NCBI GenBank assembly: GCA_015063535.1
Contig: SVTY01000014.1
Coordinates: 1 to 42,741, forward strand
From: Oscillospiraceae bacterium
GTDB lineage: Bacteria > Bacillota > Clostridia > Oscillospirales > CAG-272
Reading direction: 5' to 3'
DNA: 42,741 bases
The notes beneath the pieces were generated by a model, which was given only the letters and a program-made list of their open reading frames with translations, was not told where the DNA came from and did not search any database. This document shows positions 1-42,741 of this stretch, in pieces; positions within the stretch are counted from its first letter, which is position 1, and each line of letters starts with the position of its first letter. The position numbers were made by a program, and so were the translations under genes.

Positions 1-60
1 CTCCAAATATGTTTTCTTAGTTTTGACTGGCAGGTCGAACTAATTATATCATATTTGGAG
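1..60. repeat. 11-bp perfect inverted repeat
   Basis: CTCCAAATATG at 1-11 is repeated as its exact reverse complement at 50-60, with a 38-nt A/T-rich loop. The right arm ends in GGAGG but no start codon follows at a useful distance. There is no gene in 1-157. The repeat could be the end of a regulatory hairpin whose gene lies outside the window. No function is assigned. Confidence 0.4.
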
Positions 61-89
61 GATTTCCTCTCACCGGTTAACCTTTTTTG

Positions 90-118
90 AACCCCGCCAC
101 TATGGCGGGGTTTTCGTT
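90..118 (+). terminator. Intrinsic terminator (plus strand)
   Basis: AACCCCGCC (90-98) pairs with GGCGGGGTT (104-112) over a 5-nt loop and is followed by TTTTCGTTT. It would end a plus-strand transcript that enters the window from the left. Confidence 0.75.
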
Positions 119-121
119 TAC

Positions 122-159
122 AAAAAAGAGGCTGTTGCAAGCGCAACAGCCCTTTTTTT
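122..159 (-). terminator. Bidirectional terminator after the DUF4830-like gene
   Basis: GCTGTTGC (131-138) and GCAACAGC (143-150) form the stem, with an A run on the left and a T run on the right, so it works on both strands. On the minus strand it lies directly downstream of the gene ending at 158. Confidence 0.8.
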
Positions 160-634
160 ATTTTTCAAAGCCGTGAATAAATCCCGTCACATCGGCAGAG
201 CAGACATCGCCGCCGATCACCTTGTTCCGATACACCAGAATGTTGGCATAGACCGTGCCGTTCGCCCCCTCATAATTGGTGACCTCATATGTATACCGCA
301 TGACCTTTTTCTTTTTGTAGTCCGACAGATCCAGCCCCTGCCGCTTTTGAATTTCATTGTACCCCGTAAAGATCTTGTCAAATTCGGCGGGGATGGTCAC
401 CTCCACGCTTTCCTTCGGCTCGGTCTGCACCTCCCAACCGAATTGGCGAAGAAATGCGATCCTGTCCTCATTGGTCTTGACTCCGTCGTATTTGATCTTC
501 AAATCCCCCGACACAGCCGTACTTCCCTCTCCGTAAGCGGGAACAAAGGCGATCAGCGTAATGAGCGTTGCCAGTGCCACACAGATCACCGCAAAGAACT
601 TCAGCGTACTCGCCCGCAACGAATAAATAAACAT
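158..634 (-). CDS. DUF4830-like secreted or membrane-anchored protein
   Basis: This 158-aa protein has one N-terminal hydrophobic segment (about residues 12-34, a signal anchor or uncleaved signal peptide) followed by a small soluble domain. The order of conserved blocks, R-x-x-FL-x-x-x-GWEV near residues 58-70, IPxxFDxIxxxYNxIQKxQG in the middle, then YxYxVxNY and a terminal GGDVCSxxxxGFxHG, matches my memory of the DUF4830 family of Clostridia, whose function is unknown. The start is the ATG at 634 with GGGAGG 9-10 nt upstream. The gene follows rodA on the same strand after 64 nt, and a long hairpin in that gap buries its ribosome binding site (639-698). A cell-envelope role is plausible from the neighbour but unproven. 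Confidence 0.7.
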   Translation of the reverse strand: MFIYSLRASTLKFFAVICVALATLITLIAFVPAYGEGSTAVSGDLKIKYDGVKTNEDRIAFLRQFGWEVQTEPKESVEVTIPAEFDKIFTGYNEIQKRQGLDLSDYKKKKVMRYTYEVTNYEGANGTVYANILVYRNKVIGGDVCSADVTGFIHGFEK

Positions 635-638
635 AAAG

Positions 639-698
639 AAATCCTCCCGACCCGTAGTAATTGGTTTCTACTCCCAGTATATTGGGTCGGAAGGATTT
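639..698 (-). promoter_or_regulatory. Long hairpin that sequesters a ribosome binding site
   Basis: AAATCCTCCCGACCC (639-653) and GGGTCGGAAGGATTT (684-698) pair over 15 bp with one G-U type mismatch and a 30-nt loop that holds a smaller GTAG/CTAC hairpin. In the minus-strand transcript the 3' arm contains the GGGAGGA ribosome binding site of the downstream gene, while the 5' arm begins right at the rodA stop. Read-through RNA from rodA would therefore hide this site. It may also act as a weak terminator, since the 3' arm ends in UUU. Confidence 0.5.
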
Positions 699-1835
699 TT
701 ATGATACCGTTCTCTTAAAATAAAATCTCTTTTCACGGGCATGCACGCTGTGCGCCAAGCCCATCAGAACATACAGGGCAAACACCGAAGAACCGCCACA
801 GCTCATGAAGGGGAGCGTGATGCCCACCACGGGAACCATGGCAAGGCACATCCAAAGGTTTTCCGCCGTCTGAACCAAGATGATCGCCGCAATGCCGCTG
901 CAAATGAGCCGCCCCACCGTATCCCGACAGTGATAGCCAAGCCACAGCAGGCGCAAAGCCAGCACAACCAAGGCGGCAACGACCAAAGCCCCCCCCACAA
1001 ATCCGAATTTCTCGCAGACCGTGGCAAAGATAAAGTCCGTGTGGGATGCTGCCAGCTCCTCATACAGTCCCCCCTCAAACAGTCCGATCCCGAACAGCCC
1101 GCCTGCCGCAATGGTACGGCGGCTCATCAGGGGCTGAAGCCCCACATCATTGGGATCCAGCTCGGGCTGAAAGCCGAAAATGATCCGATTCTGCTGATAG
1201 GGAGCCAGCAGATCCCATAAGAACGGAAACGCCAACGCCAACAGCACCAGCACTCCCACGAAATACCACGGTGACAAGCCTGCGCAAAACAGCATCACGG
1301 CAATGATCCCGAAATACACCAGCGCCACGCCAAGGTCGCCCGACAGCAGGATCAGCCCCACGATGACCCCCGCATGGAGCATAAGCCCCAACAGAGGGAG
1401 CGGACGGTTGATCCGATCCTTCACCAGCTCGATGTGCTTGGAAAAGGTACAAAGAAAGGTGATCTTCACAAATTCCGAGGGCTGAATGGCAATCCCGATC
1501 CCGGGGATAGTCAGCCAGCTCTTGTTCGCCGTTTCAATATTCTCTCCCGTGCTTCCGAACAGCAGAGTGACCGCCAAAAGGAGCGCAGAGCCGATAAAAA
1601 AGGCGATGGAGAGACGGTCAACAAAGAAGCGATAGTCCACATTCGCTAAAATAAAGACGGCAAGCATGCCCGCCAATGTCATGGCGATCTGCATGACCAG
1701 CTTGCTTCGCCCGAAATTCTCCACTGCGCCAAGCACCGTCAAAATGCTCATCAGCGACAAAAACGACGTTGCGCCGAACAGGATCGGATCGACCCGAAGC
1801 AGCCATGTTTTCAACGAACCGAAAACGCCCTTCAT
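699..1835 (-). CDS. rodA: RodA/FtsW/SpoVE-family peptidoglycan glycosyltransferase
   Basis: A 378-aa polytopic SEDS protein that polymerises lipid II into glycan strands at the cytoplasmic membrane, normally with a class B penicillin-binding protein. About ten membrane segments are visible. Diagnostic motifs are IQPSEFVKI near residue 118, SGDLGVALV around residue 165, the SHTDFIFATVCEKFGFVGG loop near 265-285 that contains the catalytic aspartate region of RodA, and the terminal block QTAENLWMCLAMVPVVGITLPFMSCGGSS. Length and loop type favour RodA over FtsW, but no mreBCD or pbp2 lies next to it, so SpoVE or FtsW cannot be fully excluded. The start is the ATG at 1835 with AAAGGAGG just upstream. 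Confidence 0.88.
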   Translation of the reverse strand: MKGVFGSLKTWLLRVDPILFGATSFLSLMSILTVLGAVENFGRSKLVMQIAMTLAGMLAVFILANVDYRFFVDRLSIAFFIGSALLLAVTLLFGSTGENIETANKSWLTIPGIGIAIQPSEFVKITFLCTFSKHIELVKDRINRPLPLLGLMLHAGVIVGLILLSGDLGVALVYFGIIAVMLFCAGLSPWYFVGVLVLLALAFPFLWDLLAPYQQNRIIFGFQPELDPNDVGLQPLMSRRTIAAGGLFGIGLFEGGLYEELAASHTDFIFATVCEKFGFVGGALVVAALVVLALRLLWLGYHCRDTVGRLICSGIAAIILVQTAENLWMCLAMVPVVGITLPFMSCGGSSVFALYVLMGLAHSVHAREKRFYFKRTVS

Positions 1836-1863
1836 TCTGCCTCCTTTCCGCCCTTTTCAAGGG

Positions 1864-1902
1864 CTTTTTGTCAAAAAGGGGAACCTGCCGCGGTTCCCCT
1901 TT
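1864..1902 (-). terminator. Terminator of proS
   Basis: AAAGGGGAACC (1875-1885) and GGTTCCCCTTT (1892-1902) form a perfect 11-bp stem; on the minus strand it is followed by TTTTTGAC. It separates proS from rodA, which therefore probably has its own promoter or depends on read-through. Confidence 0.8.
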
Positions 1903-1911
1903 CCCTGTTTC

Positions 1912-3351
1912 TCAGTACTGTCTGCCAAATACCACCATATGCTTGGCGGGCTTTCCGCAGCATACACAGGTGTCGGCAATATGCTCCTCCACAAAGGGAA
2001 TGCAACGGGATTTGACGCCGCCCGTCTCCTCCTTCAGCTGCTCCTCACAGGCAGAATCGCCGCACCACATCGCTTTGATAAATCCGGGACGGTTCTCGGC
2101 GATCTCCAAAAACTCCTCGTGAGAGGCGGCAACGCTCATCTTCTCCGCCAGATTCTTCTCGGCTCTCGCATACAGCTCATCGTGTACCGCCTGCAGCGCC
2201 TTTGCCACCTCCTCGCAGAGGTTATCCAAGGAAACGACCTTCTTCTCCCGGCTGACACGGCTGACGAGAACACAGCAGTTGTTCTCGATATCTCTCGGAC
2301 CGATCTCCAAACGGAGCGGAACACCCTTCATCTCATACTGACTGTACTTCCAGCCCGTGGAATTGTCGCTGTCGTCCAGCTTCACACGGAACTGCTCGGC
2401 AAGCATCTCCTTCAGGGCATTCGCCTTCTCCAGTACGCCCTCCTTGTGCTGTGCCACGGGGATGATCGCCACCTGAATGGGTGCCACCTTGGGCGGCAGG
2501 ATCAAGCCGTTGTCGTCGCCGTGAGTCATGATAATGGCTCCGATCATACGGGTCGATACGCCCCAAGAGGTCTGATGCGGATATTGCACCTTGTTGTCAC
2601 GGTCGGTATAGGTGATATCAAAGGCTTTGGCAAAGCCGTCTCCGAAGTAGTGGGAGGTTCCGCCCTGCAACGCCACGCCGTTGTGCATCATCGGCTCGAT
2701 GGTGTAGGTCTCCCTGGCTCCCGCAAACTTCTCCTTCTCGGTCTTTCGTCCCGTCACAGCGGGGATCGCCAAGGTCTCCCGATAGAAGTCCTCATAGCAC
2801 TTCAGCATCCGAAGGGTCTCTTCTCTTGCCTGCTCCTCATTTTCGTGCATGGTGTGACCCTCCTGCCACAAAAATTCCGAGGTACGCAGGAAGGGGCGGG
2901 TGGTCTTTTCCCACCGAACCACGTTACACCACTGATTGTACAGCTTGGGCAGGTCACGGTAGGAATGGATGATATTCTTATAGTGATCGCAGAACAACGT
3001 CTCCGATGTGGGGCGCACCACCAGCCGCTCGGACAGATGGTTCTGCCCACCGATGGTCACGATGGCACATTCGGGCGCAAAGCCCTCCACGTGATCCTTT
3101 TCCTTCTGCAACAGGCTTTCGGGAATGAACATGGGCATATATACATTTTCATGTCCCAGCTTCTTAAAGCGGGCATCCAGATCGTGCTGGATATTTTCCC
3201 AGATCGCATATCCGTAGGGACGGATGATCATACATCCCTTTACGCCGGAATAATCGACCAGCTCCGCCTTTTTCACCACATCGGTATACCACTGGGCAAA
3301 ATCGGTCTCCATGGAGGTGATCTGCTCCACCATCTTCTTTTCGTTTGCCAT
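1912..3351 (-). CDS. proS: Prolyl-tRNA synthetase (short archaeal/eukaryote-like type)
   Basis: A class II aminoacyl-tRNA synthetase of 479 aa that charges tRNA-Pro. The N-terminal aminoacylation domain shows [16 protein letters not shown] (motif 1 region), [31 protein letters not shown] (motif 2) and [16 protein letters not shown]; the anticodon-binding domain follows at about residues 285-390 and the C-terminal domain ends in [18 protein letters not shown], with a cysteine pair typical of this type. There is no large editing insertion, in contrast to the long bacterial ProS. The ATG at 3351 has GAAAGGA 8-9 nt upstream; an in-frame TTG at 3357 lies too close to that site to be preferred. The gene is monocistronic with its own consensus promoter and terminator. 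Confidence 0.95.
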
Positions 3352-3392
3352 AATCAAAAATCCTTTCGGGTCGGTACAATATAATCTATTCT

Positions 3393-3424
3393 TATATTAT
3401 AAAGCATTTTCCCTCAAATGTCAA
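3393..3424 (-). promoter_or_regulatory. Consensus sigma-A promoter of proS
   Basis: On the minus strand TTGACA (3419-3424), a 17-bp spacer and TATAAT (3396-3401) match the sigma-A consensus exactly. The 19 nt GAAAATGCTTTATAATATA around the -10 box (3393-3411) recur unchanged in front of the pseudouridine synthase gene at 11332-11350. Confidence 0.85.
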
Positions 3425-3494
3425 GACACGGGAGGTTATAATTTTTACCGAATCGGGAAAAATATAGGATATCCTGTAAAAAAGGGGGGATTTT

Positions 3495-4301
3495 ATGCAA
3501 AAGCCCGACGATACGGTACGCCTGCTCGGCGTTCCGTTTGAAAACCTATCCGAAAAGGAGGCAAAAGCACGAATCATCCGTCTCCTGAATGACAAAACGG
3601 GGGCAAGGATCTTTACCCCCAACCCCGATATACTTTGGCAGGCACACCGCCATCCCGACTACAAGCTTTTGCTTCGGCATGCCGATCTGCTTTTGCCCGA
3701 TGGCGTTGGCATCGTGCTTGCCGCCCGTCTCTGCGGTAAGCCCCTGAAAGCCCGCCTCACGGGCATTGACACGGCGGAATGGATCCTGCAATACGCCTCG
3801 GAGCATTCCCTCTCTCTCTACCTGTTGGGGGGGAAGCCGAGTGTAGCGGACAAGGCGGCAGACCGCTTGCGGGATCGGTTTCCGACCCTTACGGTCTGCG
3901 GCATGCACCACGGCTATTTCGATCACACCGCCGCCTCTGCCGAAAACCAAGCCGTCTTGGCAGACATTCAAAGCAAGGCACCCCATATCCTGTTTGTCTG
4001 TCTCGGCTTCCCCTGTCAGGAGCGGTGGATCGTCGAAAACACCCCACAGCTTCCCTCCCTGTCGCTTGCCATGGGGCTGGGCGGCAGTCTCGATGTCTGG
4101 TCAGGCAATCTCCGCCGCGCACCAAAGCTCTTACGCAGCTGCGGCTTGGAGTGGCTGTGGCGTGCCATCCGCCAGCCTCGCCGTTTTTTTCGCCTCATTC
4201 GTCTGCCTGCCTTCCTTGCGACCGCTGTATACAAGAATCTCCACAGAAAAAAGCCTGCCCTTCACACACGGTCATTCCGTCAAAAAAGAAAGAATTTTTG
4301 A
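3495..4301 (+). CDS. tagA: WecG/TagA/CpsF-family glycosyltransferase
   Basis: A 268-aa GT26 enzyme; the best-known members transfer N-acetylmannosamine to lipid-linked GlcNAc, the committed step of wall teichoic acid synthesis, or similar sugars to other lipid-linked glycans. Visible motifs are TPNPDILWQA (T41, N43), ADLLLPDGVGIV with the catalytic aspartate at residue 69, CLGFPCQERWI, and GLGGSLDVWSGNLRRAP followed by GLEWLWRAIRQPRR. The basic C-terminal tail after residue 225 would hold it on the inner face of the membrane. The start is the ATG at 3495 behind AAGGGGGG. The gene stands alone, divergent from proS; no other teichoic acid gene is in the window, so the exact sugar is open. Confidence 0.88.
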   Translation: MQKPDDTVRLLGVPFENLSEKEAKARIIRLLNDKTGARIFTPNPDILWQAHRHPDYKLLLRHADLLLPDGVGIVLAARLCGKPLKARLTGIDTAEWILQYASEHSLSLYLLGGKPSVADKAADRLRDRFPTLTVCGMHHGYFDHTAASAENQAVLADIQSKAPHILFVCLGFPCQERWIVENTPQLPSLSLAMGLGGSLDVWSGNLRRAPKLLRSCGLEWLWRAIRQPRRFFRLIRLPAFLATAVYKNLHRKKPALHTRSFRQKRKNF

Positions 4302-4340
4302 AAAAATGGGCTGTCCAAACGGCAAAAGTGCGCTGCCGTC

Positions 4341-4369
4341 TTGATTTTTTTGCCGTATCGTGGTATAAT
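4341..4369 (+). promoter_or_regulatory. Sigma-A promoter
   Basis: TTGATT (4341-4346), a 17-bp spacer and TATAAT (4364-4369), 66 bp upstream of the GTG start at 4436. Confidence 0.75.
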
Positions 4370-4435
4370 GATCGTATCGAACGGCGCCTCTGTGGGCTGT
4401 TCGGCTCGGATATCAAGCAAACGAAGGAGGACCCC

Positions 4436-5248
4436 GTGAGTTATTTCAAGCGTTTTGGCGATTTTTGTGCCGGCTTTGCGGCGTTTTCCGCCATTCTGTA
4501 TGTATTTCGGGAATTTATGGAGTTCACGCCCAAGGAAACGGTACCGCTTCTCGAAAAGCTGAAGCTCTTTTTTTCCGATGAGCCAAGGCGGGAATACCGC
4601 ACCTATTTGATCCTCATCGGACTTCTGTTGCTCTCTCTGCTGATCTCCTTGCTCCTACACCGTTTTCCCTACCTCTCCTTTGCTACCTCGGTACCGCCTC
4701 TGCTTCACATCATGCTGATGTATGACGCCGGCTTGCTGTATGAACGTCCGATGCTGTACTTTGTACTGGGAGGCGTACACGCCTGCGGATGTCTTGCGGA
4801 ATGCATACGGCGGGACAGAGAGGATCGGCGGCGCAGAGCTGCCATTGCCGCCGATCTGTGCGGTCTTGTGGGAATGGGGCTGTGCGGATACGTGCTTCGG
4901 ATCACGCCAACGATCCCCGATGTCCCCTACGGAGAGTTGAATTTTTTTGAGAGACAGATGTACTTTTCGGCGGCACAAGCCGATCTGACGCTCTTTCGGC
5001 GGCTCCTGATCCTCTTGGCGGTGACGGTCGCCCTTCGCTGGCTGTTGCGTGACCTATATTATCTGGATGCGGCGTTGGCGGTAGGGCTGTTTGGATATAC
5101 ACTCTATCATTTTTACGCAAAAGCCTTCCCGTTTTTCGGAAGCATGCTGTTGATGCTAACGGCGGTCTACGCCCTGTCTCGGGTGGTCATTATGCTTTCC
5201 TGTAAACCGAAAAGAGCTTATGGCTCGGATGATCCGTCCAAGCCATAA
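4436..5248 (+). CDS. Polytopic membrane protein of unknown function
   Basis: I do not recognise this 270-aa protein. The start is the GTG at 4436, chosen because AAGGAGG ends 5-6 nt upstream and a good promoter lies at 4341-4369; the reading frame stays open far upstream across the glycosyltransferase gene, but that part is only shadow. Six to eight membrane segments can be seen, near residues 8-27, 60-80, 84-104, 112-128, 142-160, 188-206, 214-230 and 236-254, with an Arg-rich cytoplasmic loop (CIRRDREDRRRRAA) near residues 123-138. The C-terminus is short and charged. The stop lies inside the terminator stem. It is a single-gene unit convergent with the rhamnosidase gene. Confidence 0.75.
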   Translation: MSYFKRFGDFCAGFAAFSAILYVFREFMEFTPKETVPLLEKLKLFFSDEPRREYRTYLILIGLLLLSLLISLLLHRFPYLSFATSVPPLLHIMLMYDAGLLYERPMLYFVLGGVHACGCLAECIRRDREDRRRRAAIAADLCGLVGMGLCGYVLRITPTIPDVPYGELNFFERQMYFSAAQADLTLFRRLLILLAVTVALRWLLRDLYYLDAALAVGLFGYTLYHFYAKAFPFFGSMLLMLTAVYALSRVVIMLSCKPKRAYGSDDPSKP

Positions 5249-5261
5249 GCTCTCTTTTTTT
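5213..5261. terminator. Bidirectional terminator between convergent genes
   Basis: AGAGCTTATGGCT (5213-5225) and AGCCATAAGCTCT (5241-5253) form a perfect 13-bp stem followed by CTTTTTTT on the plus strand; on the minus strand AAGAGCTT is followed by TTCGG only, so it is stronger for the plus-strand gene. The 5' arm is also the last coding stretch of the membrane protein gene. Confidence 0.85.
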
Positions 5262-7509
5262 ATTGTGCCACCGAGTAGCAGTAGCTTCCGCCACCGACCG
5301 TTTCGGTCTGTCCGTTCGGCAGAACGATCTCTGCCTCGCACCCGTTCGGTACGGTGAACTCAAAGCAGATGCGACCGTCCGCATAGTACCAATGGCTCTC
5401 CAGCCGTCCCTGCACCGTGTCAATACCGCACTTGGCAAAGCCCAGCCGCTCGCAAGGAGCAGGCGACAGGCGAACCCGACGGTAACCGGGCTCCAGCACG
5501 GTCACGCCGCAGATCTTGCCATACATCCAATCGGCAACGGCACCGTAGGCGTAGTGGTTGAAGGAGTTCATAGAGGTGCTCCAGAAGCTTCCGTCCTCCT
5601 TGACACTGTTCCAATGCTCCCACATGGTGGTGGCTCCGTGGTTGACCGAGTAGAGCCATGAGGGATTATCCTCGTTGAAGAAAAGCTTGTAGGCAAGCTC
5701 GCTCCTTCCGTTTTCGGACAGCACATGGAGAATGTAGGGCGTTCCCAAGAAGCCCGTGGACATTTTGTCTCCGAAGGCGTGGATCAGCTCCTCCAGCTTA
5801 TCGACAAGCGCCTTGCGCTCCTCGGGCAGGCACAGATTGAAGTGCAGGATCAGCACGATCGCCGTCTGAGTCATGCCCTTTTTGACGGGAATGTCATATT
5901 TATCCTTCGCCCGCTCCGCATCGGACACGGCGGCTATGGTTTCCTTGGGCATGCCGTTTTCCATGAAATAGGAGCGGAATGCCTTGACGATGTTGGCATA
6001 AAGGGTCTTATACTCGGTCATATCCTTGCCGAGAACCTCGCCGGAACGGATCAGCAGATCCACCGAGTTGGCAAAGAAGGCACTGGCAATGAGATCGGTA
6101 GAGGTCGCTCCCGCACAGGAATCCTGATCGGCATCCATGGCAAGCCAGTCACCGTAATGCGTCCCGCCGAGCCACAGAAATTCCTCGGGACCCGCACCGT
6201 GCATGTATTCCACCCAACGCCGCATCATCTCAAAATTTTCGGACAGGAAGGAATCGTCTCCGTACATTTCATACAGAGTCCACGGAACGATGGTACACAC
6301 GTCGCCCCACCCTGTGGCAATACGAGTGTGATAGTCCGAAGCGAATTTTTCGGGGCAGGTTCCCCAAATGGCACCGTTCGGCTCCTGCTCTGCCCGCAGG
6401 TCGCCCAGCCATTTTTTGAAGAAGGGTCGCACATCGTAGTTGATGGCGGCGGTACGGCAGAATACCTGCGTGTCTCCTGTCCAGCCCAGCCGCTCATCCC
6501 GCTGAGGGCAGTCGGTGGGGATATCGAGATAATTGCTCTTATGTCCCCAGATAATGTTGTGATAGAGCTGATTGATCTTGGCGTCACCGCAGGCAAAGCG
6601 TCCCGTGCGTGTCAGATCGGAATGCACGACGATGGCACGGAAGGCATTCGGATCGATCGCTTGCTCGGGATATTCGTCGATGCGAACGTAACGGAAGCCC
6701 TGGAAGGAGTAGCCCGGCTTGAAGAAGTCCTCGTCGCCCGACAGCACAAAGGTCAGGCGATTTTGTGCCGTGCGGTAGTTGGCGTTATAGAAGTTTCCGT
6801 CCTTGTCCAGCACCTCGGCATGGGTCAGCACGACCCGCTCGCCTCTCTTTCCTTTGATCCGCAAGGACACATAGCCCGTCATGTTCTGTCCGAAATCCAG
6901 CACCCGCTCTCCCTTGGGAGTGACGATCAGCTTCACGGGAGCGATATATTCTTGCTCGGTAATATCGGCTCCCTGTTGGGGGACCAGGGGATATTGGTCG
7001 TCATCGGGCAAGGCATTGCCCAACAGCTCGGGTATGTAGGTCTTATCAATCGTCTCGCCGTGGTAGATATCGGCAAAGGTGACCTCATGCGTCCAGACCT
7101 CGAAGGAGCTGTCACCTTCGACCGTCTGTACCGTTCCGTCGGTGTATGTCAGCTCCAGTCGGCAAGCCGCGCGCATATGGTCTGCCCACGCCTTCTTTCC
7201 GCCGTCGTAGCCGATATGTCCCACCGCCCAACCGGGGGCGACCGTCAGCTCCAAGCGGTTCTCTGCTTGCAGAGAAGCCGTGACATCCAAGGTCTCGTAT
7301 TGCACACGGCTGGTGTAGGAGGTAAAGCCGGGAGTCAGCACCTGTCTGCCCTGCTTTTTGCCGTTCAGAAACACCCGATACACGCCGACGGCGGAGACAT
7401 ACAGGGTCGCCTGTGCGATCGGCTTTGACAGAGAGAATTCCTTTCGGAAGGTGATCGCCGCACCCTCTGCGGGCGCAATGGGCGATTTGATCCAATGCAA
7501 CTGTTTCAT
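5260..7509 (-). CDS. Alpha-L-rhamnosidase, GH78
   Basis: A 749-aa glycosidase that releases terminal L-rhamnose from plant glycosides or rhamnose-containing polysaccharides. Order of domains: an N-terminal beta-sandwich (residues 1-170), the Bac_rhamnosid beta domain with LDFGQNMTGYV near residue 205, the (alpha/alpha)6 catalytic barrel from about residue 300 to 640, and a C-terminal beta domain. The barrel holds DCPQRDERLGWTGD near residue 335-345, whose glutamate is the expected general acid, and TTMWEHW near residue 630, whose glutamate is the expected base. No signal peptide is present, so it should act in the cytosol on imported oligosaccharides or glycosides. The ATG at 7509 has AAGGAGA 6 nt upstream. 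It has its own promoter and no adjacent transporter. Confidence 0.92.
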   Translation of the reverse strand: MKQLHWIKSPIAPAEGAAITFRKEFSLSKPIAQATLYVSAVGVYRVFLNGKKQGRQVLTPGFTSYTSRVQYETLDVTASLQAENRLELTVAPGWAVGHIGYDGGKKAWADHMRAACRLELTYTDGTVQTVEGDSSFEVWTHEVTFADIYHGETIDKTYIPELLGNALPDDDQYPLVPQQGADITEQEYIAPVKLIVTPKGERVLDFGQNMTGYVSLRIKGKRGERVVLTHAEVLDKDGNFYNANYRTAQNRLTFVLSGDEDFFKPGYSFQGFRYVRIDEYPEQAIDPNAFRAIVVHSDLTRTGRFACGDAKINQLYHNIIWGHKSNYLDIPTDCPQRDERLGWTGDTQVFCRTAAINYDVRPFFKKWLGDLRAEQEPNGAIWGTCPEKFASDYHTRIATGWGDVCTIVPWTLYEMYGDDSFLSENFEMMRRWVEYMHGAGPEEFLWLGGTHYGDWLAMDADQDSCAGATSTDLIASAFFANSVDLLIRSGEVLGKDMTEYKTLYANIVKAFRSYFMENGMPKETIAAVSDAERAKDKYDIPVKKGMTQTAIVLILHFNLCLPEERKALVDKLEELIHAFGDKMSTGFLGTPYILHVLSENGRSELAYKLFFNEDNPSWLYSVNHGATTMWEHWNSVKEDGSFWSTSMNSFNHYAYGAVADWMYGKICGVTVLEPGYRRVRLSPAPCERLGFAKCGIDTVQGRLESHWYYADGRICFEFTVPNGCEAEIVLPNGQTETVGGGSYCYSVAQ

Positions 7510-7563
7510 GTTCGTCTCCTTCTGTATGATCCTTCAAAATTCTCCGATACGGAGTTCGGGATT

Positions 7564-7592
7564 ATTATATCATATTTTGCTTTTCTTGGCAA
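7564..7592 (-). promoter_or_regulatory. Sigma-A promoter of the rhamnosidase gene
   Basis: On the minus strand TTGCCA (7587-7592), 17 bp and TATAAT (7564-7569), about 55 bp from the start codon. Confidence 0.75.
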
Positions 7593-7725
7593 TAGGAGGT
7601 TAAAAATAGACACAAAAAATCATAAAAAAGGTTGGTAATTTACGAGTTTCAATAACATAAAAAGCCCCTTGATCTCGAAAAAGACTTCAGTCCATCGAAA
7701 AATATTATGTTCGCACTCACATTGT

Positions 7726-7755
7726 AAGCCTTCCCCAGCGGGGAAGGCTTTTTTA
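7726..7755 (+). terminator. Strong plus-strand hairpin with no gene in front of it
   Basis: AAGCCTTCCCC (7726-7736) and GGGGAAGGCTT (7740-7750) pair perfectly over a 3-nt loop and run into TTTTTT. No plus-strand gene precedes it within 7593-7725, where I see nothing else. The core CCTTCCCC-GGGGAAGG looks like the end of a dispersed clostridial repeat rather than a dedicated terminator. Confidence 0.5.
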
Positions 7756-7766
7756 GTTCATTTGCG

Positions 7767-7799
7767 TAAAAAAGCGTGCCGATATCTCTATCGACACGC
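7767..7799 (-). terminator. Terminator of the small lipoprotein gene
   Basis: On the minus strand GCGTGTCGATA, GAGA loop, TATCGGCACGC (7774-7799) is followed by TTTTTTACG. It lies 13 bp past the stop codon at 7813. Confidence 0.8.
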
Positions 7800-7812
7800 T
7801 CTTAAAAATTAC

Positions 7813-8157
7813 TTAGTCAGCCTTTTTATATTCGATGATGCCGATCTTGATATCGCCGTCATCCTGCTCCTCAAAATCAAGAGCCTTGTTGAACTTCTTG
7901 GCTTCCTCATCGTCACTGTCGAAGTCAAAGGTGATCTTGTCATCCTCGATCTTGTAGGTTCCTTCAATGGGATCGCCCGAAACGCCCAACACCTTGACAG
8001 TCAGCGTGACCTTGCTGCCCTTGAATTCAAGAGTAGTGCCCGTTCCCACTGCTTCTGCGCTGTATTTACCCGACAGCTTCTTTCCACAAGCAGCAAAGGA
8101 CAGGCAGACCATCACAAGAACCAAGGCAACGGCAAGAATTTTTACGGATTTTTTCAT
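7813..8157 (-). CDS. Small lipoprotein of unknown function
   Basis: A 114-aa protein with a lipoprotein signal peptide: MKKS start, hydrophobic core to residue 22 and the lipobox SFAAC, so Cys24 would be lipidated and the mature protein held on the outer face of the membrane. The mature part (GKYSAEAVGTGTTLEFKGSK...EGTYKIEDDKITFDFDSDDEE) has the alternating short strands of a lipocalin-like or DUF-type small beta fold that recurs in Clostridia, and a very acidic centre. The start ATG at 8157 is preceded by AAAGGAGG. It is a single-gene unit placed just downstream of lnt, with its -35 box over the lnt stop codon. Confidence 0.75.
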   Translation of the reverse strand: MKKSVKILAVALVLVMVCLSFAACGKKLSGKYSAEAVGTGTTLEFKGSKVTLTVKVLGVSGDPIEGTYKIEDDKITFDFDSDDEEAKKFNKALDFEEQDDGDIKIGIIEYKKAD

Positions 8158-8195
8158 GATTCAGTTCCTCCTTTGATTGTTTAAAATCCATTTAT

Positions 8196-8224
8196 ATCGT
8201 ATCACAAAATCCTCGGTTTGTCAA
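8196..8224 (-). promoter_or_regulatory. Sigma-A promoter of the small lipoprotein gene
   Basis: On the minus strand TTGACA (8219-8224), 17 bp and TACGAT (8196-8201). The -35 box overlaps the last codons of lnt. Confidence 0.65.
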
Positions 8225-9876
8225 GAGGTTTTCTTTCTTTTGTCACCGAATTTTCGCAAAACCGTCACAGACGCCCGTCGAATCCCGTCATAGAGCAGAA
8301 TCGCCCCGAAGGCAAGCAGGAGCAAATACACAAAGGAATTTCCGATGGCGGTGTACAGGGTCGTCTCCTGTCGCAGCTCGACCTCCTCCACCAGCATTCC
8401 GTCGGTCAGGGGAGCAAGCTCCGAGAGCACCTCGCCTCGATGGGAGATGACGGTAGAAATGCCCGTATTGGCAGAGCGAACCACATACCGTCCGCTCTCG
8501 ATGGCACGCAGCTGGGCTTGGGCGTTATGCATATACAGCGCCGCCGAATCGGTAAACCAAGAGTCGTTGGTGGACAGGCAAAGGAGCTCGGCACCGTCCA
8601 GCACGCTTTCTCTGGTCAGATCCTCGTAAATCGAATCAAAGCAGATGAGGGAGCCTACATTGCCCTCCTCCAGCGCTACGATCTGTGAGCCCTCTCCCCA
8701 CAGCACGTCCTCGCCGCTCATAACAAGCTCGGCAAGCGGCGGAATGACCGTTTCGATCAAGCGGCGGAAGGGGACAAATTCCCCGAAGGGAACCAGCCGC
8801 CGTTTGGAATAGACAGTGTCGTGCATGCTTCCATCGGGAAGGAAGTATAGGATGGAGTTATACTCTCCTCCGCCCTCCTCGATGCTGAATGCCCCTACAA
8901 GAATGGTCGTCTGCGATTCTACTGCTAACGCAGACACGTATTTGTACAAAGCGCTTCCCTCATAAACGGGATACGGCAGTGCCGTTTCGGGCCAGACCAC
9001 GATCTTTGCTCCCTCTGCCGCCGCACGAAGGGTATACTCCCGATAGACCTCCTTGGTACGCTTGGTGCTGTCAAAGCTCCACTTTTCGTTGGAGGAAAAA
9101 TTGCCTTGGATCGCCGCCGCTGTGACCGTGCGGGCTTCGAGGTCTTGCTTGCTTTGCGACAGCCAAAGTGCCGTTCCCGCTCCGTACTGAAATACGAGGA
9201 TCGCCGCAATGGCAAGGCAGGAGCGTTTGAGCACAGGCATCCATGCGGTCTTGGGAGAGGTCAGATAGGCACACAGAGCGAACGCCGCACAGAAATTGAC
9301 CGCCACCAACAGGAAGGTGACAAAATAAGAGCCGAACCAAGAGGCGGTTTGAAGTCCGATGAGGTACTTCGCTTGGCCGAGGGGGAGCCGTCCCCAAGGA
9401 ACGCCCCACCAGCCGAGGGTCTGTGTCCATTCATAGATCGCCCAAAGCCCTGCCCCGAAAAAGGGGCGCAGAAAAGGGACACGGCGGGAAAGAGAGGATC
9501 GGAACACAAGCCCTGCCGCCACAAACAGCAGTCCGCCGAACAGGGCTTGCAACAGAGACAGCCCCAGCCACGCCACCAGCACCACCGAAAGGGCTGCCCC
9601 CTTGGTCATGCCGTCGATGAAGTCCAGCGGATACAGGTTGACGAACCAGTGGAATACCACGATATAATAGCAAAGGAAGAAGAAAAGCCCATAGCCGTAC
9701 AGGCTCCGCAGACGTACTGTGGGGCGGACGGCATGCTCCAAAAGAAAGAGCCCGACGGGGATCAACGTCAGCCATTGGAAAAAGCCGACCGCGGGAAAAA
9801 CCAGGGTCAGCCCCGTCAGCACGCCGCCGAGTGCCAGCAGAAGAAATCGCATATATCGTTTTTCGGTCAATACCAT
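8221..9876 (-). CDS. lnt: Apolipoprotein N-acyltransferase
   Basis: A 551-aa integral membrane enzyme that adds the third acyl chain to the N-terminal cysteine of lipoproteins, using phospholipid as donor. Six or so N-terminal membrane segments (to about residue 235) are followed by the extracytoplasmic nitrilase domain and a final membrane segment near residue 520. The catalytic triad is visible as Glu in WPETALP (about residue 296), Lys in YSKRRLVPFGEFVP (about 357) and Cys in LICFDSIYEDL (about 411); YEWTQTLGWWGVPWGRLPLGQ is the typical membrane-domain signature. The ATG at 9876 follows AAAGGAG. Most Bacillota lack Lnt of this type, but several clostridial lineages carry it, and this window alone encodes at least five lipoproteins as possible substrates. 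Confidence 0.92.
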   Translation of the reverse strand: MVLTEKRYMRFLLLALGGVLTGLTLVFPAVGFFQWLTLIPVGLFLLEHAVRPTVRLRSLYGYGLFFFLCYYIVVFHWFVNLYPLDFIDGMTKGAALSVVLVAWLGLSLLQALFGGLLFVAAGLVFRSSLSRRVPFLRPFFGAGLWAIYEWTQTLGWWGVPWGRLPLGQAKYLIGLQTASWFGSYFVTFLLVAVNFCAAFALCAYLTSPKTAWMPVLKRSCLAIAAILVFQYGAGTALWLSQSKQDLEARTVTAAAIQGNFSSNEKWSFDSTKRTKEVYREYTLRAAAEGAKIVVWPETALPYPVYEGSALYKYVSALAVESQTTILVGAFSIEEGGGEYNSILYFLPDGSMHDTVYSKRRLVPFGEFVPFRRLIETVIPPLAELVMSGEDVLWGEGSQIVALEEGNVGSLICFDSIYEDLTRESVLDGAELLCLSTNDSWFTDSAALYMHNAQAQLRAIESGRYVVRSANTGISTVISHRGEVLSELAPLTDGMLVEEVELRQETTLYTAIGNSFVYLLLLAFGAILLYDGIRRASVTVLRKFGDKRKKTS

Positions 9877-9908
9877 TGGTCGTCTCCTTTCTGTATTTTT
9901 TGTTTTAT

Positions 9909-9963
9909 GTAGGGCGTTGCCCTACGACCCACCAAAGAAACTTTTTAAAAAAAGTTTCTTTGG
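9909..9963. repeat. Pair of hairpins at the edge of the MITE-like region
   Basis: GTAGGGC/GCCCTAC (9909-9925) and a second near-perfect palindrome CCAAAGAAAC...GTTTCTTTGG (9932-9963). Together with the 260-bp element and the 14-bp hairpin at 10312-10341 they fill the gene-free stretch 9877-10357. They look like parts of dispersed repeats. The second hairpin could also end transcripts. Confidence 0.5.
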
Positions 9964-10022
9964 AATCTTCAAAAATTTTCAAGAAATTGATTTGCCGTGT
10001 TCGTACATAATTTACTTCCGCA

Positions 10023-10282
10023 TGTCATCCTGAGCGGAGTGAAACGGAGCCGAAGTTTTGCGAGGCGCAACGAAGTAAGCGAGCAAAACCGAGGGGCGAC
10101 AGCGACGAAGGGATCTACAAACACGGTTTGCCGGCTTTCTTTCCGCAAAGAATCATTTCTGACTGAGAAAGGGTCTGGCAAAATTCCATCCGAGATCCCT
10201 GCGAGCCTTCGGCTCTTGCGTTTGGACGAACACGTCCGTCCAAACGTTCGACTTCGGGCTTCGCCCTCCGCTCAGGATGACA
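10023..10282. mobile_element. MITE-like repeat with 16-bp terminal inverted repeats
   Basis: A 260-bp element bounded by TGTCATCCTGAGCGGA (10023-10038) and its perfect reverse complement (10267-10282). Inside are further palindromic blocks, for example GTTTGGACG...CGTCCAAAC near 10220-10245 and CGAAG-rich segments. It has no coding capacity; an open frame across it is an artefact of palindromic sequence. The GTCATCCTGAGCGGAG ends belong to a repeat type seen in many bacterial genomes. I see no clear target-site duplication, so recent transposition is not shown. Confidence 0.7.
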
Positions 10283-10311
10283 CAAAACATTTTTTGCAAA
10301 GTTTTCTTTTG

Positions 10312-10341
10312 GTTCCTTTTCTTTTTCAAAAGAAAAGGAAC
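10312..10341 (-). terminator. Hairpin after the pseudouridine synthase gene
   Basis: GTTCCTTTTCTTTT (10312-10325) and AAAAGAAAAGGAAC (10328-10341) form a perfect 14-bp stem 16 bp past the stop codon at 10358. No real T run follows on the minus strand, so it may be part of the repeat cluster and only a weak terminator. Confidence 0.45.
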
Positions 10342-10357
10342 ACGCATCCCCACACCC

Positions 10358-11305
10358 CTATACAAACCAAATGTCTTTTTTATTCAATTCAAAGGTTTTG
10401 CCGTTGAGGTAGGAGAGGGCATTGGGGGTATCGTCGGGCAGGAAGCGGAGGTGATAGGCATAGAGGGCTTGGTATTTAAAGCCCTTTTGCTTATCCTCCC
10501 GATTGACGCCGTATTTTCCGTCTCCCACGAGGGGATGACCGATGGCAGCCATTTGGGCACGGATCTGGTGGGTACGGCCCGTGACGAGTTCGATCTCCAG
10601 CAAGGAGGTTTGTCCCCGTATTTCCAAGACCCGATAGCCTGTAATGATGGGCTTGGCTCCCGCAAAGGGAGTGGGACGCACCTCAACGGTATTGTCGCTG
10701 CTGTTCTTTCGCAGATAGGCACGGAGGGTATCCTCTTTTTTGGGCGGCACGCCGTGAACGAGGCACAGATAGCGTTTCTCCATGCGGTTCTCTCGAATCT
10801 TTTCGTTGACAAGGCGCAGGGTCTCGGCATTCTTGGCGGCAATGACGATGCCGCCCGTATTACGGTCGATCCGATTGCAGAGAGCGGGGGCGAAGGACTG
10901 CTCCGAGGCAGGGTCGTACTCCCCTTTTTGGCAGAGATACGCCTTGACGTGCATAATGAGAGTATTGTCCGATGCGGCGGTATCCTCATGCACCAGCACA
11001 CCGGGGCGTTTATTCAAAAGAAGGATATTGTCGTCCTCATAGAGGATGGACAGCTTGGGGGTGATGCGTGTCAGGGCACTGTCGTCCCGTTCGGGGGAAT
11101 CGAAAAATTCCTCCCGAATGAAGAGTTGGATCTCGTCTCCCTCCTGCAAGATCAGGCTCTGCTCTGCCCGCTTGCGGTTGACCTTGATCTTTTTTTGTCG
11201 GATCAGCTTATACATCATGGAGGTCGGCAGACCCTTGACCGCCTTGGTCAGAAATTTGTCCAGCCGCTGTCCCGCATCGTTTCGTTTGATTTCTATGATT
11301 CTCAT
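10358..11305 (-). CDS. RluA/RluD-family 23S rRNA pseudouridine synthase
   Basis: A 315-aa enzyme that converts specific uridines in RNA to pseudouridine. An S4 RNA-binding domain (about residues 12-75, with QRLDKFL and KIKVNRKRAEQSLILQEGDEI) precedes the catalytic domain. The catalytic aspartate lies in LCNRIDRNTGGIVIAAK near residue 145; EIELVTGRTHQIRAQMAAIGHPLVGDGKYG near residue 230-260 is the second family signature. The RIDRNTGG form of motif II, rather than RLDxxTSG, is common in the clostridial RluC-like subgroup, so the target position in rRNA is not assigned. ATG at 11305 with GGGGAAG 5-6 nt upstream. Single-gene unit, divergent from mtaB. Confidence 0.9.
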   Translation of the reverse strand: MRIIEIKRNDAGQRLDKFLTKAVKGLPTSMMYKLIRQKKIKVNRKRAEQSLILQEGDEIQLFIREEFFDSPERDDSALTRITPKLSILYEDDNILLLNKRPGVLVHEDTAASDNTLIMHVKAYLCQKGEYDPASEQSFAPALCNRIDRNTGGIVIAAKNAETLRLVNEKIRENRMEKRYLCLVHGVPPKKEDTLRAYLRKNSSDNTVEVRPTPFAGAKPIITGYRVLEIRGQTSLLEIELVTGRTHQIRAQMAAIGHPLVGDGKYGVNREDKQKGFKYQALYAYHLRFLPDDTPNALSYLNGKTFELNKKDIWFV

Positions 11306-11331
11306 GTTGCTTCCCCATTCAAGTTCTCCTC

Positions 11332-11363
11332 TATATTATAAAGCATTTTCGGGCGGTTTGCAA
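11332..11363 (-). promoter_or_regulatory. Promoter of the pseudouridine synthase gene
   Basis: On the minus strand TTGCAA (11358-11363), 17 bp and TATAAT (11335-11340). The 19 nt around the -10 box are identical to those at the proS promoter (3393-3411). Confidence 0.75.
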
Positions 11364-11404
11364 GAGGGTTTGGGAAATTCGGCAGAAAAATTCCCCGTTC
11401 GCTC

Positions 11405-11433
11405 TTTACAAAATCCGAAAAACATGGTACAAT
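11405..11433 (+). promoter_or_regulatory. Promoter of mtaB
   Basis: TTTACA (11405-11410), 17 bp and TACAAT (11428-11433), 29 bp before the ATG at 11463. Confidence 0.7.
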
Positions 11434-11462
11434 GATAGCATATCAAGTCACAGGAGAATCGT

Positions 11463-12824
11463 ATGTCCGAACATCAGTACAGCGCAGGGATCTATACCCT
11501 TGGCTGTAAGGTCAATCAATATGAATCCGAAGCGATGGCGGAGGAGCTGGAGCGGCAGGGGGTGAGAGTTCTTTCGCCCTCTTGCCGCTGCGATGCCTAT
11601 ATCATCAACACCTGCACCGTCACCGCCGAATCCGACCGCAAGGCAAAGCAATTCATTCGCCGTGCCATGGCGCAAAATCCTGCCGCCTACATTGTGGTGA
11701 CAGGGTGCTTGGCGCAGACGGCGGCTGATGCGCTTGCTTCCATGAAGGGCGTGGATGCCGTGGTGGGCAACAGCGAAAAAATGCGGGCGGCGGCGGAGGT
11801 CGTGCGGCTTTTGCGTGAAGGCAAAAAAGCACCCTCTCCCGCTGTGTGGGTGGATGACATTGAGCAAGCTCCCTTTGAGCCGATGCGGATCGACAAATTT
11901 GAACGAACCCGTGCCTATGTGAAGATCGAGGATGGGTGCGAGAATCGCTGTACCTACTGCATTATCCCCAACGCCCGCGGCTCGGTACGCTCGAAAGCCC
12001 CCGACGACGTGGTAGCGGAGGTGCAGGCACTGACCGACGGAGGCTGTCGGGAGGTGGTGCTGACGGGCATTGAGACCGCCTCCTACGGCAAAGATCGGCG
12101 AGACGTTGATCTGATCTCGCTGTTGGAGCGGATCGACCGACTGCCTTCCCTCGGCAGAGTGCGGCTCGGCTCCCTTGACCCGTCTCTCATTCGCCCCGAA
12201 TTTGTCCGCCGTCTGACGGCACTTTCCTCGGTCGCCCCCCATTTTCATCTGTCTCTGCAAAGCGGAAGCAGCTCGGTTCTGGCTCGGATGAGGCGAAAAT
12301 ACAACGCCCGTCAAGCCATGGATGCCATACAGCTGCTACGAAACGCTCTGCCCGATGTGCAATTCACCACCGACGTGATCGTGGGCTTCCCGGGAGAGAC
12401 GGAGGAGGAGTTTGCCGAAACGGTGGCGTTTGTCAAGCAGGCACGGTTTCTGACCGTTCACATCTTCCCCTACTCCCCCCGCAAGGGAACGCCTGCCGCC
12501 ACCATGACGGGACAGCTTCCCATGGAGGTCAAGCGACGTCGGCTCCATGAGCTGGAGGCGGTAGCGGTAGCGCTTCGCCGCACACTGTTGGAGGACGCCG
12601 TGGCAAGTGCCCCCCTCGCAGAGGTCTTGTTTGAGACCTATGAGAACGGCATGGCGGTGGGTCACACCAAGTCGTTTTTGGAGGTAGCGATCCCCTCACC
12701 CGTCTCTCTGCACGGAGAGCTTGTGACGGTACGGCTGACCCATACCGACGGTGTTCTTTGCTTCGGGGAACGGGCGAGCCTGTCACCGAATGATTCAAAA
12801 TCCCTTTCCGAAAGGAGTACATGA
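11463..12824 (+). CDS. mtaB: tRNA t6A37 methylthiotransferase MtaB
   Basis: A 453-aa radical-SAM enzyme that converts t6A37 to ms2t6A37 in ANN-decoding tRNAs. The N-terminal MTTase domain carries the second [4Fe-4S] cluster ligands Cys15 (YTLGCKVNQYES), Cys51 (INTCTVTAESD) and Cys82 (VTGCLAQ). The radical-SAM cluster is bound by CxxxCxxC at Cys159, Cys163 and Cys166 (EDGCENRCTYCIIPNARG). The C-terminal TRAM-like part is short. LGCKVNQYE rather than a TxGCQxNxxD form separates MtaB from MiaB and RimO. ATG at 11463 behind AGGAGA. Its stop overlaps the start of the PurL-like gene, so the two are translated as one unit. Confidence 0.92.
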   Translation: MSEHQYSAGIYTLGCKVNQYESEAMAEELERQGVRVLSPSCRCDAYIINTCTVTAESDRKAKQFIRRAMAQNPAAYIVVTGCLAQTAADALASMKGVDAVVGNSEKMRAAAEVVRLLREGKKAPSPAVWVDDIEQAPFEPMRIDKFERTRAYVKIEDGCENRCTYCIIPNARGSVRSKAPDDVVAEVQALTDGGCREVVLTGIETASYGKDRRDVDLISLLERIDRLPSLGRVRLGSLDPSLIRPEFVRRLTALSSVAPHFHLSLQSGSSSVLARMRRKYNARQAMDAIQLLRNALPDVQFTTDVIVGFPGETEEEFAETVAFVKQARFLTVHIFPYSPRKGTPAATMTGQLPMEVKRRRLHELEAVAVALRRTLLEDAVASAPLAEVLFETYENGMAVGHTKSFLEVAIPSPVSLHGELVTVRLTHTDGVLCFGERASLSPNDSKSLSERST

Positions 12825-14605
12825 TGCAAGAGCCTTCTATGGAATATAACGAACACAATTCCGAATATGGACCCGCAGAGAAATCGGAGGAGCTTCTCGC
12901 CGACGAGCGTCTGCTGGCGGGCTTTTCCGCTCTTTCCCACGCAGAGCTTTGCGCTCTGATCGAGTCGGGCAGACCTGCTATGAATCGGGATGATCTGCGT
13001 TTTTGCCAAACCTATTATCAGTCCGAAAAGCGGTTTCCCTCCTTGGGAGAGCTTCGCTTTCTTGACCGTTGGATCGCCCTGCGCTCCGCTTCGGCGCAAA
13101 GCGCCGTTTTGGGTACGGTGACCGCAGAGGATACCGCCTTGGCACAGACATATGAGGATCTGTGCGCCAAGATCAAGGCGCTGCTGCCCGACCGCAGGCT
13201 TCCGTTTGGTCTTTCGGAGCTTGCCAAGATCGGCGGCTCATATCTGCGGATGATCGGCAGAGAGGCGGATGCACAGGAGCTGTCCGCTCCCACCTGCGAC
13301 ATGCCCCGTGCCGAGCAGGTCTTGCGGTCTGCCTCGGGCGTCCCATTGCTCTGCATAAACGCAGACGAACCGACACGCACATGCGGCGGTGAGCGGAGCG
13401 AGACTGCCTTTTTGCTTCTGACCTTGGGGGAGGATGCCGAAGTGGACTATGAGGAGGCGATCTCTGCCTTTTGCGCCGATCCCGAGCTGACTCCGCTGTA
13501 CAGCAATACTCTCCGTGTGGGACGGTATGGGCTGATCGGAACGCTGACATGGCAGTGCGGCGGCGTGCTTGCCGACCTCTCTCGCCTTCCCGATACTGCG
13601 GAGGAACCGATGCCGCTGTCCCGTCTTGCCGACGGGTATGAGGGCTGTCTGCTTTTGTCTGCCCCCCGTGCCAACACGCCCTTTCTTTCGGAGCTTGCTC
13701 CACGGCACGGCTTGCGTGCCACCTACTTTGCCAAGGCGACCGACAGCGGTCGGTTTTGTACCCTTTCCGAGACCCGTCCCTCGGTGAACTGGCGGCTCTC
13801 CTTTCTGCGCACGCTCTTGGAGGGCAAGACCCGTCGGGACTGTCTGCTCCCCAAGGAAGAGCTGCGGTCTGTCTGCCGTCACCGTCCCCTGCTTCTGCAG
13901 GACAGGACGGGCGAGTGCCGTCCGCTGATGGCGGCAACGGCTTGGCAGGCGGGAAGGCTGACACTTTCCTGTGCTTACGGTGAGGTAGAGCAAAACGGAT
14001 TTTCCGTCGGAATCAATACCGCCCTTGATGCTCTGCTGGGCGTGATCGCCAGCGGTGCCGATCGACGGTGTGTGGGGCTGTCCTTCTCCTATTCCTTCCC
14101 TGCGGAGCAGGCGGGAGACGATTCGCTTGCGAACAGCCTTGCTTTGCTGTTGGGGGCATATCGGGTGATGATCGAGCTGGCGTGTCCCGAGGAGGCCTCG
14201 CAGGTGCGGTTTGCTGCGGGAGTGCCGAGCCTTGCCTGCACTGCCTTTTCTCCGCTGAACCATCCTCCCATTTCGTCCTTGGCTTCGGCACGGGAGAGCC
14301 GACTGGTCTTTCTGTCGGTCATACGAACGGCGGACGGATTGCCCGATTTTGAGCAATTCCGTCGGCTGTGCGATCGGTTTTATACGCTGTGTCGGGAGGG
14401 CAAGGTGCTTGCCGCCCGTGCGGTTCTGGGCGATCTGTCCGATGCCGTCGGTACCATGACAAAGGACTGCGGTATGCGGTGTCTGTCTCGGACGGAGGCG
14501 TATGACGGTGCTTTCTGTCAGGGCATTCTTTGTCAGGTGGCGGGAGCGGTCGATCTGCCTGTTGTGGGAGAGCTTCTGCCGTTAAGTAAGGATACGGCAG
14601 AATAA
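12824..14605 (+). CDS. Degenerate PurL-like protein (probable pseudoenzyme)
   Basis: A 593-aa protein related to the poly-PurL type of phosphoribosylformylglycinamidine synthase but without its catalytic signatures. Residues about 28-75 (ELCALIESG...MNRDDLRFCQTYYQSE-R-PSLGELRFLDRW) follow the PurL linker domain closely, yet the conserved WSDHCRHTTF is replaced by WIALRSASAQS. Residues about 385-490 (GINTALDALLGVIASGADRRC...NSLALLLGAYRVMIEL) follow the second AIRS-like half, while the usual PAIGGKDSMSG is replaced by VRFAAGVPSLACTAFS. There is no amidotransferase domain. ATGATG at the 5' end gives two starts; the second at 12824 has better spacing (6 nt) from AAAGGAG. It overlaps mtaB by one base. 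The frame is intact over 1.8 kb, so it is a maintained gene; function unknown. Confidence 0.7.
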   Translation: MQEPSMEYNEHNSEYGPAEKSEELLADERLLAGFSALSHAELCALIESGRPAMNRDDLRFCQTYYQSEKRFPSLGELRFLDRWIALRSASAQSAVLGTVTAEDTALAQTYEDLCAKIKALLPDRRLPFGLSELAKIGGSYLRMIGREADAQELSAPTCDMPRAEQVLRSASGVPLLCINADEPTRTCGGERSETAFLLLTLGEDAEVDYEEAISAFCADPELTPLYSNTLRVGRYGLIGTLTWQCGGVLADLSRLPDTAEEPMPLSRLADGYEGCLLLSAPRANTPFLSELAPRHGLRATYFAKATDSGRFCTLSETRPSVNWRLSFLRTLLEGKTRRDCLLPKEELRSVCRHRPLLLQDRTGECRPLMAATAWQAGRLTLSCAYGEVEQNGFSVGINTALDALLGVIASGADRRCVGLSFSYSFPAEQAGDDSLANSLALLLGAYRVMIELACPEEASQVRFAAGVPSLACTAFSPLNHPPISSLASARESRLVFLSVIRTADGLPDFEQFRRLCDRFYTLCREGKVLAARAVLGDLSDAVGTMTKDCGMRCLSRTEAYDGAFCQGILCQVAGAVDLPVVGELLPLSKDTAE

Positions 14606-14639
14606 ATATGTTTTTTTCAAAAAAACTTTTCAAAAGCTC

Positions 14640-14668
14640 TTGCAATTTGAAAAGGAATATGATATAAT
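14640..14668 (+). promoter_or_regulatory. Promoter of rpmB
   Basis: TTGCAA (14640-14645), 17 bp and TATAAT (14663-14668). The transcript would start near 14676 and carry a leader of about 130 nt. Confidence 0.8.
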
Positions 14669-14805
14669 AGGTGGTACGAATGCCGCCCGCACTGTTGGCG
14701 GCGGGCAAAACAGGTCGTTTGGAGGGCTTTTCGGCTCTTCCCCAGCTTGTTTGTAAATTTTCATTTCAGATAGATGTACCCCGGTGCATGTAAGGAGGTG
14801 TCATT
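14669..14805 (+). promoter_or_regulatory. Structured 5' leader of rpmB
   Basis: The leader contains a GC-rich hairpin (GCCGCCCGC...GGCGGCGGGC, about 14681-14705), a pyrimidine-rich stretch and a short GTACCCCGGTGCATG stem directly before the AAGGAGGTG ribosome binding site. Leaders of ribosomal protein genes are often autoregulated; I cannot match this one to a known class. Confidence 0.3.
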
Positions 14806-14991
14806 ATGGCAAAATGCAGTATCTGCGGAAAGGGCGTTGTTTTCGGACAGGCAGTTTCCCACTCTCATCGTAAAACCAACAGAACTTGGAAGCCCAATAT
14901 CCGCAAGGTAAAAGCAATCGTGGACGGTACTCCTAAGACCGTTGCTGTTTGCTCCCGTTGTCTGCGTTCCGGCAAGATCAACAGAGCGTAA
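14806..14991 (+). CDS. rpmB: 50S ribosomal protein L28
   Basis: A 61-aa basic ribosomal protein of the large subunit. MAKCSICGKGVVFGQAVSHSHRKTNRTWKPN is the standard N-terminus and VAVCSRCLRSGKI the C-terminal block. Four cysteines (4, 7, 49, 52) form a zinc-ribbon, so this is the zinc-binding form of L28. The ribosome binding site AAGGAGGTG is strong. It stands alone between its own promoter and terminator, as is common in Clostridia. Confidence 0.97.
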   Translation: MAKCSICGKGVVFGQAVSHSHRKTNRTWKPNIRKVKAIVDGTPKTVAVCSRCLRSGKINRA

Positions 14992-15028
14992 GCGACCGTG
15001 ATCTTCTGCATCGGATCAGGGCAGAGAA

Positions 15029-15067
15029 ATAAAAAAACAGGTTTCGTTCGAAGCCTGTTTTTTTATT
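15029..15067. terminator. Bidirectional terminator after rpmB
   Basis: AAAACAGGTTTCG, TT, CGAAGCCTGTTTT (about 15035-15063) with A and T runs on both sides. It serves rpmB and the minus-strand transcripts that converge on it. Confidence 0.85.
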
Positions 15068-15127
15068 TTCTTCTCTTTCAATCATAATTTTTCCCTTATG
15101 ATTTTAAAAGCTATGCCTTGTCCCATT

Positions 15128-15367
15128 TTACAGGTCAAGCAACTCGGAAAAATCATAAATATAGTGATCGGATACCCGTTGGATCTCTTCGGTATATTCG
15201 TCCGAGGACGCATCGTAAACTCCGCAAACCTTCATATTGGCACTTGCTGCGGTCTTATCCGCTGCATCAAAAACCTTCGTCAGATCAATAATTTCCTCTC
15301 CGCTGTTTACGCAATGCAAATGATCTCTTCCGCGCTGTATGTTAAAAGTACCTATTTTTTAATCCAT
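15128..15367 (-). pseudogene. Remnant of an endonuclease/exonuclease/phosphatase-family gene
   Basis: Read on the minus strand, an ATG at 15367 is followed after one codon by a stop, then an open frame runs to the TAA at 15128. The frame begins KIGTFNIQRGRDHLHCVNSG, which resembles the N-terminus of the EEP (DNase I-like) family (MKIxTFNIQ...), and ends RVSDHYIYDFSELLDL, which could correspond to the family's C-terminal SDHxP motif. With only about 78 codons the middle 150-200 residues are missing. I read it as an internally deleted relic at the 3' end of the glycan operon, 19 bp after the oxidoreductase gene. A TTG start at 15319 could give a 63-aa product, but nothing supports its use. Confidence 0.4.
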
Positions 15368-15386
15368 ATATTTTTCCTGTTTCACT

Positions 15387-16673
15387 TCATTTTTTTAATT
15401 TGTTTAACCTATCTTTGTAATCTTTCATGGTTACAACGGTACCTAACAATCTTGATTCCTCAGCCGCAAAAGCGGTAAGATGGTTATCGATAGATGTTGA
15501 TATATCCGTAATGGAATTACCGCTATATGTTCCGACAAGAAATTGACAAAAAGAACGTATAATGCCCCTGTCACCGCCGCCGTGACCACCCGATATTTCT
15601 TCGTCCTGAATAGCATCAGCAATCATTATTTTCTCTGTTTCTCTTGTTTCGAAATCAAAAACGGTAATATGATCTGATCTCATTTCGGCTGTTATCTCGC
15701 CCTTAGTACCCATTATGCGGATCTTTCGTCCGCCTTTGTTAAATGCGCTCATAGTGAAGGAAACTGTCGCACCCGAGGCATACTCAAGGTTTACGATCTG
15801 ATGGTCTACCACGTCATTGTCGCATCTGAATACGCATTTTCCGTAATCAGTCTCGGTAATTGCCTTCCATATATCCTCGTCGGTTGGATTGTGCTTTTTG
15901 GTAGCGGTGCCGACAAAGGGTGGAAAAGTACGTTGCTGATATATTTTCAGAGCACTATATGGGCAATCCTTTTCGGCGGGGCACCCCTGATAGCAATATT
16001 CGGGAGCACCCTCGGGCATATTTTCTTTACGGAAGTATGTAAGAGAACCGAAGCTCTGAACTCTTGTGCATTCCTCGTCCAAAAGCCACTGAAGGATGTC
16101 GATGTCGTGACAGCTCTTTGCGAGTATCATAGGCGAGCTGTCCGCAGCCTTGTGCCAGTTTCCGCGCACGTAGCTGTGACTTTGGTGTACGTTTCCGACA
16201 CACTCAATGTGTATCATATTCATAACCTTACCGATACGTCCGCTGTCTATGGTATTCTTCAAAAGACGGAAGAAGGGTGTAAATCTCAGAACGTGGCAGA
16301 CGATAACGTGAACGCCCTTTGCGTTAGCCGCCTCGGCTATTGCAAGACACTCCTCGGGTGTAGGTGCGGCAGGCTTTTCAAGGAGCAGGTGATATCCCTT
16401 CTCAATTGCCGCCAAAGCTAAATGATAATGCTGCTTGTCCTGTGTTGCAATAATTACGGCATCAGCCATTTTGGGGAGCTTCAGCAGATTTTCTCCATGC
16501 TCAAAGCACATATTCTCAGAAAGTCCAAACTTATCTTGTATATAATTTCGTCTTGTTGGATCGATATCTGCAACAGCAACAATCTCCATCTCGGGGCAAA
16601 ACTCTGCCCCGAGATCAACATAAGATGTGCCTCTGTCCCCAGCTCCGATAAGTATAAGTTTTACTTTTTTCAT
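15387..16673 (-). CDS. Gfo/Idh/MocA-family oxidoreductase
   Basis: A 428-aa NAD(P)-dependent sugar or inositol oxidoreductase. The Rossmann domain opens with LILIGAGDRGTSYVDLG, followed by VAVADIDPTRR, DAVIIATQDKQHYHLALAAIEKGYHLLLEKPAAPTPEE (the EKP signature with the catalytic-region lysine) and VCHVLRFTPFF. The C-terminal alpha/beta domain starts near residue 135 and carries SHDIDILQWLL. An insert at about residues 225-245 holds four cysteines (YCYQGCPAEKDCPYSA), a pattern found in a subgroup that also sits beside glycosidases. ATG at 16673 with AAGAGGA upstream. It follows the GH2 gene after 54 nt on the same strand, so it probably processes the sugar released by it. Confidence 0.9.
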   Translation of the reverse strand: MKKVKLILIGAGDRGTSYVDLGAEFCPEMEIVAVADIDPTRRNYIQDKFGLSENMCFEHGENLLKLPKMADAVIIATQDKQHYHLALAAIEKGYHLLLEKPAAPTPEECLAIAEAANAKGVHVIVCHVLRFTPFFRLLKNTIDSGRIGKVMNMIHIECVGNVHQSHSYVRGNWHKAADSSPMILAKSCHDIDILQWLLDEECTRVQSFGSLTYFRKENMPEGAPEYCYQGCPAEKDCPYSALKIYQQRTFPPFVGTATKKHNPTDEDIWKAITETDYGKCVFRCDNDVVDHQIVNLEYASGATVSFTMSAFNKGGRKIRIMGTKGEITAEMRSDHITVFDFETRETEKIMIADAIQDEEISGGHGGGDRGIIRSFCQFLVGTYSGNSITDISTSIDNHLTAFAAEESRLLGTVVTMKDYKDRLNKLKK

Positions 16674-16727
16674 ATTATATATCCTCTTTTTCGATTTTTT
16701 ATTGAATCGCTCATCGACAATATACTA

Positions 16728-18896
16728 TTAAAAATTAAGAACTCTGCGCTTTGTCACCTTGGGCTTCTCATAATAAACCAATCTGTATTCGCTTCCCTTG
16801 CCGTCGGGAGACGTAAGGGTAAGCGTCATTTCGGTCTCTCCGATAGCATCGGGGAGTACACAGCAGACCTGAGCCCCCTGAAGATTTTCTCCTGCGGGAG
16901 TGGATACATTCTTCCAATCAAGGAGCGAGAATGTATGCTCACCTACCCTAAGGCTTACACTTACCTCTCCGGAAGCCGCTTCGGGGCTGTCGTTCAGAAA
17001 CCATATCTCAGCCTTGAATACCTCTCCGGCCTTCCAGTCGAACTTGGGAATACGTGCACTAAAAAGAACGGGTCTGAGGGCCTCCTTAATGGCGTAATAT
17101 GCAGGCTTGGGATTTGCGGGATACATAATTACCGAAAGATTTGCCGCAGTTTTCCAAGGTTCGTTAAAACACCAGTTAAGAGCCGCAGAACAATGTGGCT
17201 CTTGCTTTCTCATTTCCTCATAGCACGCCTTATATCCCTCGCATTGCAGGAAATTTGAGCGGTCGATAAGCTGACCAAGACTTTCGGATGGTCCAAAATA
17301 GCTCTCTATTATCGGTACGCATGCGTGAGACTGTGGTCTCCATGCTTTTACGGCGTGATGTAGCAGATAAGACTTGGTCTCGCCTATTGGGAATAGCTCG
17401 TCCTCGGGAATGATGGAGCGAAGAACCTCCTCGCTTGAAATAGATGGGACCCCGAACTCGGTATAGGCTACGCAGTTTGCCTGTTGGAAGCTTTTGTAAA
17501 CGTCTCCGCCCATTATTCCGGCACGATCTCCCCTACTGTCTGCAAAAATGTAACAGCCATGACCCATCCCCACAAGAGGAGAGGTTTTTATAAAGGGCTT
17601 GCCATAGTCAAGTTCATAACAAAGCTTATCAAGAAGACGAAGGGGGAGAGACTGATCGTCCATTCCCGACCAACCGTTGAACAGCTCATTTCCTCCGCAC
17701 CAGAGAATCAGGCAGGGATACCGGCGGTGGTCGGTGATGATAGCTCTCGCCTCTTTTTCCAAAACCGTCAGGTAGTCTGCATCGTCGGGGTAGCGGTTGC
17801 AGGCAAGCATAAATTCCTGCCATACCATAATTCCATATTTATCGCAAAGTTCATAAAAATCACGCTTTGCAACAGCAGCACCGCCCCACATACGGAGGAT
17901 ATTCATATTGGCATCACGGACAAGGGTCAAAAGACTATCATAAGTGTCTCTGTTGATGTCACCCCAGAATATGTCGGGGTTTACCCAGTTAGAACCCTTC
18001 ATAAATACCCGTCTGCCGTTGAGCATCAAGGTAAAAGGTGCATCGTAGCGAGATTTTGGAAAAAGCGAGGGGTCGATGGCGTTAAAATTGCGGACTATAC
18101 GCACGCTACGGAAGCCCACGGTACCGAATACCGAATATTCCGAGTTACTTGCCTTGTAAGTATAGAGGTAGGGATCACCCTGACCGTTACACCACCAAAG
18201 GATAGGGTTATTCACGGTGAAGCTTGTGTCCGAGCCACTGTAAACGATATTACCGTCAGCATCGAAGAGTTCAAAGGAGCAGGAAAGATCACAGTCGATA
18301 GATACCGTTACGTCAGCGACTGAAAAATCCTCGGAGAGCGTGTAGAACACCTCGCAGTTTCTTATATATGCGGAGGTTCTCGTTTCGATATACGCCTCCT
18401 GCCAGAGCCCCGAAATAAGTAGACGGGGGTTCCAGTCCCAGCCGTAGCAAACAGGAGGCTTGCAGGAATGATCGGCTTCAAGGATTGAACCAACGGGCGA
18501 GCCCGCTCTCTTGGGATGGGGGTATATTTTCACTGATAGCTCGTTGCCGCTCTCTAAAAGAGCATCTGTAAGGTCAAGCTCTATTTTGTGAAACATCCCC
18601 TCATCGGAGTGAATGACCTTTTCGTTTAATGATATATCGTATTTATAATCTATGCCTTGGCTCACAAAGAAAACTCGCTCACCCTCGTTTGCCGTATAGT
18701 CAAGGTGAGCTCTGTATTCCCAGAAATCGTCCTCAAGCTCACGGAATTTTTCACAGTTTTCGGCGTAATGAACGTCCCCAAAGTTGTGAGAGCGCGCCCA
18801 GTCCTTTTGAATGTTTCCGGGGACCGAAGCGGGAAATGGGTCGCTGTATACTCCATTTTGTATGCGGTAGCCCTGCCATTTTTGATTAAATATCAT
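16728..18896 (-). CDS. GH2 beta-mannosidase-like glycosidase
   Basis: A 722-aa glycoside hydrolase family 2 enzyme without signal peptide, hence cytosolic. The sugar-binding jelly-roll (residues 1-160, with PASVPGNIQKDW and DDFWEYRAHL) and an Ig-like domain lead into the TIM barrel, where MLNGRRVFMKGSNWVNPD, NMNILRMWGGAAVAKRDFYELCDKYGIMVWQEFM, the acid/base Glu in LWCGGNELF (near residue 402) and the nucleophile Glu in YTEFGVPS (near 480) are visible. The KGSNWVPxD and WxGNNE/WCGGNE style point to beta-mannosidase or exo-beta-glucosaminidase rather than beta-galactosidase. ATG at 18896 behind AAAGGAG. The last 335 bp are duplicated at 42109-42443. Confidence 0.88.
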   Translation of the reverse strand: MIFNQKWQGYRIQNGVYSDPFPASVPGNIQKDWARSHNFGDVHYAENCEKFRELEDDFWEYRAHLDYTANEGERVFFVSQGIDYKYDISLNEKVIHSDEGMFHKIELDLTDALLESGNELSVKIYPHPKRAGSPVGSILEADHSCKPPVCYGWDWNPRLLISGLWQEAYIETRTSAYIRNCEVFYTLSEDFSVADVTVSIDCDLSCSFELFDADGNIVYSGSDTSFTVNNPILWWCNGQGDPYLYTYKASNSEYSVFGTVGFRSVRIVRNFNAIDPSLFPKSRYDAPFTLMLNGRRVFMKGSNWVNPDIFWGDINRDTYDSLLTLVRDANMNILRMWGGAAVAKRDFYELCDKYGIMVWQEFMLACNRYPDDADYLTVLEKEARAIITDHRRYPCLILWCGGNELFNGWSGMDDQSLPLRLLDKLCYELDYGKPFIKTSPLVGMGHGCYIFADSRGDRAGIMGGDVYKSFQQANCVAYTEFGVPSISSEEVLRSIIPEDELFPIGETKSYLLHHAVKAWRPQSHACVPIIESYFGPSESLGQLIDRSNFLQCEGYKACYEEMRKQEPHCSAALNWCFNEPWKTAANLSVIMYPANPKPAYYAIKEALRPVLFSARIPKFDWKAGEVFKAEIWFLNDSPEAASGEVSVSLRVGEHTFSLLDWKNVSTPAGENLQGAQVCCVLPDAIGETEMTLTLTSPDGKGSEYRLVYYEKPKVTKRRVLNF

Positions 18897-18936
18897 AGTA
18901 ATGACTCCTTTTAAGTGAAAACTATATTTTTGTTAC

Positions 18937-18967
18937 ACACAGCGGGGCATTAGATGCCCCGCTGTGT
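18937..18967. terminator. Perfect 14-bp hairpin between two cluster genes
   Basis: ACACAGCGGGGCAT (18937-18950), TAG, ATGCCCCGCTGTGT (18954-18967). It lies 8 bp past the stop of the beta-helix protein gene. Neither side has a proper T run, so it may be an mRNA-stabilising or processing hairpin inside the operon rather than a full stop. Confidence 0.55.
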
Positions 18968-18975
18968 CAAATTAT

Positions 18976-21555
18976 TTACGCTTCTGCGACCCATGCAGAG
19001 GGCGTGATCGTTTTCACGATACTACCCTCAACCACGGAGCCGTCTGTCAGCGTCCAAACGGTGGAAACGGAAAGTGTATAGGTCTGCTCGGAATCCAGAC
19101 CGTCAAGGATGAACGCATACATCTTGTTGCCTGTGCCATCCAAAACGTCTTCATTGAAGTCATCAGCCGTCAGCACTGCTCCACCTGCGTTGATGGTATT
19201 ATACACCACCTTGGCAGTCTCGTAATCCGTTGCGCCGTAGCCGTACGTCGTGGAAACGCCCTCGGAATCCGTCAAGGTAACCTTGAAGTCCACACTCTTG
19301 TAATCCAATGAAGCGACCTCACCGATCACACGCACCGAGTACTTCCCTTCATTGGCAACTGTTGCCTGACAGTAATATTTGGTCAACATATCAGCAACTG
19401 CCACGGGCATCACGCCCTCGGTAGTCTCAATGAATCTGCCCACACAGTCTTCGGCGATCGACTGGGTCTTGCCGTTACCAAAGTTATAGCAACGAGTCTG
19501 ACTGCCGGAGAACGTCGAAGTTGATGTCTGCACGCTGTACGTGCCGAGCACGATGCAATCGGTCATTTGGATGGTATAGCGTCCGCCGTTTTGGTTCGTT
19601 CTCCACAAACAAGAGAAAATACCGTCGAGGTCATACTTTTTTGTTTCGGAATCGGTCATGGATTCAAAATGTCCGGCAAACACCACGTTGTCGTAAACGA
19701 CCGTCATGGCTCCTGCCAAATTATTTTCATTCCACCAGCTACCGGCAACGCCAGCCACGCTTCCGCCCGTTTTTGCCGAACCGTCAACCGTATAGTTCTT
19801 TCCAAAATAGATGTTTTGCATTGTATAGGTGTCGCCGTCTGCGCGAAGCTTGATGCAACCTGTCAGTCCCGCAACGCCTTTGTCGTTCGTACTTTTTACA
19901 TAACCGTTATCCAAAATAACATTTTTGATAGCGTTGGTTCCCGTTTTGCTGGCGGGATAGTTTTGACCGCCCAAAACGCCCCAGTCGGTCGTCTGCGAGG
20001 ATTTTCCGTCGGATGCGGCAGGCGTGTAGACACCGCTGATGGTGTGTCCCTGTCCGTCGATCGTACCGTAGAATTTATCCAAGGACAACCATATATTCGC
20101 AGGAAGCGTGCCCGTATATTCGACACCGTTGAGCATGAATGCCCGATACGCCGCCCAATCCACGCCGGGGTTCAGGTCAATATCCGCCGTCAGAACAAAG
20201 GTCTTGTTGTCAGTCCACTCCATATCCTTGTTGTTGTTCTCCATGGCCAAAGACAAGCCAAGAAGCTGCTCTGCGGTAGCAATCTCGTACACATCAGCCT
20301 CAGCATTGGCAATAAACTGTCCGTTCGTTGCGTCCGTCCAGTATGCCTCTGCAACTACAACGTCGATCTTTTTTGCGACTACAGTTTGTTGATACGTCAA
20401 TCCAAACTTGTCGGCAACTGCCTTGGGCACAACACCTTCGGACGATCGTACCCATTCGTTTGCCGCACTACCGGGAACCGATTGTACAGCACCGTTTCCG
20501 AAGTCGTAGCAATCGATAGCGGTAAATTTGTTCGTATTGTTGCCCTTATTTGCCTTAAATGTGCCGGCAGCAGTCGATCCGTCCACTTGTGTGTCAGTAT
20601 AGGTGCCCAAGACCACACAATCGGTCATCAACGTGTAGTTACAGATTTTCTTGGTGTCATACAGCCAGTTGGCATAGATCTGACCCATGATACAACCGTC
20701 ATACTGCACGGTTTTTGATCCAACGAACGTACCGGCAAAGACAACATTGTTTAAGACAACATCAAGTGCAAGATCATCGCTGGCTCCGGCATAGTTCTTA
20801 GAAAGAGCGCAGCCGATCACGCCGCCACAAGCATTCGTTGCTCTCATATTCGAAGCATCTACAACAAAATTCTTTCCAATGTAAACCGTGTCGATCAAAA
20901 CACCGTCTTCTCTTGTAGTCTTATCATCGGTAGCACCGATATTTTCAGCAGCACCGAAGATACCACCAAATTGATCCATTTCTGACGAATTCTGAACATA
21001 TCCGTTATCCAACTTCACGTTCTTTACAGCCGTTCCGGTGGTAGCTTTGCCGCCAAAGACGCCCCAGAGTTTTCCGGCATCATTACCTGCTCCCGCCTGT
21101 GCGCCGAGCGCCCAAACACCGCTGATGGTCTTGCCGTTTCCGTCAAAGATGCCATAGAAGTAGTCCAAGGACTTCCATTCGTTGACGGGAGCGGTACCGG
21201 TATATTCGGTGCCGTTCAGCTTTGCTGCCTTGTAAGCCGCCCAGTCCACACCGGGATTCAGGTCGATGTCTGCTGTCAGCTTAAAGGTCTTACCTTGTGT
21301 CCAAGTTTTGTCGTTTGCATTGTTCTCCATGGCGAGAGACAAGCCGAGAAGCTGCTCTGCGGTGGAAATTTCATACACCTCAGCATCTGCATTTACAATA
21401 AACTGTCCGTTCGTCGCATCCGTCCAGTATGCCTCTGCTGCTGCCGTGTCGATGGCAGTGGGAACCGTTGCTCCTCCGTCAGCATATACACTCAGAGGCA
21501 GTGCGACGCTCAGAAGCATACACAGAATAAGTGCCAAAGAAACAATCTTTTTCAT
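18976..21555 (-). CDS. Secreted protein with two GLUG-like beta-helix modules
   Basis: An 859-aa exported protein. A cleavable signal peptide (MKKIVSLALILCMLLSVALPLSVYA) is followed by two homologous modules, about residues 40-390 and 400-730. Each starts AEAYWTDATNGQFI, then STAEQLLGLSLAMENN, TFxLTADIDLNPGVDWAAY, FYGxxDGxGxTISGV and a run of glycine- and hydrophobic-rich strands, as in GLUG-motif right-handed beta-helices of surface adhesins. The C-terminal 125 residues form a beta-sandwich-like domain (YSVRVIGEVASLDYKSVDFKVT...TYTLSVSTVWTLTDGS) shared with two other proteins here. No LPXTG, SLH or dockerin is seen, so anchoring is unclear. ATG at 21555; a promoter-like site lies at 21583-21611. 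Confidence 0.8.
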   Translation of the reverse strand: MKKIVSLALILCMLLSVALPLSVYADGGATVPTAIDTAAAEAYWTDATNGQFIVNADAEVYEISTAEQLLGLSLAMENNANDKTWTQGKTFKLTADIDLNPGVDWAAYKAAKLNGTEYTGTAPVNEWKSLDYFYGIFDGNGKTISGVWALGAQAGAGNDAGKLWGVFGGKATTGTAVKNVKLDNGYVQNSSEMDQFGGIFGAAENIGATDDKTTREDGVLIDTVYIGKNFVVDASNMRATNACGGVIGCALSKNYAGASDDLALDVVLNNVVFAGTFVGSKTVQYDGCIMGQIYANWLYDTKKICNYTLMTDCVVLGTYTDTQVDGSTAAGTFKANKGNNTNKFTAIDCYDFGNGAVQSVPGSAANEWVRSSEGVVPKAVADKFGLTYQQTVVAKKIDVVVAEAYWTDATNGQFIANAEADVYEIATAEQLLGLSLAMENNNKDMEWTDNKTFVLTADIDLNPGVDWAAYRAFMLNGVEYTGTLPANIWLSLDKFYGTIDGQGHTISGVYTPAASDGKSSQTTDWGVLGGQNYPASKTGTNAIKNVILDNGYVKSTNDKGVAGLTGCIKLRADGDTYTMQNIYFGKNYTVDGSAKTGGSVAGVAGSWWNENNLAGAMTVVYDNVVFAGHFESMTDSETKKYDLDGIFSCLWRTNQNGGRYTIQMTDCIVLGTYSVQTSTSTFSGSQTRCYNFGNGKTQSIAEDCVGRFIETTEGVMPVAVADMLTKYYCQATVANEGKYSVRVIGEVASLDYKSVDFKVTLTDSEGVSTTYGYGATDYETAKVVYNTINAGGAVLTADDFNEDVLDGTGNKMYAFILDGLDSEQTYTLSVSTVWTLTDGSVVEGSIVKTITPSAWVAEA
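20151..21443 (-). repeat. Tandem copies of the YWTDATNGQF/STAEQLLGL coding module
   Basis: About 207-212 bp at 20151-20362 and 21237-21443 are near copies. Further copies lie in the other surface genes at about 24964-25169 and 31591-31797. DNA similarity is high in the block coding TAEQLLGLSLAMEN and lower beyond it. The copies show recent duplication or gene conversion between these genes. Confidence 0.75.
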
Positions 21556-21582
21556 TGTTATTCCAACCTTTCTTTTGATTTC

Positions 21583-21611
21583 ATTATAGTTTGCATCGTA
21601 TCAGAACTCAA
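21583..21611 (-). promoter_or_regulatory. Possible internal promoter
   Basis: On the minus strand TTGAGT (21606-21611), 17 bp and TATAAT (21583-21588), 28 bp before the start at 21555. The -35 box falls inside the orphan tail copy. It could express the beta-helix protein, GH2 and oxidoreductase genes separately from the rest. Confidence 0.45.
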
Positions 21612-21668
21612 CGGTAGGTCCAAAGTCATTCCGATCAAAACTCGGTCACAGGACCAAAATCATTGCGA
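21601..21668 (-). repeat. Tandem copies of the DRNDFGPxxEF tail-coding unit
   Basis: The 1483-aa protein ends YRNDFGPVTEF with its stop at 21635-21637. Overlapping this stop, the +1 frame reads DRNDFGPTVEF and stops at 21601-21603. A third copy ends the linker lipoprotein at 26128 (DDRNDFGPTTEF). The second copy has no start codon of its own and its frame is closed just upstream. Confidence 0.75.
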
Positions 21669-24600
21669 TAGTCTTCTCTAACGGGAATTTCATGCTGTTT
21701 TGCCTTGATCTCCTCATAGATTGCCTCGTAGTCGGGCAAGCGCTCGGCTCTCGGCGTATACGGCAAAATAAACTCTTGAGTTCCCGTTCCCTCGGCATTA
21801 ATGATGATCGTTTTGACATACTCTGCTTCATAGGCTATGTAGTGATTAACCTCATAGAAGTACGCCCAATCCACTTGGGTAATCAACCGATGGAAGATAT
21901 TTTCCCCTTCGGCACCCTCCTGCCACGAATAGATCGCATTGGGCCACATGACCGTAGGTGCCTCAATGAGGTCGTACAGTTCTTTTTCGGGACCATCCCA
22001 GCCGTGGTGCGCATACTGTACGATATCGCTCTTCATCTCGGACTTAGGCATGGTATCAAGCATAACTTGACCGCCCTCCACCATAACATCTCCAAGGAAC
22101 ATGATCCGCTGACCGCCAAAGGTAAGGCGCAAAACGGTTGTTGCTTCATTGAGAGAATCCTCACCGGTTACAACGGGATACAGATCCTCATGCGTGTACA
22201 TCACATCAAAGCGAGCATCCGCTACGTAGAAGGTCATACCCGTGTGCAATTTACGGTAGATCGTAGCGCCGCTGTACTGCTTCATCAAAGAAATCATGTT
22301 TGCATCACCGGTTCCCCCTTCTGCCATACCAAATCCGTTTGCGGGGAAATTGTGGTAAAATGCTTTGACAACGACTTCATCCTTGTAACGACTCGTGAAC
22401 TGCTGGAAGCCTCCCGTATGATCGGCATGATTGTGAGAAAAGAACCATGCGGAGATCACGGGCTTTTCCTCTCCGGAATGTCGCTTCAAATGCTCGTAGA
22501 TGATCTCTCCCTGCCGCTTCGAGTTCATGCCACTGTCGATGATGACAAAGCTGCCGTCCGCCACACGAAGGATATAGCACATACCCGCATTGGAGCCCTT
22601 GAAGCCTTCAGGCGCTGAGGTATCCCATTCCACTGCCGTTTTCCAGTCGCACTCGACCTGCCACAGCGTTGGCTGATAGCCTTCGACGGTTTCATACGTT
22701 GTAGGAGTAGCCGATGGATACAGAGTGCCCTTCTCCTTGTTCTCTACGAACAAACGAACCATCTCCTTACCCGGAACGTAGTACGCATAAGCATTGGCAA
22801 GAGTACTTTCGAGAAGCATATAGCGATTCTCACCCAAGGTGTAGGTCTGCTTCTCGGCAAAACCGCTATTCTTCAAAGTCGAAAGATAGGCATCATAGTT
22901 ACTCTCGGTTACGTTCTCCCAAACAAACACAATAGAATCATCTCCCACATCATCAGCACCGAGGTAAGAGCCTTGCGCCATTTTGGGAACGCTTGCCATC
23001 CAATCATATGCCTTAAACTGTACGCTATAACCGTTTGGCAACATATACTTTCCGTCATACGTTCCCTTCACTACTTCGGTCAAGTCATTGAAGAAAGCAA
23101 TCATTGCTTCATCCAAGCTTGTTGTGATATCGGCTCCGATCGCAAGCCTATTGCCCTCTACCTTCCACCGAATATCACTCAGCCCCATAGCATTATACAG
23201 GTTTGTGCTTTCGGTATAGTTTGTCTTTCCGACAAGCAGAGCATTTTCTTTCTGCCCCCACAAGCTTAGGATTGGATCGGATGAAGGATCATTCACCGTG
23301 CAATTCAAGAGCGAGGCGATCGCCGCCTTCAACTGCTCTGCCATTTCTTTTTCATAGTTGGCATTCGCTCTGGGATAAACGATGTCATATTTGAATGTTC
23401 CGTTATTCACCAAAGCGAACATATCGCCTGAACCGTCGTACGTGACGTTCAATGCCCCGTTAACGATTGCACGCTGATTCGGGAAGAGCAATCGACTCTC
23501 CAAATCACTTACTGCTTTTTCAAGCATAAAGTCATTCGAAGCTACCACAACGAGCTTTTCATCGCTGAATGTGATAGAATACCCCGTCTTATTCAAGCTC
23601 GCAAGAGCGGTCTGTGTCTGCGGTCGATTCGAAACACTCAGCAAGATTTCCTTTTCAGTCACAGGAGTCTTTGCGGTGTTGTCGGTCACTCGGTCGAGCT
23701 TCACCTGCGTTTTTTCCTCAATACTGTTCACCAAATCACTCGCTAACTGCTTTACGGCATTGGTTGCCGTTTGACCGATAACCACCTTGTAGCCATCTGC
23801 CAGGTTGATACCATCCACCTCAATCCAAGCTTCGGGGGTTACGGTCTTTACCGCCCCTCCTTTGATCACCGTACCGTCAAGCAATGTCCAAACCGTGCTC
23901 ACATCGATGGTATAAGTCTCATCGACAACCAAATCATTCAGCGTCAAAACATATAGCTTATTGGTCTCGCCGTCAAGGAATCCTTGGTTCAAAGCAGAGG
24001 CGCTCACCGATATGCCATTTGCCATTACGGAGTTGAACACGGTCTCGGCATTGGTATAGCCATCAACCCCGTATCCCCAAACGGCACTGGTTCCGTCCGC
24101 TTTGGTGATCTTCACCGCAAAGTCAACGCTGTCATACGCCATCGAAGCAACCTCTCCGACAATACGAATCGAATATTTACCTGATTCGTCGGCAGTTGTC
24201 GATTGATATGCATACTGCATCAGCATATCGGCAACAGACACGGGCATGATGCCCTCGGAGGTCTCAATATACTTTCCCTCCAAGCCTTCGGGGATCGCCT
24301 GCTCCTTGCCGTTGGCGAAATCGTAGCAGTTTGTCTGCGTTCCGCCAAACATAGCGGCATTCAGAGTTCCACCGTACGTGCCCGTAACGATACAATCCGT
24401 CATGGTGACGACATAGCCGTTCAAATTCCAATCGCCGGTAAAGATTCCGTCTTTCCAGGAATGTTCCGAGGTTTGCAAATGTCCGCCAAACACAAGGTTG
24501 TCATAGAAAACTGTGATTTTATTGCTATCATACCATCCGCAAACGAAAGCACCGATCTGCGCTCCGCTTGCTTTTGCCGAAGCATCCACCGTATAGTTTT

Positions 24601-26086
24601 CACCGATATCGATATTCTGCAAGGCATACGTGTCAGCTTGACCGTTGGGATTCTTTCTGATAACGCCCACGACGCCGGCAAACTGGTTGGCGGTGGCATC
24701 GCCCTTGAGGTATCCATTATCCAGAACAAGATTTTTTATAGCATTACCGCCATAGACCTGTCCGCCAAACACACCCCAGTACGCCGTATCGCTTGCTATC
24801 CCATTGGATTGCTCCGGTGTCCACAGACCGTTGACAGTATGTCCCTGTCCGTCGATCGAGCCGTAAAAATTATCCAACGACAGCCATTCATTGGTCGGTG
24901 TCTGCTCGGCAATATAGTGCTCACAGACATTGCCCAACGGATCAAGCTGCTGCTTGCGATACAGTTTCCAATCCACACCCGGGTTCAAATCGACATCCTC
25001 GATCAGCTTGAATGTTTTCCCCTTGGTCCATATCTCATCGTTGCTGTTGTTCTCCATAGCCAGCGACAAGCCAAGCAGCTGCTCTGCGGTGGCGATCTCA
25101 TACTCGGTCGCATCGGCGTTTACGATAAACTGTCCGTTCGCTACATCCGTCCAATAGTTTTCTGCCGCCACCACATCGATCTTTTTGGGCGTGATCGCCG
25201 CTTCCACCGCATTCGGCTCGGCTCTGAGCGTGATCGGATCAAGACCCGTTCCCTCCGAGCTGTTTGCAAAAGCACTCAGATGCGTACCGCCCGCAAAGCC
25301 CATGCCAAGCTTGATCCCCAAGGCATCCACGAGATCCTCGGTCGCATCGGCACCGGGAGCGTTCATGCCGAGATAGTCCCAAGAGAGGAAGGTCTCCATC
25401 ACGTACGCATTTTCCGCTGTCTTAGCAAAGTAGCTTGTCACGCCGTCAATGCTCGTCGGCGTGTAATAAGAGCCGCTCACCGCACCGGGCGCACTCGTAT
25501 AGGTCAGATTCCTCTGTGTTACCACAGCCCGAACGGGCGTGTTGATCGCAAGTGCCGTTCCTGCCGTATCTGAGGTCGAGGTCTCCCATACGAACACTCC
25601 CCGAACGTAAGAGCTGTTCGAAACGAAAGCAGTATTGGGAGAAATGTATATCTGCGTTCCCCACGCTCGGTTTGCCTCAGTGGTTCGCCAAGGTCTTTGG
25701 CTTCCCGTGGCAACCTGCGCATACGTATTCACGTAGGAGCGCCACTGCCGCTGTACCTCCATCACATAAAGACCGTTCTCGTCCCACAGCAAATAAAAAT
25801 CGCCGTCATAGGTATCCGCCATACCGCAATCCCTAATCAATTCCTTCGTCGTGGCATTTAAGGTCAGCGGGAGCGCATTGTCCCACTCATCGTTTTCATC
25901 CCACAGACCGTCCACCTTGGCGCTTCCGGGATAGGCATCGAGCCCTGTGTTGGATTGCTTGTTATAAAATCTGCTCGTGTTGCCGTCACTTCCGTCAACA
26001 GACGGTGCTGCGTAAATGCTTAAAGGCAGAGCCACACTTAGAAGTATGCAAGCAATGAGTACAAAAGAAATAATCCTTTTTGCCAT
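21635..26086 (-). CDS. Giant secreted fusion: CBM9-like, beta-helix and MBL hydrolase domains
   Basis: A 1483-aa exported protein; start ATG at 26086 (MAKRIISF) with AAAAGG 9 nt upstream, the longer frame to 26128 lacking a site. Signal peptide to about residue 27, then a CBM9-like domain (DGLWDENDEWDNALPL, FYLLWDENGLYVMEVQ; to about 290), one GLUG-like beta-helix module (about 300-610), the shared beta-sandwich (about 615-750), two GH20b/GH67N-like alpha/beta domains (LADGYKVVIGQTATNAVKQL; about 755-985), a linker domain and a metallo-beta-lactamase domain with SHNHADHTGG near residue 1218, MFLGDV and AHHGWDG. It ends in the RNDFGPVTEF tail. It equals an end-to-end fusion of the proteins at 30385 and 27906. 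HxHxDH, Asp and His ligands suggest a ComEC/AHL-lactonase-like dinuclear Zn hydrolase outside the cell; substrate unknown. Confidence 0.8.
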   Translation of the reverse strand: MAKRIISFVLIACILLSVALPLSIYAAPSVDGSDGNTSRFYNKQSNTGLDAYPGSAKVDGLWDENDEWDNALPLTLNATTKELIRDCGMADTYDGDFYLLWDENGLYVMEVQRQWRSYVNTYAQVATGSQRPWRTTEANRAWGTQIYISPNTAFVSNSSYVRGVFVWETSTSDTAGTALAINTPVRAVVTQRNLTYTSAPGAVSGSYYTPTSIDGVTSYFAKTAENAYVMETFLSWDYLGMNAPGADATEDLVDALGIKLGMGFAGGTHLSAFANSSEGTGLDPITLRAEPNAVEAAITPKKIDVVAAENYWTDVANGQFIVNADATEYEIATAEQLLGLSLAMENNSNDEIWTKGKTFKLIEDVDLNPGVDWKLYRKQQLDPLGNVCEHYIAEQTPTNEWLSLDNFYGSIDGQGHTVNGLWTPEQSNGIASDTAYWGVFGGQVYGGNAIKNLVLDNGYLKGDATANQFAGVVGVIRKNPNGQADTYALQNIDIGENYTVDASAKASGAQIGAFVCGWYDSNKITVFYDNLVFGGHLQTSEHSWKDGIFTGDWNLNGYVVTMTDCIVTGTYGGTLNAAMFGGTQTNCYDFANGKEQAIPEGLEGKYIETSEGIMPVSVADMLMQYAYQSTTADESGKYSIRIVGEVASMAYDSVDFAVKITKADGTSAVWGYGVDGYTNAETVFNSVMANGISVSASALNQGFLDGETNKLYVLTLNDLVVDETYTIDVSTVWTLLDGTVIKGGAVKTVTPEAWIEVDGINLADGYKVVIGQTATNAVKQLASDLVNSIEEKTQVKLDRVTDNTAKTPVTEKEILLSVSNRPQTQTALASLNKTGYSITFSDEKLVVVASNDFMLEKAVSDLESRLLFPNQRAIVNGALNVTYDGSGDMFALVNNGTFKYDIVYPRANANYEKEMAEQLKAAIASLLNCTVNDPSSDPILSLWGQKENALLVGKTNYTESTNLYNAMGLSDIRWKVEGNRLAIGADITTSLDEAMIAFFNDLTEVVKGTYDGKYMLPNGYSVQFKAYDWMASVPKMAQGSYLGADDVGDDSIVFVWENVTESNYDAYLSTLKNSGFAEKQTYTLGENRYMLLESTLANAYAYYVPGKEMVRLFVENKEKGTLYPSATPTTYETVEGYQPTLWQVECDWKTAVEWDTSAPEGFKGSNAGMCYILRVADGSFVIIDSGMNSKRQGEIIYEHLKRHSGEEKPVISAWFFSHNHADHTGGFQQFTSRYKDEVVVKAFYHNFPANGFGMAEGGTGDANMISLMKQYSGATIYRKLHTGMTFYVADARFDVMYTHEDLYPVVTGEDSLNEATTVLRLTFGGQRIMFLGDVMVEGGQVMLDTMPKSEMKSDIVQYAHHGWDGPEKELYDLIEAPTVMWPNAIYSWQEGAEGENIFHRLITQVDWAYFYEVNHYIAYEAEYVKTIIINAEGTGTQEFILPYTPRAERLPDYEAIYEEIKAKQHEIPVREDYRNDFGPVTEF

Positions 26087-26127
26087 ATGTTTCATCCTTT
26101 TCGATTGTGTAAAATGCATCACGCACA

Positions 26128-26487
26128 TCAGAATTCAGTGGTCGGGCCAAAATCGTTGCGGTCGTCATCCTTATTTTCCATCTCATCGGACGGCTGGGGG
26201 GTTCCGCCTCCGCTTCCGCCCTCGTTACCGCTTCCGCCCTCGTTACCGCTTCCGCCCTCGTTGCCGCTTCCGCCCTCGTTGCCGCTTCCGCCGATATTAC
26301 CGGGAGCCTGTGTCTCCTCTTCGGTCTCGGATTCGGTTTCGGTTACGAGCGTCGTCTCGGTAGCCGCCTTAGTAGCTTCTGCTTCCGAATCGTTTGTGTC
26401 GGTCGTGTCCTTGCTACATGCCACTGAAAAAACAGCTATGCCAAGAATCAATATCAACGCCAGAAGTAATGCAAAATATTTTTTCAT
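26128..26487 (-). CDS. Linker lipoprotein with GGSGNE repeats and shared C-terminal tail
   Basis: A 119-aa lipoprotein: signal peptide with lipobox FSVAC (Cys24), then a Thr/Glu-rich disordered stretch (residues 27-60), four GGSGNE hexapeptides plus GGSGG, and a short acidic end DDDRNDFGPTTEF. There is no folded domain. The tail is nearly identical to the end of the 1483-aa protein encoded next, 41 bp downstream. The design is a flexible tether on the membrane presenting a short peptide. ATG at 26487 has AAGGAG 8 nt upstream; ATG at 26493 is too close to it. No homologue recognised. Confidence 0.75.
   Translation of the reverse strand: MKKYFALLLALILILGIAVFSVACSKDTTDTNDSEAEATKAATETTLVTETESETEEETQAPGNIGGSGNEGGSGNEGGSGNEGGSGNEGGSGGGTPQPSDEMENKDDDRNDFGPTTEF
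26210..26292 (-). repeat. 18-bp tandem repeats coding GGSGNE
   Basis: Four 18-bp units (from 26210, 26228, 26246, 26264) and a partial fifth, almost identical at DNA level, with T to G change only in the last base between pairs. Copy number is likely to vary by slippage in steps of six residues without loss of frame. Confidence 0.85.
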
Positions 26488-26515
26488 AATCATTCTCCTT
26501 TTTGATTGAAATGTA

Positions 26516-27895
26516 TTATTCCACAGCACCTTTGCGATTTCCCATGCTCTCCTCTACCGCCTTAATTGCCTCGTAGATTCCATCATAATCGGGTAACCGA
26601 TAAGGTCTGGGGGTGTACGGCAAAGAAAGCTTGGTCGTTCCCTCACCGTTGATGATGATTGTTTTCACATAGGGCGCTTCAAATGCCATATAGCTATTGG
26701 TCGAATGGCTGGGTTTGGTGAGACGCTTGATCACGTTTCCGCCGAACCAATCATACTGCCAGGAATAGAAGCAATTCGTCCACAACGCAGTGGGTGCTGC
26801 GATCAGATCGTACAATTCCCGTGTACCGCCCTCCCAACCATGGTGTGCCATCTGCACAATGTCGCTTTTCAGCTCGGAAGCATCGATCTGCTTTTCTATG
26901 ATCCGACTTCCCTCCTCCTCCACATCTCCGAGAAGCATGATTCTCTGTCCGCCGTGTGTGATTCGGGTCACCATCGTATTATTGTTAGCATCACCGGCAA
27001 TATCGCAAAGAGGTCGTTGACCGCCCCATCTGCCACATTGCTCGGTGATCTCCACCTCGGCAAAATAGCGATCCATATACGAATAGATGACGTCAAGCTG
27101 CGCATCGGCAATGTAATACCGCATGCCCGCCTGCATGTTTTTGTAAACAACAGCATCGGGAAAAAACGGGGTAATATCATTCTCCTCAAATGTCGCACGT
27201 CCTGTAAAGTTGAAATAAAATGCCTTTACGGTCACCTCGTCGGCATATCGGCGAACGAACTTGCGGTAGCCTCCTGTATGGTCGCCATGGGCGTGGGTAA
27301 ACAGCCACGCAGAAATCACGGGCTTTTCGTGGGGCGAATTTTTCTTCAAAAAATGGTAAAGAATATCCGCCTGTCCGTCCGAATGCACTCCGCCGTCGAT
27401 CAGAATAAAGCTACCGTCCGCAACCTGCAACGCATCCAGCTGCCCTGCCATAGCACCGCGCCTTCCCTCGGGACGTTCCAAACGGAATTCCTCAGCATGA
27501 CGGTGGTCAATGTTCAACTGCCAGAATGCAGGCTCGTAGCCCTTCACCGTCTTGTACGGCTTCTGTTCTGCCGACGGATACTTCGATACTCCCTTCGGCT
27601 CGGCATAAACACGGATCGTGCCCATCGGAGCGATATAGGAAACATAGACTGTCTTTTCCCCACTCTCCATCAATGCATATCGGTTGTTACCAAGCGCATA
27701 CTCGGAAACGGTGTCAAAGCCGTTCTCGGTCAGCTGTGTCACATAGGCGGCAAAGTCCTCTGCCGTCACTTTTTCGCACAGCGAGATCGTCGAGCCCTCG
27801 ATCGTCGCAGGAAGGGTGCGAGCCCCTCCTGCAACGGTCGGCATAGGCACGCCATTCTGCCCAACATTCTTGCAAATGCTTGTATTGTGTTCCAT
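26516..27895 (-). CDS. MBL-fold hydrolase without signal peptide
   Basis: A 459-aa paralogue of the C-terminal half of the two exported MBL proteins. Residues 1-150 match their pre-MBL domain (ENGFDTVSEYALGNNRYALMES, KTVKGYEPAFWQL), and the MBL domain follows with SFILIDGGVHSDGQ, THAHGDHTGG near residue 200, MLLGDVEEEG and AHHGWEGGT; metal ligands are complete. The end YTPRPYRLPDYDGIYEAIKAVEE is the same as in the paralogues. The N-terminus (MEHNTSICKNVGQNG...) has no signal peptide, and the ATG at 27895 is supported by AGGAGA at 6 nt. So it should act in the cytosol, or it lost its exported N-terminus by recombination. It starts 10 bp after the lipoprotein MBL gene. Confidence 0.82.
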   Translation of the reverse strand: MEHNTSICKNVGQNGVPMPTVAGGARTLPATIEGSTISLCEKVTAEDFAAYVTQLTENGFDTVSEYALGNNRYALMESGEKTVYVSYIAPMGTIRVYAEPKGVSKYPSAEQKPYKTVKGYEPAFWQLNIDHRHAEEFRLERPEGRRGAMAGQLDALQVADGSFILIDGGVHSDGQADILYHFLKKNSPHEKPVISAWLFTHAHGDHTGGYRKFVRRYADEVTVKAFYFNFTGRATFEENDITPFFPDAVVYKNMQAGMRYYIADAQLDVIYSYMDRYFAEVEITEQCGRWGGQRPLCDIAGDANNNTMVTRITHGGQRIMLLGDVEEEGSRIIEKQIDASELKSDIVQMAHHGWEGGTRELYDLIAAPTALWTNCFYSWQYDWFGGNVIKRLTKPSHSTNSYMAFEAPYVKTIIINGEGTTKLSLPYTPRPYRLPDYDGIYEAIKAVEESMGNRKGAVE

Positions 27896-27905
27896 TGCGT
27901 GTCTC

Positions 27906-30143
27906 CTATTCTTCCCCCGGGTTCTGTTTCAGGGCATCCTCTGCTGCCTTGATCTCCTCATAAATTGCCTCGTAGTCGGGCAGTCGCTCGGCTCTGGGCG
28001 TATACGGCAGAATGAATTCCTGCGTTCCTGTTCCCTCAGCATTCACGATGATGGTCTTGACGTACTCTGCCTCGTGAGCAATGTAGTAGTTCACAGCATA
28101 GAAATAGGTAGCATTCTTTGTGTTGATGAGTCGGTTAAAGATATTCTCCTCCTCAGCATCCTCCTGCCACGAATAGATGGCGTTGGGCCACATCACCGTA
28201 GGCGCTTCGATGAGATCATACAGATTTCGATTCGGGCCGTCCCAGCCGTGGTGCGAATACTGCACGATGTCGCTCTTCATTTCGGATTTCGGCATCGTCT
28301 TGACCATAATATCACCGCCGAGGTCCTGCACGTCGCCAAGGAACATAATACGCTGACCGCCAAATGTCAGGCGAAGCACCGTGGAGGTCTCATTGAAATC
28401 CTCCCACGGCGTGGGATACAGATCCTCGTGCGTGTACATCACGTCAAAGCGAGCATCCGCCACGTAGAAGGTCATACCCGTGTGAAGCTTGCTGTACTTT
28501 GTCGCATTGGGATACTGATTTGGCAGTGCAAAATCAGAGCGGAAGTTATGGTAGAACGCCTTGACATCCACCTGATCCTTATACAGCTTGGTAATCTGTT
28601 CCAAACCGCCCGTGTGGTCAGCGTGAGCATGGGAGTGAAACCACATCGAAATCACGGGCTTCTGTCCCTCCGGCGTATGCTCTTTCAGATGTTTCATAAT
28701 GATCTCTGCCTGTGCCTTGGAGTTCATGCCGCTATCGATGATGACAAAGCTGCCGTCTGCCACACGCAGAATATAGCACATACCCGCATTGGCGCCCTTG
28801 AAGCCCTCAGGGGCTGAGGTATCCCATTCCACTGCCGTTTTCCAGTCGCAGGCAACCTGCCACATAGTCGGCTGATAGCCGTCTACCGTCGTATAGGTAG
28901 CTTGGGTAGCGGAGGGGTACGCCGTTCCCTTCGCCTTGTCCTCAACGAACAAACGGAGCATTTCCCGTTCGGGAACATAATACGCATAGGCATTGGCAAG
29001 GTTGTCTTCAAGAAGCACATAGCGATTCTCGCCCAAGGCATAGGTCTGCTTTTCGGCAAAGCCATTGTTCTTCAAGGTAGTGCAGTACGCATTGTAATCG
29101 CTCTCGGTCACGTCCTCCCAAACGAACACCATGGATCCGTCTTGCATCGCATCAACGCCCATGTAAGTGCCCGCATCAAGCATGGAAACGTTCTCCATCC
29201 ACTCGTAGGATGTATTTGTCAGATTGAATCCGTTATCCAGCATCTGCTTGCCGTCATACACACCCTTGGCAGACTCCGAAAGGTAAGAGTAGAATGTTGA
29301 AATTGCATCGTCCAATGCCGAGCCGATGCCTGCGCCGACCACGAGCTTATTGCCGTCGAGCACCGCCTTGGTCTCGCTCAGGCCCATACCCTCGTACAGC
29401 TTTTGGCTCTGCGGACGGTTGGTCTTGCCGAGCAACAGCTCAAAGGAAGCATCGTCAACGGGGATACTCAGGTCGGTGCGGATCAAGCTCACCTTACAGC
29501 CGAGCGATTTTTGCAGATCAAGCCGTAGCTTGTCGGCAAGATCGCGCTCCCCGTTGGTATTGGCATCGGGATAAATGATCTGATATTTGAAATTGCCGTT
29601 CTCATCCACCAAAGCGGACATATCGGCAGAACCGTCATAAATCGTATTTACATTTTTGGCAATTGCGGCACTCTTTCCCTCAAATTTCAGCAAAGAGTTT
29701 TTCAGCTCCGCCGCCGCCTTTTCGAGCATAAAGTCATTCGTTGCGACCACTACCAGTTTCTCGCCGCTGAACGAGATCGAATATCCCGTCGTCGTCAGCG
29801 CCGCCAAAGCGGTCGTTGTCGCCTCACGCTTCGAAACGCCAAACAGGATCTCCTTTGTGCTCGCCTTATTTTTCTTGGTGTTGTCGCTCACACGGTTGAG
29901 CTTCACCTCGGTCTTTTCCTCAATGGCGTTCACCAGCTCGTTCGAGAGCCGCTTGACAGCATTCGTTGCCGTCTCGCTGATCACGACCGTGTATCCGTCG
30001 GCAAGGTTGACCATTTCTATGGGGGTCTCGCCGCTATCGGACGGAGCCCCTGTCGTTTCGTCAGTCGTACCGTCCTTCTTGACGCATGCGGCAAATGACA
30101 AAAGCATCACCGCCGCCAATAGCAAACATAAAATTTTCTTCAT
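27906..30143 (-). CDS. Surface lipoprotein with MBL-fold hydrolase domain
   Basis: A 745-aa lipoprotein (lipobox SFAAC, Cys20; Ser/Thr linker to about residue 40). Two alpha/beta domains follow: LADGYTVVISETATNAVKRLSNELVNAIEEKT with EILFGVSKR (about 42-165), and YQIIYPDANTNGERDLADKL with ELLLGKTNRPQS (about 185-300), both like the non-catalytic GH20b/GH67N domains of glycosidases. After a linker domain the MBL domain carries MCYILRVADGSFVIIDSG, HSHAHADHTGG near residue 507, MFLGDVQDLGG and SHHGWDGP. The ligand set is complete. This protein equals the C-terminal half of the 1483-aa protein, including AEGTGTQEFILPYTPRAERLPDYEAIYEEIKA. ATG at 30143. It would sit on the outer face of the membrane. 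Confidence 0.85.
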   Translation of the reverse strand: MKKILCLLLAAVMLLSFAACVKKDGTTDETTGAPSDSGETPIEMVNLADGYTVVISETATNAVKRLSNELVNAIEEKTEVKLNRVSDNTKKNKASTKEILFGVSKREATTTALAALTTTGYSISFSGEKLVVVATNDFMLEKAAAELKNSLLKFEGKSAAIAKNVNTIYDGSADMSALVDENGNFKYQIIYPDANTNGERDLADKLRLDLQKSLGCKVSLIRTDLSIPVDDASFELLLGKTNRPQSQKLYEGMGLSETKAVLDGNKLVVGAGIGSALDDAISTFYSYLSESAKGVYDGKQMLDNGFNLTNTSYEWMENVSMLDAGTYMGVDAMQDGSMVFVWEDVTESDYNAYCTTLKNNGFAEKQTYALGENRYVLLEDNLANAYAYYVPEREMLRLFVEDKAKGTAYPSATQATYTTVDGYQPTMWQVACDWKTAVEWDTSAPEGFKGANAGMCYILRVADGSFVIIDSGMNSKAQAEIIMKHLKEHTPEGQKPVISMWFHSHAHADHTGGLEQITKLYKDQVDVKAFYHNFRSDFALPNQYPNATKYSKLHTGMTFYVADARFDVMYTHEDLYPTPWEDFNETSTVLRLTFGGQRIMFLGDVQDLGGDIMVKTMPKSEMKSDIVQYSHHGWDGPNRNLYDLIEAPTVMWPNAIYSWQEDAEEENIFNRLINTKNATYFYAVNYYIAHEAEYVKTIIVNAEGTGTQEFILPYTPRAERLPDYEAIYEEIKAAEDALKQNPGEE

Positions 30144-30160
30144 TGGTTTTTACCCTTTCT

Positions 30161-30192
30161 AAAACACAGCGGAGCGCCGAAGCGCCCCGCTG
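30161..30192 (-). terminator. Hairpin after the 49-aa peptide gene
   Basis: CAGCGGAGCGC (30167-30177) pairs with GCGCCCCGCTG (30182-30192) with one mismatch; on the minus strand it is followed by TGTTTTAG. It lies between the small peptide and the lipoprotein gene and may reduce read-through into the latter. Confidence 0.55.
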
Positions 30193-30217
30193 CCTTTTCC
30201 CTTTTTCGGGGACGTTA

Positions 30218-30367
30218 TCAGTTGAAATCGAGATCGCTGATACTCTTACCGATCCAGTCGTTTGCGCTATCGCCAAGCGTTCTGTTACCCTCGGAAGAGA
30301 AGGTGATGATATCAGCCGTCAGAAGCAACGTCGTTTCAACACTGGGGGCAATATACAGTTTCTTCAT
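30218..30367 (-). CDS. 49-aa peptide, MKKxYxxPxxE type
   Basis: A 49-aa peptide that starts MKKLYIAPSVETTLLLTADI and ends in a polar, Asp-rich half (SSEGNRTLGDSANDWIGKSISDLDFN). The ATG at 30367 has a GGGGG-rich site 8 nt upstream, only 17 nt after the stop of the surface protein gene, so translation is well placed. From memory, short proteins opening MKKxYxxPxxE with a hydrophobic run and an acidic Gly/Asp/Phe-rich end are common in gut Clostridia and Bacteroidota but have no assigned function. There is no signal peptide and no modification enzyme beside it, so a RiPP role is only a guess. Confidence 0.6.
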   Translation of the reverse strand: MKKLYIAPSVETTLLLTADIITFSSEGNRTLGDSANDWIGKSISDLDFN

Positions 30368-30384
30368 GTTCATTTCCCCCTTTC

Positions 30385-32679
30385 TTATGCCTCTACCCAA
30401 GCGGCAGGTGTTACAGTCTTGACCGATACACCCTCGACAGTCGTGCCGTCAAGCAGTGTCCATACGGTCGTTACGGACAGCGTGTAGGTCTCGTCGGTAT
30501 CCAGTCCGTTGAGGGTCATGACGTAGAGCTTGTTGTTCTCCCCGTTCAGGAAGTCGTTCATGGTTGCGGCGGTCTTTTCCTCGCCGTTTGCCATCACGGA
30601 AGCATAGACCTTCTCGGCATTCTCGTAGCCCTCGACATTGTGGCCCCAAACGGCAGATTTACCATCGGAGGCACGGGTGATGGTGACCTTGAAGTCAACA
30701 CTCTCGTAAGCCATCGAAGCGACCTCACCGATCAGACGGATCGAGTACGTACCGTTGTCTGCCTTGGTTGCCTGATAAGCGTAATTGCTCATCATGTCGG
30801 CAACTGCTACGGGCATAACGCCCTCGGCAGTATTGATGTACTTACCTGCAAGCTCTTCGGGAATCGACTGCTCTGCACCGTTTCCGAAGTCGTAGCAGTC
30901 GGTTTTCTCACCCTCACTGCCAAATTCCGAATATCTCTTTTCTCCCAGTGCGCCCAAATCGGTATTGGTGCCTTCATAAGTGCCGGTAATCAAGCAATCC
31001 GTCAGATTGAGATTTACTTTGTAGGTGGTTCTGAAATAATACGTCGTCTGTCCCAAGAAAGCGCCGGCATAATAGTTAGCGCCCGTGAAATGTCCTGCAA
31101 ATACCACGTTGCGGAACGTCAGGTCAAGCAAACCAACGTCGCCCGTATTGGCATGAGCAGTTCTGTCGCCTGATGCCATAATTCCACCGGCTTGCTTCGA
31201 TGTGTTTTTGCTTGCATCAACGGTGAAGTTTTCGCCTACGTAAATATTTTCCAACAGAACGCCGTCATCCACAGTTGTTGTGTCATTCGTTCCCAACGAA
31301 TGATAGAAGTTTCCGATAATACCGCCGAAGCAGCCGCTTCCGGAAGAAGAAACGTAACCGTTATCCAGTACTACGTTTTTGATAGCGGTACCGCGATAAA
31401 CCCATCCACCGAACACACCCCAGTTTGCAGTGGCGCTTGCCGTACCGTTGGGTGCATCAATCGCCCAAACACCGCTGATGGTGTGTCCTTGTCCGTCAAA
31501 CACACCGTAGAAAGCGTCGAACGACAGCCACTTGTTATAGTTGAGGGAGGTCACATCTGTTTTTCCTTCTGCCACTGCGGTTTTGTACGCCGCCCAGTCT
31601 ACACCGGGGTTGAGGTCGATGTCAGCCGTCAGCTTAAAGGTCTTGCCTTCTGTCCAAGTATTGTCATTTGCATTGTTCTCCATGGCGAGAGACAAGCCAA
31701 GAAGCTGCTCTGCGGTGGAAATCTCATACTCGGTTGCAGTTGCATTCTTAACAAACTGTCCGTTCGTTTCGTCCGTCCAATATGCCTCTGCCTTCGCCGT
31801 ATCGATCTTGTTGAAAGCCTCTGCCTTCAAGGTAATGGGGTCGAAGCCGGTAAACTCGCCGCTATTCATACTGGTATTACCTTGCAGGTGTGAACCACCG
31901 TTTGCGCCCATGCCCAGTTTGACGCCCAACGCATCGACGATATCGGTCGTCGTATTGGCATTAGGAGCAGACATACCCAGATAATCCCAAGAAATACTGG
32001 TCTCCATTACGTACGCACTACCACCGGTCTTACCAAAAACAGCATTTACGCCGTCGATGTTCGAAGAGATTGTGCCGTAACCACCGCCCGATACCGCTCC
32101 CGGCCAGGAGGAATAGGTTGCATATCTTTCGGTGATTAGCGCAGAACAAGTATCGCCCGCATTCAGCGTCACGCCATCTGCTCCCGAAGAAGTTTCCCAA
32201 ATAAACATACCGTAAACCTTACAAGTGTTCAAACTAAACGTTCTGGTCGGCAACACGTAAATAGCGGTACCCCACGAGTTCCACGGTCTGTCTTTACCGC
32301 TTGCTTGTACGCCCGCGTAGGTTTGAACCTTGGTCCACCAGTTTCTCTGAACTTCCATGATATAGAGGTTGTTTTCATCCCACAAAAGATAGAATTCACC
32401 ATTGTAGGCAGAAGAGATTCCACAATTATCAATCAAAGCTTTGGTAGTAGAATTCATCGTCAAAGGAAGCGCATTGCTCCAATCCTCGCCGTCTGTCCAC
32501 TTACCGTCAATGGTAGGCGTTCCGGGATAGGCATCCAGTCCCGTATTTGACTGCTTGTAGAAGAAACGACTGGTTTTGCCATCCGAACCATCGGTTGAAT
32601 ATGCCGCCGAAACGCTCAAAGGCAATGCGATGCTCAACAGCATGCACACAATGAGCGCCAAAGAAATAATCTTTTTCAT
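30385..32679 (-). CDS. Secreted CBM9-like/beta-helix surface protein
   Basis: A 764-aa exported protein: signal peptide (MKKIISLALIVCMLLSIALPLSVSA), CBM9-like domain of about residues 30-285 (GLDAYPGTPTIDGKWTDGEDWSNALPL, FYLLWDENNLYIMEVQ, YVMETSISWDYLGM), one GLUG-like beta-helix module (about 290-635) and the shared C-terminal beta-sandwich (YSIRLIGEVASMAYESVDFKVT...TYTLSVTTVWTLLDGT). The signal peptide and domain order are the same as the N-terminal half of the 1483-aa protein. CBM9-like domains bind reducing ends of plant polysaccharides in characterised members, so glycan binding is the likely role. No wall-anchor motif. ATG at 32679 behind GAAAGG with a long spacer (12 nt). It follows the solute-binding protein gene after 82 bp. 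Confidence 0.82.
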   Translation of the reverse strand: MKKIISLALIVCMLLSIALPLSVSAAYSTDGSDGKTSRFFYKQSNTGLDAYPGTPTIDGKWTDGEDWSNALPLTMNSTTKALIDNCGISSAYNGEFYLLWDENNLYIMEVQRNWWTKVQTYAGVQASGKDRPWNSWGTAIYVLPTRTFSLNTCKVYGMFIWETSSGADGVTLNAGDTCSALITERYATYSSWPGAVSGGGYGTISSNIDGVNAVFGKTGGSAYVMETSISWDYLGMSAPNANTTTDIVDALGVKLGMGANGGSHLQGNTSMNSGEFTGFDPITLKAEAFNKIDTAKAEAYWTDETNGQFVKNATATEYEISTAEQLLGLSLAMENNANDNTWTEGKTFKLTADIDLNPGVDWAAYKTAVAEGKTDVTSLNYNKWLSFDAFYGVFDGQGHTISGVWAIDAPNGTASATANWGVFGGWVYRGTAIKNVVLDNGYVSSSGSGCFGGIIGNFYHSLGTNDTTTVDDGVLLENIYVGENFTVDASKNTSKQAGGIMASGDRTAHANTGDVGLLDLTFRNVVFAGHFTGANYYAGAFLGQTTYYFRTTYKVNLNLTDCLITGTYEGTNTDLGALGEKRYSEFGSEGEKTDCYDFGNGAEQSIPEELAGKYINTAEGVMPVAVADMMSNYAYQATKADNGTYSIRLIGEVASMAYESVDFKVTITRASDGKSAVWGHNVEGYENAEKVYASVMANGEEKTAATMNDFLNGENNKLYVMTLNGLDTDETYTLSVTTVWTLLDGTTVEGVSVKTVTPAAWVEA

Positions 32680-32761
32680 TGTTGTTTTTACCTTTCTTTA
32701 TAATAATGTATTATTTTTCTCCGTCGGAGAAAGGGGAAAGGGATTTCGTCAAAGGTTGTTG

Positions 32762-34318
32762 TCAGGTTATGACGCCGTATGCCTTGTAAACCTTTGCCAG
32801 GTTAGCGGCATATTGCGGCTGACAGTTCGCATAATACGTACCGTATTTCGAGGTGCTTGCTCTGTTGGCAATGATCGTGTCGGTACAAGAGACGACGTGG
32901 GGAGTTCCCATAGCGGTGCCGTATGCCTCAAAGAAGGTAACCGTTGCCGTTGCACGGATCGTGTTCATCATATCGTTCAGATCCGCATCCGACAGATAAC
33001 GACCTGCCAGTACCGTGTCGAGATACGCAGGACGGATCTCCTGATAGCTGTACATGCAAAGTGCCTCGATGATGACAGCTGTCATCTCGGTGTTCTCGAC
33101 GTTTCTCGGAACGGTTACGCAGGATGCACCGCCGAAGATCGACGTGTGGTAATCCAACTGGTCGGTGTCATACTTGGGATAGGGCAGAATGCCGTACTCC
33201 ATACCGGTCGCCATCGATTCGGCAATATTCGTAATCTCCCCAAGACGTCCTATCATGAACAGCGCACGTCCCTCGGCAAAGACCGAATTCTTCGTGGCGT
33301 CCGTCGTGTCAAGCTCGGTGCTGTTCACCGCTTCACCCTTGAAGAATTCTCCCATCGAGTCGAGAATCGTTACCGTTCTCTCGGGGGAGTTCTGCGGGAA
33401 CGAATAAATGAGGTAGCCGTTCTTTTCCGCACTCTCGGCATAGTCCAGCTCAAACGCAGAACCGAATGCACGCACAGCACCTCTTGCCGAGATCAGCGTG
33501 AAGCGCTTGTCTGCTTCGGCAACGCCGACGTCGTTGATCAGCGTGCTGTAGGTCTTGAGCTTTTCCCACGTCCATTCGCCGTCCCGTACCATATCGTACA
33601 GGTCAACCGGCTCGCCTGCTTCGTCCTTTAAGACTTCAGCCGCCAGCGTTTCGTTGAGGAAGAATACGAAGAAATTTTCGTACATACTGTAATTGATGTC
33701 ACCGATAGCGACCCAGTACTTGCCTTTGATATTACACTGATTGTAATATTCCTCAGCCCACCATTCCTTCATCGGGTCGATCTCCTCCAGGGTGCTCAGA
33801 TCCATGCACCAGCCCTGCACCGATGCACACTGGGTGACATCGAAACGAGTCGTTGCCATTTGGTACTCCGACCAACCGGACTGTACCACCTTCTGGTACT
33901 TAGCGTACCAGGGGTTCTTGGTCATGTCATTATTTGTCGGCCACCAGGAACCGACCTCATCCCACGAAAGTTCCACATTGAAACGGCTCTTGACTTGCTC
34001 GTTTCTCGTGTAAACGGCATTGTTGACTGTCGCTTGCTTCGTGGCGTTGTCGGAATCCCACTCGTAAAGCGTGGGAGAACCTACCAGGATGTTGAATTTC
34101 GCCCCACCGAAATCATAGTCTCCCAAGGTGTCTGCATCGTTGAGCGTTTCCTCAGGCTCAACGTCAGGTGCATTTGTCTGTGCGCCCCCTGCCGCCTGCG
34201 TTTCCGCCGCTGTTGTTTCTGCGCTCTCGTCAGTGCTCTTCTTACAGCCTACCATCGCAGACAGGCAGAAGGTCGTCACCAACAGCACGCACAAAATGCT
34301 TTTGAAAATTCTGTTCAT
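32762..34318 (-). CDS. ABC-transporter extracellular solute-binding lipoprotein (family 1)
   Basis: A 518-aa substrate-binding lipoprotein, start ATG at 34318 (MNRIFKS) with AAAGGAG 7 nt upstream; the longer open frame to 34480 has no site and covers the promoter. Lipobox SAMVGC (Cys25), then a Thr/Ala-rich linker and the two-lobed binding domain with FNILVG, EWTWEKLKTYSTLI, EGRALFMIGRLGEI and MEYGILPYPKYD, typical of CUT1-type carbohydrate-binding proteins. No permease or ATPase gene is nearby. It is the first gene after the promoter at 34565-34593. A small TTTCTCC/GGAGAAA hairpin (32716-32732) lies between it and the next gene. Confidence 0.85.
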   Translation of the reverse strand: MNRIFKSILCVLLVTTFCLSAMVGCKKSTDESAETTAAETQAAGGAQTNAPDVEPEETLNDADTLGDYDFGGAKFNILVGSPTLYEWDSDNATKQATVNNAVYTRNEQVKSRFNVELSWDEVGSWWPTNNDMTKNPWYAKYQKVVQSGWSEYQMATTRFDVTQCASVQGWCMDLSTLEEIDPMKEWWAEEYYNQCNIKGKYWVAIGDINYSMYENFFVFFLNETLAAEVLKDEAGEPVDLYDMVRDGEWTWEKLKTYSTLINDVGVAEADKRFTLISARGAVRAFGSAFELDYAESAEKNGYLIYSFPQNSPERTVTILDSMGEFFKGEAVNSTELDTTDATKNSVFAEGRALFMIGRLGEITNIAESMATGMEYGILPYPKYDTDQLDYHTSIFGGASCVTVPRNVENTEMTAVIIEALCMYSYQEIRPAYLDTVLAGRYLSDADLNDMMNTIRATATVTFFEAYGTAMGTPHVVSCTDTIIANRASTSKYGTYYANCQPQYAANLAKVYKAYGVIT

Positions 34319-34564
34319 GTGTTTTCTCCTTTGTACATAGGTTGATTTGCGTATCGCATTCGTTCCAAGCGGGTCACGTTTCCTTACGTCCGATGTGGGG
34401 ATCGTCTGCTCGTTCACACGACCGAAGCTCTTTTTGCTTCTTCTCTCCTTTCTTGGTTCTTTTTGATTCTTCGAATCCATTATGGATTTTATCCAAGCAG
34501 ATTCGAACCGAAATCTGCTTTCTTGTTTGGTTTATGCAATGCAAAAAATCCGTTTTACGGCTTT

Positions 34565-34593
34565 ATTATACCATAATCCCGAGCCGTATTCAA
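34565..34593 (-). promoter_or_regulatory. Promoter of the glycan surface cluster
   Basis: On the minus strand TTGAAT (34588-34593), 17 bp and TATAAT (34565-34570) with a TG one base before the -10 box. The leader to 34318 is about 240 nt long and largely unstructured to the eye. The operator repeats abut the -35 box. Confidence 0.8.
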
Positions 34594-34630
34594 TAAACAA
34601 GTTTCGCTTGTTTATAAACAAGTTTCGCTT
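34593..34630. promoter_or_regulatory. Operator: two 17-bp direct repeats 21 bp apart
   Basis: ATAAACAAGTTTCGCTT occurs at 34593-34609 and again, identical, at 34614-34630. The 21-bp phasing equals two helical turns, as in half-sites for dimeric AraC-family activators. The first copy continues into GTTTAT and so is also a small palindrome, AAACAAG-TTTCG-CTTGTTT. It touches the -35 box of the cluster promoter and lies about 60 bp upstream of the araC-type gene promoter. Confidence 0.75.
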
Positions 34631-34690
34631 TTCTCTTTTTTAAAAAAATTGTGGTTTTCCGCTCTTTTTTATAAAGTTTGTTATAAATGA

Positions 34691-34720
34691 TTGACAAACG
34701 CCTTCTTTGTATGGTATAAT
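34691..34720 (+). promoter_or_regulatory. Promoter of the AraC-family regulator
   Basis: TTGACA (34691-34696), 18 bp and TATAAT (34715-34720), about 56 bp before the ATG at 34776. Confidence 0.8.
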
Positions 34721-34775
34721 TTTATATAAGATACTGCAAAGAAGACTAATTTGTTTCTACACAAAAGGAGCTATT

Positions 34776-35729
34776 ATGTACGGCAAAAATTTGTATTATT
34801 CTGTATACTATTATACCCCCTCCTTCATTGCGATCCCCCAAAGAAAGGCAGACGATCTTTCCCTTCAACTGCATTATGACGGAAAGCCCGTTGTTGTTCC
34901 GGAGATCACCAATGATTATTGCTGTCAAAAGCTCATGTACTGGAACGAGGACAATTCCGATTTTCAGATTGTGAACCTTGGCATCGACCGTGTTTATCCG
35001 GGATATATTATAAAAAACCGTTGTAACAGCTCCTTGACGCTCAATTTTATTTTGTCGGGTAAGGGCACGTTTAACGGAGAACCCTTTGAGGCGGGTCAGT
35101 GCTACTACGTCCGTCCCCGTCAGCTTCAATATATTGAAGCCGACAAGGATGATCCGTGGCATAGCGTGTGGCTGACCGTTAACGGCAATTTGGCAAAGAC
35201 TCTTACCGAACGCCTCGACAAGCTGACCAATAATCAACGGCTTCCCCTGCAAAGCCCCGAAAGCATTCTGCGGCTTGCCAATATCTATCTGCGGGATATC
35301 GGCTTGGTGCACAATATCGCCGAATTGATGGAGCAGGTCGTGCGGCAATTTCTGACCTTCATCCTCCCCGAAGAGGAAGAAAACAGTACCATTTCTCCCC
35401 GCTTGCGCATGATAATCGATCAATCAATCGATTATATCAGGGATAACATCAACACGGTAAATGTCCAAACGCTGGCATATCGAGCACATTTGGATACCAG
35501 ATATTTTACGAAGGTGTTTACCTCTGTCACCAATCTCTCTCCGCAGGAATTTATCATGAAAACAAAAATGAAGATTGCCGCACAGTATCTCATTTCCACC
35601 GATTATTCCATTGAACAGATCGCCGAAATTCTCGGCTATAATCATCGGAATTGCCTCTCGATCCCCTTCAAAAAACGCTTTGGTCTGACCCCACCGGATT
35701 ATCGGATCAAATACGGACAGGTCAAATAA
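34776..35729 (+). CDS. AraC-family transcriptional regulator
   Basis: A 317-aa regulator; start ATG at 34776 with AAAGGAG 6 nt upstream. The N-terminal half (residues about 30-180) is a cupin-type ligand-binding domain (SSLTLNFILSGKGTFNGEPFEAGQCYYVRPRQLQYIEAD), and the C-terminal 100 residues carry two helix-turn-helix motifs (VNVQTLAYRAHLDTRYFTKVFTSVTNLSPQEFI and YSIEQIAEILGYNHRNCLSIPFKKRFGLTPPDYR). It is divergent from the cluster that begins with the solute-binding protein gene and most likely activates it on binding a sugar. The shared control region holds the 21-bp phased repeats. Confidence 0.9.
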   Translation: MYGKNLYYSVYYYTPSFIAIPQRKADDLSLQLHYDGKPVVVPEITNDYCCQKLMYWNEDNSDFQIVNLGIDRVYPGYIIKNRCNSSLTLNFILSGKGTFNGEPFEAGQCYYVRPRQLQYIEADKDDPWHSVWLTVNGNLAKTLTERLDKLTNNQRLPLQSPESILRLANIYLRDIGLVHNIAELMEQVVRQFLTFILPEEEENSTISPRLRMIIDQSIDYIRDNINTVNVQTLAYRAHLDTRYFTKVFTSVTNLSPQEFIMKTKMKIAAQYLISTDYSIEQIAEILGYNHRNCLSIPFKKRFGLTPPDYRIKYGQVK

Positions 35730-35831
35730 AAGCAAAGAGCAGTAAGGCTATGATATTGGTTTATAGTACAACCATGCAACGCAAACAAATTGCCGCATAT
35801 TTGCACATATCATCACGCCACCCCAAAAAAT

Positions 35832-36587
35832 TTATCCTGTCACCTTCGTTTTTTCGCTCTTTTGGTATTGTGATAAAAGCCAATACTCGGCAGTTTTTAT
35901 ATCGAATTCGTGCCCCCCGTCAAAAATATCCAAGTACACCGTCGCTTGCGGATGCTTTTCAAGCAAACTGTTATAAAACATAAGGCTATGCGAGACCGAA
36001 ACAACTCTATCACGCTTACCATGAAAAATTTTAAGATTTGATTTTGCAACAGTATCAATATAACTGATCGGTGACCGTATCAGCATTTCATCAACACTTC
36101 CGCTGCAACACGAAAAAACATGATTGCTATATCCGGCGTTTTCTTCTACCCATTTGGCAAGGTTGGTAATAGGCACATAGGCACCTATTGCCTTGAAATA
36201 TTGCGGGCACATACCTGCCATGAGAAGGGCCATATGTCCGCCCCCACTGGCTCCTAACAAAAAAATATTATCTTTATCGATATCTTCTTTCGCTAAAAGA
36301 TAATCAATTGCGTCTTTTATGTCTCGTTTGGCATATTCCGAACCGCAAGCCATCGTGCAATTTGGATTGCTTTTTAGATTCGCTCCGCGAAATTCCGGAA
36401 GAAGCAAATGAAATCCATTTCGTTCAGCCAATGGTAACATATTTTGTATTTGATTGAATCGATCAAAGCTCCATGTGTGAAGTCCAACCAATAAGGGACG
36501 TTTTCCTTCGACATCTGACCTGTAAAATAATGACGGTTGCATAGTTTCATCCATCGAAGATTTGATCCATATTTCTCTTTGCTCCAT
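35832..36587 (-). CDS. Alpha/beta-hydrolase (esterase or S9-like)
   Basis: A 251-aa alpha/beta-hydrolase with the nucleophile elbow LLGASGGGHMALL (Ser near residue 114), the acid in HGKRDRVVS (Asp near 192) and the His in DGGHEFD (near 226). The oxyanion region is LLVGLHTWSFDRF. Without signal peptide it is cytosolic. Its fold is close to acetyl-xylan esterases and prolyl-oligopeptidase-like esterases, and the GH5 neighbour makes a deacylase for an imported oligosaccharide plausible. ATG at 36587 with TGGAG 8-9 nt upstream. It is the last gene of a three-gene unit. Confidence 0.8.
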   Translation of the reverse strand: MEQREIWIKSSMDETMQPSLFYRSDVEGKRPLLVGLHTWSFDRFNQIQNMLPLAERNGFHLLLPEFRGANLKSNPNCTMACGSEYAKRDIKDAIDYLLAKEDIDKDNIFLLGASGGGHMALLMAGMCPQYFKAIGAYVPITNLAKWVEENAGYSNHVFSCCSGSVDEMLIRSPISYIDTVAKSNLKIFHGKRDRVVSVSHSLMFYNSLLEKHPQATVYLDIFDGGHEFDIKTAEYWLLSQYQKSEKTKVTG

Positions 36588-36635
36588 ATATTCATCTCCA
36601 TTTGTGTTCAGTAAAGTAGTACAGATGGTCTTAAT

Positions 36636-37508
36636 TTAAAAGACGGTCAATAACAGGATAGATGCAATACCCAAAAGAAGAACGGCGAGGTCCTTTTTGC
36701 GAAACCGTTCCTTAAAAAGGAGCATTCCGCATCCCATGGACAGCAAGATGACGCCAATGTTCAGCGTCGGGAAGAAAACAGCGCTGTCCAGCTTGCCTGC
36801 AAGATATGTATTCAGCAAATTACAGCATCCAAAGAACAGACCGACGCATGCCGCAACGACAAGGCTTACTTTGCGCATACGAATGGACGGGGATGGCGTT
36901 CGGGACACCAATGCAAACAGAAGAGAGCTTCCCGTAGCGATCAGGAAGGCGATCAGTAAAAAGGCAGAACGTTGCTCAGCGTACGGTGAGCGTTGCTGAA
37001 GCTTTTGTATGATCCCCAAGCCGCCTGAGGCAAGCATTGCAATAATCAACGGAGCGAGGTATCCCATACCCCTGTTAGCGGATGTACTTGATTTTTTGCC
37101 GATTCCGGAAACGACCACCGCCGACACGGCGCACAGAACGCCGATCACACCCGCTACACGAAGTGATTCCGACCAAAAGATAGCTCCCGATAGCGTGGGC
37201 AAGATAAAGCCCATAGAATATACGGTGGAGCATAATGCCGTGTTGCCGACTGCCAACGCCGCTGTGTAAAACCACTGGGCGAGGATCAGCAGTATCCCGT
37301 AAATTAGCGCATAGATCCAAGTGTACAGGGATATCCCGCTTTTCGGGATTCCACCGAACAGAAGCAATGCGACAGCACCGCCCAAAAACAAAACGCTCTG
37401 ACACCAAAAAAAGGGCTTTGTGCCGAATCGCAGATCGGACAGCTTTTTGGAAAGGATATTCCGTCCGGTGGACAGCACGATGCTGAGGGAGAGAAGTAAG
37501 ATGACCAT
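36636..37508 (-). CDS. DMT-superfamily (EamA-type) transporter
   Basis: A 290-aa membrane protein with ten hydrophobic segments in two repeats of five, the drug/metabolite transporter fold (IYALIYGILLILAQWFYTAALAVGNTALCSTVYSMGFILPTLSGAIFWSESL in repeat one; FFPTLNIGVILLSMGCGMLLFKERFRKKDL in repeat two). The start codon overlaps the stop of the GH5 gene (TAATG), so the two are translationally coupled. Coupling to a glycosidase suggests a sugar or sugar-derived substrate, but direction and substrate cannot be read. Confidence 0.85.
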   Translation of the reverse strand: MVILLLSLSIVLSTGRNILSKKLSDLRFGTKPFFWCQSVLFLGGAVALLLFGGIPKSGISLYTWIYALIYGILLILAQWFYTAALAVGNTALCSTVYSMGFILPTLSGAIFWSESLRVAGVIGVLCAVSAVVVSGIGKKSSTSANRGMGYLAPLIIAMLASGGLGIIQKLQQRSPYAEQRSAFLLIAFLIATGSSLLFALVSRTPSPSIRMRKVSLVVAACVGLFFGCCNLLNTYLAGKLDSAVFFPTLNIGVILLSMGCGMLLFKERFRKKDLAVLLLGIASILLLTVF

Positions 37509-38596
37509 TATACCTCTCCGAGAATGATTCTGTGTAGCTCTTCGCTCAGGATCGTTCGGGTATCATCGTCCACTAAGCTGAAGCGGTTCCCGTCGTTGGG
37601 CGTGCTCAGGTAATTCCAGACGCAATAGGGAATGTCCCACTCCTTCAGTAGGGTGATCATGTCCCGCATCCAGTTCTCCCGCCATTCCAGCTTGGCATGA
37701 CGGATGGTTCCAAATTCGCCGCACCAAAGGAATTTATCGGGATGATTGCGGATAAAATCCTGTACCGGCGCCATATAGTCCCGCAAATATTGGATGTCCA
37801 TTCGGTCATAGTCTTCGTAGGCGCTCTTGCCGGAATCGAGTCTGTGGAATTCCCGATAACGCTCAATATCCTCGCAAGGATACGGCATTTTTCGATTGTA
37901 ATAGAGCTGTCTTGGATTCAAAACGCCCTGCTGATGGGTAAATTCGTGTGGGGAGTAACAATGGAAGGTGTACAGAATGTTTTCATCCTCGTATATGCGG
38001 AGATGAGGGAGTCCCGGAGGGTTGTTTGCTTGTGTTCCGCCCACCACGATGAGTCGGGTCGGATTTTTTTCTCGGATGGCGGCGACGGTTTGCTCCGCTA
38101 ACCCATTCCATTCCTCAGCGGTACCGTCCACGACCTCGTTCAACAGCTCAAAAACCACATCCGGATCTCGAGAAAAAATCTCCTCGAGTTTCACCCACAG
38201 TGCAACAAACCGAGCCCGAAGCTCCTCGTTTTGCATTAAGCCCCGTTGCTCTTTGATGTCGCAGTAATTGCCTAAAGCCTTATGTAGGTTTAGGACGGGG
38301 CGCAGATTATATTTGCGGCACCAGCTCACAAAATCTTGAAGAATGGAGAGGATGTTGCTCCGATATACATAAGGACTTTCCTCCAACACGATTTGATCAA
38401 AGCCCACACGGATGTGATCCAGCCCTAGGGAGGCGATATACGCCACATCACGCTCGGTGATGTAGGACTCAAAATGTTCCATGTCTCCTATTGTGATATG
38501 CAGTCTTTTTTCAACGGGAAGGACATTAAAGCGCTTATAGTTGGTCAGCCACCCGCCAATGCCCATACCTCTTTGCATACCTTGAATTTTTTTCAT
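37508..38596 (-). CDS. GH5-family glycoside hydrolase
   Basis: A 362-aa single-domain TIM-barrel enzyme. MQRGMGIGGWLTNYKRF opens the fold, HIRVGFDQIVLEE, PVLNLHKALGNYCD, VFELLNEVVDG (acid/base Glu near residue 153), LYTFHCYSPHEFTHQ and LWCGEFGTIRHA (nucleophile Glu near 294) follow in the GH5 order. There is no signal peptide or binding module, so it acts on small imported glycosides, not on polymer. ATG at 38596 has AAGGAG 8 nt upstream. An extended -10 (TGGTATACT) lies near 38633-38641 on the minus strand. First gene of the unit with the DMT transporter and the esterase, divergent from an AraC regulator. Confidence 0.88.
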   Translation of the reverse strand: MKKIQGMQRGMGIGGWLTNYKRFNVLPVEKRLHITIGDMEHFESYITERDVAYIASLGLDHIRVGFDQIVLEESPYVYRSNILSILQDFVSWCRKYNLRPVLNLHKALGNYCDIKEQRGLMQNEELRARFVALWVKLEEIFSRDPDVVFELLNEVVDGTAEEWNGLAEQTVAAIREKNPTRLIVVGGTQANNPPGLPHLRIYEDENILYTFHCYSPHEFTHQQGVLNPRQLYYNRKMPYPCEDIERYREFHRLDSGKSAYEDYDRMDIQYLRDYMAPVQDFIRNHPDKFLWCGEFGTIRHAKLEWRENWMRDMITLLKEWDIPYCVWNYLSTPNDGNRFSLVDDDTRTILSEELHRIILGEV

Positions 38597-38681
38597 GCTT
38601 CTATCTCCTTTTTTGGATGGATTATATATGGTTAGTATACCACATTTTTTTTAGATCAGGTAGAACTTTGTATAGAACAAC

Positions 38682-38710
38682 TTGTACAAAAGATAGAATT
38701 ATGATATAAT
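38682..38710 (+). promoter_or_regulatory. Promoter of the second AraC-family gene
   Basis: TTGTAC (38682-38687), 17 bp and TATAAT (38705-38710), 93 bp before the ATG at 38804. It lies back to back with the GH5 control region. Confidence 0.7.
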
Positions 38711-38803
38711 ATGTGCAGAAAAGCTTGCGCTATGGATGCATGATGCCAAAATGCCATTGCAAGCGTTTTTAATCATAACATAAGGAAAGAGGGAGACAAC
38801 AGT

Positions 38804-39523
38804 ATGGATCTGCAAATTAACTGTACAGCGGATGGGGTACGGAGCTATCCTTTGCATACGCACGAAAACCAAGAGGTCATGCTGTATTTAGAAGGAGATG
38901 GAACGATGCGAACCGATGTTGGCGAATTTCCGTTCCAACCGGGAACGATCATTCTGATGCCGCCTATGGTTAGGCATGGCTCTTGCTCAAAAACAGGATT
39001 TAAAAACATTTCAGTATGTGGTAATTTGGGACGGTATCTGCATTTTGATAAGGTGACGGTCTTGTTAGATAATGAAGCGCAGCATGGAAAATCACTTGCC
39101 AAAATGATCTTTGACAATCGGTACGGAAATCCTGGTTATTTGAATGCCTTGTGTGATTCGTATCTTTATTTTTTGATGCAACGAATGGAGATTGAAAATA
39201 CGATCCATCACAGTGTGGAAACAATCATATTTGAACTGTCAGAGCGTGCGTTTGATTCTGAACTCAAGCCGGCGCAAGTTCTTGCAAAAAGCGGATATTC
39301 CGAGGATTATATCCGTTCCCATTTTAAAAAAATTACAAAAAAAACGCCTACGGAGTTTTTGACTGACATCCGTATTCGCCATGCGTGCTTTTTAATTGAT
39401 ATTTATGGACAAGCGCTGTCCTTGTCGGAAATCGCCAATTGCTGCGGATATTTGGATTATGTTTATTTTTCCAAACAGTTTAAGAAGGTGGTGGGGGTGT
39501 CGCCCAGCGAGTATCGAAGGTAA
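38804..39523 (+). CDS. AraC-family transcriptional regulator
   Basis: A 239-aa regulator, shorter than usual. Residues 1-75 are a cupin sensor (PLHTHENQEVMLYLEGDGTMRTDVGEFPFQPGTIILMPPMVRHG with the His-x-His and Pro-Gly cupin marks). The C-terminal 90 residues carry two helix-turn-helix motifs (AQVLAKSGYSEDYIRSHFKKITKKTPTEFLTDIRIRHA and LSEIANCCGYLDYVYFSKQFKKVVGVSPSEYRR). It is divergent from the GH5-transporter-esterase unit and is its likely activator. GAAAGAGGGAG lies upstream of the ATG. Confidence 0.9.
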   Translation: MDLQINCTADGVRSYPLHTHENQEVMLYLEGDGTMRTDVGEFPFQPGTIILMPPMVRHGSCSKTGFKNISVCGNLGRYLHFDKVTVLLDNEAQHGKSLAKMIFDNRYGNPGYLNALCDSYLYFLMQRMEIENTIHHSVETIIFELSERAFDSELKPAQVLAKSGYSEDYIRSHFKKITKKTPTEFLTDIRIRHACFLIDIYGQALSLSEIANCCGYLDYVYFSKQFKKVVGVSPSEYRR

Positions 39524-39634
39524 AAAGGGACAGTCGGATATCCAATTCCTACAATTTCTCATTATGTCGGTAGGAGTCTGAACTCACAGCGACCCATTTA
39601 CCCCACCAATCTCCCATTTGAACGAGTATGTTTC

Positions 39635-39757
39635 CTAAAAAACGTCGTATCCCGTAGGTGTGGTCGTTGCTTGTGCGTTAGCACCATATGCAATTCCCCA
39701 AATTGTAAGTGCGTTGATTGGATTATTTTCTGCTTCCCCCACATTGGCTAGATAAAT
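39635..39757 (-). pseudogene. 40-codon C-terminal remnant of an unknown protein
   Basis: On the minus strand an open stretch between stops reads IYLANVGEAENNPINALTIW and continues to GYDVF before a TAG at 39635. It has protein-like composition but no start codon, so it looks like the end of a surface or RHS-associated protein. The rest of 39524-39803 holds nothing I recognise. Confidence 0.3.
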
Positions 39758-39803
39758 TTATAAAACCCAGATAAAATTATAAAAGTATATAAGGAGTATA
39801 AGT

Positions 39804-40325
39804 ATGAAACCGAAAAAAGCTTTACTTGTTTTTGCCATAATTTTTAATATAATAGCAATACTCTTTTTTGTCGCTTTTGCTTTAATTTATTTTGACAACG
39901 ATACATCTGGATTTACGGATAATCTCACATATTCAGAGGGAATCGTAAAAGAAGTAAACCCGAATACAAATGACAATAATAAGATTATTGCATATTCAAT
40001 TGTGTTGGAAAATAATGTCATTATGACGATAGATACAGATACTATTGAAAGCGAAGGTATATTTTCCTATGTGAATAAGGGAGATACAGTTACTTTTGCT
40101 TTTAATGGTTCAGCTGAAAAGGTAGCGAATACAAATGAGAGGATTTTTGTTACCCCCGCATTCTTATCATGTGATGATAAAATTATTGTTTCCATTGAAA
40201 GTTACGAGCAAAGTTTATTGAACAACAAAAACGAGGAGTCTTTTATAGGTTTAATTGCGGCAATCATTTTTTTAATTGTAAGTGCAATGCTTTATTTCCT
40301 ATGGTTTTATAAAATAAAAAAATGA
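39804..40325 (+). CDS. Two-TM membrane protein, DUF3592-like layout
   Basis: A 173-aa protein with a membrane segment at residues 8-30, an extracytoplasmic domain of about 105 residues (DNDTSGFTDNLTYSEGIVKEVN...NNVIMTIDTDTIESEGIFSYVNKGDTVTFAF) and a second membrane segment at about 146-168. The beta-rich middle between two helices is like DUF3592-type proteins. The gene is far richer in A and T than those left of 39.5 kb. RBS AAGGAG at 8 nt. It sits next to an RHS toxin region and could be an orphan immunity protein; nothing in the sequence proves this. Confidence 0.65.
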   Translation: MKPKKALLVFAIIFNIIAILFFVAFALIYFDNDTSGFTDNLTYSEGIVKEVNPNTNDNNKIIAYSIVLENNVIMTIDTDTIESEGIFSYVNKGDTVTFAFNGSAEKVANTNERIFVTPAFLSCDDKIIVSIESYEQSLLNNKNEESFIGLIAAIIFLIVSAMLYFLWFYKIKK

Positions 40326-40344
40326 AACAATATAGATAATTTTT

Positions 40345-40377
40345 CTCCGCACTTGGAATCAGGTGCGGAGTTTTTAT
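40345..40377 (+). terminator. Terminator of the two-TM protein gene
   Basis: CTCCGCAC (40345-40352) and GTGCGGAG (40363-40370) with a 10-nt loop, followed by TTTTTATAAA. Confidence 0.8.
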
Positions 40378-40384
40378 AAAAACA

Positions 40385-40413
40385 TTGACAATATGTGATA
40401 AAAATGGTATAAT
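40385..40413 (+). promoter_or_regulatory. Perfect consensus promoter at the RHS truncation point
   Basis: TTGACA (40385-40390), 17 bp, TATAAT (40408-40413). RHS-like coding sequence begins inside the -10 box region, so the promoter is directly fused to the truncated gene. Confidence 0.75.
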
Positions 40414-40485
40414 TACATAGACGGAAAACTCATTCGTCAGACCGGCGGTAGTGGAACTATTGACTTCATCTACGGCTCAGGTGGT

Positions 40486-41433
40486 GTGATAGGCTTCAAG
40501 TTTGCTGGAACTACCTATATTTACCGTTGTAACCTTATGGGCGACGTAACTCACATCTACACAACAGACGGAACACTCGTTGCTCACTACGTATACGACG
40601 CTTGGGGTAATCATAAAATATATGATGTAAACGGCGGCGAAGTTACTAAGAGTATGTCCGCTCATATCGGTAATATAAACCCGATAAGATACCGTGGCTA
40701 CTACTACGATATCGAAATAGAACTCTATTACCTCGAAGCAAGATATTACGACCCTGATACAGGAAGATTTATTTCGCAGGATAGCATTGACTTTATAGTT
40801 CCTAATCACCTTACGGGACTTAATCTGTATGCTTATTGTAATAATAATCCTGTAATGTATATTGACAGCACAGGACATTTTCCTTTGATAGCGTTGGCTG
40901 CGTTGTTATTGTTTACTCCGATTGGCGGTTTAGCGGTTCAAGCGACAACTTCTATTGTAAGTTATGCAGGAATGGCAGTGGCTTCAATTTGGAACGAAGA
41001 TATTAGGGCTGATATGAATGCGATTGGCTGGAATCCGTTTAACAATGATGCTAATGCAGTTGCTAATTCGAATTTTGTATCCTTCTACAAAGGGGTTCCT
41101 GTTTTTAGAAATGATGGCTCATCGGGATCCTTCGGTGTCATATTGTTAACGAGAAATGGATTTAAATGGTCGTCGGAACATTATTGGAGTCCGGAAGATA
41201 TTTTAATGCATGAATGGGGACATAGTGTTCAACAAATGACATTTGGACCTATTCCTTATCTAATTGACATAGGGATTCCCTCGGCTTTTATAGATAACAA
41301 TGACAATGCTCCTTGGGAGATTACTGCAGATATATTAGGTGGTGTTAATAGAAGTTATAATCAGGATGACGTAAAACAAGGTTGGAATTACTTTTGGTGG
41401 GGACGAATTATAGGACCGTTTTGGTGGTGGTAA
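40486..41433 (+). CDS. RHS-repeat C-terminus with HEWGH toxin-like domain
   Basis: A 315-aa product if translation starts at the GTG at 40486; RHS-like sequence continues upstream to about 40405 (YIDGKLIRQTGGSG...), where it is cut off, and there is no ribosome binding site, so this is the 3' end of a much longer RHS gene. YVYDAWGNH, NPIRYRGYYYDIEIELYYLEARYYDPDTGRFISQD and NLYAYCNNNPVMYIDSTGH are the RHS core end. After it a variable domain of about 190 residues has a hydrophobic stretch and then HEWGHS near residue 243 (an HExxH zinc-protease-like motif), ending in WGRIIGPFWWW. Polymorphic toxins show this organisation. The following lipoprotein gene is the likely immunity gene. Confidence 0.8.
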   Translation: MIGFKFAGTTYIYRCNLMGDVTHIYTTDGTLVAHYVYDAWGNHKIYDVNGGEVTKSMSAHIGNINPIRYRGYYYDIEIELYYLEARYYDPDTGRFISQDSIDFIVPNHLTGLNLYAYCNNNPVMYIDSTGHFPLIALAALLLFTPIGGLAVQATTSIVSYAGMAVASIWNEDIRADMNAIGWNPFNNDANAVANSNFVSFYKGVPVFRNDGSSGSFGVILLTRNGFKWSSEHYWSPEDILMHEWGHSVQQMTFGPIPYLIDIGIPSAFIDNNDNAPWEITADILGGVNRSYNQDDVKQGWNYFWWGRIIGPFWWW

Positions 41434-41448
41434 ATTTAGGAGGATTTT

Positions 41449-41880
41449 ATGAAAAAACTATTGTGTTTAGTTATAATATTAACTTTTGTCTTTATGTCAG
41501 GGTGTCAAACAGCCCTTGAGAGAGATAAAAGAGTGATGTTGGAAATATACGGTAATGATGACAATTATATTACACTAATAGGTGAAGTAACTGAAATAGA
41601 TAGTGAAAGTAGTTATAATGTAATGCTATCAATTAAATGCGAAGAAGTAAAACAATATAATCTTAATGCCGATGATGAGTGTAAATATTCAGTTTTCTCT
41701 TCTTCTAACGTAAATATAGGTGTTGGCGATACAATTGTTTATAAAACTATTCCAAATCCTTTTGATTATATGGAGTTCCTACCAATTGTCGCAATTGATA
41801 AAAACGATGAAACAATTTTAGATTTTGAAGAAGGGAAAGAAAATTTAATCAGTTGGGTAAAACAGATACAATTTAAATAA
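41449..41880 (+). CDS. Lipoprotein, possible immunity protein for the RHS toxin
   Basis: A 143-aa lipoprotein with lipobox FMSGC (Cys19). The mature part (YITLIGEVTEIDSESSYNVMLSIKCEEVKQY...VGDTIVYKTIPNPFDYMEFLPIV) is an acidic, beta-rich, OB-like small domain. The start lies 15 nt after the toxin-domain stop with TAGGAGG upstream, so the two are one unit. Position and export suggest immunity against a toxin acting outside the membrane, which fits a periplasmic-side or wall-acting protease; this is inference from context. Family not recognised. Confidence 0.7.
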   Translation: MKKLLCLVIILTFVFMSGCQTALERDKRVMLEIYGNDDNYITLIGEVTEIDSESSYNVMLSIKCEEVKQYNLNADDECKYSVFSSSNVNIGVGDTIVYKTIPNPFDYMEFLPIVAIDKNDETILDFEEGKENLISWVKQIQFK

Positions 41881-41943
41881 CTAACACCGCCTCACAAAAA
41901 ACACAGGGGACTATGTCTTGAAACAAAAAACCAAATAAGTTTT

Positions 41944-41985
41944 ACCGCATTGGTGATGGATTTCCGTTGCCAATGCGGTTTTTAT
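41944..41985 (+). terminator. Terminator after the immunity-type gene
   Basis: ACCGCATTGG (41944-41953) and CCAATGCGGT (41970-41979) form a perfect 10-bp stem followed by TTTTTATT. Confidence 0.85.
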
Positions 41986-42001
41986 TATAAAAACATAGGA
42001 T

Positions 42002-42120
42002 GATTCCTTGTTTCCTACTTTGTCAAGGCAGACGCCAAGGAGCTTGCGGACAAGGGTTGCAGAGTAACTCGCTACTACTACAATTCCAAGAACTCTGTCA
42101 TTATGGTAGGCTTCTCATAA
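42002..42120 (+). pseudogene. Short C-terminal remnant of an unknown protein
   Basis: After a TGA, the plus strand reads FLVSYFVKADAKELADKGCR then VTRYYYNSKNSVIM before it runs into the duplicated GH2 fragment and stops at 42120. It has protein-like composition but no start. Origin unknown. Confidence 0.25.
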
Positions 42121-42443
42121 CAAACCAATTTATATTCGCTACCTTTGCCGTCGGGAAACGTAAGGGTAAGCATCATTTCGGTCTCTCCGATAGCATCGGG
42201 AAGTACACAGCAGACCTGAGCCCCCTGAAAATTTTCTTCTGCGGGAGTAGATACGCTCTTCCAATCAAGGAGCGAGAATATATTCTCCCCTACCCTAAGG
42301 CTTACACTTACCTCTCCGGAAGCCGCTTCGGGGCTGTCGTTAAGGAACCAGATTTCAGCCTTGAATACCGCTCCGGCTTTCCCATCGAACTTGGGAATAC
42401 GTACACTAAAAAGAACGGGGCTGAGGGTCTCCTTAATGGCGTA
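42109..42443 (-). pseudogene. Duplicated C-terminal fragment of the GH2 gene
   Basis: This 335-bp stretch aligns without gaps to 16762-17096, the C-terminal part of the GH2 gene, with about 27 mismatches by hand count (about 92% identity). On the minus strand it still reads YAIKETLSPVLFSVRIPKFD to PDGKGSEYKLV without a stop. Similarity ends abruptly on both sides. It has no start, catalytic region or promoter, so it is a relic. The orientation is the same as the parent copy. Confidence 0.85.
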
Positions 42444-42450
42444 CTAAGAA

Positions 42451-42505
42451 GGGCAAACAAAAAAAGAAAAAAGCCCCGAAACCCTTGTAATTACTAAGGT
42501 TCCGG
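42451..42505 (-). terminator. Probable terminator of the activating-enzyme gene
   Basis: On the minus strand an imperfect stem CCGGAACCTTAG...CAAGGGTTTCGG (42476-42505) is followed by GGGCTTTTTTCTTTTTTT. It lies about 70 bp past the stop at 42576. Confidence 0.5.
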
Positions 42506-42575
42506 AACATTTTTTGGCTCGTCTTGACAAAAAAGATGCCAAGGTATATTTCTACATATAACGAACAACAGAGCT

Positions 42576-42741
42576 TTACACAAAAACTCTTTTTAGTTGC
42601 GATATTTTTTCTTCGCTTGGCACGGAAAATGTCTGCGCTTGCTTGCCAATCGCGGCATATTTATGTTCTCCCATAGCGTGATACGGAAGGAGCTCGATCT
42701 TTTCGGGTGAGCCACACGAAATAATGAATTTTTTAATATTC
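42576..42741 (-). CDS. Glycyl-radical enzyme activating protein, C-terminal end (partial)
   Basis: The last 55 codons of a gene that enters from the right. The peptide KKFIISCGSPEKIELLPYHA and the next residues MGEHKYAAIGKQ, followed by VPSEEKISQLKRVF and the stop, match the C-terminus of PflA-type radical-SAM activases (VELLPYHxLGxxKYxxLG...). The radical-SAM CxxxCxxC is outside the window, so which glycyl-radical enzyme it serves cannot be told. Confidence 0.75.
   Translation of the reverse strand, partial: NIKKFIISCGSPEKIELLPYHAMGEHKYAAIGKQAQTFSVPSEEKISQLKRVFV

Follow-up and report, generated by a model that had tools for sequence, protein, structure and literature searches.

Hydrolases of the metallo-beta-lactamase (MBL) fold share the general motif HxHxDH. 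The bond cleaved by one of them, Pce, is a phosphodiester, and we know of no sugar-binding partner or cytosolic twin of this enzyme. Excerpts of two papers describe Pce as a teichoic acid phosphorylcholine esterase (PMC5031224, PMC2916828). The C-terminal MBL domain of ComEC, which belongs to a DNA channel, is described in part of a third as a Mn-dependent phosphodiesterase and nuclease (PMC8579336), and it carries an Asp at the second His of the motif—replacing His87 of Pce—to give HxDxDH, as excerpted from PMC5031224. On the carbohydrate side, the Gram-positive polysaccharide utilisation loci with ABC-type solute-binding proteins combine AraC regulators, glycosidases, and a MalE-like lipoprotein, while glycoside hydrolases join N-terminal domains of the GH20b or GH67N type to a TIM-barrel glycosidase. 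The locus described here has features of all of these systems.

The window, a stretch of 42,741 nucleotides from an Oscillospiraceae bacterium, encodes nine genes between positions 15387 and 34480, all on the minus strand, where the original prediction had counted ten. At the high-coordinate end lies a MalE-like sugar-binding lipoprotein (32762..34480) with no adjoining ABC permease; its frame opens at 34480, and a later ATG in the same frame, at 34318, is the likely start. It is followed by a 764-aa secreted protein (30385..32679), composed of a CBM9-like domain (Pfam match under the cut-off, E 0.02), a beta-helix-like part, and a C-terminal domain (CTD). Next is a 745-aa lipoprotein (27906..30143), an exported enzyme in which a tandem GH20b/GH67N-like region, hereafter NDOM (29193..29993), precedes the catalytic part, XDOM and MBL (27924..29159). 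The gene for its putative cytosolic twin, a leaderless 459-aa XDOM-MBL protein (26516..27895), begins 10 bp behind the 745-aa gene and has a Shine-Dalgarno-like site of its own. A linker lipoprotein (26128..26529) then precedes a 1497-aa secreted fusion (21635..26128) of CBM9-like, beta-helix-like, CTD, NDOM (22997..23791), XDOM, and MBL (the last two at 21680..22960), and 10 of the 12 final residues of these two proteins are alike. An 859-aa secreted protein with two beta-helix-like repeats and a CTD (18976..21555), a GH2 glycoside hydrolase (16728..18896), and a Gfo/Idh/MocA oxidoreductase (15387..16673) complete the locus. The predicted reuse of the same modules in new orders is borne out, as the first part of the 1497-aa protein is 53% identical to the 764-aa protein and the part behind it 63% identical to the body of the 745-aa protein. 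The two halves, compared with the 764-aa and 745-aa genes, give dN/dS values of 0.25/1.55 and 0.38/3.4, with dS near or at saturation and dN well below dS in both.

As had been predicted, two of the three MBL proteins have signal peptides: read by eye, the 745-aa protein (with a lipobox Cys) and the 1497-aa protein carry leaders, and the 459-aa protein has none. The scripted rule also flags a lipobox on the 1497-aa and 764-aa proteins; we overruled both calls because the Cys sits inside the hydrophobic stretch. Across loci, export was assigned by a home-made rule, by which at least three calls in the EEP proteins introduced below are doubtful (L116, 645 aa; L134, 606 aa; L144, 497 aa).

The metal ligands are complete in all three MBL proteins, also as foreseen: HAHADH in the 745-aa, HNHADH in the 1497-aa, and HAHGDH in the 459-aa protein, each with GDV and HHGW. 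All three pass the curated Pfam Lactamase_B cut-off, and 34 of 35 aligned domains match this model (E<=0.01). Residues H505, H507, D509, H510, D604, H631, and H632 of the 745-aa protein are invariant in an eight-row alignment, and among 124 MBL domains HxHxDH is kept in every one and HH in 121. In profile searches, the Pce match spans the whole MBL domain (E 4e-10 to 6e-9). The AlphaFold model built from the eight-row alignment reached a pLDDT of 83, and the poor single-sequence model (pLDDT 36) was discarded. As in Pce/CbpE of Streptococcus pneumoniae (2bib, 1wra, 12qj), the MBL-fold domain is extracellular, aligns in HxHxDH, D, and HH over its whole length, and is joined to a surface-binding module. 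This module differs: here it is NDOM/XDOM, whereas Pce has choline-binding repeats, for which the three window proteins gave no Pfam match up to E 1.

The window locus is one of many in a lineage-restricted MBL expansion, a spread across the genus that the original prediction had missed. The XDOM-MBL profile matches 28 of 30 genomes of the window's genus (248 matches in total) at up to 22 places per genome, a maximum, from G018, that is somewhat high because of apparent assembly duplicates with equal scores (C52/C92, C12/C76). At E<=1e-40, the window's own genome is the only one to match among 299 drawn from the phylum, with at most six candidates scored per genome. We examined 122 MBL genes, 120 of them from the genus; five, having no XDOM, could be MBLs of another kind. 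Since genes were called as the longest non-overlapping frames, two of the 81 loci (L070 and L111) show no MBL gene despite the profile matches placed there.

What does NDOM accompany elsewhere? Foldseek matches it to GH20, GH67, GH84, and GH115 chains, which confirms the predicted GH20b/GH67N-like tandem; the Pfam GH67N match is weak in one NDOM-EEP protein (E 0.008) and stronger in another NDOM protein (4.5e-10). Unlike its counterparts in glycosidases, NDOM is fused mainly to MBL or EEP domains: among 154 deduplicated NDOM proteins, 78 carry MBL, 43 EEP (DNase I fold), one an alkaline phosphatase, and 32 other partners, including one GDPD and one calcineurin-type phosphoesterase. Partners without a phosphoesterase fold also occur—GDSL-type esterases (four), sialidase-like domains (two), GH43, pectate-lyase-like, and others—and they weaken NDOM as proof of phosphoester chemistry. 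The EEP set, which comprises 77 genes including two repeats, is a counterpart on the same N-domain that had gone unnoticed. EEP matches number 18 in G000 and 32 in G009; the order sample contains 58 further genomes, and 57 of them have 0–4. Nor does the EEP expansion extend throughout the genus: of ten genus genomes searched, five have low counts (G007, 6; G011, 5; G008, 3; G010, 3; G013, 2).

The recurring neighbour is a sugar-binding lipoprotein, whose profile (26 sequences) matches maltose-binding proteins (E 3e-7). An MBL/EEP gene is found no more than 5 kb away from such orphan MalE-like genes in 8 of 10 cases in G000 (background 11%), and in at least 17 of 21 in G018 (background 13.5%, with 19 of the 22 MBL matches used). 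Conserved co-occurrence with CBM9-like/beta-helix genes had been named instead as the supporting outcome; beta-helix/CTD proteins besides the MBLs are present in 24 of 81 loci, and we rejected the CBM9-like domain as a defining link (three proteins in 81 loci). The association holds in part of the genus: a sugar-binding gene on the same strand, no more than three genes away, accompanies 47 of the 122 MBL genes but not the other 75, so that homologues standing mostly alone, the outcome named in advance as refuting, is partly true. In 12 of 23 genomes (G001, G002, G004, G006, G007, G008, G012, G013, G016, G024, G027, and G035), no MBL gene has such a neighbour.

These loci share with ABC-type polysaccharide utilisation loci the solute-binding lipoprotein together with glycosidases. 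The differences are that the window genome has no permease next to the binding protein, that the recurring enzyme is an MBL or EEP protein, and that enzymes are twinned between surface and cytosol. In the two genomes searched, G000 and G018, no cognate permease gene lies inside the sugar-binding loci. None of the nine permease matches of G000 (on C4, C14, and C17) comes within 60 kb of any of its 10 binding-protein genes. G018 has 11 matches, and one of its 21 binding-protein genes is 8.6 kb from a match, with none closer; therefore, not all are far from permeases.

We propose that this lineage has its own arsenal of metal-dependent surface hydrolases, of which the window locus forms one unit. 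In the lipid-anchored 745-aa enzyme, NDOM would provide placement or substrate contact. Outside the cell, this enzyme and the secreted 1497-aa enzyme would cut a phosphodiester bond of a phosphate-bearing glycan, possibly a wall teichoic acid-like polymer or another phosphopolysaccharide. The orphan MalE-like lipoprotein would then capture the freed oligosaccharide, which a shared permease would take up. In the cytosol, the leaderless 459-aa twin would cut the same type of bond, and the sugar would be processed by GH2 and Gfo/Idh. That surface phosphodiesterases act on such a glycan and the leaderless twin on imported fragments is, in our judgment, an even call. The Pce and ComEC matches, the conserved HxHxDH, the EEP parallel, the nearby sugar-binding genes, and the order and kinship of the tandem pairs described below speak for it. 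Against it speak the other NDOM partners, the MBL genes with no sugar-binding neighbour, the limited spread of the EEP expansion, the rank of the window's own pair, the larger number of exported-exported pairs, the G018 binding-protein gene 8.6 kb from a permease match, and the generality of HxHxDH, which an excerpt of PMC10340364 states for class B enzymes. From the glycan-dependent surface hydrolase system first envisaged, the surface MBL enzymes with carbohydrate-type partner domains stand, with phosphodiesters among the bonds then guessed, and the CBM9-like partner falls away.

More tentatively, and with the balance somewhat against it, the locus may represent a new kind of glycan-acquisition locus in a Clostridia genus not yet cultured. 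Each unit would join an orphan sugar-binding lipoprotein to a surface MBL/EEP phosphodiesterase on a shared GH20b-like scaffold, together with a recurrently evolved leaderless twin, and would act on phosphodiester-containing cell-wall polymers of neighbouring microbes. The twin being a leaderless form of the surface enzyme, the same bond would therefore be cleaved both outside and inside the cell. We know of no carbohydrate-enzyme catalogue that includes such enzymes, and among the matches listed by an open-licence PMC full-text search, no title or abstract opening describes such a system. If true, a gut lineage feeds partly on phosphate-linked glycans, and surface-to-cytosol twinning predicts one common substrate per pair.

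Alternatively, the MBL and EEP proteins may be accessory de-esterifying enzymes that remove carboxyl esters or lactones (acyl, methyl, uronate) from plant polysaccharides. Lactonases and thioesterases are known in the MBL superfamily, NDOM-GDSL fusions exist, and the gene setting comprises GH78, GH43, GH92, GH2, and GDSL genes. The Pfam tally of neighbours covers the 95 of 194 that have no module match. We still consider this unlikely, as the nearest solved relatives are Pce and ComEC and the parallel EEP set has a phosphoesterase fold.

Could the MBLs instead be extracellular, ComEC-like nucleases feeding on environmental DNA, with EEP as a second nuclease set? ComEC is first-placed, with Pce, at the top of the Foldseek ranking (9ic4, 9vc9), its profile match reaches E 1.6e-10 over shorter stretches than that of Pce, its domain is an extracellular nuclease, and one NDOM-EEP protein matches exonuclease III weakly, below cut-off. 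However, the Asp-containing HxDxDH of ComEC is found in none of the 124 domains, and on the three window proteins the ComEC models matched the MBL part alone, below cut-off, with the competence channel domain absent. The domains are also acidic (median −4.5 charges per 100 residues, range −9.3 to 0), a weak argument made with no ComEC control; a 658-aa protein (locus L124), considered as an own-genome control, has HxHxDH and looks to us like an RNase J-type MBL. The neighbouring sugar-binding proteins, rhamnosidases, and AraC regulators fit a nuclease poorly, and a leaderless nuclease would presumably endanger the cell. We regard this explanation as improbable.

The leaderless twins were absent from the original prediction. 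Among 29 tandem MBL pairs, 10 are exported-then-leaderless, one is in the reverse order, and 16 are exported-exported. In 8 of the 10 exported-then-leaderless pairs, none of the 89 exported rows in a 117-row tree lies closer to the leaderless protein than its neighbour does; two of these ten belong to genomes with one exported row each and contribute nothing to the random draws. Because of this kinship, the twins seem, on tree evidence, to have arisen repeatedly, although in the window the 459-aa protein ranks its 745-aa neighbour fourth among exported relatives. The tree requires at least 22 switches of export state, as gains or losses, with 18 switches forced by starred branches. The commonness of tandem pairs and the slight clustering of leaderless forms (22 changes versus a shuffled mean of 25) would also suit tandem-duplication by-products that lost their 5′ part and have no function of their own. 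This is quite unlikely, given their open frames, intact HxHxDH, and long branches, and given that they come second in 10 of 11 mixed pairs. The 18 EEP tandem pairs are ordered alike, eight exported-then-leaderless and two reverse, with at least two leaderless calls doubtful.

Although class B models do match weakly, beta-lactamases conferring antibiotic resistance are very improbable, as the NCBIfam matches of the three window proteins fall far under curated cut-offs (best 32.2 of 100 bits), Pce and ComEC match better, and the multi-domain architecture is of the glycan type. The proposed system also cautions that an MBL-fold gene from a gut metagenome may have nothing to do with antibiotics.

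The viral contigs searched held no relative of the 745-aa protein, and plasmids gave a single distant match, in Halococcus. Two roe-deer colon MAGs account for all four named loci from the genome contig search.

The window (GC content 50%) is contig C5 of a genome bin, G000, that comprises 1.67 Mb in 22 contigs and is 84% complete. On translation, its minus strand carries nine genes in close succession at 15387-34480. The original prediction had counted ten, the sole miscount in an otherwise confirmed observation, and the module shuffling that it described is directly visible in pairwise protein comparisons. The 1497-aa protein consists of a part resembling the 764-aa beta-helix-like protein (53% identity), followed by a part resembling the body of the 745-aa protein (63%). 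The 459-aa protein resembles the two C-terminal domains of the 745-aa protein (44%), and the beta-helix-like part is present twice in the 859-aa protein. Comparisons of the two halves of the 1497-aa fusion with their relatives yielded dN/dS pairs of 0.25/1.55 and 0.38/3.4, the dS of 3.4 being saturated; dN is well below dS in both halves, and the copies are therefore maintained. Hereafter, we call the recurring parts NDOM (a tandem alpha/beta domain), XDOM (the ~80 residues preceding the MBL) and MBL (the metallo-beta-lactamase-fold domain). One GH78, one GH5 and one esterase-like gene lie outside the cluster in the same window.

The C-terminal 12 residues of the linker lipoprotein (26128-26166) and the 1497-aa protein (21635-21673) are near-identical (10/12), and none of the other frames searched in loci L031-L050 or elsewhere in the window has this tail. 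Counting the stop codon, identity over the final 36 bases is only 69%; the tail thus seems to be conserved at the peptide rather than the DNA level, and is possibly a shared docking tail.

Next, we modeled the fold with AlphaFold2, using an alignment of eight rows (proteins from the window and loci L051-L054; pLDDT 83, pTM 0.73). In a Foldseek search of the PDB, the MBL domain of the DNA-channel protein ComEC ranked first (E 2.4e-10) and the pneumococcal phosphorylcholine esterase Pce second (1.3e-9, 2.1e-9). The search also matched GH20, GH67, GH84 and GH115 enzymes, which we take to match NDOM (the output carries no residue ranges); on this reading, they support the GH20b/GH67N-like domains proposed originally. 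A profile built from 35 domains of the window and its relatives matched the same two proteins (ComEC, 1.6e-10; Pce, 4e-10 to 6e-9). Pce is matched along the entire MBL domain (profile positions 108-342), and ComEC, in its two best matches, over 80 and 150 positions. The ComEC domain is a nuclease and phosphodiesterase that depends on Mn (PMC8579336), in which a conserved Asp replaces the second His (PMC5031224). In contrast, HxHxDH is kept in all 124 deduplicated MBL domains (the HH motif in 121), and the family therefore has the first metal motif of the Pce type. Both of the closest characterized relatives break phosphodiesters, as its name and function indicate for Pce. Beside this homology, the hydrolysis of carboxyl esters or lactones is an unlikely activity. 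A nuclease acting on extracellular DNA, as the ComEC likeness might suggest, is less probable still, and the acidity of the domains (median -4.5 charges per 100 residues) argues weakly against it.

How widely is this family distributed? Within the window's genus, the XDOM-MBL profile finds matches (E<=1e-3) in 28 of 30 genomes, G000 included. The number of places reaches 22 in G009 and G018 and 20 in G010, G000 has five, and four genomes have a single match or just two weak ones. At unequal, stricter thresholds, it matches 44 of 147 genomes of the order sample, G000 included (E<=1e-20), mostly at one to three places, and only G000 among the 299 genomes of the phylum sample (E<=1e-40, at most six candidates scored per genome). 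Besides G000, the exceptions in the order are four genomes with 4 to 7 places and G174. The latter, from another family, has a separate MBL expansion of 13 places on C2, C10, C18, C29, C30 and C42, 11 of which match the MBL part and not the profile start, where XDOM lies. The named relatives, RGIG4259 and RGIG4231, are Clostridia MAGs from the roe-deer colon (catalogue paper, PMC8199421). The single domains are already known; in the portions of the open-licence PMC literature consulted, we found no prior description of their combination, lineage-specific scale or twins.

These twins are leaderless MBL genes beside exported ones, such as the 459-aa gene behind the 745-aa gene. Among 122 MBL genes in 81 loci (1.3 Mb) of 23 genomes, 90 appear exported and 31 leaderless, and one is cut; NDOM is present in 76 exported MBLs vs one leaderless MBL. 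In the leaderless frames, the first domain is preceded by a median of 47 residues, in which our home-made rule found no leader-like stretch. The 29 tandem same-strand pairs comprise 16 exported-exported, 10 exported-then-leaderless (in seven genomes), two leaderless-leaderless and one leaderless-then-exported, the window's 459-aa and 1497-aa genes. In eight of the 10 exported-then-leaderless pairs, the leaderless frame starts before the preceding frame ends or no more than 34 bases after it; the other gaps are 142 and 152 bases. A tree of 117 domains requires at least 22 state changes, gains or losses (starred branches force 18), vs a shuffled mean of 25, and export state is therefore only slightly clustered. 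The nearest of 89 exported rows is the adjacent gene in eight of these 10 pairs, and ranks second and fourth in the others, the fourth being the window's own pair. The summed pair distance was below each of 5000 draws of same-genome exported partners, two pairs having a single candidate. The repeated origin of leaderless copies, each beside its own exported parent, is consistent with selection for one chemistry both outside and inside the cell; gene conversion between adjacent genes could also keep the pairs alike. We consider neutral duplication improbable.

NDOM is also fused to the phosphodiesterase-fold EEP domain. The 154 deduplicated NDOM proteins carry MBL (78), EEP (43), alkaline phosphatase (one) or others (32), shares that are not unbiased because the 141 loci were selected around MBL, NDOM and EEP matches. 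An NDOM-like protein with an alkaline phosphatase domain is encoded at L114:15580-17067. The others, some perhaps counted under several names, include GDSL-type (four), sialidase-like (two) and single GDPD, calcineurin-type phosphoesterase, GH43, pectate-lyase-like, DUF4838 and DUF4886 proteins, with a few more; scanned singly, seven of 10 had no Pfam match. EEP matches number 32 in G009, 18 in G000, 14 in G018 and 10 in G017, vs three in G010 and G008 and two in G013, and the expansion is therefore not genus-wide. Three NDOM-EEP genes stand in a row at a contig end of G000 (C7:125224-130242). In the order sample, 57 of the remaining 58 genomes have 0-4 matches; G053, from another family, has a separate expansion of 13 (C6, C15, C29, C30), some frames carrying two or three consecutive EEP domains. 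The 18 tandem EEP pairs include eight exported-then-leaderless and two reverse, some export calls being doubtful.

The glycan-dependent surface system proposed originally is borne out in part by the neighborhoods: a same-strand sugar-binding gene lies within three genes of 47 of the 122 MBL genes, and of none in 12 of the 23 genomes. The association is thus limited to part of the genomes (G018, 14/19; G009, 12/17; G017, 5/8; G000, 3/5; G005, 3/8; G015, 3/3; G010, 2/9; G021, 2/5; one each in G011, G022 and G029). Such genes account for 40 of 434 non-MBL genes at distances one to three vs two of 519 beyond, and lie equally close to 40 of 77 EEP genes (75 distinct). Within 5 kb of an MBL or EEP lie 8/10 sugar-binding genes in G000 (background 11%; binomial P 8e-7) and 17/21 in G018 (13.5%; 6e-12), P values that assume independence. 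In a profile search, the binding protein resembles MalE (E 3e-7). None of the 10 in G000 is encoded within 60 kb of any of nine permease matches, and one of 21 in G018 has a match 8.6 kb away. Other close neighbors include 16 AraC regulators, five rhamnosidases and three GH43 among 95 scanned of 194.

In the scheme that we consider most likely, the surface enzymes would cut the phosphodiester links of a glycan that carries phosphate. The released pieces would be captured by the orphan binding protein and imported by a shared permease, and the cytosolic twin and glycosidases would complete their breakdown. The phosphodiester chemistry is suggested by homology and the EEP parallel, and the glycan by the binding protein and glycosidases; the scheme as a whole may equally prove right or wrong. 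Pce, the one NDOM-GDPD protein and the rhamnosidase neighbors lead us to guess that other bacteria may supply the substrate, as wall teichoic acids or as phosphopolysaccharides rich in rhamnose. That the MBLs are beta-lactamases, as the fold name might imply, is very improbable beside the Pce and ComEC likeness.

Elsewhere in the window, 8221-9876 encodes an apolipoprotein N-acyltransferase (Lnt) equivalog (264.2 bits vs a cut-off of 132.9), with which lipoproteins could be triacylated; the named relatives of the bin within its genus are Clostridia. A fragment of an RHS-repeat-associated core (40486-41433) is followed by a small lipoprotein gene (41449-41880).
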